Source of the DNA: an uncultured Cellulomonas sp.
GTDB taxonomy: Bacteria; Actinomycetota; Actinomycetes; Actinomycetales; Cellulomonadaceae
Assembly (NCBI RefSeq): GCF_947494015.1
Contig: NZ_CANLTL010000014.1
Coordinates: 1 to 64,000, forward strand
Direction: 5' to 3'
DNA: 64,000 nt
The translations under genes and the position numbers were made by a program. Position 1 is the first letter of the stretch. Each line of letters opens with the position of its first letter. The notes under the pieces are model-generated. The model was not told where the DNA came from. It saw nothing but the letters and a program-made list of their open reading frames with translations, and did no database searches. Shown here in pieces: positions 1-64,000 of this stretch.

Positions 1-456
1 GATCTGGTCGACGGGCAGGTCGCGCAGCCAGTCCGCGGTCACGGTGTGCCAGACCAGCGGGTGGCCCTTGACGGTGATGCCGTGCTCGGTGAACCACTGG
101 GCGGTGCGCAGCAGGCGGGTGGTGTCGGGCTTGCCGCGTTCGGGTTCGAACCCGCCCCAGTAGAACGGCAGGGTGGTGGTGTTGTAGAGGTCGAGGTACA
201 GCTCCGCGAGCCGGTCGCCGAGCTCGGGGCCGGCTCCGCCGAACGGGCTGTCGGGTGCGGCGTGGCTCTCGCCGTTGGCGTAGCCGATGAAGTCGAAGCC
301 GATGTTGCCGAACGCGAACGCGTGCCGGGTCTGCTCGACCACGACCTCGGTGTCGGCCAGCGGGGCGCCGTCGGCGCCGCGGACGGTCACCGTCGCCTCC
401 GCGACACGATGCGCGAAGGTCGGGTCGGGCGACGGCGAACGGTGGGGCGAGGTCAC
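1..456 (-). CDS. Endo-1,4-beta-xylanase, GH10 (partial, N-terminal part)
   Basis: The first 152 codons are present and the gene runs off the left edge. GTG at 456 is chosen because AGGAG lies 6 bases before it. An N-terminal beta-rich stretch (HAFAFGNIGFDFI) is followed by the start of a TIM barrel with YNTTTLPFYWGGFEPERG and GHPLVWH, the hallmark substrate-cleft histidine and tryptophan region of GH10. The catalytic glutamates lie outside the window. No signal peptide is visible, so the enzyme may act inside the cell on imported xylo-oligosaccharides. It is the last visible gene of the region A sugar locus, 60 bases after the aldehyde dehydrogenase, so it is probably cotranscribed. GH10 assignment is firm; exact substrate is not. 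Confidence 0.85.
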   Translation of the reverse strand, partial: MTSPHRSPSPDPTFAHRVAEATVTVRGADGAPLADTEVVVEQTRHAFAFGNIGFDFIGYANGESHAAPDSPFGGAGPELGDRLAELYLDLYNTTTLPFYWGGFEPERGKPDTTRLLRTAQWFTEHGITVKGHPLVWHTVTADWLRDLPVDQI

Positions 457-516
457 GTGGGTCTCCTGGTGATCGGTGATCGGTGATCGGTGTGCGGTGG
501 ACGGATCGGGGGCGGG

Positions 517-2040
517 TCAGCGCGCCGGGGGTGTCCCGAGGACGAGTCGACCGTCCACCCGCCGCGGCAGGTCGGTGGCCTCGTCCCGCAGCTCCGCCGG
601 CAGCAGCTCCGACGGCACGTCCTGGAAGCTGACCGGACGCAGCCAGCGACGGATCGAGGCGGCGCCGACCGACGTGTGCAGCGGGGCCGTCGTCGCGGGG
701 TACGGGCCGCCGTGGTGCATCGCCCAGCTCACGGCCACGCCGGTGGGGTACCCGTTCCACACCACGCGCCCGGCCCGGGCGGTGAGGTGGGTGAGCAGCG
801 GGGCCGCGAGCTCGTCGTCGTCGCCGGTCTGCACGGTCGCGGTCAGGGCCGGCCCGACGGCGGCCAGCGCGGCGAGCAGCTCGTCGGACGACGCGTAGCG
901 CGCGACGACCAGCACCGGTCCGAAGCACTCCTCGAGCATCGGCTCGGTGACCTGCCCGGCGTCGGCCTCGAGCAGGACCGGTGCCACCGCGGCCGCCGCG
1001 GGGTCCACCGGTGGGCCGACGAGCACCCGGACGCCGGCTGCACCGCGCAGGGCGTCGACGCCGGACGCGAACCCCTCGCGCGTGCGGGCGTTGAGCATCA
1101 CGGCGGCGGCGGTCTCGCGCACCCGGCCGGCCAGCGCGGCGACGACGGCGTCGCCGTCCGGCCCGGCCGGGACGAACGCGAGTCCGGGCTTCGTGCAGAA
1201 CTGACCCACACCGAGCGTGAACGACGCGGCCAGCCCCTCACCGATCGCGACCGCACGCTCCCGGGCGGCCGCGGGCGTGACCGTCAGCGCGTTGAGCGCG
1301 CCGAGCTCGCCGTAGAACGGGATCGGTCGGGGGCGCAGCGAGGCGCGGTCGTGCAGCGCCCGGCCACCGGCCACCGACCCGGTGAACCCGACTGCGTCGA
1401 CGTGCGGGTCGTCCACGAGCGCCACGCCCGCGTCCCGGCCGAAGACCGCGTCGACCGTCGCCGCCGGGGCGCCGGCCGCCTCGGCGCCGCGCCGGAGCGC
1501 TGCCAGCTGACGGGCCGACGACGCCGGGTGGGACTCGTGCGCCTTGACGACGACCGGGCAGCCGGCCGCCAGCGCGGACGCCGTGTCCCCGCCGGACACC
1601 GAGAACGCGAACGGGAAGTTGCTCGCGCCGAACACGGCGACCGGCCCCAGCGGCCGGAGCATCCGGCGCAGGTCAGGGCGTGGACCCATCGGCGTCGCAC
1701 CGGCGTGGTCGATCGTCACCTCGAGGTACCCGCCGTCGTCCAGCACGTCGGCGAAGAACCGCAGCTGGAACGTGGTGCGCGTGAGCTCCCCGCCGAGGCG
1801 GGGCGCACCCAGGGCGGTCTCCCGGTCGGTCAGGGCGACCAGCGTCTCCCGGTCCTCCTCGAGCGCGTCGGCCATCAGCCGGAGCATGCGCGCCCGGCCG
1901 GTGCGTCCCAGCGCCTCCAGCGCCGGTGCGGCGTCCGCCGCCGCGGCGCACACCCGAGCGACGTCGTCGCCGGTCGTCTCGGGTGCCACCACCTCGACCG
2001 TCTGGCCGGTGCGCGGGTCGATGCTCTCCACCACGGTCAT
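517..2040 (-). CDS. Aldehyde dehydrogenase, 2,5-dioxopentanoate (ketoglutarate semialdehyde) type
   Basis: A 507-residue NAD(P)-dependent aldehyde dehydrogenase. Visible landmarks are the GFTGS nucleotide-binding loop, the general base region FYGELGALNA and the catalytic cysteine in GQFCTKPG. Length and motif spelling match the branch that oxidises 2,5-dioxopentanoate to 2-oxoglutarate in non-phosphorylative pentose and hexarate pathways. ATG at 2040 follows AGGAGG with 7 bases spacing. It sits 28 bases after the aldonate dehydratase, which is where the last step of such a pathway is expected. Substrate is inferred from family and context. Confidence 0.85.
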   Translation of the reverse strand: MTVVESIDPRTGQTVEVVAPETTGDDVARVCAAAADAAPALEALGRTGRARMLRLMADALEEDRETLVALTDRETALGAPRLGGELTRTTFQLRFFADVLDDGGYLEVTIDHAGATPMGPRPDLRRMLRPLGPVAVFGASNFPFAFSVSGGDTASALAAGCPVVVKAHESHPASSARQLAALRRGAEAAGAPAATVDAVFGRDAGVALVDDPHVDAVGFTGSVAGGRALHDRASLRPRPIPFYGELGALNALTVTPAAARERAVAIGEGLAASFTLGVGQFCTKPGLAFVPAGPDGDAVVAALAGRVRETAAAVMLNARTREGFASGVDALRGAAGVRVLVGPPVDPAAAAVAPVLLEADAGQVTEPMLEECFGPVLVVARYASSDELLAALAAVGPALTATVQTGDDDELAAPLLTHLTARAGRVVWNGYPTGVAVSWAMHHGGPYPATTAPLHTSVGAASIRRWLRPVSFQDVPSELLPAELRDEATDLPRRVDGRLVLGTPPAR

Positions 2041-2068
2041 CGCGGGGCCTCCTGGTCTGCGTGCACGA

Positions 2069-3844
2069 TCAGTGCGAGTCACGGGGTACCGCGGAGCCGC
2101 GCGAGCCCCGCAGGAAGGACAGGTCGGCGCCCTGGTCGGCGCCCTCGACGAACTCCCGGTACAGCCAGACGTACCCGCTGTCCGACTCGCGCGCTGGCGG
2201 CTGCCACGCCGCCCGCCGCCGCTCGAGCTCGTCGTCGGGCACGTCGAGCGAGAGCGAGCGACCGGGCACGTCGAGGTCGATCCAGTCGCCGGTGCGCACC
2301 AGCGCGAGCGGCCCACCGAGCGCCGCCTCCGGGGTGACGTGCAGGATCACGGTGCCGAACGCCGTGCCGCTCATCCGGCCGTCGGAGATGCGGACCATGT
2401 CGGTGACGCCCGCCCGAAGCAGCTTGGTCGGCAGCGGGACGTTCGCGACCTCGGGCATGCCGGGGTACCCGCGTGGCCCGGCGCCCCGCACGACGATGAC
2501 GTCGTCGGGGGACAGGTCGAGCGTGTCGGCCTGACGGTGGTACTCCTCGGGCGAGTCGAACACCACGGCCCGGCCGCGGTGCACCAGCAGGTGCGGCGAG
2601 GCGGCGGACTGCTTGATCACCGCTCCGCCGGGCGCCAGGTTGCCGCGGAGCACCGCGGTGCTGCCGGCCTGCTGCAGCGGGTCGGCGATGGTCCGGATCA
2701 CCTCGCGGTTCCAGCACTGCGCACCGGCGACGTCCTTGCCGATGCCCTGGCCGCCGACGGTCAGGGCGTCGTCGTGCAGCAGCCCGGCGGCGGACAGCTC
2801 GCGCAGCACGACGGGCAGCCCACCCGCGTAGCAGAAGTCCTCCATGAGGAACCGGCCGCTGGGCATGAGGTCGACGATGGTCGGCACCACCTGCGCGAGC
2901 CGGTCGAAGTCCTCGAGCTCGAGCGGGACGCCGACCCGGCCCGCGATCGCGAGCAGGTGGATGATCGCGTTGGTGGAGCCACCGATCGCCGCGACGGTCC
3001 GGATCGCGTTCTCGAACGCCTCCCGGGTGAGGATCTGGCTCGGCCGCAGGTCCTCGTCGACCATCGCCACGATCCGCCGACCGGCCTCCTGCGCGAGCTC
3101 GAAGCGCCGGGCGTCCACCGCCGGCCAGCTCGCGGAGCCGGACAGCTGCATCCCGAGCGCCTCGGCGACGCTGGCCATGGTGGACGCGGTGCCCATGGTC
3201 ATGCAGTGCCCCGCGGACCGTGCCATGCACCCCTCGGCGACGTGGCAGTCGGCCTGCGTCATGCGTCCCGCGGCGAGCTCGGACTCGAACTTCCACAGGT
3301 GCGTGCCCGACCCGATGTCGCCGCCGCGGAACTTGCCGGTGAGCTGCGGCCCGCCGGTCACCATGATCGCCGGCAGGTCCACGCTCGCCGCGCCCATGAG
3401 CAGGCCCGGGGTGGTCTTGTCGCACCCGCCCAGCAGCACCACGCCGTCCAGCGGGTTGGCCCGGATGAGCTCCTCGGCGGACATGGCGATGAGGTTGCGG
3501 TAGAGCATCGCGGTGGGCCGGATGAGGGTCTCGCCGGTGGACACCACCGGGAAGACGAGCGGGTACCCGCCGGCCTGCCACACCCCGCGCTTGACCGCCT
3601 CGGCCACCGCGTCGAGGTGGGCGTTGCACGGGGTCAGCTCGGACCACGTGGTGGCGATGCCGATGACCGGGCGCCCGTCGAACACCTCCGGACCCGTCCC
3701 CTGGGTGCGCAGCCACGAGCGGTACAGCATCCCGCTGCGCCCCTCGGCGCCGAACCACGCCTGGCTGCGCCGCGGCGGCCTGGTCGCCGCACGGTCGTGC
3801 GCCTCCTGCACCTCGTCACGCCCGGTCACGTCGCGCCCGGCCAT
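2069..3844 (-). CDS. Aldonate (pentonate) dehydratase, IlvD/Edd family
   Basis: A 591-residue IlvD/Edd-family dehydratase that would remove water from a sugar acid to give a 2-keto-3-deoxy acid. Three cysteines placed as in iron-sulfur cluster ligands are visible: ELTPCNAH, GGCDKTTPG and GHCMTMGTAST. The C-terminal half has the typical ISDGRMSGTAFG motif. An upstream in-frame GTG exists at 3874, but ATG at 3844 has GGAG 6 bases before it and is preferred; it leaves the upstream SDR stop 17 bases away. L-arabinonate or D-xylonate are the likely substrates given the xylanase and the semialdehyde dehydrogenase beside it. L-fuconate or galactonate cannot be excluded. Confidence 0.85.
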   Translation of the reverse strand: MAGRDVTGRDEVQEAHDRAATRPPRRSQAWFGAEGRSGMLYRSWLRTQGTGPEVFDGRPVIGIATTWSELTPCNAHLDAVAEAVKRGVWQAGGYPLVFPVVSTGETLIRPTAMLYRNLIAMSAEELIRANPLDGVVLLGGCDKTTPGLLMGAASVDLPAIMVTGGPQLTGKFRGGDIGSGTHLWKFESELAAGRMTQADCHVAEGCMARSAGHCMTMGTASTMASVAEALGMQLSGSASWPAVDARRFELAQEAGRRIVAMVDEDLRPSQILTREAFENAIRTVAAIGGSTNAIIHLLAIAGRVGVPLELEDFDRLAQVVPTIVDLMPSGRFLMEDFCYAGGLPVVLRELSAAGLLHDDALTVGGQGIGKDVAGAQCWNREVIRTIADPLQQAGSTAVLRGNLAPGGAVIKQSAASPHLLVHRGRAVVFDSPEEYHRQADTLDLSPDDVIVVRGAGPRGYPGMPEVANVPLPTKLLRAGVTDMVRISDGRMSGTAFGTVILHVTPEAALGGPLALVRTGDWIDLDVPGRSLSLDVPDDELERRRAAWQPPARESDSGYVWLYREFVEGADQGADLSFLRGSRGSAVPRDSH

Positions 3845-3860
3845 CTCGTGCTCCGCCCTG

Positions 3861-4646
3861 TCAGATCCAGCCACCGTCCACCACCCATCGCTGAGCCGTG
3901 CACATCGCCGAGTCGTCCGCCGCCAGCCACAGCGCGAGGCGCGCGACGTCGGCGGGCTGGAGCCGCTGCGGCAGGCACTGGGAGCGCTCGATCTCGCGCT
4001 CGGCCTCCGGTGTGACCCAGTCCCGCAGCTGTCGGTCGGTCATCACCCATCCCGGCACGATGCAGTTGACGCGGATGCCGTCCGGTCCCAGGTCACGGGC
4101 CAGCGACCGGGTGAGCCCCTCGATCCCGGCCTTCGCGGTCGCGTAGCCGCTGCTCCGGGCGAACTTGGCGTGCCAGATGATCGACCCCAGGTTGATCACC
4201 GAGCCGCGTCCGGCGGCGGCCATGGCGGGGGCGACCGCCTGCGCGGCGAAGAACTGCGCCCGCAGGTTGACGGCCATCCGCTCGTCCCAGAACTGCACCG
4301 TGACGTCCTGGACGTCGTGCCGCTGGTCGTTCGCGGCGTTGTTGACCAGCACCTCGATCGGCCCCACCGCGTCGGCCGCGGTGCGCAGCGCGGTCTGCAG
4401 CGCGGCGACGTCACCGACGTCGCACCGCCCGAACCACGGTGCGCGGCCGGTCGCCCGCTCGACCTCGGTGGCCAGTGCGGTGCCCGCGGCGTCGTCGAGG
4501 TCGACGAACGCCACCCGGGCACCCTGGTGGGCGAACTGCGTGACGAGTTCGGCGCCGATCCCGGTCGCGCCGCCGGTGACCAGGACGGAGCGGTCGGCCA
4601 GACTGGGGTAGGTCGCGAACCCCGACGCGACGGTGCCGGCGCTCAC
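3861..4646 (-). CDS. SDR-family sugar dehydrogenase
   Basis: A 261-residue classical short-chain dehydrogenase. TGGATGIGAE gives the Rossmann glycine motif, NNAAND replaces the usual NNAG, the catalytic serine is in NLGSIIW and the YxxxK pair in YATAKAG; the C-terminus is the usual VDGGW. The GTG start overlaps the stop of the upstream alcohol dehydrogenase by 4 bases (GTGA), a sign of translational coupling. Context suggests oxidation of an aldose to its lactone, the first step before lactonase and dehydratase. Another polyol or keto-sugar substrate is possible. Confidence 0.82.
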   Translation of the reverse strand: MSAGTVASGFATYPSLADRSVLVTGGATGIGAELVTQFAHQGARVAFVDLDDAAGTALATEVERATGRAPWFGRCDVGDVAALQTALRTAADAVGPIEVLVNNAANDQRHDVQDVTVQFWDERMAVNLRAQFFAAQAVAPAMAAAGRGSVINLGSIIWHAKFARSSGYATAKAGIEGLTRSLARDLGPDGIRVNCIVPGWVMTDRQLRDWVTPEAEREIERSQCLPQRLQPADVARLALWLAADDSAMCTAQRWVVDGGWI

Positions 4647-5752
4647 GCGGCGACCCCCGGCTCGATGACGGCGCGACCGACGGCGCCCGCCGCGAGCGCG
4701 TCGTAGGCGTCGTTGATCGCGTCCAGCGGGTACGTCTCGCCCACCAGGGCGTCGAGGTCGAGGCGACCGGCGGCATAGAGCTCCAGCAACCGCGGCACCT
4801 GGGTGACCGTGTTGGACGACCCGTACAGGCTGCCGACCAGCCGCTTCTCGCGCTGGACGAGGTCGTTGATCGGGACCTCGACCGTGGCGCCGGCGCGGCC
4901 GAGACCGATGGCGACCGTCGTCCCGCCCGTGCGCAGCGACGCCATCGCCGCCGCCAGCGTCTCGGCCTTGCCGACGGCGTCGAACGCCCACTCCACGCCG
5001 TCCGGGACGATGTCCCGCACGGCGTCGTCGACGGCGACGTCGCCGCCGACCGTGACGGTGTGCGTGGCGCCGAGGCGACGCGCGAGGTCCAGCTTGTCCG
5101 GGGCGACGTCGGCCACGATGACGGGGTACGCGCCGACGAGGTCCGCGCCGATCACGGTGGACAGCCCGACCCCGCCGGCGCCCATGACCAGCACGCTGCG
5201 TCCCGCGCCGGCGCCCAGGACGTTCAGGACGGCGCCCACGCCCGTGACCACGGCGCAGCCCACGAGCGCCGCGACCCGCGGCGGCGTGCCCTGCGGGATC
5301 CGGATGACCGACTCCTCGGCCACGACGGCACGCTCGGCGAAGCACGACACCCCGAGGAAGTGGTGGACGGTCTCGCCGTCGGCCGACAGCCGGCTGGTGC
5401 CGTCGAGCAGCCCGCCGGTGCTCACCTGCTTCTTCGCCGACGTGCACAGCGCGGGACGCCCCGAGGAGCAGAACGCGCAGTGCCCGCAGCGCGGTCGCCA
5501 CATGAGCACCACCGGGTCGCCCGGCGCGACGCGGGTGACGCCGGGGCCGACCCGCTCGACGACGCCGGCGCCCTCGTGGCCCAGCACGATGGGCAGCCGG
5601 GTGGGCAGGTCGCCGGTCATGTAGTGAAGGTCGCTGTGGCACACGCCGGCGGCCTGCACGCGGACCTCGACCTCGCCCGCGCGGGGCTCGGCGAGGTCGA
5701 CGTCCTCGATGGTCATGGGCTGCCCGGGTTGCCGCAGGACGGCTGCCTTCAC
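4643..5752 (-). CDS. Zinc-dependent alcohol dehydrogenase (MDR, class III-like)
   Basis: A 369-residue medium-chain zinc dehydrogenase. It has CHSDLHYMTG and GHEGAG (catalytic zinc ligands), a structural-zinc cysteine cluster in RCGHCAFCSSGRPALC, and a GAGGVGL Rossmann motif. GTG at 5752 is chosen because GAGGAG lies 6 bases upstream. It is translationally coupled to the following SDR. Likely oxidises a primary or secondary alcohol or sugar in the same catabolic route, using NAD. Mycothiol-dependent formaldehyde dehydrogenase-like enzymes share this architecture, so a detoxification role is an alternative. Confidence 0.83.
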   Translation of the reverse strand: MKAAVLRQPGQPMTIEDVDLAEPRAGEVEVRVQAAGVCHSDLHYMTGDLPTRLPIVLGHEGAGVVERVGPGVTRVAPGDPVVLMWRPRCGHCAFCSSGRPALCTSAKKQVSTGGLLDGTSRLSADGETVHHFLGVSCFAERAVVAEESVIRIPQGTPPRVAALVGCAVVTGVGAVLNVLGAGAGRSVLVMGAGGVGLSTVIGADLVGAYPVIVADVAPDKLDLARRLGATHTVTVGGDVAVDDAVRDIVPDGVEWAFDAVGKAETLAAAMASLRTGGTTVAIGLGRAGATVEVPINDLVQREKRLVGSLYGSSNTVTQVPRLLELYAAGRLDLDALVGETYPLDAINDAYDALAAGAVGRAVIEPGVAA

Positions 5753-5861
5753 GGTCTGCTCCTCGGTGGGACGGTCCCGGCGTCGTCGCCGGGGGAGTTC
5801 GGGGATGGGGGACGGGTGGGACGGGTGGGACGGGTGACGGTGGAGCGGGTGACCGCGGCGG

Positions 5862-6728
5862 TCAGAGCCGGAAGACGCGCCGGGCGGTGCCCGCCAGGAC
5901 CGCCGCCTGCTCGCCCTCGGTGAGGTCGTCGATCGCGGAGCGGAAGGCGCCGAGCACGTCGCCGTAGCCGCTGTACAGCCGCTCGACCGGCCAGTTCGAG
6001 CCGTACAGGCACCGGTCCGGGCCGAAGGTCTGGACCAGAGCCCGGATCCACGGTCGCCGGCCCTGCGGCGTCCAGTCGTGGTCGTGCACGCCGAGGCTGG
6101 AGATCTTGACCACGACGTTCGGCTCGGCGGCGAGCACCGCGAGCGCGGCGATCCACGTGCGCAGGTACTCAGGGGTGCGGGACTCGGGCATCCCGCTCTG
6201 GTCGACGCACAGGACGACGTCGGGCACCGCGCGGGCCAGGTCGACGGCGGCCGCGACGTGGTCGACACCGACCGTGTGGCAGAAGACGAGGTCGGTCCCC
6301 GCCAGGCGCGCGTAGCCGCGCCGGAAGGCGTCGTCGGACAGGATCGAGCCGTCGCGCATGTCACGCACGCCGCGCAGCCGGTCGTGCTCGCGGTGGCCGT
6401 CGAGCGCGGCCGCGGCGTCCGGCGCCGCGAGGTCGCAGCCCGCCACGATCGCCGTCGGCCAGCCGGTCGCCTCGCCCAGCCCCTGGAGCCACCGCGTCTC
6501 GGCGAGCGGGTCCGACGTCGCCGCGCTCATGTGCACGACCTGCGTGACGCCGTGCATCCGGGTCTCGGCGCGCAGCTCCGGCACCGAGTACCGCACCCCG
6601 CGCAGCCCGTCGAGGTCGCCCAGGGTCGCCTCCGCGCCGTCGCCGTCGAGCCACGCGTACTCGAGGTCGGTGCGTCGCCGGTCCCAGAGGTGGACGTGGG
6701 TGTCGACGACCGCGGGCGCGCCGCTCAC
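5862..6728 (-). CDS. Amidohydrolase-2 family, probable sugar lactonase
   Basis: A 288-residue amidohydrolase of the group that includes L-fuconolactonase and 2-pyrone-4,6-dicarboxylate lactonase. The HxH metal motif is in VDTHVHLWD near the N-terminus, and the C-terminal RCLYGSNWPVER carries the conserved GSNWP signature. The GTG start overlaps the upstream VOC stop by 4 bases. In this pathway it would open the lactone made by the SDR or MDR dehydrogenase to the free aldonate. Family is secure; substrate is inferred. Confidence 0.8.
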   Translation of the reverse strand: MSGAPAVVDTHVHLWDRRRTDLEYAWLDGDGAEATLGDLDGLRGVRYSVPELRAETRMHGVTQVVHMSAATSDPLAETRWLQGLGEATGWPTAIVAGCDLAAPDAAAALDGHREHDRLRGVRDMRDGSILSDDAFRRGYARLAGTDLVFCHTVGVDHVAAAVDLARAVPDVVLCVDQSGMPESRTPEYLRTWIAALAVLAAEPNVVVKISSLGVHDHDWTPQGRRPWIRALVQTFGPDRCLYGSNWPVERLYSGYGDVLGAFRSAIDDLTEGEQAAVLAGTARRVFRL

Positions 6729-7183
6729 ACGTGCGGCTTGATGTTGAGGTTGACGCCGAGGCGGTCCTCGCTGTCCACGACCGTCCAGCTGCCCCCGGGG
6801 TAGAACCCCACCGTCCGCATCGCGTAGCCCATGGACTCGAGCTCGCCGACGACGGCGTCACGGGCGTCCCCGACCGCGAAGCCGATGTGGTGCACGCCCG
6901 GGCCGTGCGCCGTGAGGAACTCCCGGAAGGTCGAGGGGTTGTGGTCCGGCTCCTGCACCTCGAGCACGAACCCGCGCTCGGGGCACTCGATGACGGCGAG
7001 CTTGAGCTGGTACGCCGCGATCTCGCCGCGGTAGGTCTGGTCCGGGTCGGGCTCGGGGCCCATCACCCGTACCTCGGGGCGGTCGACGCCGAGCAGCTCG
7101 CACCAGTGGTCGAGCGCACGCTCGATGTCCTCGACGACGACGGCGATCTGGATCATCCCCGCGAGGGGGACTCGGTTCTGCAC
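6725..7183 (-). CDS. VOC-family (glyoxalase fold) protein
   Basis: A 152-residue single vicinal-oxygen-chelate protein. Metal-ligand candidates are the early IQIAVVVEDIE strand, HHIGF and the C-terminal acidic strands. It is ungapped with and about 76% identical to the VOC protein at 26386-26844 in the second sugar locus (37 differences counted in 152 positions). The C-terminal block VDSEDRLGVNLNIKPH is identical. Such conservation in two different sugar operons suggests a catalytic role on a common intermediate rather than general detoxification. Reaction unknown. Confidence 0.78.
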   Translation of the reverse strand: MQNRVPLAGMIQIAVVVEDIERALDHWCELLGVDRPEVRVMGPEPDPDQTYRGEIAAYQLKLAVIECPERGFVLEVQEPDHNPSTFREFLTAHGPGVHHIGFAVGDARDAVVGELESMGYAMRTVGFYPGGSWTVVDSEDRLGVNLNIKPHV

Positions 7184-7304
7184 GGGTGGCTCTCTTCTGC
7201 TAGGGAGGAGGCGGGGGATGGCCTCGGGATCTCAGGTGCTCGGGTGCTGGTGCCGCGGGTGCCGGGGCGCCGGGGGCACCGGGGGCACCGGTGCTCGGGC
7301 GGGG

Positions 7305-8042
7305 TCAGACCTGGCTCATGCCGCCGTCGACGACGAGCTCGGTGCCGGCGACGAAGCTGCTCTCGGTCGAGGCCAGGAACAGCGCCGCGGCGGCGACCTC
7401 CGCGGGCGCGCCGATCCGGCCGAGCGGGACGGCCGCGGCGATGCGCCGCACCCCCTCCTCGCCGCCGACGAAGTCCGAGAAGCCGGCGGACATCGTCGGT
7501 CCCGGGCTGAGCGCGTTGACCCGGATCGCCCGCCCGCGCAGGTCGTTCGTCATCGTCCGGGCGAACGAGCGGACGGCCGCCTTGCTGGCGTTGTAGGTGG
7601 CGTGGTCGGGGTCGCCGTTGCTGCCCGAGATGGACGACACCAGCACGACGCGGGCGGCCTCGGCCAGCAGCGGCAGGGCCTTCTGCACGGTGAAGAAGGT
7701 GCCGCGGATGTTGAGGTCGGTCACGGCGTCGAACAGCTCGGGAGTCATCTGGGCCAGCGGCGCCTCGCCGCCCCCGCCGGCGTTCGCGACCAGCACGTCG
7801 ACCGGCCGGCCGAGCCCTGCGACGGTGGCCATCAGCGTGTCGAGGTCGTCCAGGGACGCCGCGTCCCCCGGGACGCCGGTGACCCGCGGCCCCAGCGCGG
7901 CGACCGCTCCGTCGAGCACGTCCTTGCGTCGACCCGTGATCACCACGTCGGCGCCCTCGGCGACGAACCGCTCGGCGATCGCGTAGCCGATGCCCTGCGA
8001 CCCGCCCGTCACGACGGCGAGTGCGCCCTCCAGCTGTCCCAT
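7305..8042 (-). CDS. SDR-family oxidoreductase
   Basis: A 245-residue classical SDR with TGGSQGIGYA (cofactor), VANAGGGG, catalytic serine in VSSISGSNGD, YNASKAAV (YxxxK) and a terminal VVDGG. The ATG at 8042 follows GAGGG at good distance. It is 48 bases downstream of the Gfo/Idh gene and 121 bases before the VOC gene. That gap contains only GC-rich short repeats (GGGGGCACC twice near 7275-7292). It differs clearly from the SDR at 3861-4646, so the locus has two SDRs, perhaps for two sugars or for sugar and polyol. Substrate unknown. Confidence 0.82.
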   Translation of the reverse strand: MGQLEGALAVVTGGSQGIGYAIAERFVAEGADVVITGRRKDVLDGAVAALGPRVTGVPGDAASLDDLDTLMATVAGLGRPVDVLVANAGGGGEAPLAQMTPELFDAVTDLNIRGTFFTVQKALPLLAEAARVVLVSSISGSNGDPDHATYNASKAAVRSFARTMTNDLRGRAIRVNALSPGPTMSAGFSDFVGGEEGVRRIAAAVPLGRIGAPAEVAAAALFLASTESSFVAGTELVVDGGMSQV

Positions 8043-8090
8043 GTCGTCCCTCTCGTCTCTGCGTGGTGTGTGGTGCGCGGTGCGTGGGAT

Positions 8091-9173
8091 TCAGGCCTCG
8101 GTGGCCCAGGGCTCCTTGGCGACGCGGACCTCCTGGCGCGTCCGTGCGGACTCCTCGATCGCCAGTCCCAGCGCGTGGTCCTGGCACGCGGACGCGAGCG
8201 AGTAGGGGCCCTCGGCCTCGCCGCGCGCCCACGCGCCGGCGTCGACGAGGTGGTCGGCGACCGCGAGGTCGTCCTCGGACAGCCGGGTGCCGACCCAGGC
8301 GTTGCGCCACACGACGCGGCCGTCGAACGACGCGTGGACGACGTCGTTGCCCTCGAGGTTCATGTCGACGCCGGTGCGGCGGTACACGACGGGGGAGGTG
8401 ACCGGGCCGTCCGGGGTGAGGCGGGTGACCTCGTCGTCGACGATCTCGCCGAGCGACCCGCGCACCACGATGCGACGGGCGCGCAGCGGGTTCCACCACT
8501 GGTTGTCCACGAAGTCGTACAGGCCCATGCGTCCGTCACCGAAGTCGAGGGTCGCGATGGTGGTCGTCCTCGGCTCGGGGCGGGCGTCCGGCCGCCAGCC
8601 GTCGAAGCTCATCGGGTCGGCCAGCGGCGCGGTGAAGGTCCGGGCGTCGACCACGGTCTCCTCGGTGTCGACGCCCAGGTAGCCGCGCATGAGCGAGACC
8701 GCGTGGTACAGGTGGGTCGAGGCGACCTCGACGCTCGTGGCGTCGCCGATGACGCCGTCGGCCACCACCGCGAGCCGCGCCGCGTGCCCGGGCATCCGGG
8801 TGTACTGCTCGGCGACCTGGACCATCCCGGAGGCGCCGACGTCGTGCCACAGCGACCGCAGGCCCTCGAGGTCGGGGGCGGGCGGGGTCTCGGCCAGCAC
8901 CTTGGCGCCGGCGGCGACGAGCTCGCGGGTGACCACGGGCATCGCGGGCCACGACACCGCGGGGACGACGTACTCCGGACGCAGCGCGAGCGCCTCCTCG
9001 ATGGTCCCCACCGCGCGGACGCCCCACGCGGTGCTCAGCCGCTCGGCCTCGCTCTGGCGGCGGGCGACGACGGCCAGCACCTGGAGCCGGTCCGGGGCGG
9101 CCTGGGCCAGCCGGAGGAAGAACTCGGAGCGCCAACCGCTGCCGATCACGACGAACTGCACAGGTCCCTGCAC
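8091..9173 (-). CDS. Gfo/Idh/MocA-family sugar oxidoreductase
   Basis: About 360 residues, with an N-terminal Rossmann domain (FVVIGSGWRSEF) and the C-terminal alpha/beta dimerisation domain of the Gfo/Idh/MocA family. The lysine in AAGAKVLAETPPAP matches the conserved EKP-like position, here spelled AETP, so the usual catalytic lysine motif EKP is altered. GTG at 9173 is preferred because AGAGGA lies about 8 bases before it; an in-frame GTG at 9161 is possible. NAD(P)-dependent oxidation or epimerisation of a sugar or inositol is expected. Confidence 0.75.
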   Translation of the reverse strand: MQGPVQFVVIGSGWRSEFFLRLAQAAPDRLQVLAVVARRQSEAERLSTAWGVRAVGTIEEALALRPEYVVPAVSWPAMPVVTRELVAAGAKVLAETPPAPDLEGLRSLWHDVGASGMVQVAEQYTRMPGHAARLAVVADGVIGDATSVEVASTHLYHAVSLMRGYLGVDTEETVVDARTFTAPLADPMSFDGWRPDARPEPRTTTIATLDFGDGRMGLYDFVDNQWWNPLRARRIVVRGSLGEIVDDEVTRLTPDGPVTSPVVYRRTGVDMNLEGNDVVHASFDGRVVWRNAWVGTRLSEDDLAVADHLVDAGAWARGEAEGPYSLASACQDHALGLAIEESARTRQEVRVAKEPWATEA

Positions 9174-9319
9174 GGGGATGGTCCTCTCTGGGGGCACGCC
9201 GACGCCGCGGGGGCGGGACGGGTGTTCGGTGGTCCGACCGGGGTCGGGGGTGGTCACGTCAGGTGGTGGCCACGTCGGGCCGTGGTCACGTCGGGGCGCT
9301 CGTCACCTCGGTGCGGCGG

Positions 9320-10108
9320 TCACTTCAGGGCGCCGGCCGCCAGGCCCCGCTCGAAGTACTTCTGCAGCGACAGGTACGCGATGACCTCGGGCACGGCGGT
9401 GATGACGGCGGCCGCGAGGACGCCCGTCTGGTCGTTGGTGTACTGGCTCGTGAAGAACGACGGCAGCAGCGTGACGACCTGCCGGTCGGGGTCGTTGAGC
9501 ATGAGCAGCGGCAGCAGGTAGGCGTTCCAGGCGTTGATGAGGGTGAGTACCACGATCGCCGCGGCGATCGGCCGGGTCAGCGGCAGGACGATGCGCCAGA
9601 ACACCTGGAAGACCCCGGCGCCGTCGACCCGGCCGGCCTCCATCAGCTCGGACGGGATGCCGGCGAAGAAGCTGCGGGCGAGCAGCACGGTGAACGGCAC
9701 CTGCAGCGCCGCGAGCGGCAGGATCACCGCGATGTGCTCGTTGTAGAGGTCGAACGTCGACGCGGTCACGAACAGCGGGGTGAGCAGGACCGCCTCGGGC
9801 ATGGTCAGGGCCGCCAGCAGCAGCCAGAACCAGACCTCCCGGCCGGCGATCCGGAGCTTGGCGAACCCGAACGCCGCGAGCATCGTCACCACGTACACCA
9901 GCGCGATCGTCGAGACCGCGATGATCAGGCTGTTGCGGAAGTAGGTGCCCACGACGCCGGTCGCGAAGACCTTCTCGTAGTTGCCCCACCCGCGTCCGGC
10001 GAAGGAGCCGGACACCATGACCACCAGCGGGGCGAGGAAGGGCAGCGCGAGGACGATCGCCAGCAGGTGCAGCCCGAGGCGTTGACGGGTGGTGCGTGCT
10101 TCGAACAT
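9320..10108 (-). CDS. Carbohydrate ABC transporter permease, MalG type
   Basis: A 262-residue membrane protein with six predicted helices and the EAA loop ELMEAGRVDGAGVFQVFWRI, which contacts the ATPase. It forms the channel with the MalF-type partner encoded 3 bases upstream. The C-terminus (LQKYFERGLAAGALK) matches the paralogue at 30962-31750 (LQKHFERGMAAGAIK), so the two transporters are related. No ATPase gene is in the operon; as in many actinobacteria a shared MsiK-like ATPase elsewhere is probably used. Confidence 0.9.
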   Translation of the reverse strand: MFEARTTRQRLGLHLLAIVLALPFLAPLVVMVSGSFAGRGWGNYEKVFATGVVGTYFRNSLIIAVSTIALVYVVTMLAAFGFAKLRIAGREVWFWLLLAALTMPEAVLLTPLFVTASTFDLYNEHIAVILPLAALQVPFTVLLARSFFAGIPSELMEAGRVDGAGVFQVFWRIVLPLTRPIAAAIVVLTLINAWNAYLLPLLMLNDPDRQVVTLLPSFFTSQYTNDQTGVLAAAVITAVPEVIAYLSLQKYFERGLAAGALK

Positions 10109-10111
10109 GGC

Positions 10112-11071
10112 TCAGACCCTCTCGGCGCGGCGGTTGCGGACACTCATGAGCACACCGCCGACGATCGCCAGCACCAGGAGCGCGACGGAGATCGCCGCCG
10201 CGTACCCGAAGTGCTTCTCCGCGACCATCACCTGGTAGATGTACGTGCCCAGGAACTCGGTGCCGTGGTTGGGCCCGCCCTTGGTGACCAGGTACGGGAC
10301 GTCGAACGTCTTGAGCGCACCGATGAGGCCGAGCAGCGCGAGCGCGGCGGTGGTCCCGCGGACCATCGGCCACACGATCGAGCGCAGCGCCCGCAGGTTG
10401 CCGGCGCCGTCGATCCGTGCGGCCTCGAGGACCTCGGGGTCGATCTGGCTCATCGCGGCGTAGAAGAGGATGAACGTCAGGCCGGTCCACTGCCAGACCG
10501 TGACCACCATGACCACGCCCATCGCGGTCGTGGAGTCCGCGAGCCAGGGCTGGGAGACGGCATCCAGCCCGACGGCGTCGAGCAGCCGGTTGAGCTGCCC
10601 GTTCGCGTCGAAGATCTGCCGGAAGACGGGCGCCATGATGGCCGGGGCCAGGACGGTCGGGACGAAGACGACGACCTTGAACAGCGTCCCGAACCGGATC
10701 CGTGAGTGCATGAGCGCCGCGAACACGAAGCCGAGCACCGTCTGCACGGCGAAGGTGATGACGAAGAAGTACGCCGTGTGCCACAGCGCCTTCCAGAAGA
10801 CCGGGTCGGCGACCATCTCGCGGTAGTTCTCGCCGCCGATCGGCTCCGACGGCGACAGGATGAAGCCGTTCCAGTCGAGCGTCGAGACGTACCCGGTGTA
10901 CCCGATGGAGAAGTAGATCAGGCCGACGACCAGGACGACGGCCGGCAGGATCCACGGCAGGCCGGATGCCTGCCGGGGACCGCGGCGGCGCGCGACCGCT
11001 CTGTCGTCGGGCCGGCCGGACGACGGGGCCGAGCGACCCGGGGTCGGCCGTGCTGCTGCAGTGGTGCTCAT
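10112..11071 (-). CDS. Carbohydrate ABC transporter permease, MalF type
   Basis: About 319 residues: a short basic, disordered N-terminus, then six membrane helices beginning at LPWILPAVVLVVGL, and the EAA loop EVLEAARIDGAGNLRALRSI. ATG at 11071 has GAGGG upstream. It pairs with the MalG-type permease directly after it and with the binding lipoprotein 68 bases before it. Substrate is probably an oligosaccharide from plant cell wall, judged from the catabolic genes in the same operon. Confidence 0.9.
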   Translation of the reverse strand: MSTTAAARPTPGRSAPSSGRPDDRAVARRRGPRQASGLPWILPAVVLVVGLIYFSIGYTGYVSTLDWNGFILSPSEPIGGENYREMVADPVFWKALWHTAYFFVITFAVQTVLGFVFAALMHSRIRFGTLFKVVVFVPTVLAPAIMAPVFRQIFDANGQLNRLLDAVGLDAVSQPWLADSTTAMGVVMVVTVWQWTGLTFILFYAAMSQIDPEVLEAARIDGAGNLRALRSIVWPMVRGTTAALALLGLIGALKTFDVPYLVTKGGPNHGTEFLGTYIYQVMVAEKHFGYAAAISVALLVLAIVGGVLMSVRNRRAERV

Positions 11072-11139
11072 CGTTGAGTCCCTCGCTGAGGTGGGGCCCG
11101 CCACGGCGCCGGAGGACCGGCGCCGCGGCGGGCGGGAGG

Positions 11140-12513
11140 TCACTCCTCGTCCTGCACGGCCTGCAGGGCGGCGAGCGCCTCGTCGATGGTCATGTCGTCG
11201 GAGGCGACGCCGATCAGGGCGTCCTCGAAGGCCGAGTTGAGGTCGGCGCTGACCGTGGCGAAGCGCGGCTGCGTGGCCTCGCCGGCCCGCTCGGTGTACT
11301 CCTGCAGGGGCTCGAGCTGGCGGGACGGGTCCACCAGGTCGATCTGGTCCCACTGCGGGGTGATCCCCTGCAGCGCCGGGATGTTGTTCAGCGTGTTGGC
11401 GACCGCCTGCTGACCGGCCTCGCTGGCGCCCAGCCACAGGGCGAACGTGGTCGCCGCCTCCGGCTGGTCGGTCTGCGCGCTGACCGCGAGGCCGTAGTCC
11501 GCGTCGCCGAACAGCGAGCCGGTGTTCCCGGTGCCGGCCAGGTCGGGGAACACGGCCGGGGTGATGGTGATCGGCTCGGGGCTCGCCACCCCGGCGGCCT
11601 CCATCGCGGCGATCATGCTGTCGCGGACCGCGTACTGGGTGTACCAGGTGCCCATCATGATCATGGCGTAGTCGCCGGACATGAAGGCGTTGTTGGCGTC
11701 GGGGTACTGCTGCAGGCCGATCGCGCCCTCCTGCATGATCCCCTCGTCGAACAGCGACTTCCAGATCTCCATCGCCTGGACGAATCGCTCGTCGGTCCAG
11801 GGGACCTCGCCCTCGGTCGCGTCCACGTACAGGCCCGGCTCGACGTTCTCCGCGATCGCCTCGAAGGTGTCCATGTCGAACGCGTGCTGCCCGGCGCCCT
11901 GGACGAAGCAGCCCTCACCGTTCTGCTCGAGGGTGGCGCAGACCTGCGTCCACTCCTCCATCGTGGTGGGCGCCTGGAGCCCGTACTGGTCGAAGATGTC
12001 CTGGTTGATCCACAGGCCGCCGGAGTAGACGGCCCCGGCGGACATGCCGACGAGCTTGCCGTCCACGGTGAGCGGGTCGACGCCGGCCGGGGCGAGCTGG
12101 TCCTTCCAGTCCTCCCCGAGCGCGTCCTCGACCGCGGGCGTCAGGTCGAGCGCGGCGGCACCGAACGTGTCGACGCCCCCGTTGGCGGACCCGGGCGCGA
12201 CGTTGAACACGTCCGGGCCGTCGCTCGACGTGATCGCCGGGCCGAGCACCGAGTCGTAGCTGTCGATCGGCTTGGACACGAAGGTGACCTCGATGTCCGG
12301 GTACTCCTCGTTGAAGGCGGCGATCAGCTTCTCCGCGTTGACCGCGTCGGGGGTCCAGCCCCACCAGGTGAGGCTGCCCGAGTCCGCCCCGCCGGTCGGG
12401 GCGGCGGCCTCCTCCCCGCCGCTGCTGCAGGCCGTGAGGCCGAGCAGGGCGAGGGTCGAGACCGCGACCGCGGCCGTCCGCCGGGAGCGTCGTGTCGTCG
12501 TCGACGTCCGCAT
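11140..12513 (-). CDS. Extracellular solute-binding lipoprotein (sugar ABC transporter)
   Basis: A 457-residue family-1 solute-binding protein. The signal peptide has RRSRRTAAVAV then LLGLTAC, a lipobox (LTAC), so the protein is lipid-anchored outside the membrane. The mature part begins SLTWWGWTPDAVNAEKLI, a spelling shared with the paralogue at 32750-34132. ATG at 12513 is chosen because GGAG lies 6 bases before it, rather than the ATG four codons upstream. It is the first gene of the region A operon and faces the LacI-type regulator across a 285-base divergent promoter region. Confidence 0.9.
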   Translation of the reverse strand: MRTSTTTRRSRRTAAVAVSTLALLGLTACSSGGEEAAAPTGGADSGSLTWWGWTPDAVNAEKLIAAFNEEYPDIEVTFVSKPIDSYDSVLGPAITSSDGPDVFNVAPGSANGGVDTFGAAALDLTPAVEDALGEDWKDQLAPAGVDPLTVDGKLVGMSAGAVYSGGLWINQDIFDQYGLQAPTTMEEWTQVCATLEQNGEGCFVQGAGQHAFDMDTFEAIAENVEPGLYVDATEGEVPWTDERFVQAMEIWKSLFDEGIMQEGAIGLQQYPDANNAFMSGDYAMIMMGTWYTQYAVRDSMIAAMEAAGVASPEPITITPAVFPDLAGTGNTGSLFGDADYGLAVSAQTDQPEAATTFALWLGASEAGQQAVANTLNNIPALQGITPQWDQIDLVDPSRQLEPLQEYTERAGEATQPRFATVSADLNSAFEDALIGVASDDMTIDEALAALQAVQDEE

Positions 12514-12701
12514 GAGGTGCTCCATTTCCGCCCGCACGCGGGCTGTGGCTGTCCTGTGGTTCACCCGTCGTCGGGCCTCGCACGTGAACCCGGCTCGGGC
12601 GCCGGTCCACGTCGTCTCGGTCGGGGCGGCACCGGGAACCACTGCGTCCCCGGCCCGGCCCCGTCTCGTCGCCCGCGTCTCCCGTCGTCACACCGACACC
12701 G

Positions 12702-12750
12702 GAAGAAACTACCGAAGCAACTTTCGTAGCAACTTTCAGCGGTTAACATA
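12702..12750. promoter_or_regulatory. Divergent operator/promoter: three tandem 12-mers next to overlapping -10 elements
   Basis: Three head-to-tail 12-base units lie at 12702-12713, 12714-12725 and 12726-12737 (GAAGAAACTACC, GAAGCAACTTTC, GTAGCAACTTTC). Next to them TAACAT (12744-12749, plus) and TATGTT (12750-12745, minus) could serve as -10 hexamers for the regulator and the transport operon. This is the only AT-rich stretch between the LacI gene and the binding-protein gene, so it is the likely regulator binding site. It is not the usual single LacI palindrome with central CG. Confidence 0.6.
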
Positions 12751-12798
12751 GGCGGGCCGTGGCGGGACGTCAACGGTCCGATGAGGTGAAGGAGTCCG

Positions 12799-13896
12799 AT
12801 GGCCGGGCGCGGCGTGACGATCGCGGAGATCGCGACGGCGGCGGGCGTGTCGGTCCCGACCGTCTCCAAGGTCCTCAACGGCCGGCCGGGGGTCTCCGCG
12901 ACCACGCGCGAGCAGGTCGAGCACCTGCTCGAGACGCACGGCTACGAGCGCCGCACACGACTGCGGCCGAGCAGCGGCCTGATCGACTTCGTCATCCGGG
13001 ACCTGGACACGCAGTGGGCGACCGCGCTGCTGCGCGGGGCGCAGGCGGAGGCGGCGCGCCTGGGCCACGACCTGGTCGTGACGACGACGCACGGCAAGCC
13101 GGTCGGGACGCCGGACTGGGTGGAGCACCTGGCCGAGCGCGGGTCCGACGGCGTCGTCCTGGTCGTCTCCGAGCTGCTCGACGCCGGCCGGCAGGAGCTC
13201 GAGCGGCTGCGCACGCCCGTCGTGCTCGTCGACCCCGTGCGCAGCGGCTCGGAGTCCATCGCGACCGTCGTGGCGACGGACTGGGCCGGCGGCCGGGACG
13301 CCACCGACCACCTGCTGCAGCTGGGGCACCGCCGGATCGGGTTCATCACCGGTCCGCCCGAGCAGGAGTGCCACCGCGACCGGGTCGACGGGTACCGCGC
13401 GGCGCTGTCCCGGGCCGGGGTCGCCCTGGACCCCGCGCTCGTGCGGCACGGTGACTCCCTGGTCAGCGGCGGGGTCCGGCACGGGACGGACCTGCTCGCC
13501 CTGGCGGACCGCCCGACGGCGATCATCAGCGGCTCGGACGAGCAGGCGTACGGCGTGTACCAGGCGGCGCGCGCGGCCGGTCTGCGGGTCCCGGACGACC
13601 TGTCGGTGATCGGGTTCGACGACGTCGAGCTGTGCCAGTGGGTGTCCCCACAGCTCACCACGGTCCGCCAGCCCCTGGCGGACATGGCGCGGGAGGCCAC
13701 CCGGATGGTCATCGAGCTGTCGCGCGACGGCGTGCGGCCGGCGTCGCGCCTCGAGCTCGCCACGAGCGTCGTGGTGCGGCAGTCGACCGCGCGGCCCCCG
13801 GCGGCGCGCGAGCCGGAGCGGGTCCCGCGGTCGCCCGCCACCGCCACCGCCACCGCCACCGCCGCCGTCGCCGAGGACGCCGGGCACGAAGGCTGA
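12799..13896 (+). CDS. LacI-family transcriptional regulator
   Basis: A 365-residue LacI/GalR repressor. The N-terminal helix-turn-helix with hinge is [20 protein letters not shown] (residues about 6-25) and [14 protein letters not shown]; the rest is a periplasmic-binding-like effector domain ([15 protein letters not shown]). AAGGAG precedes the ATG. It is divergent from the sugar operon it very probably represses. The last about 30 residues are an unusual Ala-Thr tail coded by a GCCACC repeat (13837-13866), absent from typical members. Confidence 0.9.
13837..13866 (+). repeat. GCCACC hexanucleotide repeat in the LacI 3' end
   Basis: Four to five in-frame copies of GCCACC, ending in GCCGCC, code for an ATATATA tail. 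Hexamer repeats of this kind change length without shifting frame, so tail length is likely to vary between strains. Confidence 0.8.
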
Positions 13897-13984
13897 CCGG
13901 CCGGCTGCCGGGGCCACGGCTCGCCACGCCCGCCCGCGGCGTCACGCGGTCGAATCCGCCGCACGTGCCTGGGACACTGGGGGC

Positions 13985-15505
13985 ATGACCACCACCGACC
14001 AGCCCCTGCCCGACGACGCCACCGAGCCGTCGGACGCGCCCCTGGCGGGCGCCGCGGAGGTCGCCGGCGACGACGTCGCGCGCGAGCAGGCCCTGCGCGC
14101 CGGCCTGACCGAGTACGAGCTCGAGGACGACGACCTCGCCCTGCTCGACGGCGGGGACGACCTCGGCGACGACGACGCCCCGTCCGCGCCGCTGCCCGTG
14201 CTGGCCGTCGTCGGGCGGCCGAACGTCGGCAAGTCCACCCTGGTCAACCGCATCCTCGGGCGCCGCGAGGCCGTGGTCGAGGACAAGCCGGGCGTCACCC
14301 GCGACCGCGTGAGCTACCCCGCGGAGTGGGCCGGGCGCCGGTTCACCCTGGTCGACACCGGCGGCTGGGAGGTCGACGTCGCCGGCATCGAGGCGCGCGT
14401 CGCCGAGCAGGCCGAGGTCGCCATCTCGCTCGCCGACGCCGTGCTGTTCGTGGTCGACGCCACCGTCGGCCCGACGGCGACGGACGAGCGGGTCGTGCGG
14501 CTGCTGCGCAGGTCTGGCAAGCCGGTGGTGCTGTGCGCCAACAAGGTGGACGGACCGCGGGTCGAGGCCGACGCCACCGAGCTGTGGAGTCTCGGCCTCG
14601 GCGAGCCGCACCCCGTCTCGGCGCTGCACGGCCGCGGGACCGGCGACCTGCTCGACGCCGCCATGCAGGCCCTGCCGACGACGTCGGCGCACGGCGTGCC
14701 GATGCCCGAGGGCGGGCCACGCCGGGTGGCGCTGATCGGCCGGCCCAACGTCGGCAAGTCGTCCCTGCTGAACAAGCTGGCCGGCGCCGAGCGCGTCGTC
14801 GTCGACGCCACCGCCGGCACGACCCGCGACCCGGTCGACGAGCTCATCCAGCTCCGCGGCCGGCCGTGGTGGTTCGTCGACACCGCCGGCATCCGCCGTC
14901 GCGTGCACCAGACCAGCGGCGCAGACTTCTACGCCTCGCTGCGCACCCAGGCCGCGATCGAGAAGGCCGAGGTCGCCGTCGTGCTGGTGGACGCGAGCGT
15001 GAAGATGACCGAGCAGGACACCCGGGTCATCTCCCAGGTCGTCGACTCGGGGCGCGCCCTGGTGATCGCGTACAACAAGTGGGACCTCATGGACGAGGAC
15101 CGCCGTCCGTTCCTGGAGCGCGAGATCGAGCAGGACCTGGTGCAGGTCCAGTGGGCGCCGCGGGTGAACATCTCCGCACGGACCGGCTGGCACGCCGACC
15201 GGCTGGTGCCGGCCCTCGAGCGGTCGCTGGCGTCCTGGGACACCCGGGTGCCGACCGGGCGGCTGAACGCGTTCCTCGGTGAGCTCGTCGCGGCGCACCC
15301 GCACCCGCTGCGCGGCGGCAAGCAGCCCCGGATCCTGTTCGCGACACAGGCCTCGACGCGGCCGCCGCGGTTCGTCATCTTCGCGTCGGGCTTCCTCGAG
15401 GCCGGGTACCGCCGGTTCATCGAGCGCCGGCTGCGCGAGACCTTCGGCTTCGAGGGCACCCCGATCGAGATCTCGGTGCGGGTGCGGGAGAAGCGGCGAC
15501 GTTGA
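13985..15505 (+). CDS. der: Ribosome-associated GTPase Der (EngA)
   Basis: A 506-residue double-GTPase needed for 50S ribosome maturation. Two complete G domains are visible, each with GRPNVGKS (residues about 78 and 251), DTGG/DTAG switch II, and NKVD/NKWD guanine specificity motifs; the C-terminal KH-like domain follows. An acidic N-terminal extension of about 65 residues, rich in Asp and Glu, is typical of actinobacterial Der. A weak GGGGG precedes the ATG. Confidence 0.97.
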
Positions 15506-16644
15506 GCGGGGCGACCGCCGCGTCCCGGCGGGCTGGCGCGGAGCGTGGTCGCCTGCTGCGCTGGGGACTGCCGCGCGACCCCGACGCGTCCTCGCACCTG
15601 GCCGGCTTCCTGGTCTCGACCGTGGTCACCGTCCTGGCGGTCCGGGCCTTCCTCGCCGCGGCGGGCTACCCGCAGGTCGGCGGGGACGGCCTGCACATCG
15701 CGCACGTGCTGTGGGGCGGCCTGCTGATGGCGGTCGCGTTCGTGCTGCTGCTGTCCTTCGCCGGGCCGGTCGTGCGACCGCTGGGCTCGGTGGTCGGCGG
15801 GGTCGGCTTCGGCCTGTTCGTGGACGAGGTCGGCAAGTTCGTCACCGACGACAACGACTACTTCTACGAGCCGACCGCGGCGCTGATCTACGTGGTCGTC
15901 GTCGGCCTGGTGCTGCTCGGTGAGATGCTGCACGGCCGCCGCCCGCACCACCCCAGCGAGTACCTGGCCGGCGCCGCGGACCACGCGGTGTCCGGGCTGG
16001 TCGGCGGGTTCACCCGCCGGGCCCGGGCCGAGGCCCGTGACCTGCTGGAGCGGGGGAGCGCCGCCCGCGGCAGTGTGCAGGTGCGCGCGCTGCTGGACGT
16101 CGTCGAGGACGACCCGGACGAGATCGTCGACCCGATCGACGCCGTCGGCGGCGCGGTGGTCCGGGTGACGCACCGCCTGGTCCGGGCGAGGTGGGTGCCG
16201 TGGCTGACGGTCGCGGTGCTGACCCTCGCCGGCCTGGCGAGCGTGGGCCGTGGGGTGTGGTCGTGGTGGCAGGGCGCGGACGTGCCCTCCTGGATCGTCG
16301 CCGGGCTGGTCGCCAGCGGCGCCGCGTCGTTCCTCCTCGCCGTGCGGGGGCTGATGGTGGTCGGCGCCGACCGCCGGGCCGGCTACACGTCCTTCCGCCG
16401 GGCGGTGCTGCTCAGCCTGCTGGTCACCCAGGTGTTCCTGTTCCGCATCGAGCAGTGGGCGGCCACGGCCGGGCTGGCCGTCGACCTCGTGGTGCTGGGG
16501 CTCATCGCGGCGGAGCTGACCAGCATCGACGCCGAGCGGGGCGGGCGGGCGCCGGTCGACGGCGGGTCCCCGGACGGCGTGGCACGCGCGGGGCGGGCGG
16601 GCGACGGTGCGCCGGTGACCGGACCCGGGCGCGAGGTGCGGTAG
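15502..16644 (+). CDS. Hypothetical multi-pass membrane protein
   Basis: About 380 residues with an N-terminal group of four to five membrane helices ([44 protein letters not shown]) and a C-terminal group of three or four, separated by a charged soluble segment ([20 protein letters not shown]). I do not recognise a named family. The proposed TTG start overlaps the Der stop by 4 bases, so it is probably translated with Der; its own start is not certain. A conserved-looking [20 protein letters not shown] segment with acidic residues inside the first membrane group suggests a transport or sensing role, but this is only inference. Confidence 0.65.
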
Positions 16645-16671
16645 AGTTCTGGCGGCTCGTGAACGAGCCGG

Positions 16672-16748
<77 letters not shown>

Positions 16749-16749
16749 C

Positions 16750-16787
16750 AGGGCCTCGATCTGCTCACGCAGGTCGGGGCCCTTTTT
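16750..16787 (+). terminator. Rho-independent terminator after tRNA-Pro
   Basis: A 15-bp stem (two G-U pairs) at 16750-16783 with loop TCAC, followed by TTTTT at 16783-16787. The C-terminal codons of the opposite-strand integrase remnant run through it. Confidence 0.85.
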
Positions 16788-17372
16788 CGTCGGCCACGCG
16801 CAGCCTCGGGGACGCCTCGCCGCGCGAGGAAAAGCCCCCGTGAAGTCCCCACCAGGCCGAAAAGGCTCCACCGGCGTCCCGAACGGCGTCGTGATCGGGG
16901 TGCAGGTACCGGACGGTCACGGCGGGGTCCTGGTGACCCGCGACTCGTTGCGGCGCGTACAGCGGGACGCCGCTGTCTGCCATCCACGTCAGCGCGGTGT
17001 GCCGCAGACCGTGCCGGACGAGGCCGGGGTAGCCAAGCCGGCTCACGAGCTCGTTCCACTTGGTCGCGTCACGCAGTGTCGCGGTGGTGATGACGCCGCC
17101 GCGCGGCCCCAGCGACAGCCGGTCACCGGGGGAGCGGTCGTGCACCAGGTGCACCAGCGTCGGCCGAAGGGGATCGATGATCGGCACGACGCGCGAGCGA
17201 CGCCCCTTGGTCGACTTCGTCACCAGCCCGCCGCGGCGCGGGTACGTCTGCCGGCGGACGGCGATCTGGCCTGTGTCGAGATCGACGTCACCGACGGTGA
17301 GCCCTGAGGCCTCGCTGCCCGCAGTGCGGTGCAGGCCAGAAGCATGACCATGTCGCCCCGCGTTGGCACCGG
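16765..17372 (-). pseudogene. Tyrosine recombinase (integrase) remnant, truncated and frameshifted
   Basis: The C-terminal catalytic domain survives: HGLRHTALTWMAD (H-x-x-R), AGHQDPAVTVRY with the nucleophile tyrosine in RYLHPD, and EASGLTVGDVDLD. The catalytic arginine segment MVMLLACTALRA is present only in another frame; about one base has been lost near 17337, just after CTGCGGGC. The N-terminal core-binding domain is missing, and the TetR stop at 17400 follows almost at once. Remnant of the enzyme that inserted the island into tRNA-Pro. Confidence 0.85.
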
Positions 17373-17399
17373 TCAGGGCACGGTGGGCCCCGTCATCCC

Positions 17400-18068
17400 C
17401 TACCGCCGCGCGGCCGCGTCGATCCCGTTGAGCAGCAGGTCCAGGCCGACCTCGAAGGATGCCCCGAAGGCGTACCCAGGCTTCAGCACGTGCTGGGTCG
17501 TGAAGTCGACGAGGTTCGGGTACTGGCCGGCGGGGAAGGCCTGCGCCATCTGGTCGGCCATGTCGACCATCTCGGCCCCGCCGGCGGACGGGAGGGCTGC
17601 CTCCTGGAGCGCGAAGCCGTAGACGAACGCGTCCAGGAGTGCGTACGCGTGCGCGGTCAGCTCCCACGAGAGGCCGCCCCGTCGGAGGCACCCGAGGACG
17701 GCATCGTGATGGTGCAGCGTCGCCGGCCCTGGGGACCTGCGGGACTCCAGCAAGGGGGTTGCCCACGGGTGGCGCCGCAGCACCTCGCGCGCCGAGGCGC
17801 ACCGGTGCCGCATCCCGTCCTTCCACGGCTGGTCCGGCGGCGGGTCGTCGAACTCGCTGAACACGAGGTCGACGACGCCGTCCAGGATCGCCTCCTTGCC
17901 GGCCACGTGGTGGTAGAGGGCCATCGGCTTGACGTCGAGCTCGGTCGCGAGGCGGCGGATCGTCAGCGCCTCGATCCCAATCCGGTCGGCGAGCGCGACC
18001 GCCGCCTCGAGGACCCGGGCGCGGGTCAGTGGCGCCCGTGCCGCGTCCCTGGCGTTGGTCGTGGTCAT
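17400..18068 (-). CDS. TetR-family repressor (TetR_C type)
   Basis: A 222-residue regulator. The N-terminal helix-turn-helix is in LTIRRLATELDVKPMALYHH (residues about 37-56), followed by HVAGKEAILDGVVD; the C-terminal domain resembles that of the TetR/TetR_C group with the ligand pocket and four-helix bundle. Start ATG at 18068 has GGAGAG upstream. It is divergent from the dehydrogenase at 18171, with two palindromic operators between them, so it most probably represses both genes and is released by a small lipophilic ligand. Confidence 0.88.
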   Translation of the reverse strand: MTTTNARDAARAPLTRARVLEAAVALADRIGIEALTIRRLATELDVKPMALYHHVAGKEAILDGVVDLVFSEFDDPPPDQPWKDGMRHRCASAREVLRRHPWATPLLESRRSPGPATLHHHDAVLGCLRRGGLSWELTAHAYALLDAFVYGFALQEAALPSAGGAEMVDMADQMAQAFPAGQYPNLVDFTTQHVLKPGYAFGASFEVGLDLLLNGIDAAARR

Positions 18069-18101
18069 CGCTCTCCGCTCCGTGGCCGGGCATTGACCAC
18101 T

Positions 18102-18146
18102 GTACTTAGTACGTCTAGGGTCGACGCTATCACCTGTACTAAGTAC
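18102..18146. promoter_or_regulatory. Two TetR operators (GTACTNAGTAC)
   Basis: Two copies of an 11-base perfect palindrome are seen at 18102-18112 (GTACTTAGTAC) and 18136-18146 (GTACTAAGTAC), centres 34 bases apart, each preceded by CT or C and followed by G. They fill the short space between the divergent TetR and oxidoreductase genes. Confidence 0.85.
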
Positions 18147-18170
18147 GAATCGCACACCCGGAGGCTTGAG

Positions 18171-19220
18171 ATGGTCACAGCACACCCGTCGGGTCCGGCA
18201 GAACCCGTCCCCACCCCCACGCCGGTGCCCACCCGCATGCGAGCGGTGACCCAGGACCGGTACGGCGACGCGGACGCGCTGAGCATCAGCGACGAGCCGA
18301 CTCCGACGGCCGGCCCGGGCGAGGTGCTGCTCGAGGTCAACACAGCCGGCGTCGACCGGGGCGTCTGGCACCTGATGACCGGTCTGCCCTACCTCACCCG
18401 CCTGCTGGGCTACGGCCTGCGCCGGCCCGCGCAGCGGGTGCCGGGCATGGACGTGGCCGGGCGCGTGGTCGCGATCGGCCAGGGAGTCACCGACCTGGCG
18501 GTGGGCGACGAGGTCTTCGGGATCGGCATCGGCACGTTCGCCGAGTACGCCCGCGCTCGGGTGGACAAGCTGGTCCGCAAGCCCGCCGGTCTGTCGTTCG
18601 ACCAGGCGGCCGTGGTAGCCATTTCCGGGCTCACCGCCCACCAGGGGCTGCACAAGGCGGGCCAGGTCCGGGCGGGGCAGTCGGTACTCGTGCTTGGCGC
18701 CTCCGGCGGTGTCGGCAGCCACGTCGTGCAGCTCGCCCGGGCGGCGGGTGCTGAAGTCACCGGCGTCGCCAGCGGGGCAAAAGGCGACCTCGTGCGCGCG
18801 CTCGGAGCCCACCGGGTCCTGGACTACACCACAACCGACCCCACCGACGGCTCCGCCCGGTACGACCTCATCATCGACACCGGTGGCCGGACCCCCGTGC
18901 GACGACTCCGCCGGGCACTGACCAGTACCGGAACGCTCGTCATCGTCGGCGGAGAAGGCGGAGGCAGATTCACCGGCGGCTTCGGGCGCCAGCTGCGTGC
19001 CCTGGCGCTCTCGCCGTTCGTCAGCCAGCGCCTCACCTCGGTGATGTCGAAGGAGCACCGCGACGGCCTCGAGCCGCTAGTCGCCGCCATCGAGGCGGGC
19101 GAGCTGACCCCGGCCGTCGGGCGCTGCTACGCGCTCGACCAGGTCCCGCAGGCCATCCGCGACCTCGCCGACGGCCGCGCTCGCGGCAAGTCCGTCATCC
19201 GCGTCCGAGCGGCGGGCTGA
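18171..19220 (+). CDS. Quinone-oxidoreductase-like NADPH dehydrogenase (MDR, zinc-free)
   Basis: A 349-residue medium-chain reductase of the zeta-crystallin/alkenal reductase branch. GASGGVGSHVVQLA is the NADP-binding motif; the GDEVFG and VPGMDVAG segments are typical; no structural-zinc cysteine cluster is present. A Pro-Thr-rich stretch of about 20 residues precedes the fold. GGAGG is 6 bases before the ATG. Under control of the divergent TetR, so it probably reduces a quinone, enone or xenobiotic that also serves as inducer. Confidence 0.87.
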   Translation: MVTAHPSGPAEPVPTPTPVPTRMRAVTQDRYGDADALSISDEPTPTAGPGEVLLEVNTAGVDRGVWHLMTGLPYLTRLLGYGLRRPAQRVPGMDVAGRVVAIGQGVTDLAVGDEVFGIGIGTFAEYARARVDKLVRKPAGLSFDQAAVVAISGLTAHQGLHKAGQVRAGQSVLVLGASGGVGSHVVQLARAAGAEVTGVASGAKGDLVRALGAHRVLDYTTTDPTDGSARYDLIIDTGGRTPVRRLRRALTSTGTLVIVGGEGGGRFTGGFGRQLRALALSPFVSQRLTSVMSKEHRDGLEPLVAAIEAGELTPAVGRCYALDQVPQAIRDLADGRARGKSVIRVRAAG

Positions 19221-19285
19221 GCAGCCTGCCCCGCGCCGGACTCCCGAACAGCTCCCACGCCCGACCGACCCTCGAAGGACCCGCC

Positions 19286-20065
19286 ATGCCGCTCACCGAC
19301 CTCTCACCCCGTGAGGCCGCCCGCCTCGCCGGCCTCGGATACGCCGCGATCTTCATCTTGGCGATCTTTGCGAACTTCGCCGTGCGTACCCGCCTGGTCG
19401 ACCTCGAGGACCCCGCCGCCACGCTCGACAACATCGCGGCCTCCGAGGGCCTGTTCCGCGTCGCGCTCGCAGCGTTCGTCGTGGTCTTCGCCCTCGACGT
19501 GCTGATCGCCTGGGCGCTGTACGTGCTGTTCCGGCCCGCCGGGCCGCGGCGGTCGCTGCTCGCCGCGTGGCTGCGGCTCACGTACACGGTGTTCCTCGGC
19601 GTCGCTGCCGTCTTCGTGTTCCTCGCGCTGCAGTTGGCCACGGGCGCGCCGTACGTGGACGGTGTCGACCCCGGCCTGCTCGCGTCCCTCGCCGCGCTGT
19701 CTCTGGACGCGTTCAACTACACCTGGCTCGTCGGTCTGGTCGCCTTCGGGCTGCACCTGATCGTGATCGGCCGGATGATTCTCAGCTCACGGGTCGCGCC
19801 TCGCGCGCTCGGCGGCGTGCTCGCGCTGGCCGGCACCGCCTACATCGTGGACACACTCGCGCAGACCCTGCTGCCCGACTACGCGTCCTGGGCCGACCTC
19901 TTCCTCGCCGTCGTCGCCGTCCCGTCGGTGCTCGGCGAGCTCGGCTTCACGATCTGGCTGCTCGCGAGCGGGCGGACCCGGTCGAGCGAGGCGGCCCACG
20001 AGGGTGCGGGAGCGCGGCCCATCGCGCGCGCCGCGCTCGCCGGCGCTCCGGCGTCTGAAGGCTGA
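19286..20065 (+). CDS. DUF4386-family membrane protein
   Basis: A 259-residue protein with six or seven membrane helices (AAIFILAIFANFAV, VALAAFVVVFALDVLIAWAL, VFLGVAAVFVFLALQLA, LGGVLALAGTAYIV). The opening SPREAARLAGLGY and the DNI..SE segment are characteristic of DUF4386. AAGGA is 6 bases before the ATG. It lies 65 bases after the oxidoreductase and 6 bases before the serine hydrolase, so the three genes form one unit. Function of the family is unknown. Confidence 0.8.
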   Translation: MPLTDLSPREAARLAGLGYAAIFILAIFANFAVRTRLVDLEDPAATLDNIAASEGLFRVALAAFVVVFALDVLIAWALYVLFRPAGPRRSLLAAWLRLTYTVFLGVAAVFVFLALQLATGAPYVDGVDPGLLASLAALSLDAFNYTWLVGLVAFGLHLIVIGRMILSSRVAPRALGGVLALAGTAYIVDTLAQTLLPDYASWADLFLAVVAVPSVLGELGFTIWLLASGRTRSSEAAHEGAGARPIARAALAGAPASEG

Positions 20066-20071
20066 TCCATC

Positions 20072-21499
20072 GTGCGACAGCTTCTGGCAATCCTTGCTCT
20101 GGGTCTGGCCTTCGTCGCGCCGGGAAGCGGCTCCGACGGATCGATCGAGGACGTGATCGACCACGAGTTGCCTGCGTCGGGCGTGCCCGGCCTGGCGTAC
20201 GCCGTGGTGGCCGACGGCGAGATCACCTCGGAGGGCGCGCGCGGCGTCGTCAGCATCGGAGGTGACACCGAGGTCACCCCAAGCACGCAGTTCGTGATCG
20301 GCTCGATTTCCAAGAGCTTCACCGCGCTGGCAGTCATGCAGCTGGTCGAGGCGGGCGAGGTGGACCTCGATGGCGAGATCGCGCGGTACCTCGACGTCCT
20401 CTCGGGCAAGCCCGCCGGGCCCGTGACGATCCGGCAGCTGCTCAGCCACACCAGTGGCTACTCCACCCTGCAGGGCAACAGCGGTGCCGCTGCCGGTGAC
20501 ACGGGCGCGACGGGCGCGCTCGAGCGCGCGGTCGATGCCCGTGCCGACGTGACCCCTGCGTACGCACCCGGCGCGCGGTGGGAGTACTCGAACCTCAACT
20601 ACCAGACCCTCGGCCGGTTGATCGAGGTCGTGAGCGGGCAGTCGTTCCAGGCCTACCTCACGGCGACCGTTCTCGAACCGGTAGGGATGGCGAACACCGT
20701 CGTCGCGGACGGGCAGGTCCACGGCTCGATGGCGACCGGCCACGCACCGTGGTTCACCACCAGTCGAGCGCTCGCCGAGACCCCACCCGACGTCGCCACG
20801 GCACCGCAGGGAGGGATCATCTCGACCGCCGGCGACCTGGCTCGATACCTGGCGATGATGATGAACGGCGAGGACGACGTGCTCAGCGCCGCCGGCAAGG
20901 CGCAGATGATGCGCCCGGCCAGCGCGGTGTCGCCCGGGTACGGCTTTGGCTGGTACCTGGACCGAGCCAGCGGGGGTGTGTGGCACACCGGGCTGACTCC
21001 CGGGTTCGAGTCGCTGGCGTGGATGCTGCCCGCCCAGCAGAGGGGTGCGGTCGTACTTGTCAACGGCGTGGGAGGCATCGGCTTCGGGGAGACGACCCAG
21101 CTGCGCACCGCCGTCGCCGCGAGCGGGCTCGGTGTCGACTACGCCGGCGAGGGCTCTCGGCTACCCCAGAAGGCCTTGGTCGTCGGCCTCGTGCTGCTGC
21201 CGATCGTCTACCTGCTCGCCATGATCTGGGCGTGGCGGCACCGCGCCGCGATCCGCGCAAAGTCGGGCGTCGCGGGCCGCTTCAGCCTGTGGTTCCCACT
21301 GCTCACCACGTCGGCCGCCGCGGCGATTCTCCTCGTTCTGGTGCCACGTCTGTTCGGCTCACCACTGCCCCACCTCAGCCTTTTCGTGCCCGACTTCGTC
21401 CTGGCGCTGGTCGCGACCGCAGTCATGGGCGTGCTGTGGGCCGTGTTCCGGCTCATGGTGGCCTACACCGGTCGGAGCATGGTGGAGCGCCAGACCTGA
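20072..21499 (+). CDS. Membrane-anchored serine hydrolase, beta-lactamase/DD-peptidase (class C-like) fold
   Basis: A 475-residue protein with an N-terminal signal-like segment, an extracellular serine hydrolase domain and a C-terminal block of about four membrane helices. The catalytic motifs are SISK (SxxK), YSN in ARWEYSNLNYQ (YxN) and HTG near residue 309, as in class C beta-lactamases, penicillin-binding proteins and esterases. The GTG start follows the DUF4386 stop by 6 bases. It could cleave peptidoglycan peptides, D-amino acid amides or an ester; beta-lactam hydrolysis cannot be claimed from motifs alone. Confidence 0.85.
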   Translation: MRQLLAILALGLAFVAPGSGSDGSIEDVIDHELPASGVPGLAYAVVADGEITSEGARGVVSIGGDTEVTPSTQFVIGSISKSFTALAVMQLVEAGEVDLDGEIARYLDVLSGKPAGPVTIRQLLSHTSGYSTLQGNSGAAAGDTGATGALERAVDARADVTPAYAPGARWEYSNLNYQTLGRLIEVVSGQSFQAYLTATVLEPVGMANTVVADGQVHGSMATGHAPWFTTSRALAETPPDVATAPQGGIISTAGDLARYLAMMMNGEDDVLSAAGKAQMMRPASAVSPGYGFGWYLDRASGGVWHTGLTPGFESLAWMLPAQQRGAVVLVNGVGGIGFGETTQLRTAVAASGLGVDYAGEGSRLPQKALVVGLVLLPIVYLLAMIWAWRHRAAIRAKSGVAGRFSLWFPLLTTSAAAAILLVLVPRLFGSPLPHLSLFVPDFVLALVATAVMGVLWAVFRLMVAYTGRSMVERQT

Positions 21500-21678
21500 C
21501 TTGCACAGGCTCAGTGCCCCGGTGCGTTGGTCAGGGCCCGGTCGAGGACGGCGCGGGCGTCGGGGGCGATCAGGGGCTACGCGGTGAGGGTGTGAACGCC
21601 GAGCGCCATTGTCACGGTGCGCAGCTGCCGCAGGATCCGGACGAGCTTCTCGACCGCCGGGACGTCAAGCAGCGGTTG
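21500..21678 (-). other. Spacer with a possible decayed gene fragment
   Basis: No intact gene is seen. On the minus strand the frame LVRILRQLRTVTMALGVHTL followed by a stop and then RAVLDRALTNAPGH has actinobacterial codon use on both sides of the stop, so it may be the broken end of an unidentified gene. Weak. Confidence 0.3.
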
Positions 21679-22705
21679 GTGCGACACGGAAGCGAGTCGG
21701 CTCGGGTCCATTCCATCGTCCCCTTCGAAGAATCACCGCGAGGAACCTTCGACGTTCGGCCCCGACTGGCTGATGTGCCAACAAAGGACACGTTCGACCC
21801 GTGGCTCGAGACGGTGGGGCATCTCATCGCTGAGGCCCGCGCTGCGGCGACAGACAGAGGTCAGCCGGCTCCGATATGGCGCCTCTACCCTGACGGGACG
21901 GTCCTACTTGAATGCGCCCGTCAAGAGCACGTGCGTGCGATGCTCGGTGAGCTTCCCGCTGCGCTGACGCGCGCTCACGAACATCTGATACACCTCAGAG
22001 CCGAGGCGGCGCAATCGGCCCATGCTGACGCCATGGCCGTCCGTGCGTATCAGGATTTGCTCGACCCAATACGGAACGAGTTGCCATCCTGGCTGGTTTC
22101 CGTTCGACTCGACCCCAAAGGAGACTTCCGCGGACCTCGCCTACTCGCACGCCTCTCACGCGAAGTGGGAGCCTTACGTTTTCCGCATCCGCAGGCTCCC
22201 GACAGTCAAACGGCGAGTGTTCATGAGTTGATTCGTAGACAGCCGACTGTGCAGCAGTGCTACTGGGATCGCGAAGGTGCGACCGGGATTGAGCCTCCGC
22301 TCGAGCCGCCTGACCTACTGGCAATGCTCACTTCCGTCGACACGGCAGTGCAGGAGGCGATGGCTGCCGCCCGGGCTGAGCAGGATCGGCGCACGACCAT
22401 CACCCGAGGCCCGAAGCAAGAGATCGCCCGACTGCTCGATCTCCGACTGCCGGGCACGGAGTCCGGAAGAGAATCCATTTTCATGCACGCTGTGGCGTGC
22501 GCACGACCGCAGAGAGGGTCTCCAATGGCTGGACGCCTGGTTCTTCGCCCGTCCCTTGCGGAGTGCGGAATGTCGCCGAGCGCGTTTTTACAGCCTCGCG
22601 CTTCCATGGCTCGCCGATCACGTCACCTACGCCGCCGGCCCTTCGCCGAGCATCCGCACGACTACGGTCCGCCTCAAGGGCGCCTACGGCGTCGCTGCGC
22701 GATGA
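21679..22705 (+). pseudogene. Unrecognised island protein, probably frameshifted near its end
   Basis: A frame of about 270 residues from GTG 21679 (start uncertain, no good ribosome site) reads as protein (DTFDPWLETVGHLIAEAR, PIWRLYPDGTVLLECAR) up to about 22490. It then turns into arginine-rich shadow sequence to a stop at 22797. From about 22480 the coding signal moves to another frame: LWRAHDRREGLQWLDAWFFA and FYSLALPWLADHVTYAAG, ending at 22705. This suggests one indel near 22480-22500. Codon use is less GC-biased than in neighbours. No family recognised. Confidence 0.55.
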
Positions 22706-22899
22706 CCTGCGGTCACCCTCGACCCGGACCTCCGTCGCGCTCTTGTGCTCCGCTTCGGGTCGGTGGCTCAGCCTGGCCACAGCTGTCACCGAGTTGAGTC
22801 CCCGAAAAGTCCCCACCGGGGCGCACGCCATGGACGCGAGTCGCACCGGCGGGCGGGCCTGACACAGGACCGCGAACGGGCGGGGGAGACGTCGCCGAT

Positions 22900-22944
22900 C
22901 TGGGGGTCAAGGGCTCGCAGGTTCAGATCCTGTCAGCCCGACCG
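22900..22944 (+). repeat. Right attachment site of the island (tRNA-Pro 3' duplicate)
   Basis: Copy of 16704-16748 with two mismatches (GGGGTC to GGGCTC, TTCAAAT to TTCAGAT). It cannot form a tRNA because the 5' half is missing. The 22706-22899 interval before it and 22945-23141 after it show no gene. Confidence 0.9.
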
Positions 22945-23141
22945 ATGAAGGAGCAGGTCAGAGGCCGTTCCGCCCACTCGGCGGGGCGGCCTCTGAGGTG
23001 TCCCGGGGCCGGCGAGCGGGGCCGCGCCGACACTGAACGGAACACTGGGCCGCGGTCGTGCTCGACGGCTTTCGTGCGCGGCTGCTCGACGAGTCGACGT
23101 CGGCCCTGGTGGCCGGGCTGGTCGGCGCGTAGCGTCCGAGC

Positions 23142-23483
23142 ATGGAGCGCCTCGACCCGACGGTGACGAATCCGGATGCGTACTCGGTCGTCTTCGAGAA
23201 CGACCGGGTCCGGGTGCTCGAGTACCACGATGCGCCGGGGCACCGGACGACGCCCCATGCACACCCCGACAGCGTCATGGTGACCCTGAGCTCGTTTCGC
23301 CGGCGCCTCGGGTCGGGGACGCACGAGGTGGAGGTCGAGCTCCCGAGTGGTGTGGCTCGCTGGATCGGGGCGCAGCAGCACTACGGGGAGAACATCGGCG
23401 ACACGGAGACTCACTGCCTGTTCGTCGAGCTGAAGGACGTCGGAGGGACGCGCGACGGACAGCTCGGCCCTGCGGAGCACTAG
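23142..23483 (+). CDS. Cupin-fold small protein
   Basis: A 113-residue single-domain cupin. Motif 1 is in HTTPHAHPD-like spelling (HRTTPHAHPDSVMVTL) with two metal-binding histidines; motif 2 is in GENIGDTETHCLFVELK with the third histidine. The family includes metal-dependent cytoplasmic proteins annotated near beta-alanine or sugar metabolism, but no reaction can be fixed. It is the first chromosomal gene to the right of the island and stands alone. Confidence 0.75.
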   Translation: MERLDPTVTNPDAYSVVFENDRVRVLEYHDAPGHRTTPHAHPDSVMVTLSSFRRRLGSGTHEVEVELPSGVARWIGAQQHYGENIGDTETHCLFVELKDVGGTRDGQLGPAEH

Positions 23484-23524
23484 CCCGCGCTCCGTGCACC
23501 GGGTGGTGGCGTCTGGCGGACGCC

Positions 23525-23926
23525 GTGCACCCGTTCCGTCATCGCCGGGGACGCCGGTGGCTGCGAGGGCATCTGTTCGACCGACGGCCGCCGACGCCGC
23601 GCGATCTCGACCGCGTCGTCGACATGTGGGACTCCACGCCGCGCTCGATCACCGCCTCGTTCTCCCCGTCGCTCCTGGAGATGATTGCGTCGCAGCGCTC
23701 CAGCGGGTGTCCGAGGTGCCGTGCCTCGTGCTCACCGGGAGCCACGACGACACGATCCGCGAGCGGCCACAGCGCACGCATCGCCGCGGCCCGGGGTGAC
23801 AGTGCCCGTCTGGCCCGCGTGCCGGGCGCGCACATGGTGCACCTGACCCATCCCGAGGTCGTCAGCGCGCAGATCGCCACCTGGTCAGGCGCGCGCGGGT
23901 CCAGCCGGTCGGCATCGAGGCGTGAG
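23525..23926 (+). pseudogene. Alpha/beta-hydrolase remnant
   Basis: Pieces of the C-terminal half of an alpha/beta-hydrolase are spread over two frames: EVPCLVLTGSHDD (strand 6 with the catalytic aspartate) in one, and RLARVPGAHMVHLTHPEVV (catalytic histidine region) in another. No intact start or nucleophile elbow is seen. Apparently a decayed gene. The rest of the 23484-24023 interval holds only an 8-bp hairpin (23976-23998), which may end transcription of the convergent units. Confidence 0.65.
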
Positions 23927-24023
23927 CCGGGTCGGCCGCGCACCGCACTGCCGGCCGGGAGGCGGTGGACGTCCGGCGTCGACTGTCACCGTCGACGCGC
24001 ACGACCGCGGCGCGGCAACGCGC

Positions 24024-24902
24024 TCACGCCAGGGGGTAGGCCACGTACGCCAGCCGTCGGCCGTCCGGAGCCCAGCTCGCCACGTTGAGGGTCCCCTGGC
24101 CGCCGAAGAGCCGCACGAGCTCGCGGACCGTGCCGTCCGCCTCGAGCAGACGGATCGACACGTCGAGGTCGGCGGGGTGGCCGAGGGTCCCGGGCGGGAA
24201 GCTGATGTAGGCGACGCGCTCGCCGTCGGGGGAGACGTGCGGGAACCAGTTGACCCGCTCGTCGTGCGTGAGCTGCTCGATCGTGGCGCCGTCGGTGGTG
24301 ATCCGGAACAGCTGGGCGTGGCCGGGCTCGGTCGAGGCGCGCTCGGAGTTGAAGTAGATCCACCGGCCGTCGGGGCTGTACTCCGAGCCGTCGTCGGCGA
24401 ACTCGTCATCGGTGAGCTGCACGTCGGCGCCTCCCGTGCTGGGCACCGTCCACACGTTGGTGGTCGCGCCGCCGTCCGGGTTCTCGACCAGGCCGATGTA
24501 GGCGAGCGTCCCGCCGTCGGGGGAGACGCCGTGCAGGTAGTGGTGGAAGCCGGGACCCCGGTCGTTGGACACGCGGACCGGTTCGCCCCCGCTCATCGGC
24601 ACCGCGTAGAGGTGGCCGTCGTCCGCGGAGACGTACACCGTCCCGCCGTCGGGGCTCAGCACGTGGTCGTTGTTGATGGCGGGGACGTCACCGAGTGGGA
24701 CGGGCTCGAGGTCGCCGCCGCCGGCGGGCAGCCGGAACAGCAGCCCGTCGCCGTTGACGACCAGCGACCGCCCGTCCGGCGTCCAGTTGGGCGCCTCGAA
24801 CAGCAGGGTGGACGACTCGTGGACGATCCGGTCGTCGCCGGTGACGACGTCGACGACGTGGAGCTCGGCTCGCTGACCGGTGCGCAGCGTGCGTGGTGGC
24901 AT
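24024..24902 (-). CDS. TolB-like six-bladed beta-propeller protein
   Basis: A 292-residue protein with six PD40-type repeats, each marked by xPDGxxxxY/V (WTPDGRSLVV, LSPDGGTVYV, VSPDGGTLAY, YSPDGRWIYF, VSPDGERVAY, WAPDGRRLAY). No signal peptide, so cytoplasmic. AGGAG is 7 bases before the ATG. It is the last gene of the second sugar unit, 4 bases after the GH1 gene. Related propellers include oligogalacturonate lyase-like and sugar-lactone-binding proteins; oligogalacturonide or other sugar-acid processing is possible but not shown. Confidence 0.8.
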   Translation of the reverse strand: MPPRTLRTGQRAELHVVDVVTGDDRIVHESSTLLFEAPNWTPDGRSLVVNGDGLLFRLPAGGGDLEPVPLGDVPAINNDHVLSPDGGTVYVSADDGHLYAVPMSGGEPVRVSNDRGPGFHHYLHGVSPDGGTLAYIGLVENPDGGATTNVWTVPSTGGADVQLTDDEFADDGSEYSPDGRWIYFNSERASTEPGHAQLFRITTDGATIEQLTHDERVNWFPHVSPDGERVAYISFPPGTLGHPADLDVSIRLLEADGTVRELVRLFGGQGTLNVASWAPDGRRLAYVAYPLA

Positions 24903-24906
24903 GGGA

Positions 24907-26334
24907 CTACTCCTGCTCGGTGGTGGGTGCGAGGGGGGTGGCGGGGGATGCGGCGTCGGCCAGGCTGCCCCCGAGGAACGACGCGAACCACCGTCCACTG
25001 CGCTTGACGGTGCGCTGCTGGGTGTCGTAGTCGACGTGGACGAGGCCGAACCGCCGGGAGTAGCCCCAGGCCCACTCGAAGTTGTCCATCAGGCTCCAGG
25101 CGAAGTAGCCACGCAGCGGCAGCCCCTGCTGCAGCGCCGCGGAGCAGGCCAGGACGTGCTGCTCGAGGTAGCGGCGCCGGTCCTCGTCCTCCACCGCGCC
25201 GTCGACGACGACGTCGGGGTACGCCGAGCCGTTCTCGGTGATGTACAGCGGCAGGTCCGGCCGGAGGGCGTGCGCCATCTGGAGCACGTCGACCATGCCC
25301 TCGGGGTGGATGGGCCAGCCCATGAACGTGCGCGGCGCACCGGTGTCCACCATCTGCACCGTCTCGCTGCCGGGGTAGGCCGGACCCGCCGGGCCGCCCA
25401 GGACGGTCGCGCCCAGCGGCGGGTCGGCGACCACATGACGGCTGTAGTAGTTGATGCCGAGGAAGTCCAGGGGAGCGGCGATCACGGCGGTGTCCGCGGA
25501 GACCTCCTCGAACCACCGGGTCTGGCCGAGGTCCGCCAGGACGTCCTGCGGGTACGCGCCGGTCAGCACGGGCTCGAGGAAGAAGCGGTTGCTCAGCCCG
25601 TCGATGCGCCGGGCCGCATCCAGGTCGGCCGGGCTCTGGCTCGCCGGCTGCACCGAGTACAGGTTGAGGGTCAGGCCGACCGTCGCCCGCGGGCGTGCCG
25701 CCCGCAGTGCCTGCACGCCCAGGCCGTGGCCGAGCAGGAGGTGGTGGGCCGCCTGGGCCGACCGGGCCCCGACCTGGCGGCCGGGGGCATGGACACCGGA
25801 GCCGTACCCGAGGAACGACGAGCACCAGGGCTCGTTCAGCGTGATCCAGTGGTCGACGACGTCGCCCAGACCGTCCGCGACGAGGCCGGCGTACTCGCCG
25901 AACCGCTGCGCGGTGTCCCGCTCCAGCCAGCCGTCACGGTCCTCCAGCGACTGCGGGAGGTCCCAGTGGTAGAGCGTGGCCCACGGCGTGATCCCGTGCG
26001 CCAGCAGGGTCTCGCTCAGCTCCCGGTAGAACGCCATCCCCGCGGCGTTCGTCGGTCCGGTGCCGTCGGGTTGGATGCGCGGCCAGGCCACGGAGAACCG
26101 GTACGCGGTCACCCCGAGGTCGGCCATCAGGGCCACGTCGTCGCGGAACCGCCGGTAGTGGTCGTCCGCCGGCTCTCCGGTGGCGCCGTCGGCGATCGCC
26201 CCGGGCACCCGCGCGAACGCGTCCCAGATGCTCGGCCCGCGTCCGTCGGCGTCGGTGGCGCCCTCGATCTGGAACGAGGCGGTGGCGGTGCCCCAGACGA
26301 ACTCGGGCGGGAAGTGGCTGCGGTGGGCGGTCAC
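24907..26334 (-). CDS. GH1 beta-glycosidase (beta-glucosidase-type)
   Basis: A 475-residue family 1 glycoside hydrolase of full length. The acid/base glutamate is E168 in TLNEPW and the nucleophile E367 in YITENGS; FVWGTATASFQIEGA, RFSVAWPRI and WSLMDNFEWAWGY are family signatures. No signal peptide, so it cleaves imported oligosaccharides inside the cell. GTG at 26334 has AGGAGG 9 bases upstream. Cellobiose or another beta-linked disaccharide, brought in by the transporter at 30962-34132, is the probable substrate. Confidence 0.93.
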   Translation of the reverse strand: MTAHRSHFPPEFVWGTATASFQIEGATDADGRGPSIWDAFARVPGAIADGATGEPADDHYRRFRDDVALMADLGVTAYRFSVAWPRIQPDGTGPTNAAGMAFYRELSETLLAHGITPWATLYHWDLPQSLEDRDGWLERDTAQRFGEYAGLVADGLGDVVDHWITLNEPWCSSFLGYGSGVHAPGRQVGARSAQAAHHLLLGHGLGVQALRAARPRATVGLTLNLYSVQPASQSPADLDAARRIDGLSNRFFLEPVLTGAYPQDVLADLGQTRWFEEVSADTAVIAAPLDFLGINYYSRHVVADPPLGATVLGGPAGPAYPGSETVQMVDTGAPRTFMGWPIHPEGMVDVLQMAHALRPDLPLYITENGSAYPDVVVDGAVEDEDRRRYLEQHVLACSAALQQGLPLRGYFAWSLMDNFEWAWGYSRRFGLVHVDYDTQQRTVKRSGRWFASFLGGSLADAASPATPLAPTTEQE

Positions 26335-26385
26335 AGGCGGACGCCTCCTCGGGGTGGTGGTGGGTGAGCGGGGTGACCGGCTCGG

Positions 26386-26844
26386 TCAGGGGTGCGGCTT
26401 GATGTTGAGGTTCACGCCGAGCCGGTCCTCGGAGTCGACGACCGTCCAGCTGCCGTCGTCGTACCTCCCGACCGTGCGCATCGCGTAGCCCAGCTCCTCG
26501 AGCTCGCCGATCACGGCGTCGCGCGCGTCGCCGACCTGGAACCCGATGTGGTGCACACCGTTGCCGTGCCGGTCCAGGAACTCCCGGAACGTCGACGGGT
26601 TCTCGTCGGGCTCGTGCAGCTCGACGACGAAGCCGCGCTCGGGGCACTCGATGACGGCGAACTTCAGGCCGTAGGCGGCGGTCTCGCCCCGGTACGTCTC
26701 CTGCGGGTTCGGCGTCGGTCCGGTGACCCGGACGTCGGGACGCGGGGCGCCGAGGAGCTCGCACCAGGCGTCGATCGCCTGCTCGAGGTCGTCGACGACG
26801 ACCGCGACCTGGATGAATCCGGTGAGCGGGACGGGGGTGCGCAT
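26386..26844 (-). CDS. VOC-family protein, paralogue of the one in the first sugar locus
   Basis: 152 residues, ungapped with the 6725-7183 protein and about 76% identical; the blocks PSTFREFL, GVHHIGF and VDSEDRLGVNLNIKPH are shared. Single glyoxalase-fold domain, presumably metal-binding through the HHIGF histidines and acidic residues. It lies between the aldo/keto reductase and GH1 genes of the same unit. Function unknown; the shared context argues for a step in carbohydrate catabolism. Confidence 0.8.
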   Translation of the reverse strand: MRTPVPLTGFIQVAVVVDDLEQAIDAWCELLGAPRPDVRVTGPTPNPQETYRGETAAYGLKFAVIECPERGFVVELHEPDENPSTFREFLDRHGNGVHHIGFQVGDARDAVIGELEELGYAMRTVGRYDDGSWTVVDSEDRLGVNLNIKPHP

Positions 26845-26936
26845 GGGGCTGCCTCTCGGACGGTCGGGGTGCCCGCGCTGAGGCGGGCAGGACTGTGCGG
26901 CTCGGCGCGGCGCGCCCAGCCCGGTGGGGCGTCGGG

Positions 26937-27896
26937 TCAGGAAGCAGGCTCGGCGTCGAGCCAGTTGTCGGGGGAGGGCACCAGGTCCTCGAGCCTGTCC
27001 CAGAACTCGGAGGGCAGCTCGACGGTCGCGGCCGCGACCGTCGACGCCAGCCGGTGGGCCTTGCTGATGCCGATGACCGTCGAGCTGAAGCGTGGATCGC
27101 GGGTGGAGAACCGGATGGCGGCCGTGGCGAGGTCGGTGCCCCACTCGCGACACACGACCCGCATCGCGTCGATCGCGGCGAGGGTCGCCGGTGACGCCGG
27201 GCGGTAGCCGTAGGTGCGGCTGGTCCCGCTCGGATCGGCGAGGATCCCGCCGCCGAGCACGGCGGCGTTGACGATGCCCAGGCCGAGCTCCGCCGCGCGG
27301 GCGATCAGGTCTCCGGCGCTGCGGTCGACGAGCGTCCACCGGTTGTGCACCAGGAGCACCTCGAACACGCCGAGCTCGAGGTAGCGAGCCATCTGGTGCA
27401 CGTCGCCCCCCGCGAGACCGATGTGCCCGACGTCGCCCCGGGCACGGGCCTCGACCAGCGCGTCGACCGCTCCGCCGGGAGCCGTCATCCGGTCGAAGTC
27501 GTGGAACTCCGGGTCGTGCAGGTGCACGACCGGCAGCGGCGCGAGACCGAGCCGGTCGGCGCTCTCGGCCAGCGATCGCCGCACCCGCTCCCCGCTGTAG
27601 TCGCCGTCGCGGGGGTCCACCTTGGTGATCACGACGACGTCGTCGGGCAGCCCGCCGTACTGCGCGATCGCGCGCCCGATGCGCTCCTCGCTCCGACCCC
27701 CGGAGTAGCCGTTGGCCGTGTCGATCGTGCGGATGTCGCTGTCCAGCACCGCGCGGACCAGGTCGACCGCGTCGCGCTCGGCGACGGCGTAGCCGAAGTT
27801 CTCCGGCATGCTGCCCAGCGGGGCGCCGCCCAGGGTGACCGGACTGACGCGCACCCCGGTCGAGCCCAGCGTGTTCATCGCCCACCGGCCGGTCAT
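26937..27896 (-). CDS. Aldo/keto reductase
   Basis: A 319-residue TIM-barrel aldo/keto reductase. The NADPH-enzyme features seen are DTANGYSGGRSEERIG (catalytic aspartate and tyrosine region), the catalytic lysine in VVITKVD and the HLHDPEF segment with histidine; the family is close to D-threo-aldose 1-dehydrogenase/L-fucose dehydrogenase. ATG at 27896 overlaps the stop of the upstream VOC gene by 4 bases (ATGA). It would reduce or oxidise a sugar released by the GH1 enzyme. Confidence 0.85.
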   Translation of the reverse strand: MTGRWAMNTLGSTGVRVSPVTLGGAPLGSMPENFGYAVAERDAVDLVRAVLDSDIRTIDTANGYSGGRSEERIGRAIAQYGGLPDDVVVITKVDPRDGDYSGERVRRSLAESADRLGLAPLPVVHLHDPEFHDFDRMTAPGGAVDALVEARARGDVGHIGLAGGDVHQMARYLELGVFEVLLVHNRWTLVDRSAGDLIARAAELGLGIVNAAVLGGGILADPSGTSRTYGYRPASPATLAAIDAMRVVCREWGTDLATAAIRFSTRDPRFSSTVIGISKAHRLASTVAAATVELPSEFWDRLEDLVPSPDNWLDAEPAS

Positions 27897-28672
27897 CGGC
27901 CGGTCACCGCGTGCACGAGGCCGTCGGGGTCGCTGATGAGCTCGGTCTCGAAGGCCGACCCGACGGGCTGCGCCCCCTCGGGCGCGTGCCCGTCCAGCTC
28001 GACGGCGACGAAGCCGGGGGCGGACAGCTGCGGTGTGCGGGACACCTTCTCGGCCCGGTCGAACGTGAAGATCTCCAGCGAGCTGTCGCCGTCGCGCAGG
28101 AAGGTGATCTCGAAGCCGCGGTCATCGCCCGGTTGGTGGATGCCGGCCATGGTGCGGTACCCGAGTCGGGCGAAGTAGTCCTGCGTCACGGCCAGGTCGG
28201 CCACGGTCTCACCGACGTGGTCGAAGCGCGGGCGCTCCGGAGTCCCGAGCGCCCAGTCCCGCTCGACGAGGCCGCGGTCGTGAACCTCGTGGTACCGCAG
28301 CGGGCCCTCGACCAGCTCCACCATGGTGCCGTCAGGATCGAGGACGAAAGTCAGCCGGACCTCGCCCTCGGCGTCCAGCGGCTCCAGGTGGAACGGCACG
28401 CCGGCCGCACGCAGCCGCGCTGCGCGCACGTCGAGGTCCGCGACCTTGAAGCCGATGTGCCGGAATCCCCGCTGCAGGTCGTCGGGCACGAAGGTCGACG
28501 GCTCGGCGCCGGCTGCCGGGTCGAGGCGCGCGATCCGCAGCCGGGCCGTGACAGCGTCCAGGACGGCGCCGTCGTCGGTGACCTCCACCGGCTCGAGGCC
28601 GAGATGGGTGACGTAGAAGGCCGCGGAGCGCCGGACGTCGGCGGCGTGCAGGAGGACAGAGCGGATGGCCAC
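27893..28672 (-). CDS. Two-domain VOC (dioxygenase-like) protein
   Basis: A 259-residue protein with two consecutive glyoxalase-fold modules: residues about 1-125 (SVLLHAADVRRSAAFYVTHL, RHIGFKVADLD, VLDPDGTMVELVEG) and about 145-259 (RFDHVGETVADLAVTQDYFA, ISDPDGLVHAV). Domain pairs like this build metal-dependent dioxygenases and epimerases. It heads the second transcription unit of region D, downstream of a distinct AT-rich promoter. Substrate unknown. Confidence 0.75.
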   Translation of the reverse strand: MAIRSVLLHAADVRRSAAFYVTHLGLEPVEVTDDGAVLDAVTARLRIARLDPAAGAEPSTFVPDDLQRGFRHIGFKVADLDVRAARLRAAGVPFHLEPLDAEGEVRLTFVLDPDGTMVELVEGPLRYHEVHDRGLVERDWALGTPERPRFDHVGETVADLAVTQDYFARLGYRTMAGIHQPGDDRGFEITFLRDGDSSLEIFTFDRAEKVSRTPQLSAPGFVAVELDGHAPEGAQPVGSAFETELISDPDGLVHAVTGR

Positions 28673-28724
28673 GGACTGTGGTCCCTTCTGGGTCGTGGAT
28701 CAGCGCGTCGTCGCGGCGGATCCG

Positions 28725-28765
28725 GCGTAACTATAGTATCTAATGTTAGAAAGTTGCTCGGGCGA
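28725..28765 (-). promoter_or_regulatory. AT-rich promoter/operator of the VOC-AKR-VOC-GH1-propeller unit
   Basis: Within very GC-rich DNA, 28728-28755 contains AACTATAGTATCTAATG and ends in AGAAAGTT. Read on the minus strand it offers TATAGT as a -10 hexamer, and CTAACATTAG (28742-28751) is a short inverted repeat suited to a dimeric repressor. Its position between the ROK stop and the first VOC gene makes it a likely ROK target. Confidence 0.6.
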
Positions 28766-28789
28766 GACGCCGCCCGCCGGTTCCTCCGT

Positions 28790-30046
28790 CTACGGCGACG
28801 CGAGAGCCATCGGCGTGCCCGATCCGAACGTCCGGCCGGCCCGCGCGTGCGGCATGAGCACGTACTGGAGCGCCAGCGCCGCCGCCCCCACCGCGGCGGC
28901 ATCGACGCCAGGGTTGGCGAGCTCGACGGTGACCGCGTGGACGCCTCGGGTGCGGGCCAGCCGCGCCAGGTCGGCGCGGATGCACCGTACGTAGATCGCG
29001 CCGGCGTCGGCGAACCCGGGACCGGCCAGGTAGAGCAGGTCCAGATCCAGCAGGTTGACCACCGAGAGCAGGGCCGTGGCGACGATCCGCGCCGAGTCCT
29101 CGATGAGCGTCAGCGCCGGTTCCCGGCCACCCGCCGCCGCGCGTGCGATGGCGTCGAAGTCCTCACGCAGGTGTTCCTCGTCCCCACGAAGCCCTAGCTC
29201 GACGGCCAGGCCGGGGACGGACATCGCCCGCCCGACGACGGCCTGCGGAGCGGCCAGGATCTCCAGACAGCCGCGCGAGCCGCACCAGCACGGCGGCCCG
29301 CCCAGATCGAGGACCATGTGCCCCAGCTCGCCGACGTTCGACGACGCCCCACGGCTCACGCCCCCGGCGACCATCATGCCCATGCCGAATCCCTTGGACA
29401 TGTACACCGTGGCGAAGTCCTGCGTCGCGGGGATCCGACCCGCCCAGTACTGCCCCAGGGCAGCGCACGCGGCGTCGTTGTCACGCACGACGGGCAGGCC
29501 GATCCGCTGCTGGAGCGCCTCCTGGACGGAGAAGGAGTCCCACTCGTCCGTGGTGGCTGACCAGCCCGCCGTCCCCGCACCGAGGTCGAGGCCGGCGCCG
29601 GCCACGCCGACACCGACGATGGCCTCGGTGGGCAGGTCGAGCTGGCGGAACAGCACCCGGAGCTCGTCGGCGATCCGCGGGATCGTCACGCTCGGTGCGG
29701 CCTGACCGATGCCGGGGGAGATGAGCTGCCCGACCACGGTGCCGCCCAGGTCCGCCACCACGTAGGTCAACCGGGCGACGTCCAGCGAGATGCCGACCGC
29801 GTAGCGGGCCCGGAGGTTGAGCTCCAGCAGGCTGCGCCGCTTGCCGCCGGTCGGGTCGCCGAAGCCCGTCTCGACCAGGAGGCCCTCGTCGAGGAGGGAC
29901 TTCACGATGCGGGTGATGGACGCCGGGGTCAGCCCCGAAATCTCGGCGAGCTCGATGCGGCTGACCGTCCCGCCCGACCGGACCAGGTCCAGAATCGCGC
30001 TACGGGTGTTCTCCGAGGACGGCCCGAGCCGTCGCAGGGCGCTCAT
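28790..30046 (-). CDS. ROK-family transcriptional repressor
   Basis: A 418-residue ROK regulator. The N-terminal winged helix-turn-helix is in VSRIELAEISGLTPASITRI (residues about 29-48); the sugar-kinase-like domain follows, with ELGHMVLD and the zinc-finger motif CWCGSRGCLE. The phosphate loop reads DVARLTYVVADLGG and lacks the DxGxTK spelling of active kinases, in line with a repressor. The ATG overlaps the stop of the upstream HTH-less binding protein by 4 bases, so the two are coupled. Confidence 0.9.
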   Translation of the reverse strand: MSALRRLGPSSENTRSAILDLVRSGGTVSRIELAEISGLTPASITRIVKSLLDEGLLVETGFGDPTGGKRRSLLELNLRARYAVGISLDVARLTYVVADLGGTVVGQLISPGIGQAAPSVTIPRIADELRVLFRQLDLPTEAIVGVGVAGAGLDLGAGTAGWSATTDEWDSFSVQEALQQRIGLPVVRDNDAACAALGQYWAGRIPATQDFATVYMSKGFGMGMMVAGGVSRGASSNVGELGHMVLDLGGPPCWCGSRGCLEILAAPQAVVGRAMSVPGLAVELGLRGDEEHLREDFDAIARAAAGGREPALTLIEDSARIVATALLSVVNLLDLDLLYLAGPGFADAGAIYVRCIRADLARLARTRGVHAVTVELANPGVDAAAVGAAALALQYVLMPHARAGRTFGSGTPMALASP

Positions 30047-30837
30047 GCGGTCTCCCCGACAACGACGAAGGGCTCGGGCGCGCGGTCGATCGTCGCGGTG
30101 TCGCCCGTCAGGGCGCCGAGCATGCGGTCTCCCAGCAGGGCGCCGATCTCGGCACCACGGCGGTTGACCGCGGTGATCGACGGGTTCGTGCTCTGGCACA
30201 GGGTGGAGTTGGTCCAGGAGACGATGGCGACGTCGTCGGGCACCCGCACGCCGCGCGCCCGCAGGGCCGACAGCGCGGCAGCCGCGTGGACGTCGCTGTG
30301 GAACACCAGCGTCGCCGGCCCCGCCGCCAGGGCGGCGAGCGCCGCCGCGACGGCGGCGTCCACACCGGGCGGCGCGTGGACGACCTCGAACGAGTCACCC
30401 ATCGCCGTGCTCTCGAGCACCGACCGTGCGGGGGCGGAGTCCTGGTCCTCGTGGGCGACGACGTAGACCGCGCGGCCGTGGCGTCGGCCGGCCAGGAAGG
30501 CCCGCAGCGCTGCGACCGAGGCCTCGAGGTCGACGACGACGGACGGCACGTCGTCCGTCTGGAGGGTGTCGACGACTGCTGCGACCGGGTACCCGAGCGT
30601 GCGCAGGCGCCGGACCCGCGCGTCGTCGGGCCGGGTGCCCAGGAGCGCGACGCCGGCCACGCCGCCCACCTGCGCCCAGTGCCGGTAGAGGTGGTCCTCG
30701 GCGGCGTCGTCGGCCACGACCCGGGTGACGAGCATCATGCGGGCCGCGATCAGGCGGTCGGCGAGGGCGCCGACGAGCGTCGTGACGAAGTGGTCCTCCA
30801 TGCTGCTGGCGCGCACCGCGAGCCCGATCGCGCTCAT
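30043..30837 (-). CDS. LacI/PBP1-like ligand-binding protein without DNA-binding domain
   Basis: A 264-residue protein that matches the effector domain of LacI/GalR regulators (MEDHFVTTLVGALADRLIA, GTRPDDARVRRLRTLGYPVA, RVPDDVAIVSWTNSTLCQS, SITAVNRR) but starts right at that domain: no helix-turn-helix precedes it. GAGG lies 8 bases before ATG 30837, and the upstream frame is shadow-like, so truncation by a wrong start is unlikely. No signal peptide, so it is cytoplasmic. It is coupled to a ROK repressor and follows the sugar permeases by 125 bases; it may sense the sugar and act with the ROK protein. Confidence 0.78.
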   Translation of the reverse strand: MSAIGLAVRASSMEDHFVTTLVGALADRLIAARMMLVTRVVADDAAEDHLYRHWAQVGGVAGVALLGTRPDDARVRRLRTLGYPVAAVVDTLQTDDVPSVVVDLEASVAALRAFLAGRRHGRAVYVVAHEDQDSAPARSVLESTAMGDSFEVVHAPPGVDAAVAAALAALAAGPATLVFHSDVHAAAALSALRARGVRVPDDVAIVSWTNSTLCQSTNPSITAVNRRGAEIGALLGDRMLGALTGDTATIDRAPEPFVVVGETA

Positions 30838-30961
30838 GGTGGCGTCCTCTCGCTGATCCACGCCTCCACCCCCCGTCGCTTCTCGTCGTGCGTCTCGTCG
30901 TCGTCCGTCCGGATCCACGTGCGGCGCCGTCCCACGGCCGTCACCCGATGGTGCGGGCACG

Positions 30962-31750
30962 CTACTTGATGGCCCCGGCGGCCATGCCGCGCTCGAAGTG
31001 CTTCTGGAGCGAGACGTAGGCGATCACCGTGGGCAGGGCGGTGACGACCGCCGCGGCGAGGATCTTCGGGGTGTCGTCGTTGTACTGGCGGCGGAAGAAC
31101 TCCGGCAGCATCGTGACCACCCCCATGTCCTGGTCGATCAGGAACACCTTCGGCAGCAGGTAGGCGTTCCACGCGTTGATCAGCACGAGGATGATCAGCG
31201 CGACCGCGATGGGCCGGGCCAGCGGCACCAGGATGTTCCAGAACATCCGCCAGGTGTTGGCGCCGTCCAGCCGAGCGGCCTCGAACAGGGTGTCCGGGAT
31301 GCCGTCGACGTAGCCGCGGGCGATGAGGACCGTGAACGGGATCTGGAGCGCGGCGATCGGCAGGATGACCGACCAGAACGTGCCGAGGAGCCCCAGCCGG
31401 ACCGCCGTGGCGTACAGGGGTGCGATCAGCACGACCTCCGGCAGCGTGAGCGCGGCCATCATCATCCAGAAGAGGACCTCCTTGCGCTTGACCCGCAGCT
31501 TGGAGAACCCGAAGGCGGCCATCAGCGTGGCGAGGTAGATGATCACCACCGACGCGCCGGCGACGATCGCCGAGTTCAGGAAGAACCGTGCGAACCCAGG
31601 GACGGCGAGGACCGCGGTGTAGTTGCCCCAGCCGGCACCGGTGAACGACCGGGACACCATCGCGTACAGCGGGATGACGAAGGGGACGACGGCGAGCGTC
31701 ACCACGAGCTGCAGGAGCAGGCGGGACCTCAGGGTGCGGGTCTCAAACAC
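30962..31750 (-). CDS. Carbohydrate ABC transporter permease, MalG type
   Basis: 262 residues, six membrane helices, EAA loop DTLFEAARLDGANTWRMFWN. Same length as, and clearly related to, the permease at 9320-10108. The GTG start overlaps the end of the MalF-type gene by 8 bases. No ATPase gene in the unit, as in region A. Confidence 0.9.
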   Translation of the reverse strand: MFETRTLRSRLLLQLVVTLAVVPFVIPLYAMVSRSFTGAGWGNYTAVLAVPGFARFFLNSAIVAGASVVIIYLATLMAAFGFSKLRVKRKEVLFWMMMAALTLPEVVLIAPLYATAVRLGLLGTFWSVILPIAALQIPFTVLIARGYVDGIPDTLFEAARLDGANTWRMFWNILVPLARPIAVALIILVLINAWNAYLLPKVFLIDQDMGVVTMLPEFFRRQYNDDTPKILAAAVVTALPTVIAYVSLQKHFERGMAAGAIK

Positions 31751-32717
31751 GGGCCACCGTCGCCTCCACGGGTGTGCGTTCGCGGCTGCGTCGCTGGATG
31801 AGCACCGAGGTGACCACCGCGACGACGAGCAGGATCATGGACAGGGCGCTGGCGTAGCCGAGGTTGCGCGACGACGCCGCGACCTCGCTGTAGATCATCG
31901 TGCCGAGGAACTCCGAGGAGTGCGCCGGCCCGCCCTGGGTGATCAGCCAGACGGTGTCGAAGAGCTTCAGGGCGGTGATGAAGTTCAGGATCGCCAGCGA
32001 GAAGGTGGTCGGTCGCAGGCTGGGCAGCACGATGGAGTACAGGATCCGCAGGTTGCCACCGCCGTCGATCCGGGCGGCCTCGAGGATCTCGGGATCGATC
32101 TGAGCCATGCCGGCGTAGAAGAGGATGAAGCCGAAGCCGACCGAGCCCCAGCAGCCGACCACGGTGATCACCAGCAGCGAGGTGGTCGACTGGCCCAGCC
32201 AGCCCTGGACCAGGACGTCCAGCCCGACGGCGTCGAGGATCCGGTTGAGGGTGCCATCGGTCTGCCACACCTGGATGTGTGCCGGGGCCAGCGTCGCGGG
32301 GGCCACGACCACCGGGATGACGATGATGACCTTGTAGAGGTTCGCGAGGTAGATCTTCGAGTGCATGGCCGCGGCGAACAGCACACCGCCGACCACCTGG
32401 ACCGCGAACACCGCGACGAAGAAGACGGCGGTGTTGCGGATGGCCGTCCAGAAGACGGGGTCGGAGAACGCCTCGACGTAGTTGTCGGCGCCGACCGGGG
32501 TCATCGCGCGACGGCCACCGCCCCAGTCGAAGAAGGACAGGTATCCGGAGTACCCGATGCTGTAGTAGATCAGCCCGACCGACAGGACGAAGCCGGGCAG
32601 GATCCAGCGCAGCCCGCCGGGCACGAGGTGGGCGCCGCGACCGCGGTGCCCACCCGGTGCTCCGCCTCGACGGGGTCGCGCTGGTCCCACGGTGACCGGG
32701 ACGGTGGTCGTGACCAT
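31743..32717 (-). CDS. Carbohydrate ABC transporter permease, MalF type
   Basis: About 324 residues with a glycine/arginine-rich cytoplasmic N-terminus and six helices starting at RWILPGFVLSVGLIYYSIGY. The EAA loop is EILEAARIDGGGNLRILYSI. It is the partner of the preceding MalG-type protein and shares SIGYSGY-type helix 1 spelling with the region A MalF protein. The ribosome site before ATG 32717 is weak, 32 bases after the binding-protein stop. Confidence 0.9.
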   Translation of the reverse strand: MVTTTVPVTVGPARPRRGGAPGGHRGRGAHLVPGGLRWILPGFVLSVGLIYYSIGYSGYLSFFDWGGGRRAMTPVGADNYVEAFSDPVFWTAIRNTAVFFVAVFAVQVVGGVLFAAAMHSKIYLANLYKVIIVIPVVVAPATLAPAHIQVWQTDGTLNRILDAVGLDVLVQGWLGQSTTSLLVITVVGCWGSVGFGFILFYAGMAQIDPEILEAARIDGGGNLRILYSIVLPSLRPTTFSLAILNFITALKLFDTVWLITQGGPAHSSEFLGTMIYSEVAASSRNLGYASALSMILLVVAVVTSVLIQRRSRERTPVEATVARV

Positions 32718-32749
32718 GCGAAGGTGTCCGTTCGGTGGTGGGGGTGCTG

Positions 32750-34132
32750 TCAGCCGTCCACGCCGACCGAGCTGGGCTCGGCCGCGGCCTGCATCTCGGC
32801 GGCGATCTCCTCGATCGGACGGTCGGAGCTGGGGTCGAGCACCTGCTGGATGGCGAGCACCATGGCGTCGAGCGTCGTCTCCGTCGTCTGCCACTGCCGC
32901 GACTGGGTCGTCTCGGTGCTCTCGGCGAGGAGCTCCTCGATGGCCGGGCGCTGCACGTCGTCGGCCACCAGCGAGATGCCCGACCAGTCCGGTGCGACAC
33001 CCTGCAGCGCCGGGAGCAGGTCGAGCGCGTTCGCCACGTTCTGCTGGCCCGCCTCGGACATGGTCATCCAGGAGACGAACGTCTTCGCCGCGGCGATGTT
33101 GGGCGAGTCGGCGTTGATCGCCAGGCCGTAGTCGACCTCGCCGAAGTACTGCGACCCGTTGCCCTCGCCGGCGACGTCGGGCATCGGGGTGGGCACCTGC
33201 ACGAAGCAGGTGGGGTCGCTGACACCGGCGGCCTCCATGGAGGCCTTGCACGACTCCGCGCCGGCGTACTGGGTGTACCAGAAGCCCATCTGGACCATGG
33301 CGGCGTCGCCGCGCATGAACTCCTCGTTGGCGAGCGGGTACTGCGGCGCGTCGAGCGCGTTGGCGGCGATGATGCCGTCGTCGCGCATGTCGCGGATGAT
33401 CTGCAGCACCTCGACGCCCTGGGGGTCGTCCCACTTCGCCTGGCCGGTGGCCGCCTCGATGAAGAACTCGGGATCCACCGAGTTCGCGATCGCGTGGTAG
33501 AGCTCCGACGGGAAGGTGTCCGCGCCGCCCGCACCCATCGCCAGGCAGGTCTTGCCGATCGCCGCGATCTTCCCGCAGGCCTCGACCCACGAGTCGTAGT
33601 CCGTCGGGACCTCGGCGCCTGCCTGGTCGAACAGGTCCTGGTTGTACCAGAGGAATCCGGCCGACATGCCGCCGAGGGGGAGCGAGACGAGGCGGCCCTC
33701 GGAGTCCCGCAGCTGGTCGACGTAGCCGCCGGCGAACGAGGACTCCCAGTCGTCGCCCAGCTCCTCCTGCGCGAGCGGCTCGAGGTCCACGGCGTAGCCG
33801 CCCCACGTGTCCGGGGACCCGCCCGCGGCGGACAGGTCGAACACGTCCGGGCCCTCGCCGGAGTCCAGCGCGGGCGTCAGCGTGGTGCGGAAGTCGACGT
33901 TCTCGAAGTTGCGGTACGTGACCTCGATGTCCGGGTACTCCTTGTTGAACTCCGCGATGTAGCGCTCGGCGACGGGGGTGTCCGGCGTCCAGCCCCACCA
34001 CGTCACCTCCCCGGAGTCGGCCGGCTCGACGGAGGCGTCGGCCGCGCCGTCGCTGCCCGAGCCGCATGCGGCGAGCCCGAGCGAGATCGCAGCCGCGAGC
34101 CCGACCGCACGCAGGTGCCTGGATCTGGTCAT
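32750..34132 (-). CDS. Extracellular solute-binding lipoprotein (sugar ABC transporter)
   Basis: A 460-residue family-1 binding protein with signal peptide and lipobox (LGLAAC), so anchored outside the cell membrane. The mature protein opens VTWWGWTPDTPVAERYIAEF, nearly the same as the region A paralogue. AAGGA is 6 bases before ATG 34132. It is the first gene of the region D transport unit and lies about 110 bases downstream of an AT-rich promoter. Beta-linked disaccharides are the likely ligand because a GH1 enzyme is encoded nearby. Confidence 0.9.
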   Translation of the reverse strand: MTRSRHLRAVGLAAAISLGLAACGSGSDGAADASVEPADSGEVTWWGWTPDTPVAERYIAEFNKEYPDIEVTYRNFENVDFRTTLTPALDSGEGPDVFDLSAAGGSPDTWGGYAVDLEPLAQEELGDDWESSFAGGYVDQLRDSEGRLVSLPLGGMSAGFLWYNQDLFDQAGAEVPTDYDSWVEACGKIAAIGKTCLAMGAGGADTFPSELYHAIANSVDPEFFIEAATGQAKWDDPQGVEVLQIIRDMRDDGIIAANALDAPQYPLANEEFMRGDAAMVQMGFWYTQYAGAESCKASMEAAGVSDPTCFVQVPTPMPDVAGEGNGSQYFGEVDYGLAINADSPNIAAAKTFVSWMTMSEAGQQNVANALDLLPALQGVAPDWSGISLVADDVQRPAIEELLAESTETTQSRQWQTTETTLDAMVLAIQQVLDPSSDRPIEEIAAEMQAAAEPSSVGVDG

Positions 34133-34239
34133 GGGGGTTCCTTCCATCACTTCGTCGTGTGGTGTCCGCTCGCCACCGGGCTGGCCGTCTGCGACCTCGG
34201 CGTCGGGGCGTCGCGGCGACACTACCCAGCCGCGGGCCT

Positions 34240-34275
34240 CTGCTCAAGTACTTACGTACATTTATTAATTTGAGT
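34240..34275 (-). promoter_or_regulatory. AT-rich promoter/operator of the second sugar transport unit
   Basis: CTCAA (34243-34247) and TTGAG (34270-34274) form an inverted repeat around GTACTTACGTAC and TTTATTAAT. This 32-base island of A and T in GC-rich DNA is the only promoter-like segment upstream of the binding-protein gene and a candidate site for the ROK or LacI-like regulators. Confidence 0.6.
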
Positions 34276-34617
34276 GCGCCACCCGGGCGTCGGGCGCGTA
34301 CGGCGCCGGGCTCACGTCGGCCGGTCGGCTGGCGCGCAGCCGGCGCGACGGCCCGGCAGGTCCGGCCCATCTGCCCGCCGGCGCCGCACGGCTGAGAGCG
34401 CACGCATCACCGGCTCGATCACTCGCGGCGGCACGCTGCTGGAGTCGGCGGCTGCCACGGTCGCGTACGTGCCGCCCGGCAGCCGCCGGGAGGCGGTGCT
34501 CGTGTTCGCCACCGACCCGGACGGGACCGGCGCCGCCCTGACCGTCGGCGTGGCCGGGTACACACCCCCGTAGCGAGCCGCCGCGTCCGGCGGCCGCGAA
34601 TCGCGGCGGGGCGAACC
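34276..34617 (+). other. Gene-poor interval with a possible C-terminal fragment
   Basis: No complete gene. The plus frame ending at 34573 (ITGSITRGGTLLESAA, YVPPGSRREAVLVFATDPDG, VGVAGYTPP) reads like the end of a beta-sandwich protein, but everything before about 34395 is shadow-like. It may be the tail of a deleted gene. Nothing else seen. Confidence 0.3.
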
Positions 34618-35919
34618 ATGGGTCATCGTGGGGTGACGCGCAGGACGGCGGTGACCGCTCGTCGGGTGGGACGTCCTCGTGGCTCTCGGAGGAAGGGTGG
34701 TGCGCCGGTGCGATCAGCGGGTGCCGCTCGCACCGGTCCACGGACCCGCAAGACCCGGGTCGGTGCGCCGGCGGTGGGGGGCGCGTCCCGCAACGACCGG
34801 TCGGCGGGAACGGTCGCCGCGCCGCGTGCGCGCCGCGGTCGGCCCTCGGCCCCCGACTGGCTGCACGGGGTGGCGGCGTGGTCCTGGCGGCTGATTGTCG
34901 CGGTCGCGGCGCTCGCGCTCGTCGTCTGGGCGGTCGACAAGGTGCTCCTCGCCCTGGTGGCCGTGTTCCTGGCGCTCGTCTTCACCGCCGTCATGCTGCC
35001 GCTCGTCGGGGTCCTGGCCCGTCGGGTGCCGCGCGGCCTGGCGACAGCCCTCGCCCTGCTCAGCGGGGTCCTCGTCGTGGCGGTGGCGGTGACGTTCGTC
35101 GTCACGTCCGCCGTCGGTCAGTGGGACACCCTGGAGGGACAGCTCGACGACTCCCTGTCCGACCTGGCGCGCTGGGTGCGGCAGGAGTCGCTGCCCGTGC
35201 CGCTGCCCGAGGACGAGGTCGAGTCCTGGACGCAGCGGGCCATGGCGTGGGTGCGCGAGCACCAGGACGTCGTCGTGGCACGCGTGATGTCGGGTCTGGG
35301 CACGGCCGGCCTGGTGCTGACGACGCTCGCCCTGGCGCTCTTCCTCACGGTCTTCTTCCTGGCGCGCGGCGGTCAGATGTGGGGCTGGTTCCTGGACCAG
35401 CTCCCGTCCGACGTCGGCGAGACGTGGCGGGCCGGCGGCGAGGCGGCGTGGTCGGCGTTCTCCGGGTACACGGCCGGCACGGTCGTCATCGCGCTGGTCG
35501 ACGCGGTGCTCGCGGTGATCCTCCTGCTCGTCCTCGGCGTGCCGCTGGCCGTCCCGCTGGCCGTGCTCGTCTTCATCGGGGCGCTGATCCCGTTGGTCGG
35601 TGCGCCCGCCGCGATGCTCATCGCGATGGTGGTGGCGCTCGTCGCCAACGGTCCGGTCAGCGCGCTGGTGGTCGGGATCGGCATCGCCCTGATCGGGCAG
35701 ATCGAGGGCCACCTGCTCGAGCCCCTGGTGATGGCGCGGGCCGTGCGCATCCACCCCGTGGTCATCGCGCTGGCCGTGACGATCGGCGCCCTGGTCGCCG
35801 GGATCCTCGGTGCGGTCCTGGCGGTCCCCGTCGTCGCCACCGCCTGGGCCGTGTTCACGCGGCTGCGCGACCCCTCGGACGTGCCCGCCCACGGCGGCGA
35901 CGGGGCAGCGCCGCCGTAG
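34618..35919 (+). CDS. AI-2E family transporter (YdiK/PerM-like)
   Basis: About 433 residues. A basic, low-complexity N-terminus of roughly 80 residues is followed by eight predicted helices in the AI-2E pattern: two pairs around a soluble domain (WDTLEGQLDDSLSDLARWVR) and the conserved ALIPLVGAPAAMLIA and GQIEGHLLEPLVMARAVRIHP signatures. The start may be at a later GTG near 34708, which would trim the basic leader. Members export small signals or act as sodium/proton exchangers. It is convergent with the stress genes and no regulon box is seen upstream. Confidence 0.85.
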   Translation: MGHRGVTRRTAVTARRVGRPRGSRRKGGAPVRSAGAARTGPRTRKTRVGAPAVGGASRNDRSAGTVAAPRARRGRPSAPDWLHGVAAWSWRLIVAVAALALVVWAVDKVLLALVAVFLALVFTAVMLPLVGVLARRVPRGLATALALLSGVLVVAVAVTFVVTSAVGQWDTLEGQLDDSLSDLARWVRQESLPVPLPEDEVESWTQRAMAWVREHQDVVVARVMSGLGTAGLVLTTLALALFLTVFFLARGGQMWGWFLDQLPSDVGETWRAGGEAAWSAFSGYTAGTVVIALVDAVLAVILLLVLGVPLAVPLAVLVFIGALIPLVGAPAAMLIAMVVALVANGPVSALVVGIGIALIGQIEGHLLEPLVMARAVRIHPVVIALAVTIGALVAGILGAVLAVPVVATAWAVFTRLRDPSDVPAHGGDGAAPP

Positions 35920-35966
35920 GCACGGCGACGTGCCGGTCCTCGCGAGCTGACGCGTGCCGCGCGACC

Positions 35967-36836
35967 TCAGCGGCTCGGGCGCGGCGCGGGGACGACGGTC
36001 ACGGGGCAGGCGGCGTGGTGCAGGACGGCCTGGCTGACCGACCCCAGCAGCAGCCCCGCGAACCCCCCGCGGCCGCGGGACCCGACGACGAGCAGACCGG
36101 CATGCGCGCTGGCGTCGAGCAGGACCCGCCGTGGGTCGCCGTCGACCACGACCGGCTCGACCGGGACGTCGGGACGGCCCTGCCGCCGTTGGGCGATCCA
36201 GGCGGTGACGCGGTGCGCCACCGCACCTGCGTCGTCGACGGCGGGACCGGACGGGCCGCGGCGCGCGTAGACGGCGCGCAGCGGGACACCGCGCAGCGCG
36301 GCGGCGTCCAGCGCGTGGTCGAGTGCCGGGACGTTGGCCGGCGAGCCGTCGACGCCCACCACGACGGGTCCCTCGGCGTGCGCGTCGCCGCGGACCACGA
36401 GCACCGGGCACCGGCCGTAGGCGGCCAGGCCGACCGCCACCGACCCGACCACCAGCCCCGTGACGGGACCGAGCCCCCGGTCCGCGATCACGACCAGCGC
36501 GGCGCCGTGCGAGCGGTCCACCAGCACGTCCAGGGTGCGCCCCGTCACGACGTGGCCGTGGACGGGGACGTGCGGCTCGACCTGGCGGGCGCGCTCGACC
36601 CCCTGGTCCACGATGTCCTGCGCTCCGTTGCGCAGCCCCGCAGACGCGGGCGCCCCGGGCGGCGGGTCCAGTGAGACGCGGAACAGCGGCCAGATGAACG
36701 CGTGCACGACGTCCAGCGGACGTCCCCGACGGTGCGCCTCCGCCACGGCGACGTCCACGGCGAGCAGGCCCGCGTCGGTGCCGTCGACGCCGACGACCAC
36801 CGGACGTCGGGACAGGACGTCATGCGGGGTGGACAT
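35967..36836 (-). CDS. Tandem universal stress protein (UspA x2), first copy
   Basis: A 289-residue protein with two UspA domains. Domain 1 begins VVVGVDGTDAG and ends around IADRGLGPVTGLVVGS; domain 2 begins VVVGVDGSPAN and has the ATP-binding signature GSRGRGGFAGLLLGS. Start ATG 36836 lies 17 bases inside the end of the DUF4389 gene, so both are one operon under the box at 38325-38338. Likely binds ATP and acts in growth arrest under low oxygen or energy, as DosR/OsdR-controlled Usps do. Confidence 0.9.
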   Translation of the reverse strand: MSTPHDVLSRRPVVVGVDGTDAGLLAVDVAVAEAHRRGRPLDVVHAFIWPLFRVSLDPPPGAPASAGLRNGAQDIVDQGVERARQVEPHVPVHGHVVTGRTLDVLVDRSHGAALVVIADRGLGPVTGLVVGSVAVGLAAYGRCPVLVVRGDAHAEGPVVVGVDGSPANVPALDHALDAAALRGVPLRAVYARRGPSGPAVDDAGAVAHRVTAWIAQRRQGRPDVPVEPVVVDGDPRRVLLDASAHAGLLVVGSRGRGGFAGLLLGSVSQAVLHHAACPVTVVPAPRPSR

Positions 36837-38259
36837 CGGGCCTGCCCACCAGCCACGCACCGGCGCCGATCAGCCCGAGCCCGAGCAGCAGGCCGACCGC
36901 GGCGGCTGCCGGCAGCCAGGGGACGCGCGCCCCGACGTCGACCTGGGCCGTCAGGCCGGCGCCGGCGTCGGCCGGCATGACGACCGCGACCCAGGTGCCG
37001 TTGCGCGGCGACACCGTCACCTCCTGCGTGCCCGTCCCGACGGACCGGGCGACCCAGAGGTCGACCGCCTCGGGCGGCGCGGCCGGGGCCTGCCCGGCGT
37101 GCTCGACCGCGCGGCCGGTCTCGCCGACGAGCCGGGTGTAGGCGACCCCGTCGAGGTAGGCGGCGGCGTCCGCGGCGGGGGCGACCCCGAGGAACACCTC
37201 CGTGCCGTCCGGTGCCGTCGCGCGTACCCGGACGTCCCCGAGCACGTCCCCGAGCCAGCGCACCCCGAGGTCGGGGGCGTGGATCTCCACGTCGCCGAGC
37301 TCGACGGCGTAGCCGGAGGTCGCCACGTCCCGCGGGGGGCTGGTCAGGTAGCCGCCGTCCCGCAGCGCCAGCTCGCCGACGCCGGCGGTGCCTCCACCGA
37401 CGAACGCCCCGGCGCCCAGCACCAGCAGGGCGAAGCCACCGACCATCCGCGCGGTCGTGCCCGACCCGGTGCCGGTACCGGGCCCGGACCCGGTCGGACG
37501 GGAGATCGGCTCGGACGTCGCGGGTCGCATGGCCGGCTCGGACGTCGTCGACGGCGTCGTGACCACGGCCGCGGCGGTCTCGTGCTCACCCGGGTCCAGC
37601 CGGAACGGTGGGTACACGTCCGTCATCAGGGCGGCGTAGGCGGTGACCCGCAGCACCCAGCGGTGCAGCCCCAGCAGCAGGTCGAACAGCGGGCGCGGAT
37701 AGCTGCCGCGCACCGCCAGGACGACCGCCGCGATGATCGCCAGCAGGCCGATGAGGCCGCCCTCCCACCGCCAGCCGACGTCGGAGGACACCCGGGCGGT
37801 CTGCACGCCGGTGCCGACCAGGATGGCCACGACGAGGTAGTGCGGCAGGGCCAGCAGCCACCACTTGACCAGCACGAGGCCGCGGGACAGGTGCTCGGGG
37901 TAGTCGACGTGCAGGTGCGCGGGGTAGTCCGGGACCTCCGCCAGCGTGAACGGTGGGTACTGATCGGTCGCGAGAGCTCCGTAGGAGTACAGGGCCACCC
38001 GCCACGACCACCGCAGGATGCCGACGTTGACGTCGAAGATGCCTCGGGGGTAGCGGCCGGTGACGAGGATCGCCACGAACGCGACCGCGCTCAGCGCCAC
38101 GAACCCGACCCACAGGAACGCGAGCACGACCAGGTGCGGGATGACGAGCAGCCACTTCACGAGCCACAGCCACCGGGAGAGCCGGGGCGGCGCCTGCGCG
38201 TCCACCTGGACCGGGTACCGCCACGCGCCGGGCGACAGGGACGGGACGGCCGTCGCCAT
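36820..38259 (-). CDS. DUF4389 membrane protein (two repeats)
   Basis: A 479-residue protein. Two DUF4389-type units are visible in the first half, each with two helices plus the motif YPRGIFDVNVGILRWSWRV or YPRPLFDLLLGLHRWVLRV followed by YPPF. A Thr/Ser/Pro/Gly linker, a single helix, an extracellular beta-rich domain (residues about 300-440) and a last helix follow. AAGGTG is 6 bases before ATG 38259. First gene of an operon with the Usp after it and a regulon box 66 bases upstream. Function unknown. Confidence 0.8.
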   Translation of the reverse strand: MATAVPSLSPGAWRYPVQVDAQAPPRLSRWLWLVKWLLVIPHLVVLAFLWVGFVALSAVAFVAILVTGRYPRGIFDVNVGILRWSWRVALYSYGALATDQYPPFTLAEVPDYPAHLHVDYPEHLSRGLVLVKWWLLALPHYLVVAILVGTGVQTARVSSDVGWRWEGGLIGLLAIIAAVVLAVRGSYPRPLFDLLLGLHRWVLRVTAYAALMTDVYPPFRLDPGEHETAAAVVTTPSTTSEPAMRPATSEPISRPTGSGPGTGTGSGTTARMVGGFALLVLGAGAFVGGGTAGVGELALRDGGYLTSPPRDVATSGYAVELGDVEIHAPDLGVRWLGDVLGDVRVRATAPDGTEVFLGVAPAADAAAYLDGVAYTRLVGETGRAVEHAGQAPAAPPEAVDLWVARSVGTGTQEVTVSPRNGTWVAVVMPADAGAGLTAQVDVGARVPWLPAAAAVGLLLGLGLIGAGAWLVGRPDVHPA

Positions 38260-38324
38260 GGGGATCACCTTCTCTGCCAGTCGTTGTCACCCTCAGGTCT
38301 GCCACCACCGCGGCGCCCGGACCA

Positions 38325-38338
38325 GGGACGAACGGCCC
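38325..38338. promoter_or_regulatory. DosR/OsdR-like box upstream of DUF4389-Usp operon
   Basis: GGGACGAACGGCCC, 66 bases before the start at 38259. An AGACCT element follows 24 bases downstream on the minus strand; box, spacer and the adjoining CTCAGGTCTGCCAC are repeated at 61453-61502. Confidence 0.75.
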
Positions 38339-38376
38339 ACGGGCCGCGCGGGCGGCGGCCGACGCCCGGTCCCCGG

Positions 38377-39252
38377 TCAGCGGGCGGGCTCGTCGTGGAC
38401 GACGAGCACCGTGGTGGCGGCGGCCCGGACCACCTCGTTGCTCACCGAACCCAGCAGCATGCCGGTGAAGGCGCCCAGCCCTCGGGAGCCGACGACCAGG
38501 AGGGCGGCGTCCGCCGACGTGCGGAGCAGCGCGTGCACCGCGTCCTCGTCGCGCAGGTCCAGCCGCGTGTGCAGGTCCGGGTGCTCGGTCGTCAGGTCCG
38601 CAAGGACGTCGTGCGCGGCACGAGCCGTCGGGTCCTCCTCGCCGGGTGCGCCCAGCGACGACACGTAGACCAGGCCGCTCGGACCGTACGTGGTGGGCGC
38701 CGGACGAGCGTGGACGACGACGAGCGTGGTCCCACGCAGCCTCGCCTCCCGAGCCGCGACGCGGCCGGCCGCCACGGACGACGGCGAGCCGTCCACGCCG
38801 ACCACGACGGGTCCGGAGGTGTGCCCGGTGTCGCGGACGACCGCGACCGAGCAGTGAGCGTGGGCGGCGAGGTGGGCGCTCACCCGGCCGATGCGGCTGC
38901 GGCCGGCGCGGCCGCGGGCCCCCACCACGAGCAGCCGCGCGTCCTCGCTCAGCGTCCGCAGCATCGGGACCTCGGCGCCGTGCAGCAGCTGGGACGTGAC
39001 CTGCAGCCCCGGTCGGCGTTCGCGGACCTGCTCCAGGGTGCTGTCGAGGTAGTTCTTGGCCTCGGTGTCGAAGTGCAGGTCGTCCAGGATCGGGTACCAG
39101 CTCCACTGGGTGTACTCGCGCGGCTCCTGGTAGGCGCGCGCGAGCACCACGGGCGCCCCCCGCAGCTCCGCCTCCTGCAGTCCCCACTCGAGCGTCTGGT
39201 CGCTGTGCGGCGACCCGTCGACGGCGATGACCACAGGACCCTCGGCGTTCAT
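38377..39252 (-). CDS. Tandem universal stress protein, second copy
   Basis: 291 residues, two UspA domains: VVIAVDGSPHS with a diverged first nucleotide loop (GARGRAGRSRIGRVS), then VVVGVDGSPSS with an intact GSRGLGAFTGMLLGS. GAGGAGG precedes ATG 39252. It has the same length and a closely similar sequence to the copy at 59969-60844 (EYTQ-SWYP, LLHG-VPMLR shared), so these two arose by duplication with their promoters. The first domain probably no longer binds ATP. Confidence 0.92.
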   Translation of the reverse strand: MNAEGPVVIAVDGSPHSDQTLEWGLQEAELRGAPVVLARAYQEPREYTQWSWYPILDDLHFDTEAKNYLDSTLEQVRERRPGLQVTSQLLHGAEVPMLRTLSEDARLLVVGARGRAGRSRIGRVSAHLAAHAHCSVAVVRDTGHTSGPVVVGVDGSPSSVAAGRVAAREARLRGTTLVVVHARPAPTTYGPSGLVYVSSLGAPGEEDPTARAAHDVLADLTTEHPDLHTRLDLRDEDAVHALLRTSADAALLVVGSRGLGAFTGMLLGSVSNEVVRAAATTVLVVHDEPAR

Positions 39253-39327
39253 GGCGACCTCCTCGTCCACGCGGACCGCCAGTCCGGCCCCGCCTCCAGG
39301 CTCGACCCGCACCGGGCGCCGTCGTCA

Positions 39328-39362
39328 GGGACTTCGGTCCCGATCCCGTGACCTTCGGCCCT
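39328..39362. promoter_or_regulatory. Two DosR/OsdR-like boxes between Usp and GyrI-like genes
   Basis: GGGACTTCGGTCCC at 39328-39341 and TGACCTTCGGCCCT at 39349-39362, 21 bases apart centre to centre (two helical turns). GAGCCT (39303-39298, minus) lies 24 bases from the first box and would be the -10 of the Usp gene. The second box may act on the divergent gene at 39498. Confidence 0.82.
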
Positions 39363-39497
39363 GCGCGGTGCCGGCCCCCACGCCTACGGTCGCCGGCACG
39401 GGCTCCCGTGGCCGTCCACGGGCTCGTGCCGGTGCACGGTCCAGCCGCGCACCCGGGACACCGAGGACGCGGGACGGCGCGAGGAAGGTGCAGGGAG

Positions 39498-40004
39498 ATG
39501 GACGAGATCAGGCTCATCGAGCGGCTCGAGCAGCCGACGGTCGGGGTACGCCAGGTGGTCCGCAGCGACGGGCTCCCCGACGTGTTCGCCCGCGCCGTCC
39601 CCGCCGTGGCGCAGATCCTGCCGCGCCTCGGCGCGGTGCCGGCCGGGGCGCCGTACGCGCGGTACCGGGGCCCGCTCAGCGAGGCCGTCGACGTCGAGGT
39701 CGGCTTCCCTGTGGTGGAACCGGTGCCCGACGACGCGGTCGGCTCCGTCACCGTGCCGGGAGGTGAGCTCCGCGCCGACCACCTCCCCGCCGTGCGGGCG
39801 GTCGAGGCGGTGCACGCCGGGTCGTACGAGGAGCTGGCCACCACCTACGCGCGCATGGAGGACTGGGTCGCCGAGCACCAGCTCGCCCTGCTCGACCAGT
39901 CGTGGGAGATCTACGAGGCCGGACCCGAGTCCGACCCGGACCCCGCGACCTGGCGCACCCGCATCGTGCTGCCGGTGACCGGCCCGGCGGTCGGGGCCGG
40001 CTGA
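39498..40004 (+). CDS. GyrI-like/AraC effector-binding-domain protein
   Basis: A 168-residue stand-alone effector-binding domain (IRLIERLEQPTVGVRQVV, YARYRGPLSEAVDVEVGFPV, YEELATTYARMEDWVAEH). Such proteins bind amphipathic small molecules or inhibit DNA gyrase. No DNA-binding part. ATG 39498 follows GGGAG closely. It is divergent from the second Usp and convergent with the P-type ATPase. Ligand unknown. Confidence 0.82.
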   Translation: MDEIRLIERLEQPTVGVRQVVRSDGLPDVFARAVPAVAQILPRLGAVPAGAPYARYRGPLSEAVDVEVGFPVVEPVPDDAVGSVTVPGGELRADHLPAVRAVEAVHAGSYEELATTYARMEDWVAEHQLALLDQSWEIYEAGPESDPDPATWRTRIVLPVTGPAVGAG

Positions 40005-40045
40005 CCGCACCGCACGGCGTGCCGGCCGACGTGGTCCCCGCGGTC

Positions 40046-42829
40046 TCAGCCGGCACCGCGGGGTGCCCGCCGTGAGCGGTGCGGGTGCCGCAGGCGCTTG
40101 TCGGCACCGACCACGGCCCAGGCCACCAGCGCGACCCCCACGATCCGCAGCCAGACCGGCCCGCCCAGCGGCGCCGTGCCGAACAGCCTGTTCATGGCCG
40201 GGACGTACGTCAGGGCGAGCTGGAGCACCAGCTGGACCGTCACACCCACGATCAGCCAGCGGTTGCCGAACGGGTGCAGGCGCCAGACCGCCCGCGTCAG
40301 CGACCGGCAGCTGACCAGGTACAGGATGCCGACGACGACGAAGAGGTTCACCGCCGCGGTGCGCGCCTGCGCCAGGCTCGCGCCCCCCGCGAGCTCCCAC
40401 CGGAACAGCCACCAGGTCCCCGCCACCAGGACGGCCGACACCAGGAGCGTGCGCAGCGTCAGGTCGCTGGTGAGCAGGGGACGCCGGGGGTCGCGCGGGG
40501 GACGGGACATGATGCCGGGCTCGGTGGGCTCGAAGGCGAGCATGAGCCCCAGCGCCACGGCCGTGGTCATGTTGATCCACAGGATCTGGGTCGGCAGGAT
40601 CGGCAGCAGCCCGCCGGCGAGGACCGCGGCGAGGATGACCAACCCCTCGGCCATGTTGGTCGGCAGGGTCCACACGATGAACTTCGTGAGGTTGTCGAAG
40701 ACCGTCCGGCCCTCCTCGACCGCCCCCTCGATGGTCGCGAAGTCGTCGTCGGTCAGCACCATGGCGGCGGCGTCCTGGGCGACGTCCGTCCCGCCGGCGC
40801 CCATCGCGATGCCGATGTCGGCCTGCTGGAGCGCGGGGGCGTCGTTGACGCCGTCGCCCGTCATGGCCACCACGTGCCCCTGGGACTGCAGGGCCCGCAC
40901 GAGCCGGAGCTTCTGCTCGGGACTGACCCGGGCGAGCACCGACGCGCGCGTCACCGCGTCGACCAGGTCGTCGTCGTCCAGCGCGTCCAGCTCGGGGCCG
41001 GTCACGACGTCGCCGGGCCGGGGGGTCTCCGGGACCAGCCCGACCTGCTGCGCGACGGCGCGTGCGGTCGTGGCGTGGTCCCCGGTGATCATCTTGACCT
41101 CGATGCCGGCGGCCAGGCACGCCTCGACGGCGGGCCGGGCCCCCGGACGCGGGGGGTCCAGCATGGCCTGGAAGCCGGTCAGCACGAGCGCGCCGGGGCG
41201 GACGTCGGGGGTCACCTCGCCGGCCCCCAGACCGGCGACGGCGGTGGCCAGCACCCGCAGGCCCCGGGACGCGAGGTCCGCGGCCGCGGCGTGGGCGGCC
41301 TCGGCGTCCAGCGCGCGGTGCGACCCGTCGGCGGCCATCTGCCACCCGCACTGGTCCACGACGCTCTCGACGGCGCCCTTAACGAACGCCACCGCGCGCC
41401 CCGTGGTGGCGTCCCGGTGCACGGTCGTCATGGAGCGACGCCCGGCGTCGAACGGGACGGTGGCGACGCGGGGGAGCTGCGCGGTGACGTCGGCGCGCCG
41501 CAGGCCGGCGGCCGCGCCGACCGCGAGCATCGCCCCCTCGGTGGGGTCGCCCAGGAGGTGGACGCCCGCGTCGTCGGCGACCAGGGTCGCGTCGTTGCAC
41601 GCCACACCGGCCACGAGGCACCAGTGCAGCGCGTGGTCGGTGCCGGCGGGCGCGGTGCCCGGGGGGCCGGCAGCACCACCCGTGCGTGCCACCACCGGTG
41701 CCCCGTCCGGCCCGACCAGGTGGCCGGTGCCGGCGTACCCGTCGCCCGTGGCGGTGTAGGTCCGTCCGGGGGTCCAGACGGTGCGGACCGTCATCCGGTT
41801 CTGGGTCAGCGTGCCGGTCTTGTCGGTGCAGATGACCGTCGTGCTGCCGAGCGTCTCCACGGCGGGCAGACGCCGGACGACGGCCCGTCGGCGCGCCATC
41901 CGGGCGACGCCGATCGCCAGCGTGATCGTCACCGCGGCGGGGAGCCCTTCCGGGATGGCGCCGACGGCCAGGGCGACGGCGGCCGTGAACGTCTCGGCGG
42001 CGTCGCGGCCGCGCGCGACGCCGATGGCGAAGGTCAGGGCCGCGAGGGCGAGGATCGCGATGGTCAGCACCCGCCCGAACTCGGCCAGTCGCCGGGTCAG
42101 CGGTGTGGCGACGCCGGTGGCGGACCGGACGAGTCGGTCGATGCTGCCGAGCTCGGTGGCGCCGCCGGTGGCGACCACGACGCCGGTGGCGGAGCCCGAC
42201 GTGACGAGCGTCCCGGAGAACAGCGTGTTGCTGCGGTCGGCGACGGCGGTCGTTCCCGGGAGCACGACGTCGTGCTTGGGGACCGGGACCGACTCGCCCG
42301 TGAGGGCCGATTCGTCCGCCTCGAGCCTGGTGGCCCCGAGCACGCGCAGGTCCGCCGGCACCCGGTCACCGGCCTCGACCAGGACGAGGTCGCCGACCAC
42401 GAGCCCGCGGGCGTCGAGGGCGTGCTCGGCGCCGTCGCGGACCACGCGCGCGCGGGCGGACACCATGGACCGCAGGGCCTCGAGCGACGCCTGCGCCTTG
42501 GACTCCTGGAGGGCGCCGACCACCGCGTTCACCACGACGACCCCGAAGATGACGGCGGAGTCGACGCGCTCGCCGAGGACGGCGGTGACGACGCCCGCGA
42601 CCAGCAGGACGTAGATGAGCGGGTCGTGCAGCTGGCGGACCAGCCGGAGCACCGGTCCGGCGCGACGGGCGGCGGGCAGCTCGTTGGCGCCCTCGGTGCG
42701 CAGACGCCGGTCCGCCTCCTCCGTGCCGAGGCCGCGGTGGGCGTCGGTGCCGAGCTGCGTCACCACCTCGGCGGACGGCAGGGCGTGGGCCGCGACCCGG
42801 CCGCCGGTCCCCTCGCTGGTGGTCGTCAT
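40046..42829 (-). CDS. P-type cation-transporting ATPase (type II, CtpF/Ca2+-ATPase-like)
   Basis: A 927-residue P-type pump of full length. Seen in order: N-terminal cation-ATPase domain, two helices, actuator domain with [17 protein letters not shown] helix 4, phosphorylation site D336 in [23 protein letters not shown] hinge, and four to six C-terminal helices. PEGLP and the type II layout point to Ca2+, Na+ or a similar ion. In Mycobacterium the DosR regulon contains the type II pump CtpF, so a matching role is plausible. It is the last gene of a four-gene operon with an ABC-2 exporter. Confidence 0.9.
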
Positions 42830-42861
42830 CGTCGTCCCGTCCTCCGCGCGCCCGCTCCACC

Positions 42862-43146
42862 TCATCGACGTCGATGCCTGAGGAGCTCCGCACCGTGGGG
42901 CCGGGGCGCCGGGGGTGGGAGCGCCTGGGCGTGCAGTGCTCCGGTGACCCGGACCCGCACGGGGACGCCGTCGACCGCGGGCGGCACCGCGGCGCGGACG
43001 TCGTCACCGGTCACGGCGACCTGCAGCTCGTAGCCGTCGCCGCAGCGAGCCAGACCGACGCCGCAGACCCCGTCGTCGTCCGCGAGCCGGGCGCGCAGCC
43101 GCTCCTTGGCGGCTCGTGCGGCGGCCAGGCCCGCCCCCGGGGTCAC
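42862..43146 (-). CDS. Small hypothetical protein between ABC exporter and P-type ATPase
   Basis: A 94-residue soluble protein ([49 protein letters not shown]). GTG 43146 overlaps the permease stop by 4 bases and has the near-perfect ribosome site GGAGGTGA 4 to 7 bases before it, so it is surely translated. I do not recognise a family; one helix followed by a four-stranded sheet is likely, reminiscent of ferredoxin-like or BON-like folds. A coupling or regulatory subunit is possible. Confidence 0.65.
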
Positions 43147-44927
43147 GGGGTCACCTCCCGCTGGTCGGCGGGCCGACCCGGGCGCGGTCCCGGGGTCGTC
43201 GCGGCGGCGTCCCAGCGGAATCTGCGCACGGCGACCAGGCCGGCGCCGAGCGCCCAGGCGAGCAGCACACCGACGTGGACCCACCCGATCGACGCGCCGG
43301 CCGGGTCCCACGCCGCGGCCAGCGCGTTCTGCAGGTGCTTGAGCGGGAACAGGTCACCGACCCGCGACATCCACGTGGGCACGTCGTTGATGAACACGTC
43401 GGAGAAGAACGCCAGCGGCAGCAGCACCACGAGCCCGACCGCCCCGACCGAGCCGGCGTCCGGGGCGAGTGCGGCGAGCGCGAAGCCGCACGCGGCCAGG
43501 CTGAGCATCCCGACGACCAGCACGCCGAGCCCGAGGAGCAGACCACCCAGGGTGGGCCGGACCCCGTAGGCCCCGCGGCCCACGACCAGCACCGACGCAG
43601 CAACGACCAGGATCAGCGCGAGACCGGCCGTCGTCCGACCGGCGAGGTAGTGCCACGGCCGCAACGGGGTGCCCCGCAGGCGCTTGAGCACTCCCCGGTC
43701 CCGGGCGGTGGCGACGGACTCGGGCACGTTCATGAACGCCGTGACCGCGGTGCCCCAGGTCACCATGCTCGCGGCGAAGACGTCGGCGAAGCGGACCCCG
43801 GGGCGGATCTCGAACGAGGCGCCCTGCATGGTGACCATCAGGGCGTACAGGCCGACCGGCAGGACCAGCGCGAAGAACACGGCACCGGGGTCGCGGCGCG
43901 TCGAGCGCACCGCGGCGGACACCTGCCCGGCGACCAGCGCGCCGGCGGCGACCCGGCCGGTGCCAGGCCGGCTGGTGGGCACCCGGTGGGTGCGGACCCG
44001 GTCCGGTCGGCCGGTGGCCCGCAGCGGCTGGTGCGGCTGGGGCGGTTGGACCGGCTGGAGCGGTTGGAGCGGCCGGTGCCCGGGGTGCACCGGCCCGGCC
44101 CGGCGAGCCGTCCTGCCGTCGTCCCTCACCCGGCCGGACCAGCGCGTCGCGACCGCGGCGGCGACGATCCCCCACGCGGCGATCACCGCCAGCGCCCCGG
44201 GCTCCCACCCGGCGCCGGCCCGGAAGGGGTTGAACTGGTGCTGCAGCGCCTCGACGAACGGCTTGAGGGGGAGTGCGCTCCCGGCCCGGTCGAGCCAGGT
44301 CGGCAGCGTGCCCCCGACCGTGAACATGCCCGAGACGAACGTCAGGACCACCGCGGTCGCGATCGAGCCGGCCTGCGCGACGGCGGTCGACGGCGACAGG
44401 ACGGAGAACGCCACGCCCATCGCCGCGAAGCACACCGTGCCCACGAGCAGGGTGACCAGGGTCGCCGGGACGGTCCGCCAGACGATCTGCACGTCGTACG
44501 CCACGACGGCCAGGGCCAGGACGGCGGTCACGGCGGCCAGGGCGTAGGCCGCGGCCGCGCCGATGCGGGCGGCGAGGAACACCCGCACCGGCATGGGGGT
44601 GCCCCGCACCCGACGGACCGTGCCCAGCTCACGGGCCTGGGTCAGCGAGATCGCGACCGTGGGGAACGCCGCGTAGAGCACCCCCATGGCGGCGGCGACC
44701 GGCGTGACGAACTGCATGAGCCGCACACCGCCGGCACCCTCGACGGTCGCGTTGCCGGCGAGGACGCCGATCACGAGGAGCCAGACCAGGGGCAGCGCGA
44801 GGGTGAAGACGAGGACGACACGCGCCCTCCACAGGCCGACGCAGGCGTGGGCGAGCTGGTCGAGCAGCTGGCGGGGCGCGCGCGACCGGGGGGCGGCGAC
44901 GGGAACGGGCGCGGCGGTGGCGTGCAT
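43143..44927 (-). CDS. ABC-2 type exporter permease, two permeases fused
   Basis: A 594-residue protein with two complete ABC-2 membrane domains. The first covers residues about 25-265 (VFTLALPLVWLLVIGVLAGN, ELGTVRRVRGTPMPV); the second about 330-570 (VFFALVLPVGLYALMVTM, RGVLKRLRGTPLRPWHYLAG). They are joined by a linker rich in Pro and Gln (PLQPLQPVQPPQPHQP). Normally two separate chains pair; here one chain provides both. It follows the ATPase gene by 9 bases. Exports an unknown compound. Confidence 0.88.
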   Translation of the reverse strand: MHATAAPVPVAAPRSRAPRQLLDQLAHACVGLWRARVVLVFTLALPLVWLLVIGVLAGNATVEGAGGVRLMQFVTPVAAAMGVLYAAFPTVAISLTQARELGTVRRVRGTPMPVRVFLAARIGAAAAYALAAVTAVLALAVVAYDVQIVWRTVPATLVTLLVGTVCFAAMGVAFSVLSPSTAVAQAGSIATAVVLTFVSGMFTVGGTLPTWLDRAGSALPLKPFVEALQHQFNPFRAGAGWEPGALAVIAAWGIVAAAVATRWSGRVRDDGRTARRAGPVHPGHRPLQPLQPVQPPQPHQPLRATGRPDRVRTHRVPTSRPGTGRVAAGALVAGQVSAAVRSTRRDPGAVFFALVLPVGLYALMVTMQGASFEIRPGVRFADVFAASMVTWGTAVTAFMNVPESVATARDRGVLKRLRGTPLRPWHYLAGRTTAGLALILVVAASVLVVGRGAYGVRPTLGGLLLGLGVLVVGMLSLAACGFALAALAPDAGSVGAVGLVVLLPLAFFSDVFINDVPTWMSRVGDLFPLKHLQNALAAAWDPAGASIGWVHVGVLLAWALGAGLVAVRRFRWDAAATTPGPRPGRPADQREVTP

Positions 44928-44936
44928 CGGTCGGCC

Positions 44937-45884
44937 CTACCGTCCGGCACCGGTCGGCACCTGCGCACCGGCGGGTGCCGGTGTCGCCGCCGCGTCGCCG
45001 ACGAGCTGGAGGTAGACGTCCTCGAGCGAGGGACGGTGCACCCCCAGGTCCGTCAGCGCCATGCCGCGGCTCAGCGCCCAGCCGGTCAGCCTGTGCAACG
45101 CACGCAGCGGGTCGGTCGTGGTCAGGCGCCGTTCGGGACCGTCGCCGACCAGGAGGCCGTCGAGGTCCGGCAGCGGCTCCGCCATCCGGTCGTGCGGCAG
45201 CCGGAACGTCACCACCGAGCTCCGCTGCCCACCGGTGAGCTCGCCAGGAGCACCGAGCGCGACCAGCCGACCGTGCACCACCACGGCCACGCGGTCCGCG
45301 AGGTGCTCGGCCTCGTCCATGTAGTGCGTGGTCAGCAGGACCGTGGTGCCCAGGTCGCGCAGCCCGTCGACCAGCTCCCAGGCGCGCCGGCGCGCCGACG
45401 GGTCGAAGCCGGTCGTGGGCTCGTCGAGGAAGAGCAGCTCGGGATCCCCGACCAGCCCCAGGGCGAGGTCCAGGCGACGGCGCTGCCCGCCCGAGAGGGT
45501 CTTGACCCGGGCGTCCCGCTTGTCGGCCAGGCCGACCTGCTCGACGACGGCGTCCACGGGCAGCCGGCGCGGGTACATGCCCGCGTAGAGCCGGACGAGC
45601 TCACCGACGGTGAACTCCTCCTCGAAGCCCGCCTCCTGCAGCACGATCCCGATCCGCGCGAGCAGCTGCGGGTCCCGTGCGGCCGGGTCGTGGCCGAGCA
45701 CCCTCACCGAGCCGCCGCTGCGCGCGCGGTGCCCCTCGAGGATCTCGACCGTCGTGGTCTTGCCCGCGCCGTTCGGCCCGAGCAGCGCGAAGACCTCGCC
45801 CCGCTCGATGGTGAAGGAGAGCCCGTCCACGGCGACCAGGTCGCCGTAGACCTTCCGCAGCCCGTCCACCTCGACCGCTGCCAT
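44937..45884 (-). CDS. ABC-2 type exporter ATPase (DrrA-like)
   Basis: A 315-residue ATPase: Walker A GPNGAGKT (residues 36-43), Q loop in IGIVLQEAGFEEEFTV, signature LSGGQRRR, Walker B LLFLDEPTTGFD and the H-loop TTHYMDEAEHLADR; a C-terminal domain of about 80 residues follows, as in drug and polysaccharide exporters of the DrrA type. ATG 45884 has GGAGG upstream. First gene of the operon ABC ATPase, fused permease, 94-residue protein, P-type ATPase. Confidence 0.92.
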   Translation of the reverse strand: MAAVEVDGLRKVYGDLVAVDGLSFTIERGEVFALLGPNGAGKTTTVEILEGHRARSGGSVRVLGHDPAARDPQLLARIGIVLQEAGFEEEFTVGELVRLYAGMYPRRLPVDAVVEQVGLADKRDARVKTLSGGQRRRLDLALGLVGDPELLFLDEPTTGFDPSARRRAWELVDGLRDLGTTVLLTTHYMDEAEHLADRVAVVVHGRLVALGAPGELTGGQRSSVVTFRLPHDRMAEPLPDLDGLLVGDGPERRLTTTDPLRALHRLTGWALSRGMALTDLGVHRPSLEDVYLQLVGDAAATPAPAGAQVPTGAGR

Positions 45885-45981
45885 CGCGCACCGCCTCCCG
45901 TCAGGACCCACCGGAGGGCACCGCCGTCGGCCACCACGCCGGGTCACGACCACGGTAAGGACCGCGCACACCGCTCCGGCA

Positions 45982-45995
45982 GGGACTTCGGTCAC
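45982..45995. promoter_or_regulatory. DosR/OsdR-like box upstream of the ABC/P-type ATPase operon
   Basis: GGGACTTCGGTCAC, 98 bases before the start at 45884. TACCGT (45957-45952, minus), the best -10 of the whole series, is 24 bases downstream. Confidence 0.78.
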
Positions 45996-46019
45996 CCGTG
46001 GCCGGGCGGTGCGGCGGCG

Positions 46020-46298
46020 TCACCGGCGGCGCAGCGACTCCATCTCGGCCTCGATCCGCGCCTCCGAGGGGCCGGGGGACAGCACGTCCCAGGCGTGGAA
46101 CACCAGGCCGATGCCCCAGCCGAGGATGGGGAACACCGGCCAGAAGAACCCGGCGCCGACCATCCACCAGATGACGACCAGGGTGACGTTGACCAGGACG
46201 TACGCCACGACGTGAGCGGCCAGGTCGCGTCGGGCCTGCAGGCGCCTGACCGCCCGGGCGCGCAGCTCGTCGGCGTCGGGCAGCATGGGGTGACTCAT
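46020..46298 (-). CDS. 2TM domain protein
   Basis: A 92-residue protein of the 2TM family: basic N-terminal helix (DELRARAVRRLQARRDLAAH), two hydrophobic helices (VAYVLVNVTLVVIWWMV, FFWPVFPILGWGIGLVFHAW) and a C-terminal charged helix. GGAG lies 6 bases before ATG. Similar domains are fused to histidine kinases and regulators; stand-alone forms have no known role. It has its own regulon box. Confidence 0.8.
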   Translation of the reverse strand: MSHPMLPDADELRARAVRRLQARRDLAAHVVAYVLVNVTLVVIWWMVGAGFFWPVFPILGWGIGLVFHAWDVLSPGPSEARIEAEMESLRRR

Positions 46299-46386
46299 CG
46301 AGGGCTCCTCTCTCCGCGGGCTCGCGTCCGGTGGGGCGCCGGACGCCCGCCGTCTCCACGGTCCGCCGAGCCCGTGCACCGGTCCA

Positions 46387-46400
46387 GGGACGTTCGGCCC
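46387..46400. promoter_or_regulatory. DosR/OsdR-like box upstream of the 2TM gene
   Basis: GGGACGTTCGGCCC, 89 bases before the start at 46298, with GACCGT (46363-46358, minus) exactly 23 bases downstream. Confidence 0.75.
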
Positions 46401-46438
46401 GTCCGCTCGCCCGGTCCTCGCGCCCGGCCGGCGACTCC

Positions 46439-47368
46439 TCAGATCCCGGGGCCCGGCCGCCGGACGACGTCGTCCTGCTCGCCCTGCCGGGCGGCGCGCG
46501 TGTGCACCACGAGCACGGTGCCGGTGGCGGACCGGACCACCTCGCTGCTCACCGAGCCCAGGAGCATCCCCCCGAACGCGCCGAGGCCGCGGGAGCCGAC
46601 CACCAGCAGCTGGCCGGACGCGCCCGCCCGGACCAGCACCCGTGGGGGATCGCCGTCGCACAGCTCCACGGCGACCTCCAGGCCCGGGTGCGCCTGGCGC
46701 AGCGCCTGCGCGACCTGCTGCGCGGACTCGTGGGTCGTGCCGGCGTCGTCCTCCGCACCCAGCAGCAGCGGCGGCGCCGCCCGCCCCGCCGCGTACGGGT
46801 CGCGCGGAACCGGGCGGGCGTGCACCACCACGAGCGGTACCTCGCGCAGCGCCGCCTCACGGGCAGCCACGCCGGCGGCTGCCAGCGAGCTCGCGGACCC
46901 GTCGACGCCCACGACCACCGGCGCCGGTGTCCCCGACCCGGCCGGCCGGCCGCGGACCACGGCCACCGGGCACCGGGCGTGCGCGGCCAGGTGCGCGGCG
47001 ACCGACCCGACCTGCCGGTGGCCGCCCGCACCGGCGCCCACCACGAGCAGCTGCGCGTCGGCTGACAGGTCGCGCAGCGAGGGCACCGCCGGGCCGCGCA
47101 GCAGCCGTGCCTCGACGCCCAGTGCCGGCGCCCGGCGGCGGGTGAGGCGCTGGACGTCGCGCAGGTAGGTCTGGGCTGCCACGTCGACGTCGACGTCGAG
47201 TGCGAGCGGGTACCAGCCGAGCGCCACCACGCCCGCCGGGTCGGGTGTCGCGTGTGCGAGCACGACGTCGGCACCACGCAGCAGGGCCTCGGTGACGCCC
47301 CACTGGAGGGTCGCGGTGCTGTGCTCCGAGCCGTCCAGCGCGATGACCACGGCGTCCGGGGTCGACAT
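46439..47368 (-). CDS. Tandem universal stress protein, third copy
   Basis: 309 residues, two UspA domains. Domain 1 (VVIALDGSEHS) has a weak nucleotide loop GAGAGGHRQVGS; domain 2 (VVVGVDGSASS) has GSRGLGAFGGMLLGS intact. A charged tail follows. GGGAGGG precedes ATG 47368. Single gene with its own box 75 bases upstream. Confidence 0.92.
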   Translation of the reverse strand: MSTPDAVVIALDGSEHSTATLQWGVTEALLRGADVVLAHATPDPAGVVALGWYPLALDVDVDVAAQTYLRDVQRLTRRRAPALGVEARLLRGPAVPSLRDLSADAQLLVVGAGAGGHRQVGSVAAHLAAHARCPVAVVRGRPAGSGTPAPVVVGVDGSASSLAAAGVAAREAALREVPLVVVHARPVPRDPYAAGRAAPPLLLGAEDDAGTTHESAQQVAQALRQAHPGLEVAVELCDGDPPRVLVRAGASGQLLVVGSRGLGAFGGMLLGSVSSEVVRSATGTVLVVHTRAARQGEQDDVVRRPGPGI

Positions 47369-47442
47369 GGTCCCTCCTCCCGCACACGGGCACCGCACGG
47401 TGCCGACGACCCCACCGTGGCCCGGCCCGGGCCGGCCGGTGC

Positions 47443-47456
47443 GGGTCGTACGTCCC
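47443..47456. promoter_or_regulatory. DosR/OsdR-like box upstream of the third Usp
   Basis: GGGTCGTACGTCCC, 75 bases before 47368, with CACGGT (47419-47414, minus) 23 bases downstream. Confidence 0.72.
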
Positions 47457-47478
47457 GCCCCGGTCCGGCCGGCGATCC

Positions 47479-48177
47479 CTACCTGCCGGCCGCCGTCCTG
47501 CGCGGCGGCATCCACCGGTCGGTCGTGCCGGTCGGCTCGTGCCACAGGGCTCGCATCAGGGCGATCTCCGCCCGCTGGCCGTCGCGGATCTGGTCGGCGA
47601 GGTCGGCCACCTCCTCGTGCTCAGCCAGGTGCCGCCGGAGCAGCCCCTGCGACATCATCACGGCCGCCATGTGGTGGGGGATCATGTCCCGCAGGAACGC
47701 CTGGTCGAGCTCGGCCCCTCCCAGCGCCCCGAGATCCCGCATCATCGGCGGGTCCTGCGCCGGTGCCGTGCCGGGGTACCACCGGCGCAGCCACGCGCGC
47801 ATCAGGACGAGCTGGTCCGTCTGGGTCGCCTCGATGGACTCGCCGAGCTCGCGCAGCTGCGGCCGCGCCGAGCGCTGCAGCTCGCGCGCTGCGGTGACGG
47901 CCTCCTCGTGGTGGGGGATCATCCGGGCGAGGTAGTCCGCCTCACCGGTCACCGTCACGGCACCGTGCCCGGGCATGGTCCCGGTGATCGGCATGATCGG
48001 GGCGCCGGGTGCCCGGGCCTCCCCCCACGTCCCGGCGACGACGCCCCGGTCATGCGGGCAGCCCGGTGTCGCCTCACCCGGCAGTCCCCCCGCCGGCGCG
48101 GCCCCGGCCCCGGCCAGAGCGAGGGGCAGGGCGAGTGCGCCGCCGATGGCGGCGCCGCGTGCTCGTCGCAGGTCCAT
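47479..48177 (-). CDS. DUF305 secreted protein
   Basis: A 232-residue protein with an N-terminal signal peptide or anchor (AIGGALALPLALAGAGAAPAG) and a DUF305 ferritin-like helical domain holding two MIPHH motifs (MIPHHEEAVTAA, MIPHHMAAVMM). DUF305 proteins occur near copper resistance and stress loci and probably bind metal through these histidines and methionines. GGAGG is 6 bases before ATG. Divergent from the alcohol dehydrogenase, sharing one box region. Confidence 0.87.
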   Translation of the reverse strand: MDLRRARGAAIGGALALPLALAGAGAAPAGGLPGEATPGCPHDRGVVAGTWGEARAPGAPIMPITGTMPGHGAVTVTGEADYLARMIPHHEEAVTAARELQRSARPQLRELGESIEATQTDQLVLMRAWLRRWYPGTAPAQDPPMMRDLGALGGAELDQAFLRDMIPHHMAAVMMSQGLLRRHLAEHEEVADLADQIRDGQRAEIALMRALWHEPTGTTDRWMPPRRTAAGR

Positions 48178-48229
48178 GACGTCCCTCCGTCCTCCTGCCC
48201 AGCGTCGCGCGCTCGCCCGCGCGGGGGGA

Positions 48230-48243
48230 GGGCCGTTCGTCCC
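48230..48243. promoter_or_regulatory. DosR/OsdR-like box between DUF305 and alcohol dehydrogenase genes
   Basis: GGGCCGTTCGTCCC, 53 bases before the DUF305 start, with GACGCT (48206-48201, minus) 23 bases downstream. It is 153 bases from the divergent dehydrogenase start, so control of that gene through this box is less sure. Confidence 0.72.
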
Positions 48244-48395
48244 GAGCCCGGCGCGCCGCGGCGACGCGGCGGGGCACCGGTGCCTTGGCGGGTCGTCGGG
48301 ACCTCCTGCTCTGGTCACCGGCCGCGGCCCCGGCGAACCGTGGAGGTCCGGGGCACGCCATCCGGGTGCTCCGCGCATCGAACCAGGAGGTTCCC

Positions 48396-49451
48396 ATGAA
48401 GGCGCTGGTGTACCACGGCCCCGGCCGGACGGGCTGGGAGGAGGTGCCGGACCCCGTCGTGGTCGACCCCACGGACGCGGTCGTGCGCATCGACACGACG
48501 ACGATCTGCGGCACCGACCTGCACATCCTCAAGGGGGACGTCCCCGCGGTGACCGACGGGCGCATCCTCGGCCACGAGGGGGTCGGCACGGTGCTCGAGG
48601 TGGGCGACTCGGTGCGCACCGTGTCACCCGGTGACCGCGTGATCATCTCCTGCATCAGCGCGTGCGGCCGATGCACCTTCTGCCGTGAGGGCAACCCGTC
48701 GCACTGCCTGGCGGCCGAGGGGGCGGCCGGGATCGGGTGGGTGCTGGGGCACCTCATCGACGGCACGCAGGCGGAGATGGTGCGGGTGCCGTTCGCGGAC
48801 ACGTCGCTGTACTCCCTGCCCGACGGCGTCCCCGACGCGTCCGCCGTGCTGCTGTCCGACATCTTCCCGACCGGGTTCGAGATCGGTGTCCAGTACGGCC
48901 GCGTGCAGCCGGGCGACACGGTCGCGGTCGTCGGAGCCGGCCCGGTCGGCCTGGCCGCCATCGCGACCGCCGGCCTGCAGGGCGCGGCCCAGGTCGTCGC
49001 GATCGACCTGGACGACAACCGGCTCCAGCTCGCCCGCACCGTCGGGGCCACGGCCGCCGTCAGCTCCGCCGACGACGGATGGGCCGACCGGGTCCGCGCC
49101 CTCACCGACGGCCAGGGGGTCGACGTCGCGGTCGAGGCGGTCGGCATCCCGGCGACCTTCGCGATGTGCACCCGCATGGTGCGGCCGGGCGGCTCGGTGG
49201 CGAACATCGGGGTGCACGGCGCGCCCGTCCAGCTGGACCTGCAGGACCTGTGGATCCAGAACATCACGATCACGATGGGCCTGGTGAACACCACGTCGCT
49301 GCCGATGCTGCTCAAGCTCGTCGCGCAGGGCCGGCTGCCGGCCGAGGCGTTCGTGACGCACCGCTTCTCGTTGGACGACATCGGGTCGGCGTACGAGACG
49401 TTCGGCGACGCCGCCCGGACGCACGCGGTCAAGGTGCTCATCAGCCGGTGA
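48396..49451 (+). CDS. Zinc-dependent alcohol dehydrogenase
   Basis: A 351-residue MDR alcohol dehydrogenase. TTICGTDLHIL and GHEGVG give catalytic-zinc ligands, ISACGRCTFCREGNPSHC the structural-zinc cysteines, GAGPVGLAAI the NAD motif. AGGAGG is 5 bases before ATG 48396. Zinc alcohol dehydrogenases are part of the OsdR cluster of Streptomyces; here it could regenerate NAD by fermentation when oxygen is absent. Confidence 0.9.
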   Translation: MKALVYHGPGRTGWEEVPDPVVVDPTDAVVRIDTTTICGTDLHILKGDVPAVTDGRILGHEGVGTVLEVGDSVRTVSPGDRVIISCISACGRCTFCREGNPSHCLAAEGAAGIGWVLGHLIDGTQAEMVRVPFADTSLYSLPDGVPDASAVLLSDIFPTGFEIGVQYGRVQPGDTVAVVGAGPVGLAAIATAGLQGAAQVVAIDLDDNRLQLARTVGATAAVSSADDGWADRVRALTDGQGVDVAVEAVGIPATFAMCTRMVRPGGSVANIGVHGAPVQLDLQDLWIQNITITMGLVNTTSLPMLLKLVAQGRLPAEAFVTHRFSLDDIGSAYETFGDAARTHAVKVLISR

Positions 49452-49474
49452 TGCCGGCAGACGCAGCGCCGGGG

Positions 49475-49514
49475 GTCCCGCGGTCCGCGTCCGCACGGAC
49501 ACGGACCGCGGGAC
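49475..49514. terminator. Bidirectional hairpin terminator
   Basis: A 19-bp stem with one mismatch and a 2-base loop, between the convergent alcohol dehydrogenase and DsrE genes. No T-run, as is common in actinobacteria. Confidence 0.75.
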
Positions 49515-49565
49515 CTGCGCCGCGTGGGGGAGCCGAGTGGGGGACCGACGCGCGCCGGACGCCGG

Positions 49566-49598
49566 CCGGCCCCGGACCGGCCCCGGACCGGCCCCGGG
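49566..49598. repeat. Three 11-base tandem repeats (CCGGCCCCGGA)
   Basis: Units at 49566-49576, 49577-49587 and 49588-49598 (last base changed), just after the DsrE stop. Low-complexity; can pair with itself and may help end transcription. Confidence 0.8.
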
Positions 49599-49607
49599 CG
49601 CCCGGCG

Positions 49608-50123
49608 TCAGATGAACAGCAGCTGCGCGCCGTCGGTCTTCTCGATGAAGTCGGACGCGCTGATGATGGCCTCGACCCCGTCGTAGAGGTCGGCCTCGCT
49701 CAGGCCGTTCATGTCGGCCGACATCCGGCACGCCCACAGGTGGCCGCCGGACGCGACGATCTGGTCGAGGAACTCCGGCACGTCCGGGATGTCGAGAGCC
49801 GCGATCGACCGGCGCAGGCGGGATGTCGCCAGTGCGGTCATGCCGGGCAGCCCACCGAGCCCTTGCGGCAGGTGCGTGGCCGGGTTGCCGAGCATCGTGA
49901 ACTTGAGGTCGCCCATGGTCCGCGTGGTGATCATGTCGAAGCCCCAGAAGGTGAAGAACAGGTGCGTCTCGACGCCCTCGCCGAGCGCGGCGTTGGCCAG
50001 GACGAGGGCCGGGTAGGCCATGTCCAGGCTGCCCTTGGAGCAGATGATCGCGAGCGTCCGTCCGGTGCTCGCGTCGTCGTCGAACCGCGGGACGATCTGG
50101 GCAGCGACGTCGGTGGTGTTCAT
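49608..50123 (-). CDS. DsrE/DsrF-like (DsrE2, COG2210) sulfur-carrier family protein
   Basis: A 171-residue protein (LAIICSKGSLDMAYPALVLA, THLFFTFWGFDMIT, HLWACRMSADMNGL). Cysteines at about positions 29 and 136 match those used for persulfide carriage in DsrE2-like proteins. Last gene of the operon with TusE and the SQR-like flavoprotein. Probably hands sulfane sulfur between carriers in the cytoplasm. Confidence 0.82.
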   Translation of the reverse strand: MNTTDVAAQIVPRFDDDASTGRTLAIICSKGSLDMAYPALVLANAALGEGVETHLFFTFWGFDMITTRTMGDLKFTMLGNPATHLPQGLGGLPGMTALATSRLRRSIAALDIPDVPEFLDQIVASGGHLWACRMSADMNGLSEADLYDGVEAIISASDFIEKTDGAQLLFI

Positions 50124-50149
50124 GGCGGGCTCACCTCTCTCGGGTCGGG

Positions 50150-50464
50150 TCACACGCAGCCGTGGGGCTTGGGCAGGCCCGCCACGTAGGCCATCTTCTT
50201 GGCGGGCTTCTGCGGGAAGAGCCCGAACAACGCCTTGACCGGGATGCCGGTGCCGAGCGAGGCGCGGCGCAGGGTGGGTGTCTCGCCGCGCGCGGTGAAG
50301 TCCGCGCGCAGGAACCGCAGCACCGCGCGGTGCTCGTCGGTGAGCGTCAGCCCGATGCGCTCGGCGAGGACGTCCGCCAGGGACTCGTCCCACTCGGCCG
50401 GATCGGTGAGGAAGCCTTCGGCGTCGACGTGGACGGCGTGGCCGTCCAGGGTGGTGACAGGCAT
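50150..50464 (-). CDS. TusE/DsrC-family sulfur carrier
   Basis: 104 residues with the DsrC fold and the C-terminal hallmark GLPKPHGCV, whose penultimate cysteine carries sulfur. The second cysteine of dissimilatory DsrC, about ten residues earlier, is absent (KKMAYVAG), so it is TusE-like. AGGAG precedes ATG 50464. 10 bases after the SQR-like gene. Confidence 0.9.
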   Translation of the reverse strand: MPVTTLDGHAVHVDAEGFLTDPAEWDESLADVLAERIGLTLTDEHRAVLRFLRADFTARGETPTLRRASLGTGIPVKALFGLFPQKPAKKMAYVAGLPKPHGCV

Positions 50465-50474
50465 GGCGGTGCTC

Positions 50475-51734
50475 CTAGCGGGTGGCGGCGGTGGCGGGGG
50501 TGGCCGGGACGGACTTGCCGACCATCGACATGTGGGACGGCAGCGGCATCGGGCGGCCGGGGAGCAGGACGTTCCAGTACAGCCAGCGGAACGCGAGCTT
50601 GCCGAGGTGGTTCGCCCGGGTCTCCTTGAGCAGGCTGAGCGGTCCGACGGGCAGCGGGTACCGGCCGGGCAGGGGCTCGGTGTCGTAGTTGAAGTCGATC
50701 AGCAGGCCGCGGCCCGCGCCGGACTCGACGAAGCAGTTGGCGTGGCCGTCGAACGCGCGCGTCATGGGGCGTCCGGCGACGTGCTCCAGGAAGTTGTCGA
50801 CGAAGACGTCGACCGAGAAGTGCGCCACCGACCCGGCCTTGGACGCCGGGATGTCGGACGCGTCCCCGAGCGCGAACACGTCCCGGTGCGCCGTCGACAG
50901 CTGCGTGTGCCGGTCCACCGGGACGAAGTTCAGCTCGTCGCCCAGCCCGGAGCGCCCGACGTAGTCGGCGCCCATGTGCAGCGGCACCGTCACCAGCAGG
51001 TCGAACGGCACCTCTCGCTCGTCGTACGACACCAGGGTCCGCGCGTCGGCGTCGACGCGCTCGACCAGGAAGTCGGTCTCGACGGTCACCGACCGCTCGG
51101 CCAGCATCGAGCCGAGGCGGTCCGAGGCGATCGGCTGGGTGAAGGCGCCCGAGAGCGGCGTCACGTAGACCAGCTCGGTCCGCTCCCGCAGCCCCCGCCG
51201 CCGCAGCCAGTCGTCGACGAGGAAGGTGAACTCCAGCGGCGCCACCGGGCACTTGATCGGCGTCTCGACGATGTGCACCACGAGCCGGCCGCCCGGGAAG
51301 GCGACCAGCGCGTCGGCCAGCGCCTGCGCCCCGTCCAGGGTGTAGAAGTCGAAGATCGAGCGGCGCCACTGCGGGCCCAGCATCCCCGGGGTCTGGTCGG
51401 GGCGTGGTGACGCCCCGGTCGCGATGACGAGGTAGTCGTACCCCAGACGCCGGCCGTCGGTGAGCGTCACGGTGCGCCCGTCCGGGTCGACCCGGTCCAC
51501 CTCGCCCAGGACCAGCTCGACGCCGTCGGTGACGAACGCGTGGCGGGACCGCACCAGGTCGCGCGCGCGGAGCCGGCCGAACGGCAGGAACAGGAACCCG
51601 GGCTGGTAGGGGTGGGCGTCGTCCCGGTCGACCACCGTGATGTCCCACTCGAGCGGGTCCAGGCGCCGCCGCAGGCGGTTGACCACCATGGTCCCGGCGG
51701 TCCCGGCCCCCAGAACCACCAGGCGGTGGGTCAT
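50475..51734 (-). CDS. Sulfide:quinone reductase-like FAD oxidoreductase
   Basis: A 419-residue flavoprotein of the SQR/type II NADH dehydrogenase superfamily. VVLGAGTAGTMVVNRL binds FAD; VIATGASPRPDQTPG, a conserved cysteine in PIKCPVAPLEF and VFALGDASDIPASKAGSVAH follow; the C-terminal amphipathic segment (LAFRWLYWNVLLPGRP) suits membrane attachment. AAGGAG precedes ATG. With TusE and DsrE downstream, sulfide or persulfide oxidation feeding the quinone pool is likely. Confidence 0.85.
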   Translation of the reverse strand: MTHRLVVLGAGTAGTMVVNRLRRRLDPLEWDITVVDRDDAHPYQPGFLFLPFGRLRARDLVRSRHAFVTDGVELVLGEVDRVDPDGRTVTLTDGRRLGYDYLVIATGASPRPDQTPGMLGPQWRRSIFDFYTLDGAQALADALVAFPGGRLVVHIVETPIKCPVAPLEFTFLVDDWLRRRGLRERTELVYVTPLSGAFTQPIASDRLGSMLAERSVTVETDFLVERVDADARTLVSYDEREVPFDLLVTVPLHMGADYVGRSGLGDELNFVPVDRHTQLSTAHRDVFALGDASDIPASKAGSVAHFSVDVFVDNFLEHVAGRPMTRAFDGHANCFVESGAGRGLLIDFNYDTEPLPGRYPLPVGPLSLLKETRANHLGKLAFRWLYWNVLLPGRPMPLPSHMSMVGKSVPATPATAATR

Positions 51735-51763
51735 CGCGCACGCTCCTTCGTCACCGGGCCACG

Positions 51764-52252
51764 TCACGTCACCGCGCGCGGCCTCGTCGCCATGGGCGTC
51801 GTCGCCCTGCTGGCCACGCTAGGGACGCCGGCCGCGCGACGGTCAGAGCCGAAGGTCCCGTGGCGCGGGGCCGGCCGAGGCGATCGGCCACCGGCGGGTC
51901 CGCGTCGGTGACGCGGCGGCGGAGCGCCGGTGAGCCGCAGGGTGACGACGACGCTGGACCCCGCCCGGCGCATCGACAGGGCGTCCACCTCTCGGCCGAC
52001 CAGGTCGCGCAGGCACTCGAGGATCACGCCGCACGCCGGGGTGGACGCGTCCAGCACGGTGTCGACGCACCGCACGTCGTGCGCCGCCGCCCCGAGGACC
52101 GCGTCTCGCGCGAGGTGACCGCCGAGCCGTGCGCCGGCGGCCCCTGGCTCGGCGTGCACCGTCATCCGGGCGTGGCCGACGTCGTCGTGGCACAGCACCA
52201 CGCGTGCCCCCGCCACCTGGAGCACCGTGTCGTCGGGCGTCGTCGTGGTCAT
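51764..52252 (-). CDS. Hypothetical protein heading the sulfur operon
   Basis: A 162-residue frame starting at ATG 52252, with AGGAGG 9 bases upstream. The first 108 residues read as protein (VLQVAGARVVLCHDDVGHAR, RCVDTVLDASTPACGVILEC, SSVVVTLRLTG); the rest is low-complexity Arg/Pro/Ala, so the true functional part may be short. No family recognised; two cysteines (ACGVILEC) are six residues apart, which could suit redox or sulfur work. First gene after the box at 52311. Confidence 0.6.
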   Translation of the reverse strand: MTTTTPDDTVLQVAGARVVLCHDDVGHARMTVHAEPGAAGARLGGHLARDAVLGAAAHDVRCVDTVLDASTPACGVILECLRDLVGREVDALSMRRAGSSVVVTLRLTGAPPPRHRRGPAGGRSPRPAPRHGTFGSDRRAAGVPSVASRATTPMATRPRAVT

Positions 52253-52310
52253 GGCCGCAGGCCTCCTCGCCGGAGGTGTCCACCCCATCAGCGCGGGCCG
52301 GCGCCGCCCA

Positions 52311-52324
52311 GGGGCGAAGGTCCC
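52311..52324. promoter_or_regulatory. DosR/OsdR-like box upstream of the sulfur operon
   Basis: GGGGCGAAGGTCCC, 59 bases before the start at 52252. The -10 region at the usual distance (TGGGGT) is poorer than in the other members. Confidence 0.62.
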
Positions 52325-52676
52325 CGGCGCTGCGACGACGAGCCGGTCGCGCCGCCGGGTGGCGTGTGCCCGCCCGCGCGACCGGGCGGGCACACGCCGG
52401 GACGCCGGGACCGGTCCTCCGGTCCGCCTGGGACCGGACCGGGTTCGGCGGTCGGGCGCCCGCGCGCATCCCTGCGCGCGCCCCACGCGGCTGTCCGCCG
52501 TCGTCGCCGCTCGGAGTCGTCGCCGCCGGCCGGGGGCCGCGTGCTCACCCTGCCTCTGCGCGACCGGCCGCACCTGGGTCCTTGGTCCACACCTCGCTCG
52601 GCCCTGCCCGCCCGCCCCCACATGCAGGGCGGCGCACGGGCCGTGAGGCGGCGCGCCCGGGCCCGCTCGCACGCGA

Positions 52677-52690
52677 GGACCTTCGGCCCA
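52677..52690. promoter_or_regulatory. DosR/OsdR-like box upstream of doxX-like gene
   Basis: GGACCTTCGGCCCA, 105 bases before the start at 52795, with GACGCT (52714-52719, plus) 23 bases downstream. Confidence 0.72.
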
Positions 52691-52794
52691 TGTCCGCGCC
52701 GGGGCACCCCGAGGACGCTGGGGGCAGGAGTCCGGTGGTCGGGCTCGGCGGGACGCGGATGCGACGTCCCGGTACACCCTGGGAGGTACGTGTC

Positions 52795-53349
52795 ATGTCC
52801 AGCACCACGAAGTCCGTCGCCCCCACCGCGGGTACGGGCGCCGTCCGCTATCAGGAGCAGATCGTCACCAGTGCCGCGGCGCGCAAGGTGCTCGCCGTGT
52901 CGCGCATCGTCATCGGGTTCACGTTCCTGTGGGCCTTCGTCGACAAGACCTTCGGGCTCGGGTTCGCCACGCCGGCCGAGCGCGCCTGGATCAACGGCGG
53001 CACTCCGGCGCAGGGGTTCATCACCAACATCGAGGGTCCGTTCGCCGACTTCTTCCAGGTGTTCGCCAACCCGTTCGGCGACGTGCTGTTCATGGTCGGC
53101 CTGCTCGGGATCGGCGTCGCGCTCGTGGCCGGCGCGGGGTTGAGGATCGCCGCGGTCACCGGCACGCTGCTCCTGGCGTTCATGTACCTGGCCGAGCTGC
53201 CGGCGGCGCTCGGTGGCAACAACCCGGTCGTCGACTCGCACTGGCACGAGGCGCTGCTGCTCATCATCGCCGCGGTCACGCTCTCCGGTGACACCTGGGG
53301 CGTGGGCAAGATCTGGGCGCGCATCGTCGGCAACAGCTGGCTGCGCTGA
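52795..53349 (+). CDS. DoxX/DoxD-family membrane protein
   Basis: A 184-residue protein with four helices (VSRIVIGFTFLWAFVDKTFG, VLFMVGLLGIGVALVAG, VTGTLLLAFMYLAELP, ALLLIIAAVTL) in the DoxX pattern, with the WINGGTPAQGF and SHWHEALLL segments typical of actinobacterial DoxX. The family includes the quinone-linked thiosulfate oxidase subunit of Acidianus. Next to a sulfur operon, a quinone-linked redox role is plausible. GGAGG precedes ATG 52795. Confidence 0.85.
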   Translation: MSSTTKSVAPTAGTGAVRYQEQIVTSAAARKVLAVSRIVIGFTFLWAFVDKTFGLGFATPAERAWINGGTPAQGFITNIEGPFADFFQVFANPFGDVLFMVGLLGIGVALVAGAGLRIAAVTGTLLLAFMYLAELPAALGGNNPVVDSHWHEALLLIIAAVTLSGDTWGVGKIWARIVGNSWLR

Positions 53350-53367
53350 GCCTCGAACCGCCGCACA

Positions 53368-53402
53368 CCCAGGGCGGGTCCCCACGGGGGACCCGCCCTG
53401 GG
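53368..53402. terminator. Strong hairpin terminator between DoxX and fourth Usp
   Basis: Perfect 16-bp stem (starting CCCAGGGCGGGTCCCC) with a 3-base loop, between two convergent genes. No T-run. Confidence 0.85.
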
Positions 53403-53448
53403 TCACGCGTCACGGGCCGACGTCTGTCACGCGTCACGGGCCGACGTC
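53403..53448. repeat. 22-base direct repeat overlapping the end of the fourth Usp gene
   Basis: Identical 22-mers at 53403-53424 and 53427-53448 (2-base spacer). The second copy codes the last residues of the Usp, so the repeat arose by tandem duplication of the gene end. Confidence 0.85.
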
Positions 53449-54359
53449 ACGGGACCCGACCGCGGGCCCCGGTGCCGTCCGGGGGGGCGGCTGGACGGCG
53501 CGAGCAGGATCGTCCCCGCGCCCCGGCGGACCACCTCGGCGCTGACCGACCCGAGCAGCGTTCCCCGGACTGCGCCGCGTCCGCGCGGCCCCAGGACGAG
53601 CAACGCCGCGGTGCGCGACCGGTCCACCAGGACGTCGGCCGGACCACCGAGGACCAGCTCGACCGTGACGTCCAGGCCGGGGTGACGTGCCCGCAGTGCG
53701 GCGACGACCTCGTCCACCCCGGTGACCGGACGAGCGGGGCCCGCGGACGCCGAGGCGCGCACCAGCACCAGACCCGTTCCGAGCAGGGCCGCCTCCGCGG
53801 CCGCCAGGTCCGCGCTCACCGCCGACCGTGACGACCCGTCCACACCCGCGACGACCGGGGCGCCACGCCGCCCGCCCCGCCGCCCGGTGACCACGGCGAC
53901 GGGACAGCGTGCGTGCGCGACGACGTGGCCGGCACCCGGCCCCGCCGGGCCACCGACCGATCCGCCCACGTGCGGTCCGACGACGAGCAGCTGACTGCGG
54001 CAGCTCAGGTCGCGCACCGCCCGGGACTGCGGCTCGGGCACCAGACGGGTGGACAGCCGCAGGCCAGGTCGCCGGGCGCCCTCACGCTCGGCGAGCTCCC
54101 GCAGCGCGAACGCGGCCTCGGCGTGGACCGGGTGGTGCGGCGACGGGTACCACTCGCCCTGCACGGGGTCCGGGTCGTCCGGCACCGCGCGGGCGAGCAG
54201 GACGGGGGCACCGCGCAGCGCCGCCTCGGCCAGCCCCCACTCGAGGGTGGTGCCGTCGTGCACGGAGCCGTCCAGCTCGATGGTGACGCACGCGGTGGCC
54301 CCGGACCCGTCGGTCCGGGGCCACGGGGCACTGGCCACGTCGGGGCGCCGACCGGTCAC
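53427..54359 (-). CDS. Tandem universal stress protein, fourth copy (diverged)
   Basis: 310 residues. Domain 1 starts CVTIELDGSVHDGTT; domain 2 VVAGVDGSSRS with the loop GPRGRGAVRGTLLGS, where the usual GSRG is GPRG. GTG 54359 overlaps the flavodoxin stop by 4 bases; later in-frame GTGs are possible. In the first domain the standard nucleotide loop is replaced by GPHVGGSVGGPAGPG, so ATP binding there is doubtful. Confidence 0.85.
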   Translation of the reverse strand: MTGRRPDVASAPWPRTDGSGATACVTIELDGSVHDGTTLEWGLAEAALRGAPVLLARAVPDDPDPVQGEWYPSPHHPVHAEAAFALRELAEREGARRPGLRLSTRLVPEPQSRAVRDLSCRSQLLVVGPHVGGSVGGPAGPGAGHVVAHARCPVAVVTGRRGGRRGAPVVAGVDGSSRSAVSADLAAAEAALLGTGLVLVRASASAGPARPVTGVDEVVAALRARHPGLDVTVELVLGGPADVLVDRSRTAALLVLGPRGRGAVRGTLLGSVSAEVVRRGAGTILLAPSSRPPGRHRGPRSGPVTSARDA

Positions 54360-54889
54360 ACGGACATGCCGTGCGTCCGGTGCGCCCGGTGCGCGACGAG
54401 GTCCGCCAGGTGTGCGCCCCACTCGCGGGCACGCTCGGCCTCGCCGGACGCCAGCGGCCCCTGGGTGCCGTCCACCCAGAACGACTCCGCCGGGACGACC
54501 GGCTCGAACCCCAGGCGGCGCAGCCGGCGGTGGATGGCCTTGGCGGCCGACCCGGGGACACGCGGGCTCGCCACCCGGGTGTCGAAGGCGGCCGCGGCCA
54601 GCCCCGGCACGGCCGGCAGCACTCGCTCGAGCCACTCCCGGACGCCGTCGTCCACGCTCACCGTGGCGTGCGCCGCCTGCCGCGCGGCGTCCTGCCGGGT
54701 GGAGGACCGGCTCATGCCGAAGGCGTGCGTCGGTCCGCCGACCACGAGCAGGTCGGTGTCGACCAGGCACGTCGCGGTGCCGACCTCGACGAGGTCGACG
54801 TCCATGACGGGGAACAGCCCGTTGCCGATCGCTCGCGCGACGTCGCGCGTGGTGCCGAACATCGACTCGTAGACCACCAAGGCCTGCAT
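54356..54889 (-). CDS. Flavodoxin-family protein
   Basis: A 177-residue flavodoxin-like protein: VVYESMFGTTRDVARAIG is the FMN phosphate-binding loop, VVGGPTHAFGMSR the isoalloxazine loop. ATG 54889 has GGGAG 8 bases upstream. Coupled to the fourth Usp. It may carry electrons at low potential during anaerobic survival, or act as an FMN-binding sensor. Confidence 0.85.
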   Translation of the reverse strand: MQALVVYESMFGTTRDVARAIGNGLFPVMDVDLVEVGTATCLVDTDLLVVGGPTHAFGMSRSSTRQDAARQAAHATVSVDDGVREWLERVLPAVPGLAAAAFDTRVASPRVPGSAAKAIHRRLRRLGFEPVVPAESFWVDGTQGPLASGEAERAREWGAHLADLVAHRAHRTHGMSV

Positions 54890-54966
54890 GACGACCACTC
54901 CCGCCGGATCTCACTGCTGCCACCTGCTGTCCCCTCCAGGCTCGGCATCCCCGGGGGGCGCCACCA

Positions 54967-55015
54967 GGGACCAAGGACCCGGCCCGCCGCGGGGCGTCGC
55001 GGGGCCGAAGGTCCC
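54967..55015. promoter_or_regulatory. Two DosR/OsdR-like boxes between flavodoxin and PPDK genes
   Basis: GGGACCAAGGACCC (54967-54980) has GAGCCT (54943-54938, minus) 23 bases downstream, serving the flavodoxin-Usp unit. GGGCCGAAGGTCCC (55002-55015) has CACGGT (55039-55044, plus) 23 bases downstream, serving PPDK. Confidence 0.8.
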
Positions 55016-55076
55016 TGTCGCCGGCGCCGGCCGGGCGGCACGGTGGGGAGAGGTCGTGACGGTGCGACGGCCGCCC

Positions 55077-55140
55077 GTCGACCACACACACCGTGTCGAC
55101 CACACACACCGTGTCGACCACGCAGACCGTGTCGATCACC
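55077..55140 (+). repeat. 18-base tandem repeats in the PPDK leader
   Basis: GTCGACCACACACACCGT at 55077-55094 and 55095-55112, a variant at 55113-55130, and a partial copy at 55131-55140, ending 20 bases before the PPDK start. They lie in the 5' untranslated region predicted from the -10 at 55039. Confidence 0.9.
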
Positions 55141-55159
55141 GAACGTGCGGGAGGGCGTC

Positions 55160-57910
55160 ATGCCGAAGTACATCGTCGACTTCGCCGACGGGAACAAGGA
55201 CCTCGCCGACCTGCTCGGCGGCAAGGGTGCCAACCTCGCGGAGATGACCCGCCTGGGTCTGCCCGTGCCGCCCGGGTTCACCATCACCACGCAGGCCTGC
55301 CGCGCCTACCTGGCCGACGGGCACCTGCCGCCGGAGCTGCGGGTCGAGCTCACGATGGCGGTGCGCCGCCTGGAGGACGCCGTCGGCCGCGGGCTCGGCG
55401 ACGTGCACGACCCCCTGCTGGTCTCGGTGCGGTCCGGGGCGCGGTACTCGATGCCGGGGATGATGGAGACGGTGCTCAACGTCGGTCTCAACGACGCGAC
55501 CGTCCAGGGCCTGGCCAAAGGCTGCGGCGACGACCGGTTCGCGTGGGACTCCTACCGCCGGCTCATCCAGATGTTCGGCCGCACGGTGCTGGGGATCGAC
55601 GGTGACCGGTTCGCCGACGCGCTGGACGCCCTGAAGGCGGACCGTGGTGTCTCGGCGGACACGGACCTGACGGCCGACGAGCTCAGGCTCCTGGTCGAGC
55701 GGTTCAAGCACATCGTCCGGCAGGACGCCGGCCGCGACTTCCCCCAGCACGCCCGCGAGCAGCTGGACCTGGCCATCGCGGCGGTGTTCGGGTCGTGGAA
55801 CACCGACCGGGCCCGGCTCTACCGCCGTCGCGAGCGGATCCCGCACGACCTGGGCACCGCGGTCAACGTGGTGACCATGGTGTTCGGCAACCTCGGGCCG
55901 TCCTCCGGGACGGGGGTCTGCTTCACCCGCGACCCCGCGACCGGCAAGCCCGGCAGCTACGGGGACTACCTGCCCAACGCGCAGGGTGAGGACGTCGTCG
56001 CGGGCATCCGCAACACCCTCAGCCTGGCCGACCTCGCCGAGCTCGACCCCACGAGCTACGCGCAGCTGCGCCAGGCGATGCGGCGGCTGGAGACCCACTA
56101 CCGCGACCTGTGCGACATCGAGTTCACGATCGAGCGCGGCCGGCTGTGGATGCTGCAGACGCGGGTGGGCAAGCGCACGCCGGCGGCGGCGTTCCGGATC
56201 GCGAGCCAGCTCGTCGACGAGCACCTGGTGACACCGGACGAGGCGCTCGGCCGGGTCACCGGCCAGCAGCTCAGCCGGCTGATGTTCCCGCAGTTCGACG
56301 CGGATGCCGACCGTCGGCCGCTGACGCGCGGCATGGCGGCGTCCCCGGGCGCCGCGGTGGGCCGGGCGGTGCTCGACTCCGCCCGCGCCGAGGCGTGGGC
56401 CGCCGACGGACGCGACGTCGTCCTCGTCCGCCGGGAGACCAACCCGGACGACCTCGGCGGGATGATCGCCGCCGCGGGCGTCCTCACCACGCGCGGCGGC
56501 AAGACGTCGCACGCGGCGGTGGTCGCCCGCGGCATGGGCACGACGTGCGTCGTCGGCGCCGAGGAGGTGCAGGTCGACCTCGCGGCACGGTGCTTCTCGG
56601 TCGGCAGCACGGTCGTCCACGAGGGCGACGTCATCGCGATCGACGGCGGCACCGGCGAGGTCTTCCTCGGCGCGGTCCCCGTCGTGGCGTCCCCGGTGGT
56701 GCGCTACCTCGACGAGGGGCTGGAGTCCGCCCTGGCGCACGCCCGGGACGACGACACCCGCGAGCTCGTGCGGGCCGTCGACCGGCTGCTGCGCCACGCC
56801 GACGCGGTCCGGCGTCTGCACGTGCACGCGAACGCCGACACCGCCGCCGACGCGCGCCGCGCCCGGGGATGGGGCGCCCAGGGCGTCGGGCTGTGCCGGA
56901 CGGAGCACATGTTCCTCGGCGAGCGCCGGGTCCTCGTCGAACGGCTGATCCTCGCCACCGACGACGCCGAGCGTCAGGCCGCGCTGGACGCGCTGCTGCC
57001 GCTGCAGCGGGCGGACTTCGTCGCGCTGCTGGCCGAGATGGACGGGCTGCCGACGACGATCCGGCTCATCGACCCGCCGCTGCACGAGTTCCTGCCGGAC
57101 CTCACCGAGCTCTCGGTCCGGGTCGCGGTCGCGGACGACCGCGTCGCGCGCGGCGCACCGAGCGACGACCCGGACGCCCTGGCCCGCGACCACCGGCTGC
57201 TGACCGCGGTCCGGCGCATGCACGAGGCCAACCCGATGCTGGGGCTGCGGGGCGTGCGGCTGGGGCTCGTGGTCCCCGGCCTGTTCGCGCTGCAGGTCCG
57301 GGCGGTCGCCGAGGCGGTCGCCCGACGGGTCGACGACGGCGGGGAGCCCCGCGCCGAGATCATGGTCCCGCTGGCGGCGTCCGTCATGGAGCTGCAGCTC
57401 GTGCGGGACGAGGCCGAGCGCGTCATCGCGGCCGTGTCCGCCGAGACCGGCGTGCCGCTGCGGATCCCGATCGGCGCGATGATCGAGCTGCCCCGGGCCG
57501 CCCTCACCGCCGACCGGATGGCGGCCGCCGCGGAGTTCTTCTCCTTCGGCACGAACGACCTCACCCAGACCACCTGGGGGTTCAGCCGCGACGACGTGGA
57601 AGGGGCGTTCTTCGCCGAGTACACCGACCTCGGCGTGCTGACCGTCTCCCCGTTCGAGACGATCGACCGCCGCGGCGTGGGCCGGCTCGTGCGGATCGCG
57701 GTCGACGAGGGACGCACCGTTCGCCCCGACCTCGTGCTCGGCGTGTGCGGTGAGCACGGCGGGGACCCGGAGTCGGTGCACTTCTTCCACGACGCGGGAC
57801 TGGACTACGTCTCGTGCTCGCCGTTCCGCGTGCCGGTCGCCCGCCTGGAGGCGGGCCGGGCCGCGGTCGTCGCCTCTGCCGGCTCCGCCGGCGGCGCCGA
57901 CACCCGCTGA
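55160..57910 (+). CDS. ppdK: Pyruvate, phosphate dikinase
   Basis: A 916-residue PPDK of full length. Seen: N-terminal ATP-grasp part (GGKGANLAEMTRLGLPVPPGF), phosphohistidine H451 in GGKTSHAAVVARG, PEP/pyruvate barrel with VGLCRTEHMF, and C863 in LGVCGEHGGD. It interconverts pyruvate + ATP + phosphate and PEP + AMP + pyrophosphate; in energy-poor cells it can save ATP by using pyrophosphate in glycolysis. PPDK also belongs to the OsdR cluster of Streptomyces. GGGAGG precedes ATG. The S33 hydrolase follows by 34 bases. Confidence 0.95.
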   Translation: MPKYIVDFADGNKDLADLLGGKGANLAEMTRLGLPVPPGFTITTQACRAYLADGHLPPELRVELTMAVRRLEDAVGRGLGDVHDPLLVSVRSGARYSMPGMMETVLNVGLNDATVQGLAKGCGDDRFAWDSYRRLIQMFGRTVLGIDGDRFADALDALKADRGVSADTDLTADELRLLVERFKHIVRQDAGRDFPQHAREQLDLAIAAVFGSWNTDRARLYRRRERIPHDLGTAVNVVTMVFGNLGPSSGTGVCFTRDPATGKPGSYGDYLPNAQGEDVVAGIRNTLSLADLAELDPTSYAQLRQAMRRLETHYRDLCDIEFTIERGRLWMLQTRVGKRTPAAAFRIASQLVDEHLVTPDEALGRVTGQQLSRLMFPQFDADADRRPLTRGMAASPGAAVGRAVLDSARAEAWAADGRDVVLVRRETNPDDLGGMIAAAGVLTTRGGKTSHAAVVARGMGTTCVVGAEEVQVDLAARCFSVGSTVVHEGDVIAIDGGTGEVFLGAVPVVASPVVRYLDEGLESALAHARDDDTRELVRAVDRLLRHADAVRRLHVHANADTAADARRARGWGAQGVGLCRTEHMFLGERRVLVERLILATDDAERQAALDALLPLQRADFVALLAEMDGLPTTIRLIDPPLHEFLPDLTELSVRVAVADDRVARGAPSDDPDALARDHRLLTAVRRMHEANPMLGLRGVRLGLVVPGLFALQVRAVAEAVARRVDDGGEPRAEIMVPLAASVMELQLVRDEAERVIAAVSAETGVPLRIPIGAMIELPRAALTADRMAAAAEFFSFGTNDLTQTTWGFSRDDVEGAFFAEYTDLGVLTVSPFETIDRRGVGRLVRIAVDEGRTVRPDLVLGVCGEHGGDPESVHFFHDAGLDYVSCSPFRVPVARLEAGRAAVVASAGSAGGADTR

Positions 57911-57944
57911 GGACCACCACCGTCGTCCCTCCACGGAGGTCGTC

Positions 57945-59522
57945 ATGGCCAGCACCCTGCACCCGACGCGAGCGCCGGCACGGACGCCGCGACGGGCCGG
58001 CCGTCCGACGGCGCCCCCGCGGCGGCTCACCCGGCGGTCGACCGGCCGCCGGTGGCGCCCGGCCGGCGCCGCGGTCCTGCTCGCCGGCGCGGCCGGCGTC
58101 GTCACCGGGCAGCTCATGCCGCTCGGCCCCACGTCGGCCGGGACGGCGCTGGCGGTGATGGCCACCGGCGCCGTCCTCGGGGCGGCCGGCGGCCGGGCGG
58201 TGCGCTCGGCGTGGTCGGTGGTCCCGCTGGCGGCCGTGCACCTGGCCGCCCTGGAGATCGCGCGCAGCGACCTGCTGCTGCCCACGGTGCACGACCTGCG
58301 GCCCGGCTCGACCTGGTGGCTGCTGGTCCAGCTGCTGGGGCGCGGCCTGCACGGCGTGCTGCTGCTGCTGCCGATGGTGCTCGCGGCGCGGCTGACCTCG
58401 CGCGCCGGGCGCGGCGACGCGCCGGCCCGCCACCCCCGGGCGTCCACGGCGACCACCGGCCTCGTCGGGGTGCTGGTGGCCGTGCTCGCCGTCCTGGTCG
58501 CGCTGCCGGCCACGACACCCCCCGTGCGCGACGCCGACGGGCAGGTGGTGCCCGGGAGCATCGCGACCCTGGACACCGTCGTCCTGGGTGGGGACCCGCA
58601 CACGGTGATGATCCGGGCGGCCGATCCGGACGCGCCCGTCCTGCTGTACCTGTCCGGTGGCCCCGGCCAGTCCGACCTCGCGCTCGCCCGGGTCCTGTCC
58701 GAGCCGTGGGTCGACGACGTCGTGTTCGCCACCTTCGACCAGCGGGGCAACGGCACCTCGTACCCCGCGCTGCTGCCGACGCGGGACGCGACGCTGGCGC
58801 GTGCGGTGGCCGACGTCGCGGAGCTCGCCGAGTACCTGCGCGCCCGCTTCGACGAGGACAAGGTGATCCTCCTGGGGGAGTCGTGGGGGACCCTGCTCGG
58901 CGTGCTGACGGTGCAGCAGCGGCCGGACCTGTTCCACGCCTACCTCGGCAGCGGTCAGATGGTCGACGTCGCCGAGACCGACCGGCGCATCTTCCGCGAC
59001 CTGGTCGCCCACGCCCGGCGCACCGGTGACGAGCAGCTCGCGGCGCTGACGCGCCGGATCGGCGAGCCGCCGTACGCGGACGAGCCGTGGGCCAACGCCG
59101 AGGTCATGGCCGCCTACGGCTACCTGTACGACCCCTACACGCCGCCGGCCGGCTACCGGGCCCGTGGCGCGGCGTCGGGCCTGGACGGGTTCGGCCTGCG
59201 CGGGGTCGAGTACACCCTGACCGACAAGGTCGACGTGCTGCGGGGGCTGGTCGACACCTTCTCGGTCCTGTACCCCCAGATCCAGGACCTCGACCTGCGC
59301 GACGACGTGCCGCAGCTGGGGGTGCCGGTGTTCGTCCTGGACGGCGCCGCCGAGCTGGACGGGCGGCGGGACCTCGCCCTGGAGTGGTTCGACACGCTGG
59401 ATGCTCCGAGCAAGCGTCTGGTGAGCTTCCCGGACGCGGCCCACGCCGTCGCCTTCGAGCAGGCCGACGCCGTCGACCTGCTGCTCGAGCGGGAGGTCCT
59501 GCCGCTGGTCGGTCAGGGGTAG
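57945..59522 (+). CDS. Membrane-anchored S33-type alpha/beta-hydrolase
   Basis: A 525-residue protein: basic N-terminus, about five helices in the first 190 residues (AGAAVLLAGAAGVVTGQL, LLVQLLGRGLHGVLLLL, LVGVLVAVLAVLVALPA), then an extracellular alpha/beta-hydrolase domain with SGGPGQSD (oxyanion), nucleophile in LLGESWGT, and a terminal histidine in PDAAHAVAF. The layout is like proline iminopeptidase. CGGAGG precedes ATG 57945. Peptide or lipid-ester hydrolysis at the cell surface is possible. Confidence 0.83.
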   Translation: MASTLHPTRAPARTPRRAGRPTAPPRRLTRRSTGRRWRPAGAAVLLAGAAGVVTGQLMPLGPTSAGTALAVMATGAVLGAAGGRAVRSAWSVVPLAAVHLAALEIARSDLLLPTVHDLRPGSTWWLLVQLLGRGLHGVLLLLPMVLAARLTSRAGRGDAPARHPRASTATTGLVGVLVAVLAVLVALPATTPPVRDADGQVVPGSIATLDTVVLGGDPHTVMIRAADPDAPVLLYLSGGPGQSDLALARVLSEPWVDDVVFATFDQRGNGTSYPALLPTRDATLARAVADVAELAEYLRARFDEDKVILLGESWGTLLGVLTVQQRPDLFHAYLGSGQMVDVAETDRRIFRDLVAHARRTGDEQLAALTRRIGEPPYADEPWANAEVMAAYGYLYDPYTPPAGYRARGAASGLDGFGLRGVEYTLTDKVDVLRGLVDTFSVLYPQIQDLDLRDDVPQLGVPVFVLDGAAELDGRRDLALEWFDTLDAPSKRLVSFPDAAHAVAFEQADAVDLLLEREVLPLVGQG

Positions 59523-59878
59523 GCCAGCGCCGCCCGGCCGTCCGTCCGGCCGGCCGCCGCCGGCCGCTCGAACCGCACCGCCCACGGGTGCGCACCGCGC
59601 CCGCACGCGATCCAGCCGTCACGCTGGATGTCGCGTCGCAGGGTGTGCAGCGCGCGGTTCATCCCCGGGGCGACGTCCTCCCGGGGGTCGCCGCCCTCGC
59701 CCGGTCGGGGACCGGGGAACGGCGGGCTGACGTAGAGCAGCCGACCACCCCGGCGTGCCACGAAGCGCAGCACGGTCGCCGCGTCGCCCGGGACCGGCCG
59801 CGCCGACGGCGCCCCCCGAGCGCCCGCACGAGGGCAGTGCTCGAGCTCGATCACCAGGGTGTCGGTGCATGCGTCCAT
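59513..59878 (-). CDS. Small hypothetical protein, probably leaderless
   Basis: A 121-residue soluble frame (VLRFVARRGGRLLYVSPPFP, NRALHTLRRDIQRDGWIACG, GAHPWAVRFERP) with no recognised family. No ribosome site precedes ATG 59878, but GATCGT (59890-59885) at 23 bases from a regulon box puts the transcript start at the ATG itself, so leaderless translation fits. Convergent with the S33 hydrolase, overlapping it by 10 bases. Confidence 0.6.
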   Translation of the reverse strand: MDACTDTLVIELEHCPRAGARGAPSARPVPGDAATVLRFVARRGGRLLYVSPPFPGPRPGEGGDPREDVAPGMNRALHTLRRDIQRDGWIACGRGAHPWAVRFERPAAAGRTDGRAALAYP

Positions 59879-59913
59879 GCACCCACGATCGCCTGCCGGT
59901 GCACTGCCCTCCA

Positions 59914-59927
59914 GGGGCGGAGGTCCC
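59914..59927. promoter_or_regulatory. DosR/OsdR-like box upstream of the 121-residue protein
   Basis: GGGGCGGAGGTCCC, 36 bases before 59878, with GATCGT 23 bases downstream on the minus strand. Confidence 0.62.
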
Positions 59928-59968
59928 GACCGGGGCGTGCACGCGAGCGGCCCCGCGGGCGGACCCGC

Positions 59969-60844
59969 TCAGTGCAGGGCGTCGTCGTGCACGACCAGCA
60001 CCGTGACGGTCGCGGCCCGGACGACCTCGCTGCTCACCGCGCCCAGCAGCATCCCGCGGAAGGCGCCGAGACCGCGCGAGCCCACCACGAGGAGGCCCGC
60101 GTCCGCCGACGCGTGGACCAGGGCGTGCACCGGGTCGTCGTCGACGAGGTCGAGGCGGACGTCGAGCCCCGGATGCTCCGCGCGCAGACCCGCCACCACG
60201 GCCTCGGCGGCACGACGCGTCGGGTCGTCGGCGTCGGCGGTGGCCAGCGGGGACAGGAACATCAGACCGTCGGTGCCGTACGGCACCTGCGTCGGCCGGC
60301 CGTGCACGACGACCAGCGCGACGCCGCGCAGCACGGCCTCCCGGGCCGCGACGTGAGCGGCCGCGACCGAGGAGGTGGAGCCGTCGACACCCACGACGAC
60401 CGGGGCGGCCCGGTGGGCGAGGTCGCGCACCACCGCGACCGGGCAGCGTCCGTGCGCGGCGAGGTGGGCGCTGATCCGGCCGATCCGGGGGCTCTCGGAG
60501 TGGCCCCGCGCGCCGACCACGAGGAGCTGGGCGTCCTCGCTGACGGAGCGCAGCATCGGCACCGTCGGGCCGTGCAGCAGCCGGGTGGTGACCGGCAGCC
60601 CGGGCCGTCGGGCGGTGGCCTGGCGCGTGGCGTCGGCGAGGTACTGCGCGGCCTCGTCGCCCCACCGCACGTCGCCGACCACCGGGTACCAGCTCGCCTG
60701 GGTGTACTCGTGCGGGTCCTGGTAGGCCCGGGCGAGCACGGCCTCGGCTCCACGCAGCTCGGCCTCGGCGAGTCCCCAGTCGAGCGTCCGCCGGCTGTGC
60801 GGCGACCCGTCGACGGCGATGACCACGGCACCCTCGGGTCGCAT
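59969..60844 (-). CDS. Tandem universal stress protein, fifth copy
   Basis: 291 residues, close paralogue of 38377-39252 (same length; VVIAVDGSPHSRRTLDWGL, EYTQASWYP, LLHGPTVPMLRSVSED). Domain 1 nucleotide loop GARGHSESPRIGRIS is degenerate; domain 2 GSRGLGAFRGMLLGA keeps the glycines. GAGGAGG precedes ATG 60844; its box lies at almost the same distance as in the paralogue. Confidence 0.92.
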   Translation of the reverse strand: MRPEGAVVIAVDGSPHSRRTLDWGLAEAELRGAEAVLARAYQDPHEYTQASWYPVVGDVRWGDEAAQYLADATRQATARRPGLPVTTRLLHGPTVPMLRSVSEDAQLLVVGARGHSESPRIGRISAHLAAHGRCPVAVVRDLAHRAAPVVVGVDGSTSSVAAAHVAAREAVLRGVALVVVHGRPTQVPYGTDGLMFLSPLATADADDPTRRAAEAVVAGLRAEHPGLDVRLDLVDDDPVHALVHASADAGLLVVGSRGLGAFRGMLLGAVSSEVVRAATVTVLVVHDDALH

Positions 60845-60920
60845 CGCGACCTCCTCGCCTCCGGGGCCCGCCGGCACGGGTCCCTGCTGACCAGGATGGT
60901 GGCGCCGGGACGCGGGCGGC

Positions 60921-60934
60921 AGGGACTTCGGTCC
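60921..60934. promoter_or_regulatory. DosR/OsdR-like box upstream of the fifth Usp
   Basis: GGGACTTCGGTCCC, identical to the box at 39328, 77 bases before 60844, with CATCCT (60898-60893, minus) 22 bases downstream. Confidence 0.82.
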
Positions 60935-60935
60935 C

Positions 60936-61394
60936 TCACCGGTCGGCCGCCCGACGCCAGCCGCGGCGTCGGGCGTCGCTCCCCAGCGCGGCCAGGGTCA
61001 CCGCCGCCGCGCCGAAGACCGCCTGCAGGGGGTGCGGGCCGATGAACGGGACCTGCACGACCAGCTCCACCGCCAGGGCACCGGCGGCCAGGAGCACCAC
61101 GTCGGGTGCGTGCGGGGAGCGCCGGGCCGCCAGCAGCGCGGCCGCCCCCGACGGCACGGCGACGGTGCCGGCGAGCCAGACACCCGGCAGGACCCAGCTG
61201 GACAGCCCGAGCGGTGCGATCGCCGCCACGGGAGGTGTCCCGAGGCCGGCGACGAGCGCGGCGGCGCCACCGAGGCCGGCGACTGCGACGAGTGACTCGG
61301 CGGCGATCAGCACGCGGCGGTGCGGGAAGCACCCAGCAAAGGACGGCGGGGTGCCGACGGCGGTGGTGCCAGCGGACCGACCGGAGCTCATCAT
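60936..61394 (-). CDS. Hypothetical four-helix membrane protein
   Basis: A 152-residue protein with four hydrophobic segments (LIAAESLVAVAGLGGAAALVA, WVLPGVWLAGTVAVPSGAAA region, VVLLAAGALAVELVVQVPFI, LQAVFGAAAVTLAAL). GGGAGGG lies 8 bases before ATG 61394; GTG three bases upstream is an alternative. The third helix has a glutamate and HP follows it. No family recognised; actinobacterial small membrane proteins like this often accompany Usp genes. Divergent from WS/DGAT. Confidence 0.7.
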   Translation of the reverse strand: MMSSGRSAGTTAVGTPPSFAGCFPHRRVLIAAESLVAVAGLGGAAALVAGLGTPPVAAIAPLGLSSWVLPGVWLAGTVAVPSGAAALLAARRSPHAPDVVLLAAGALAVELVVQVPFIGPHPLQAVFGAAAVTLAALGSDARRRGWRRAADR

Positions 61395-61488
61395 CACGGC
61401 AGCCCTCCCGTGTCGAGGTGGGGGACGAGCGACGCGGACGTCGGGCCGCTCCGCCCTCAGGTCTGCCACCTCGCTCGACCGGTCACCA

Positions 61489-61502
61489 GGGACGAACGGC
61501 TC
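61489..61502. promoter_or_regulatory. DosR/OsdR-like box between the membrane protein and WS/DGAT genes
   Basis: GGGACGAACGGCTC, 95 bases before 61394 and 148 before 61650. AGACCT (61464-61459, minus) is 24 bases downstream, as in the DUF4389 promoter. Confidence 0.72.
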
Positions 61503-61649
61503 ATCCTGGCCCTCGGCGCCGTGCCCGAGCTGCCCGGCGGTCACCCGGGGCACCACGCCGGGGCGACGCCGGCCGTGATCGTGCCGTTGGTCCCTGGCGG
61601 CACCGGAGCGACCCGGCTGAGGTGGAGGGGACCGGGGGAGGAGGGACAC

Positions 61650-63038
61650 ATGGACGCGGTGCGCGCCTCGGCACCCAGGGTCGCCGTGGACCGGCTGCGC
61701 CCCGGCGACGTCCTCGAGCTCGCGACCGACGTCGGGCCCGCCCCGTCGAACGTCGGGGCGCTGCTCCTGCTGAGCGGCGACGTGCCGGCCGACGCCGTGC
61801 AGGACGCGCTCGTGGACCGGCTCGGACGCGTCCGGCGGCTGGCCGACCGGGTCGTCAGCCCCCCGCGCCCGCTGGGGCGCCCGTACTGGGCCCGCGACCC
61901 GGGGTTCGACGTCCGCGACCACCTCTCGCAGCTCCGGTGCGTGCGGACCGACGACGACGCGCTGCTCGCCGTCGCCACCGACGCGGTGACGTCCCCGCTG
62001 CCCCGTCACCGCCCGCTGTGGCGGGTGTCGGTGCTCGTGGGGCCGGCCGGCACGGCGGTGGGCGTCGTGGTCGTCCTGCACCACGTCATCACGGACGGCG
62101 TCGGGGGCCTGGTCCTGCTCGCGCGCCTCGCCGACGGCGTGGACGTCGCGGCGCGCCACGACACCGCCGGCTCGCGGCGCGGGCCGACCACCGGAGCGCT
62201 CGCCCGGGACGTGCTCGCCCGGGCGCTGGCCGGGCTGCGGGGGGCGCCGGCGTCGGCGCGGCTCCTGGCACGGGGCGCGGTCGAGCTCGGGGTCTCGGGC
62301 CACGGCGCCGTGCTGGCCCCACGGACCTCGGTCAACGCCCCGACGGGACCCTGTCGCCGGGTCACCGTGGTCGACGTCGACCTCGTCGGGGTGCGGCAGG
62401 CCTCACGCCGGCACGACGCGACGGTCAACGACGTCCTGCTGGTCGCGGTCGCGGGCGCGCTCGGTCGGCTGCTCGCCGGGCGGGGCGAGCACCCGCCCGA
62501 GCTGGTGGTGTCCGTGCCGGTGTCCGGCAGGCCGTCCGGCCGTGACGACCTGGGCAACGACGTCGGCGTGATGCCCGTGCGGGTCCCGGTGCACGGGACG
62601 CGTGCGGAGCGGCTCGCGTGCGTGAGCCGCCGGACCCGGGCGCAGAAGGCGGCGGGCCGCGGCTCCTCCAGCGCCCTGGTCGGGCCGGCGTTCCGGCTCC
62701 TCGCCCGGCTCGGGCTCTTCCCCGCCCTCATCGACCGCCAGCGCCTGGTCAACACCTTCCTGTCCGACGTGCGCGGGCCGTCCCAGCCCCTGCTCCTCAG
62801 CGGCGCACCGGTCGTCCGGACGATCCCGCTCGTCGTCAGTGCCGGCAACGTCGCCGTGGCGTTCGCGGCGCTGTCGTACGCGGGACGCCTCACCGTGTCC
62901 GTGGTCGTCGACCCCGAGCTCGTGCCCGACCTCGAGGTCCTGCGGGCCGGGCTGGAGGACGAGCTGCGGGACGTGCTGCGGGACGTGCTGCCCCGCGGTG
63001 GCGCGCAGGACGGCGTCCTGCACGAGCCAGGCGCCTGA
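61650..63038 (+). CDS. Wax ester synthase/diacylglycerol acyltransferase (WS/DGAT)
   Basis: A 462-residue bifunctional acyltransferase. The active-site HHVITDG (residues 144-150) fits HHxxxDG; VNDVLLVAVAGALGRLL, the GNDVGVMPVRVPV (structural GN) and NTFLSDVRGPS motifs are conserved. GGAGGAGG precedes ATG 61650. It makes triacylglycerol or wax esters as storage lipid at the membrane. In Mycobacterium tuberculosis the main such enzyme, Tgs1, is under DosR, which matches its place here. Confidence 0.92.
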   Translation: MDAVRASAPRVAVDRLRPGDVLELATDVGPAPSNVGALLLLSGDVPADAVQDALVDRLGRVRRLADRVVSPPRPLGRPYWARDPGFDVRDHLSQLRCVRTDDDALLAVATDAVTSPLPRHRPLWRVSVLVGPAGTAVGVVVVLHHVITDGVGGLVLLARLADGVDVAARHDTAGSRRGPTTGALARDVLARALAGLRGAPASARLLARGAVELGVSGHGAVLAPRTSVNAPTGPCRRVTVVDVDLVGVRQASRRHDATVNDVLLVAVAGALGRLLAGRGEHPPELVVSVPVSGRPSGRDDLGNDVGVMPVRVPVHGTRAERLACVSRRTRAQKAAGRGSSSALVGPAFRLLARLGLFPALIDRQRLVNTFLSDVRGPSQPLLLSGAPVVRTIPLVVSAGNVAVAFAALSYAGRLTVSVVVDPELVPDLEVLRAGLEDELRDVLRDVLPRGGAQDGVLHEPGA

Positions 63039-63073
63039 CCGCCGCGGGGGTGGCGTCGGCGTGCCGAGCGGGC

Positions 63074-63721
63074 TCAGCACGCCGACCGTGGCACGGGCTG
63101 CCCCGCGGGCGCCGGCCGGGTCGGTGACGGTGGCCGTGCCGGCCTCAGCCGGCGCACCACCGCGGCCACCTGCGCCGTGGCGTCGGGCACCGGCACCGCC
63201 AGGGTGTCGGCGACCTGACGGTCGGTGAGCCCGCTGGCGACCAGCCGCACGACGCGCCGCTGCGACGGCGTCAGGGTCGCCGTCACGCCCGGGTCGGCGC
63301 CGCCGGTGAGCCGCGCGCGCACGCGGGCCTCCGCGGCCGGGTCGAGGGCGGTGCCGCCGCGGCCGGCGCAGCGCACGGTGTCGGCCACGTCGAGCCGGCG
63401 CAGGTCGCGCAGGACGCACCCGGCGGCGCCGGCCAGCACGAGCTGCAGGACGGTGTCGTCGTCGTCCAGCGAGGTCAGCACCAGCACCGCGACGTCGGGG
63501 TCCACCGACCGCATCCGGCGGCACACGCCGATCCAGTCCTCGTGGTGCAGGTGGTCGTCGAGCAGGACGACGTCCGGGTGCAGACGGGACGTCGCCGTGC
63601 CCGCGTCGGACGCCGTCACGGTGGCCCCGACCAGCACCAGACCGGGCGCTCGCCGGACGGCGACGCAGAGGGTGGCTCGGACGATCTCGTCGTCGGCGAC
63701 CACCAGGACCCCGACATCCAT
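63074..63721 (-). CDS. Atypical NarL/DevR-type response regulator
   Basis: 215 residues. Receiver domain residues 1-120: acidic pair DDE at 10-12, phosphoacceptor D55 in VVLLDDHL, T83-S84; the invariant lysine before the last helix is arginine (R105 in GCVLRDLR). The LuxR-type domain starts LTPSQRRVVRLVASGLTDRQ but its recognition helix reads PVPDATAQVAAVVRRL, lacking the TVKNH-type DNA contacts of DosR. It may not bind the usual site, or not be phosphorylated normally. Divergent from a GAF sensor kinase; box between them. Confidence 0.82.
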   Translation of the reverse strand: MDVGVLVVADDEIVRATLCVAVRRAPGLVLVGATVTASDAGTATSRLHPDVVLLDDHLHHEDWIGVCRRMRSVDPDVAVLVLTSLDDDDTVLQLVLAGAAGCVLRDLRRLDVADTVRCAGRGGTALDPAAEARVRARLTGGADPGVTATLTPSQRRVVRLVASGLTDRQVADTLAVPVPDATAQVAAVVRRLRPARPPSPTRPAPAGQPVPRSAC

Positions 63722-63758
63722 GCGCCCGATCGTGCCTGCGCGGCAGCGCGCGGGTGCA

Positions 63759-63772
63759 GGGTCGAAGGTCAC
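63759..63772. promoter_or_regulatory. DosR/OsdR-like box between response regulator and sensor kinase
   Basis: GGGTCGAAGGTCAC, 38 bases before the regulator start. CACGAT (63734-63729, minus) 24 bases downstream lies 7 bases before the ATG, so the regulator mRNA would be leaderless. Suggests autoregulation. Confidence 0.65.
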
Positions 63773-63838
63773 CAGTGCGGCGGCGTGGCGGGCCCCGTCA
63801 CCGGGTGCCGGGCCATGACGACCGCGGGCGAGGGCGCC

Positions 63839-63844
63839 TATGCT
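63839..63844 (+). promoter_or_regulatory. -10 element TATGCT of the sensor kinase, leaderless start
   Basis: TATGCT ends 7 bases before ATG 63852 and no ribosome site is present, so transcription should start at or next to the ATG. Confidence 0.65.
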
Positions 63845-63851
63845 CGCCGTC

Positions 63852-64000
63852 ATGACGTCCCCGAACGGGACCCACCCCGGCGGCGTCGGGGAGCCGACGT
63901 CCGACGACGGACGCGTGCGCGCGCTGATGGATGCCGTCGTGTCGATGTCCAGCGAGCTCGACACGGCGACGGTGCTGGACGGTGTGGTGCAGGCCGCGTG
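63852..64000 (+). CDS. GAF-domain sensor histidine kinase (partial, N-terminus only)
   Basis: 49 codons before the window ends. After a Pro/Gly/Ser leader, RVRALMDAVVSMSSELDTAT and VLDGVVQAA match the helix that leads into the first GAF domain of DevS/DosT/OsdK-type kinases (heme-binding oxygen or redox sensors in Mycobacterium). The kinase part is outside. Position beside a dormancy-type regulator and box supports the identity. Confidence 0.75.
   Translation, partial: MTSPNGTHPGGVGEPTSDDGRVRALMDAVVSMSSELDTATVLDGVVQAA

Follow-up and report, generated by a model that had tools for sequence, protein, structure and literature searches.

The window, the whole 64,000-nucleotide stretch of contig C14 that was analysed, carries Usp genes, a type II pump, WS/DGAT, PPDK, zinc ADH and GAF kinase genes, the gene content claimed in the original prediction, interspersed with copies of a 14-base palindromic box (Table 1). 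The letters of all 15 boxes predicted previously are present at their coordinates, with three sites moved by one base to fit the palindrome register (39349 to 39348, 52677 to 52676, and 60921 to 60922). By our own gene calls, made with a self-written caller (codon usage plus start/RBS score) rather than a standard program, all 15 are intergenic, as predicted, and the nearest start codon is 35-112 bases away, in close agreement with the 36-118 bases given earlier. The island of boxed genes extends past the window, reaching roughly 103 kb on C14, an extension absent from the original prediction.

Table 1. Boxes and adjoining genes in the island (distances in bases to start codons; scores from the 15-site matrix).
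Feature	Position	Strand	Context	Remarks
DUF4389 gene	36820-38259	-	followed by Usp gene 35967-36800 (-)	
Box GGGACGAACGGCCC	38325..38338		65 before DUF4389 gene	score 17.7, leave-one-out 16.9
Box GGGACTTCGGTCCC	39328..39341		57 before Usp 38377-39270 (-)	perfect arms
Box GTGACCTTCGGCCC	39348..39361		20 bases on from 39328 box	forms pair
Presumed ABC transporter/P-type cation ATPase operon	40046-45884	-		operon inferred from spacing
Box GGGACTTCGGTCAC	45982..45995		97 before 40046-45884 (-) operon	
Box GGGACGTTCGGCCC	46387..46400		88 before 2TM-domain gene 46020-46298 (-)	
Box GGGTCGTACGTCCC	47443..47456		74 before Usp 46439-47368 (-)	
Box GGGCCGTTCGTCCC	48230..48243		between DUF305 47479-48177 (-; 52) and zinc ADH 48396-49451 (+; 152)	
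Sulfur operon	49608..52252	-	in transcription order: short protein 51764-52252, SQR 50475-51734, TusE/DsrC-like 50150-50464, DsrE2-like 49608-50123	
Box candidate GAGCCGAAGGTCCC	51846..51859		110 before SQR start, within 3' end of 51764-52252	score 14.2; not predicted previously
Box GGGGCGAAGGTCCC	52311..52324		58 before sulfur operon	
Box AGGACCTTCGGCCC	52676..52689		105 before 52795-53349 (+)	weakest of the 15: score 11.3, leave-one-out 8.4
Conserved hydrophobic protein	52795..53349	+		184 aa
Box GGGACCAAGGACCC	54967..54980		between flavodoxin-Usp 53427-54889 (-; 77) and PPDK 55160-57910 (+; 179)	
Box GGGCCGAAGGTCCC	55002..55015		35 bases on from 54967 box	forms pair
Box GGGGCGGAGGTCCC	59914..59927		35 before hypothetical gene 59513-59878 (-)	
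Box GGGACTTCGGTCCC	60922..60935		77 before Usp 59969-60844 (-)	perfect arms
Box GGGACGAACGGCTC	61489..61502		between 60936-61394 (-; 94) and WS/DGAT 61650-63038 (+; 147)	
Box GTGCCGTTGGTCCC	61581..61594		55 before WS/DGAT	score 15.6; not predicted previously
Response regulator	63074..63721	-	divergent from kinase gene	degenerate DNA-binding end without KTVKN
Box GGGTCGAAGGTCAC	63759..63772		67 before kinase gene, 37 before 63074-63721	candidate autoregulatory site
DevS-like GAF histidine kinase gene	C14:63840-65480	+		546 aa; 63840..64000 lies in window
devR gene	C14:65533-66249		1.5 kb past window end	box 22 bases before gene

Enrichment was evaluated with the island defined as 38-103 kb of contig C14 (65 kb) and the background as twenty 20-kb stretches sampled from the rest of the genome. 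Over the whole window, GGGAC-N4-GTCCC with one mismatch was counted 18 times, a total that 7 of 100 shuffles also reached, against an expectation of 12.3 +/- 3.3; the raw count is therefore near chance and weak evidence alone, but the placement of the boxes is not chance. In the island, the same template at no fewer than 9 of 10 arm positions occurs 25 times in intergenic DNA (7.1 kb) and 8 times in coding DNA (57.9 kb), versus 10 intergenic (44.0 kb) and 27 coding (356 kb) occurrences in the background (island versus background intergenic DNA, p about 1.6e-14), and GGGNC-N4-GNCCC palindromes upstream of genes are likewise enriched over background. Of the 31 matches to GGGNCNWWNGNCCC in the 4.28-Mb genome, the 65-kb island contains 13, of which the one at 87869 lies in a gene; a reversed version of the pattern, used as control, matches 11 times genome-wide.

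Outside the window, a matrix built from the 15 sites was applied to about 17% of the genome; this included, as a held-out test, the part of C14 past the window's end (64-103 kb). The original prediction was to be abandoned if matrix matches proved as frequent inside genes as upstream; the held-out DNA favours it, with 17 intergenic matches scoring at least 11 in 4.34 kb versus 3 in 34.7 kb of coding DNA. In the background this matrix found 1 such match in 44.0 kb of intergenic and 12 in 356 kb of coding DNA, and at a score of at least 12 there were 14 intergenic matches in 4.3 kb of held-out DNA versus none in the 44 kb of sampled background intergenic DNA.

The island also encodes a regulator pair. 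The best solved matches of the kinase are 2vzw (E 1.1e-50), which we take to be DosT, followed by four DevS GAF-A sequences (E 3.1e-43 to 3.4e-42). By alignment, equivalents of the proximal haem His149 and the distal Tyr171 stand at residues 127 and 149, with the 22-residue spacing kept, so that this cognate kinase has a predicted haem GAF-A domain. A second kinase with a GAF-A domain is encoded at C14:132478. The island DevR, a NarL-type regulator, has M. tuberculosis DevR (3c3w) as its best solved match (E 6.5e-74), and alignment to 3c3w indicates that it keeps recognition-helix K179, K182, and N183, the residues reported to contact the bases (PMC4082495).

Boxes before usp genes and the regulator pair recur in other species. 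They precede 10/14 devS homologues and 11/26 devR homologues (control 0), and three groups of usp homologues are boxed in relatives (6/6, 2/3, and others singly). The devR neighbourhoods of 20 relatives contain 52 intergenic matches in 47.8 kb versus 19 coding matches in 342 kb; a reversed-matrix control gave 4 and 10, respectively.

Held-out enrichment, the DevS-like/DevR pair, and the gene content support the DosR/OsdR-type reading proposed originally, and we consider the island to be a DevR/DosR/OsdR-type regulon of a Cellulomonas-like (Actinotalea-like) actinobacterium with a probability of about 0.86. The most likely reader of the box is the island's own relative of the tuberculosis dormancy regulator. 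This would extend the dormancy regulon to the Cellulomonas-like group, in a compact setting of 33 intergenic boxes scoring at least 11 in 65 kb, and would add to the classical targets two conserved ones, the sulfide operon and an orphan membrane protein family; no description of a DosR-type regulon in the Cellulomonas group was found among the open-licence papers surveyed. Among the additional members proposed previously, the sulfur operon and the protein at 52795-53349 are backed by conservation, whereas for DUF4389, 2TM, DUF305, and the other unknown proteins the evidence consists of this genome's boxes.

The regulon of M. tuberculosis DosR/DevR, which includes Usps, shares with the island a DevS-type GAF kinase, a regulator with the identical FLAEKTVKNYVS recognition helix, a GGGAC...GTCCC type of box, and Usps. 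It differs at inner box positions 6 and 9, which are G/C in 27/30 cases here but T and A in the DosR core quoted in the original prediction. An Rv2632c-like protein (C14:101814-102095) has only a weak box (8.7). As far as its published consensus and gene table go, the OsdR (SCO0204)/OsdK regulon of Streptomyces coelicolor (PMC5069765) shares with the island a box of the same palindromic form, crowding of boxes around the regulator gene, Usps, a PPDK gene that diverges from a unit with a Usp, zinc dehydrogenases, and hemerythrin. In contrast, box position 4 is mostly A here (18/30 symmetrised letters) and C in the OsdR consensus, no nitrate reductase was seen among the scanned island genes, and the OsdR table lists neither the sulfide operon nor WS/DGAT nor P-type ATPases, all of them boxed here. 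PolS-PolR of Microlunatus phosphovorus is likewise a DevS/DevR-like pair in an actinobacterium, but its reported motif, GTTCACnnnnnGTTCaC, is a direct repeat, unlike the box described here (PMC6754071).

A tentative alternative, less probable than reading by the island DevR, is that the box is read chiefly by a DevR2-like NarL-family protein (contig C4:5786-6457, 47% identical), or by both, making two overlapping regulators with DevS-DevR as only one input; it overlaps the preferred explanation, and our confidences in the two are not exclusive. Among 101 genomes of the family (DevR presence taken as E <= 1e-55), box occurrence did not track DevR presence, a comparison confounded by DevR2-like proteins: the mean genome-wide excess of the strict pattern was 7.8 in 44 genomes with DevR, our own included, versus 8.1 in 57 without (p 0.76). 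In seven relatives checked, the best DevR-like protein has no more than 43-49% identity and keeps the same contact residues (EKTVKN); six of these relatives have an SQR box scoring at least 11. Because the excess is equal with and without DevR and the SQR box persists in these six, the box is not specific to the island DevR. The DevR2 gene also lies 2.6 kb from adhE, which is boxed here (11.9). In a survey of 30 of the 75 genomes with adhE, 8/30 loci, our own counted, reached at least 11 (control 0), and a number of the others have a weaker box-like sequence, e.g. CAGGACCTTGGGCACA, some 80-90 bases upstream. Against DevR2 as the chief reader, boxes crowd around devS-devR, including before both genes, and likewise around the devR orthologues of relatives, whereas C4:1-20000 has only two matrix matches of at least 11, one of them coding.

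It is very improbable that the boxes are a dispersed repeat or mobile element instead of an operator. The island does contain many similar short copies, with tandem arrangements at 39328/39348 and 54967/55002, and box pairs 15 bases apart are found on contigs C19 and C15, but what the copies have in common is a degenerate 14-16-base palindrome at constrained distances from start codons. Least credible is that they are chance palindromes in very GC-rich DNA selected by eye, a reading that the raw window count would accommodate but that is already contradicted by the held-out test, the cross-species intergenic enrichment, and the boxing of SQR loci and orphan membrane protein homologues detailed below.

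Returning to a DevR/DosR/OsdR-type regulon, we infer DNA binding, the direction of regulation, and the signal as follows. The DevS-like kinase, through its haem-type GAF domain, would sense loss of O2, or NO, CO or H2S, and phosphorylate DevR, which would then bind aGGGMCSWWSGKCCCt boxes, most of them 35-150 bases upstream of a start codon, and activate clustered stress, energy, and redox genes. The target set would comprise the nine Usp genes called in the island, PPDK, zinc ADHs, P-type ATPases, flavodoxin, WS/DGAT, the sulfide:quinone reductase-TusE-DsrE2 operon, and the conserved orphan membrane protein. Boxes before devS and devR would provide autoregulation, and the second DevR-like protein on contig C4 may read the same box.

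A box lies upstream in 22/34 SQR loci, our own counted (control 0/34). The SQR gene product is a predicted sulfide:quinone reductase, scoring 603.8 bits versus a cut-off of 525 for NF049943 (a type III model labelled 'selenoprotein subtype'; the protein here has cysteine), with two putative active-site cysteines, C162 and C334, that are invariant in 7 sequences and coincide in alignment with cysteines of a sulfide:quinone oxidoreductase of solved structure. Selenocysteine in the SQR of six relatives was considered and rejected, the in-frame stops sitting at the C-terminal end and looking like ordinary stop codons. DsrC proper has two C-terminal cysteines, CysA and CysB; the protein at 50150-50464 carries only the penultimate cysteine, which sets it apart from DsrC proper, and passes the TusE/DsrC/DsvC subfamily model, and is therefore TusE-like. 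The short protein at the head of the operon is homologous to C14:131852-132319.

DosS of M. tuberculosis reportedly senses H2S, and the boxed sulfide operon would give such sensing a direct metabolic output. We tentatively suggest that DevS-DevR in Actinotalea, Cellulomonas, and related Actinobacteria might also be a sulfide-response system, in which haem DevS senses H2S and DevR or DevR2 switches on the SQR-TusE-DsrE2 operon to oxidise sulfide and carry sulfane sulfur. If true, DevS-DevR and SQR-TusE-DsrE2 would close a sulfide detoxification loop; no description of such a loop was found, nor, in open-licence literature, any report linking DsrC to a DosR regulon.

Against the preferred reading, neither of two PPDK homologues was boxed. 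The V/A-type ATPase operon (C14:68307-76624) has one box 188 bases before it (76813, score 13.0), and was rejected as a conserved member, an intergenic match of at least 9.5 being found in 0/6 relatives with the operon. The 184-aa protein at 52795-53349, a membrane protein that may resemble DoxX, had no Pfam or NCBIfam match, and Pfam at E <= 1 gave no family. Also against the preferred reading, no box of at least 11 precedes its gene in L063 and L065, two relatives that are close by this protein (87% and 78%). Among its homologues overall, 42/53 are boxed (control 2), and two boxes accompany a paralogue on contig C15. The family is boxed in many genera.

The 15 boxes of the original prediction all had the expected letters; 12 of the listed positions lay in the register of the palindrome, and three were off by one base. 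All 15 were intergenic, as claimed, according to our gene calls (custom script, with approximate start positions), and lay 35-112 bases from the nearest start, close to the predicted 36-118 bases. The symmetrised matrix of these boxes, aGGGMCSWWSGKCCCt, is almost invariant at G1-3, C5, G10 and C12-14, with A preferred at position 4 (18/30 symmetrised letters), G/C at positions 6 and 9 (27/30), and A/T at the two central positions (26/30). The A at position 4 is that of the DosR core as quoted in the original prediction, and the box is a mixture of this core and the OsdR consensus, given as AGGGCCGATCGGCCCT in PMC5069765.

In DNA of this composition (GC 74-75%), the number of boxes by itself is not a convincing excess over chance: GGGAC-N4-GTCCC with one mismatch matched the window 18 times vs 12.3 expected, a figure reached by 7 of 100 shuffles. 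Box placement, unlike the raw count, is convincingly beyond chance. Matches to at least 9 of the 10 arm positions numbered 25 in 7.1 kb of intergenic and 8 in 57.9 kb of coding DNA across the island of boxed genes (approximately 38-103 kb of the 134,792-base contig, C14, of which the window is positions 1-64000), vs 10 in 44.0 kb and 27 in 356 kb, respectively, in 20 background stretches. As the original prediction had anticipated, the matrix favoured intergenic DNA beyond the window (64-103 kb), with 14 intergenic vs 2 coding matches scoring at least 12 and 17 vs 4 scoring at least 10; the 400 kb background gave 0 and 8, and 2 and 23, respectively. At a score of at least 12, two matches fell in the opening 38 kb of the contig, one coding and one intergenic (28672, at the start of a gene), and the last 32 kb contained a single intergenic match, before a second GAF kinase. 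The strict pattern GGGNCNWWNGNCCC occurred at 31 places in the genome (4.28 Mb, 44 contigs), 13 of them inside the 65-kb island.

Features of the proposed regulon and its surroundings (contig C14 unless stated; homologues boxed, among 56 loci)
Feature	Location	Coordinates	Box	Homologues boxed
Five Usps (including 35967-36800, next row)	window
Usp	window	35967-36800		6/6
DUF4389	window
ABC transporter/P-type ATPase operon	window
2TM	window
DUF305 with zinc ADH	window
Sulfur operon (SQR-TusE/DsrC-like-DsrE2-like)	window	49608-52252 (-)
Short protein	window	51764-52252 (-)	directly upstream
184-aa membrane protein	window	52795-53349 (+)
Flavodoxin with PPDK	window			flavodoxin 5/5; PPDK 0/2
WS/DGAT	window
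Response regulator, divergent from devS	window	63074-63721 (-)
devS (kinase)	window end	63840-65480	63759	10/14
devR	beyond window	65533-66249	65497 (score 12.2), 22 bases before	11/26
V/A-type ATPase operon, ending in Usp gene	beyond window	68307-76624 (locus L009)
Further Usp	beyond window	80037-81080	at least 12, directly upstream
P-type ATPase with C-terminal hemerythrin domain	beyond window	84684-87008 (L010:684-3008)	two, upstream
Further Usp	beyond window	88177-89055	at least 12, directly upstream	2/3
67-codon ORF	beyond window	98118-98321 (L010:14118-14321)	weak (9.2), 2 bases upstream
Further Usp, at end of V-type ATPase operon	beyond window
Further Usp	beyond window		weak site only
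Short-chain dehydrogenase	beyond window			2/3
DUF2188	beyond window
Second flavodoxin-like protein (recognised by eye, not matched in Pfam)	beyond window
Aldolase	beyond window
Rv2632c-like protein	beyond window		weak	3/3
P-type ATPases				1/3 and 1/2
Second zinc ADH				1/2 (control also 1)
Short protein	contig end	131852-132319 (-)	directly upstream
Second kinase	contig end	132478	132389 (score 20.5)	2/2
DevR2-like protein	contig C4	5786-6457

Among the stretches read outside the island, pairs of intergenic boxes scoring at least 11 preceded a paralogue of the 184-aa protein (contig C15) and a small hydrophobic protein (C19), and further such boxes stood before adhE, a radical-SAM gene, a gene for an ETF-domain protein and a pair made up of a PfkB kinase and a hypothetical gene. 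No gene start was found within 350 bases of the box at C7:202319. These stretches were picked for pattern matches, so their boxes are not a representative sample. The two short proteins are homologous (34% over 100 aa, E 3e-12) and match no known family. One subunit of the V/A-type ATPase was found in 6/100 family relatives, and the operon was boxed in none of the six.

The kinase directly before devR matches GAF-A domains labelled DevS and the structure 2vzw, which we take to be DosT. Alignment places its proximal His and distal Tyr at residues 127 and 149, 22 apart, and the second kinase carries both in corresponding motifs (121 and 143, matched by eye). The devR product is a receiver-GerE protein; among solved structures it matches M. 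tuberculosis DevR best (3c3w, E 6.5e-74), and the recognition helix, FLAEKTVKNYVS, is identical in the two. Aligned to 3c3w, it keeps K179, K182 and N183, named as base-contacting residues of DevR in PMC4082495, and KT[VI]KN is kept in DevR of 29/29 relatives' loci read. The divergent response regulator shows 37% identity with residues 26-199 of DevR, but its DNA-binding end is without KTVKN; it may be a phosphate sink or a non-DNA-binding partner. The 67-codon ORF combines a receiver start with the final part of a DevR-like DNA-binding domain (56% to DevR 191-235) and looks like a devR copy with an internal deletion.

A DevR/OsdR-type regulon, with binding, signals and activation modelled on the DosR and OsdR precedents, is the best explanation, with a probability of roughly 0.86; the original prediction holds in essence, and the regulon is larger than reported. 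The haem GAF kinase would pass phosphate to DevR, which would activate genes from boxes approximately 35-150 bases upstream of start codons. A limited literature search found no earlier description of this regulon. Sequence comparison points to two conserved additional targets, the 184-aa membrane protein and the sulfur operon.

The 184-aa protein has no match in Pfam (E <= 1) or NCBIfam, and 23 columns are invariant in an alignment of 20 sequences. For one island protein, identity to the top named relatives was 87% for Cellulomonas sp. APG4, 85% for Actinotalea ferrariae and 82% for A. solisilvae, so the source of the window is most likely related to Actinotalea/Cellulomonas. A box scoring at least 11 lay within 400 bases upstream in 22 of the 36 named loci fetched by the 184-aa protein; the 14 loci without one include two close relatives (L063, L065), which slightly lowers our confidence in the regulon. 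Matches in the 36 loci were 83 intergenic and 12 coding (control, 10 and 10), and with 20 devR neighbourhoods added, 42/53 homologues were boxed (reversed-matrix control, 2/53).

SQR orthologues were found in 10/100 family relatives (at least 63% identity) and in 24/296 other genomes of the order sample (E <= 1e-120), with one genome common to the family set. A box scoring at least 11 and no more than 350 bases away from SQR, or from the gene that opens the presumed operon, was present in 22/34 SQR loci read (own included; control 0), four of the 22 being from one genus (L254, L256-L258). Eleven of the 12 unboxed loci have no site of at least 10, and at least one of the 12 (L262) is only partly gene-called; our caller under-calls genes in relatives with lower GC.

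DevR may not be the only reader of the box. Across 101 family genomes the strict pattern occurred at 2579 places vs 1772 for the control, an excess equal with and without DevR. In seven relatives with the SQR operon the best DevR-like protein is 43-49% identical (one, G088, narrowly satisfies the 1e-55 threshold and was grouped with the DevR-bearing genomes); EKTVKN is present in 7/7, and SQR is boxed in 6/7. Our genome also encodes such a protein, the DevR2-like one. The simplest reading is that one box would serve two readers.

The presence of the sulfide operon among the boxed genes suggests, as a hypothesis, that the regulon has an H2S branch with this operon as a fitting target, in which SQR would deliver electrons to quinone and sulfur to TusE/DsrE2. 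According to PMC9062744, ferric DosS binds H2S, H2S increases DosS autokinase activity, and DosS is required for H2S to raise expression of the Dos regulon.

The DevR2-like gene lies close to adhE (C4:5786-11789, locus L041). In a number of relatives, adhE has a weak box-like sequence approximately 80-90 bases upstream, which suggests control of fermentation by a related switch.
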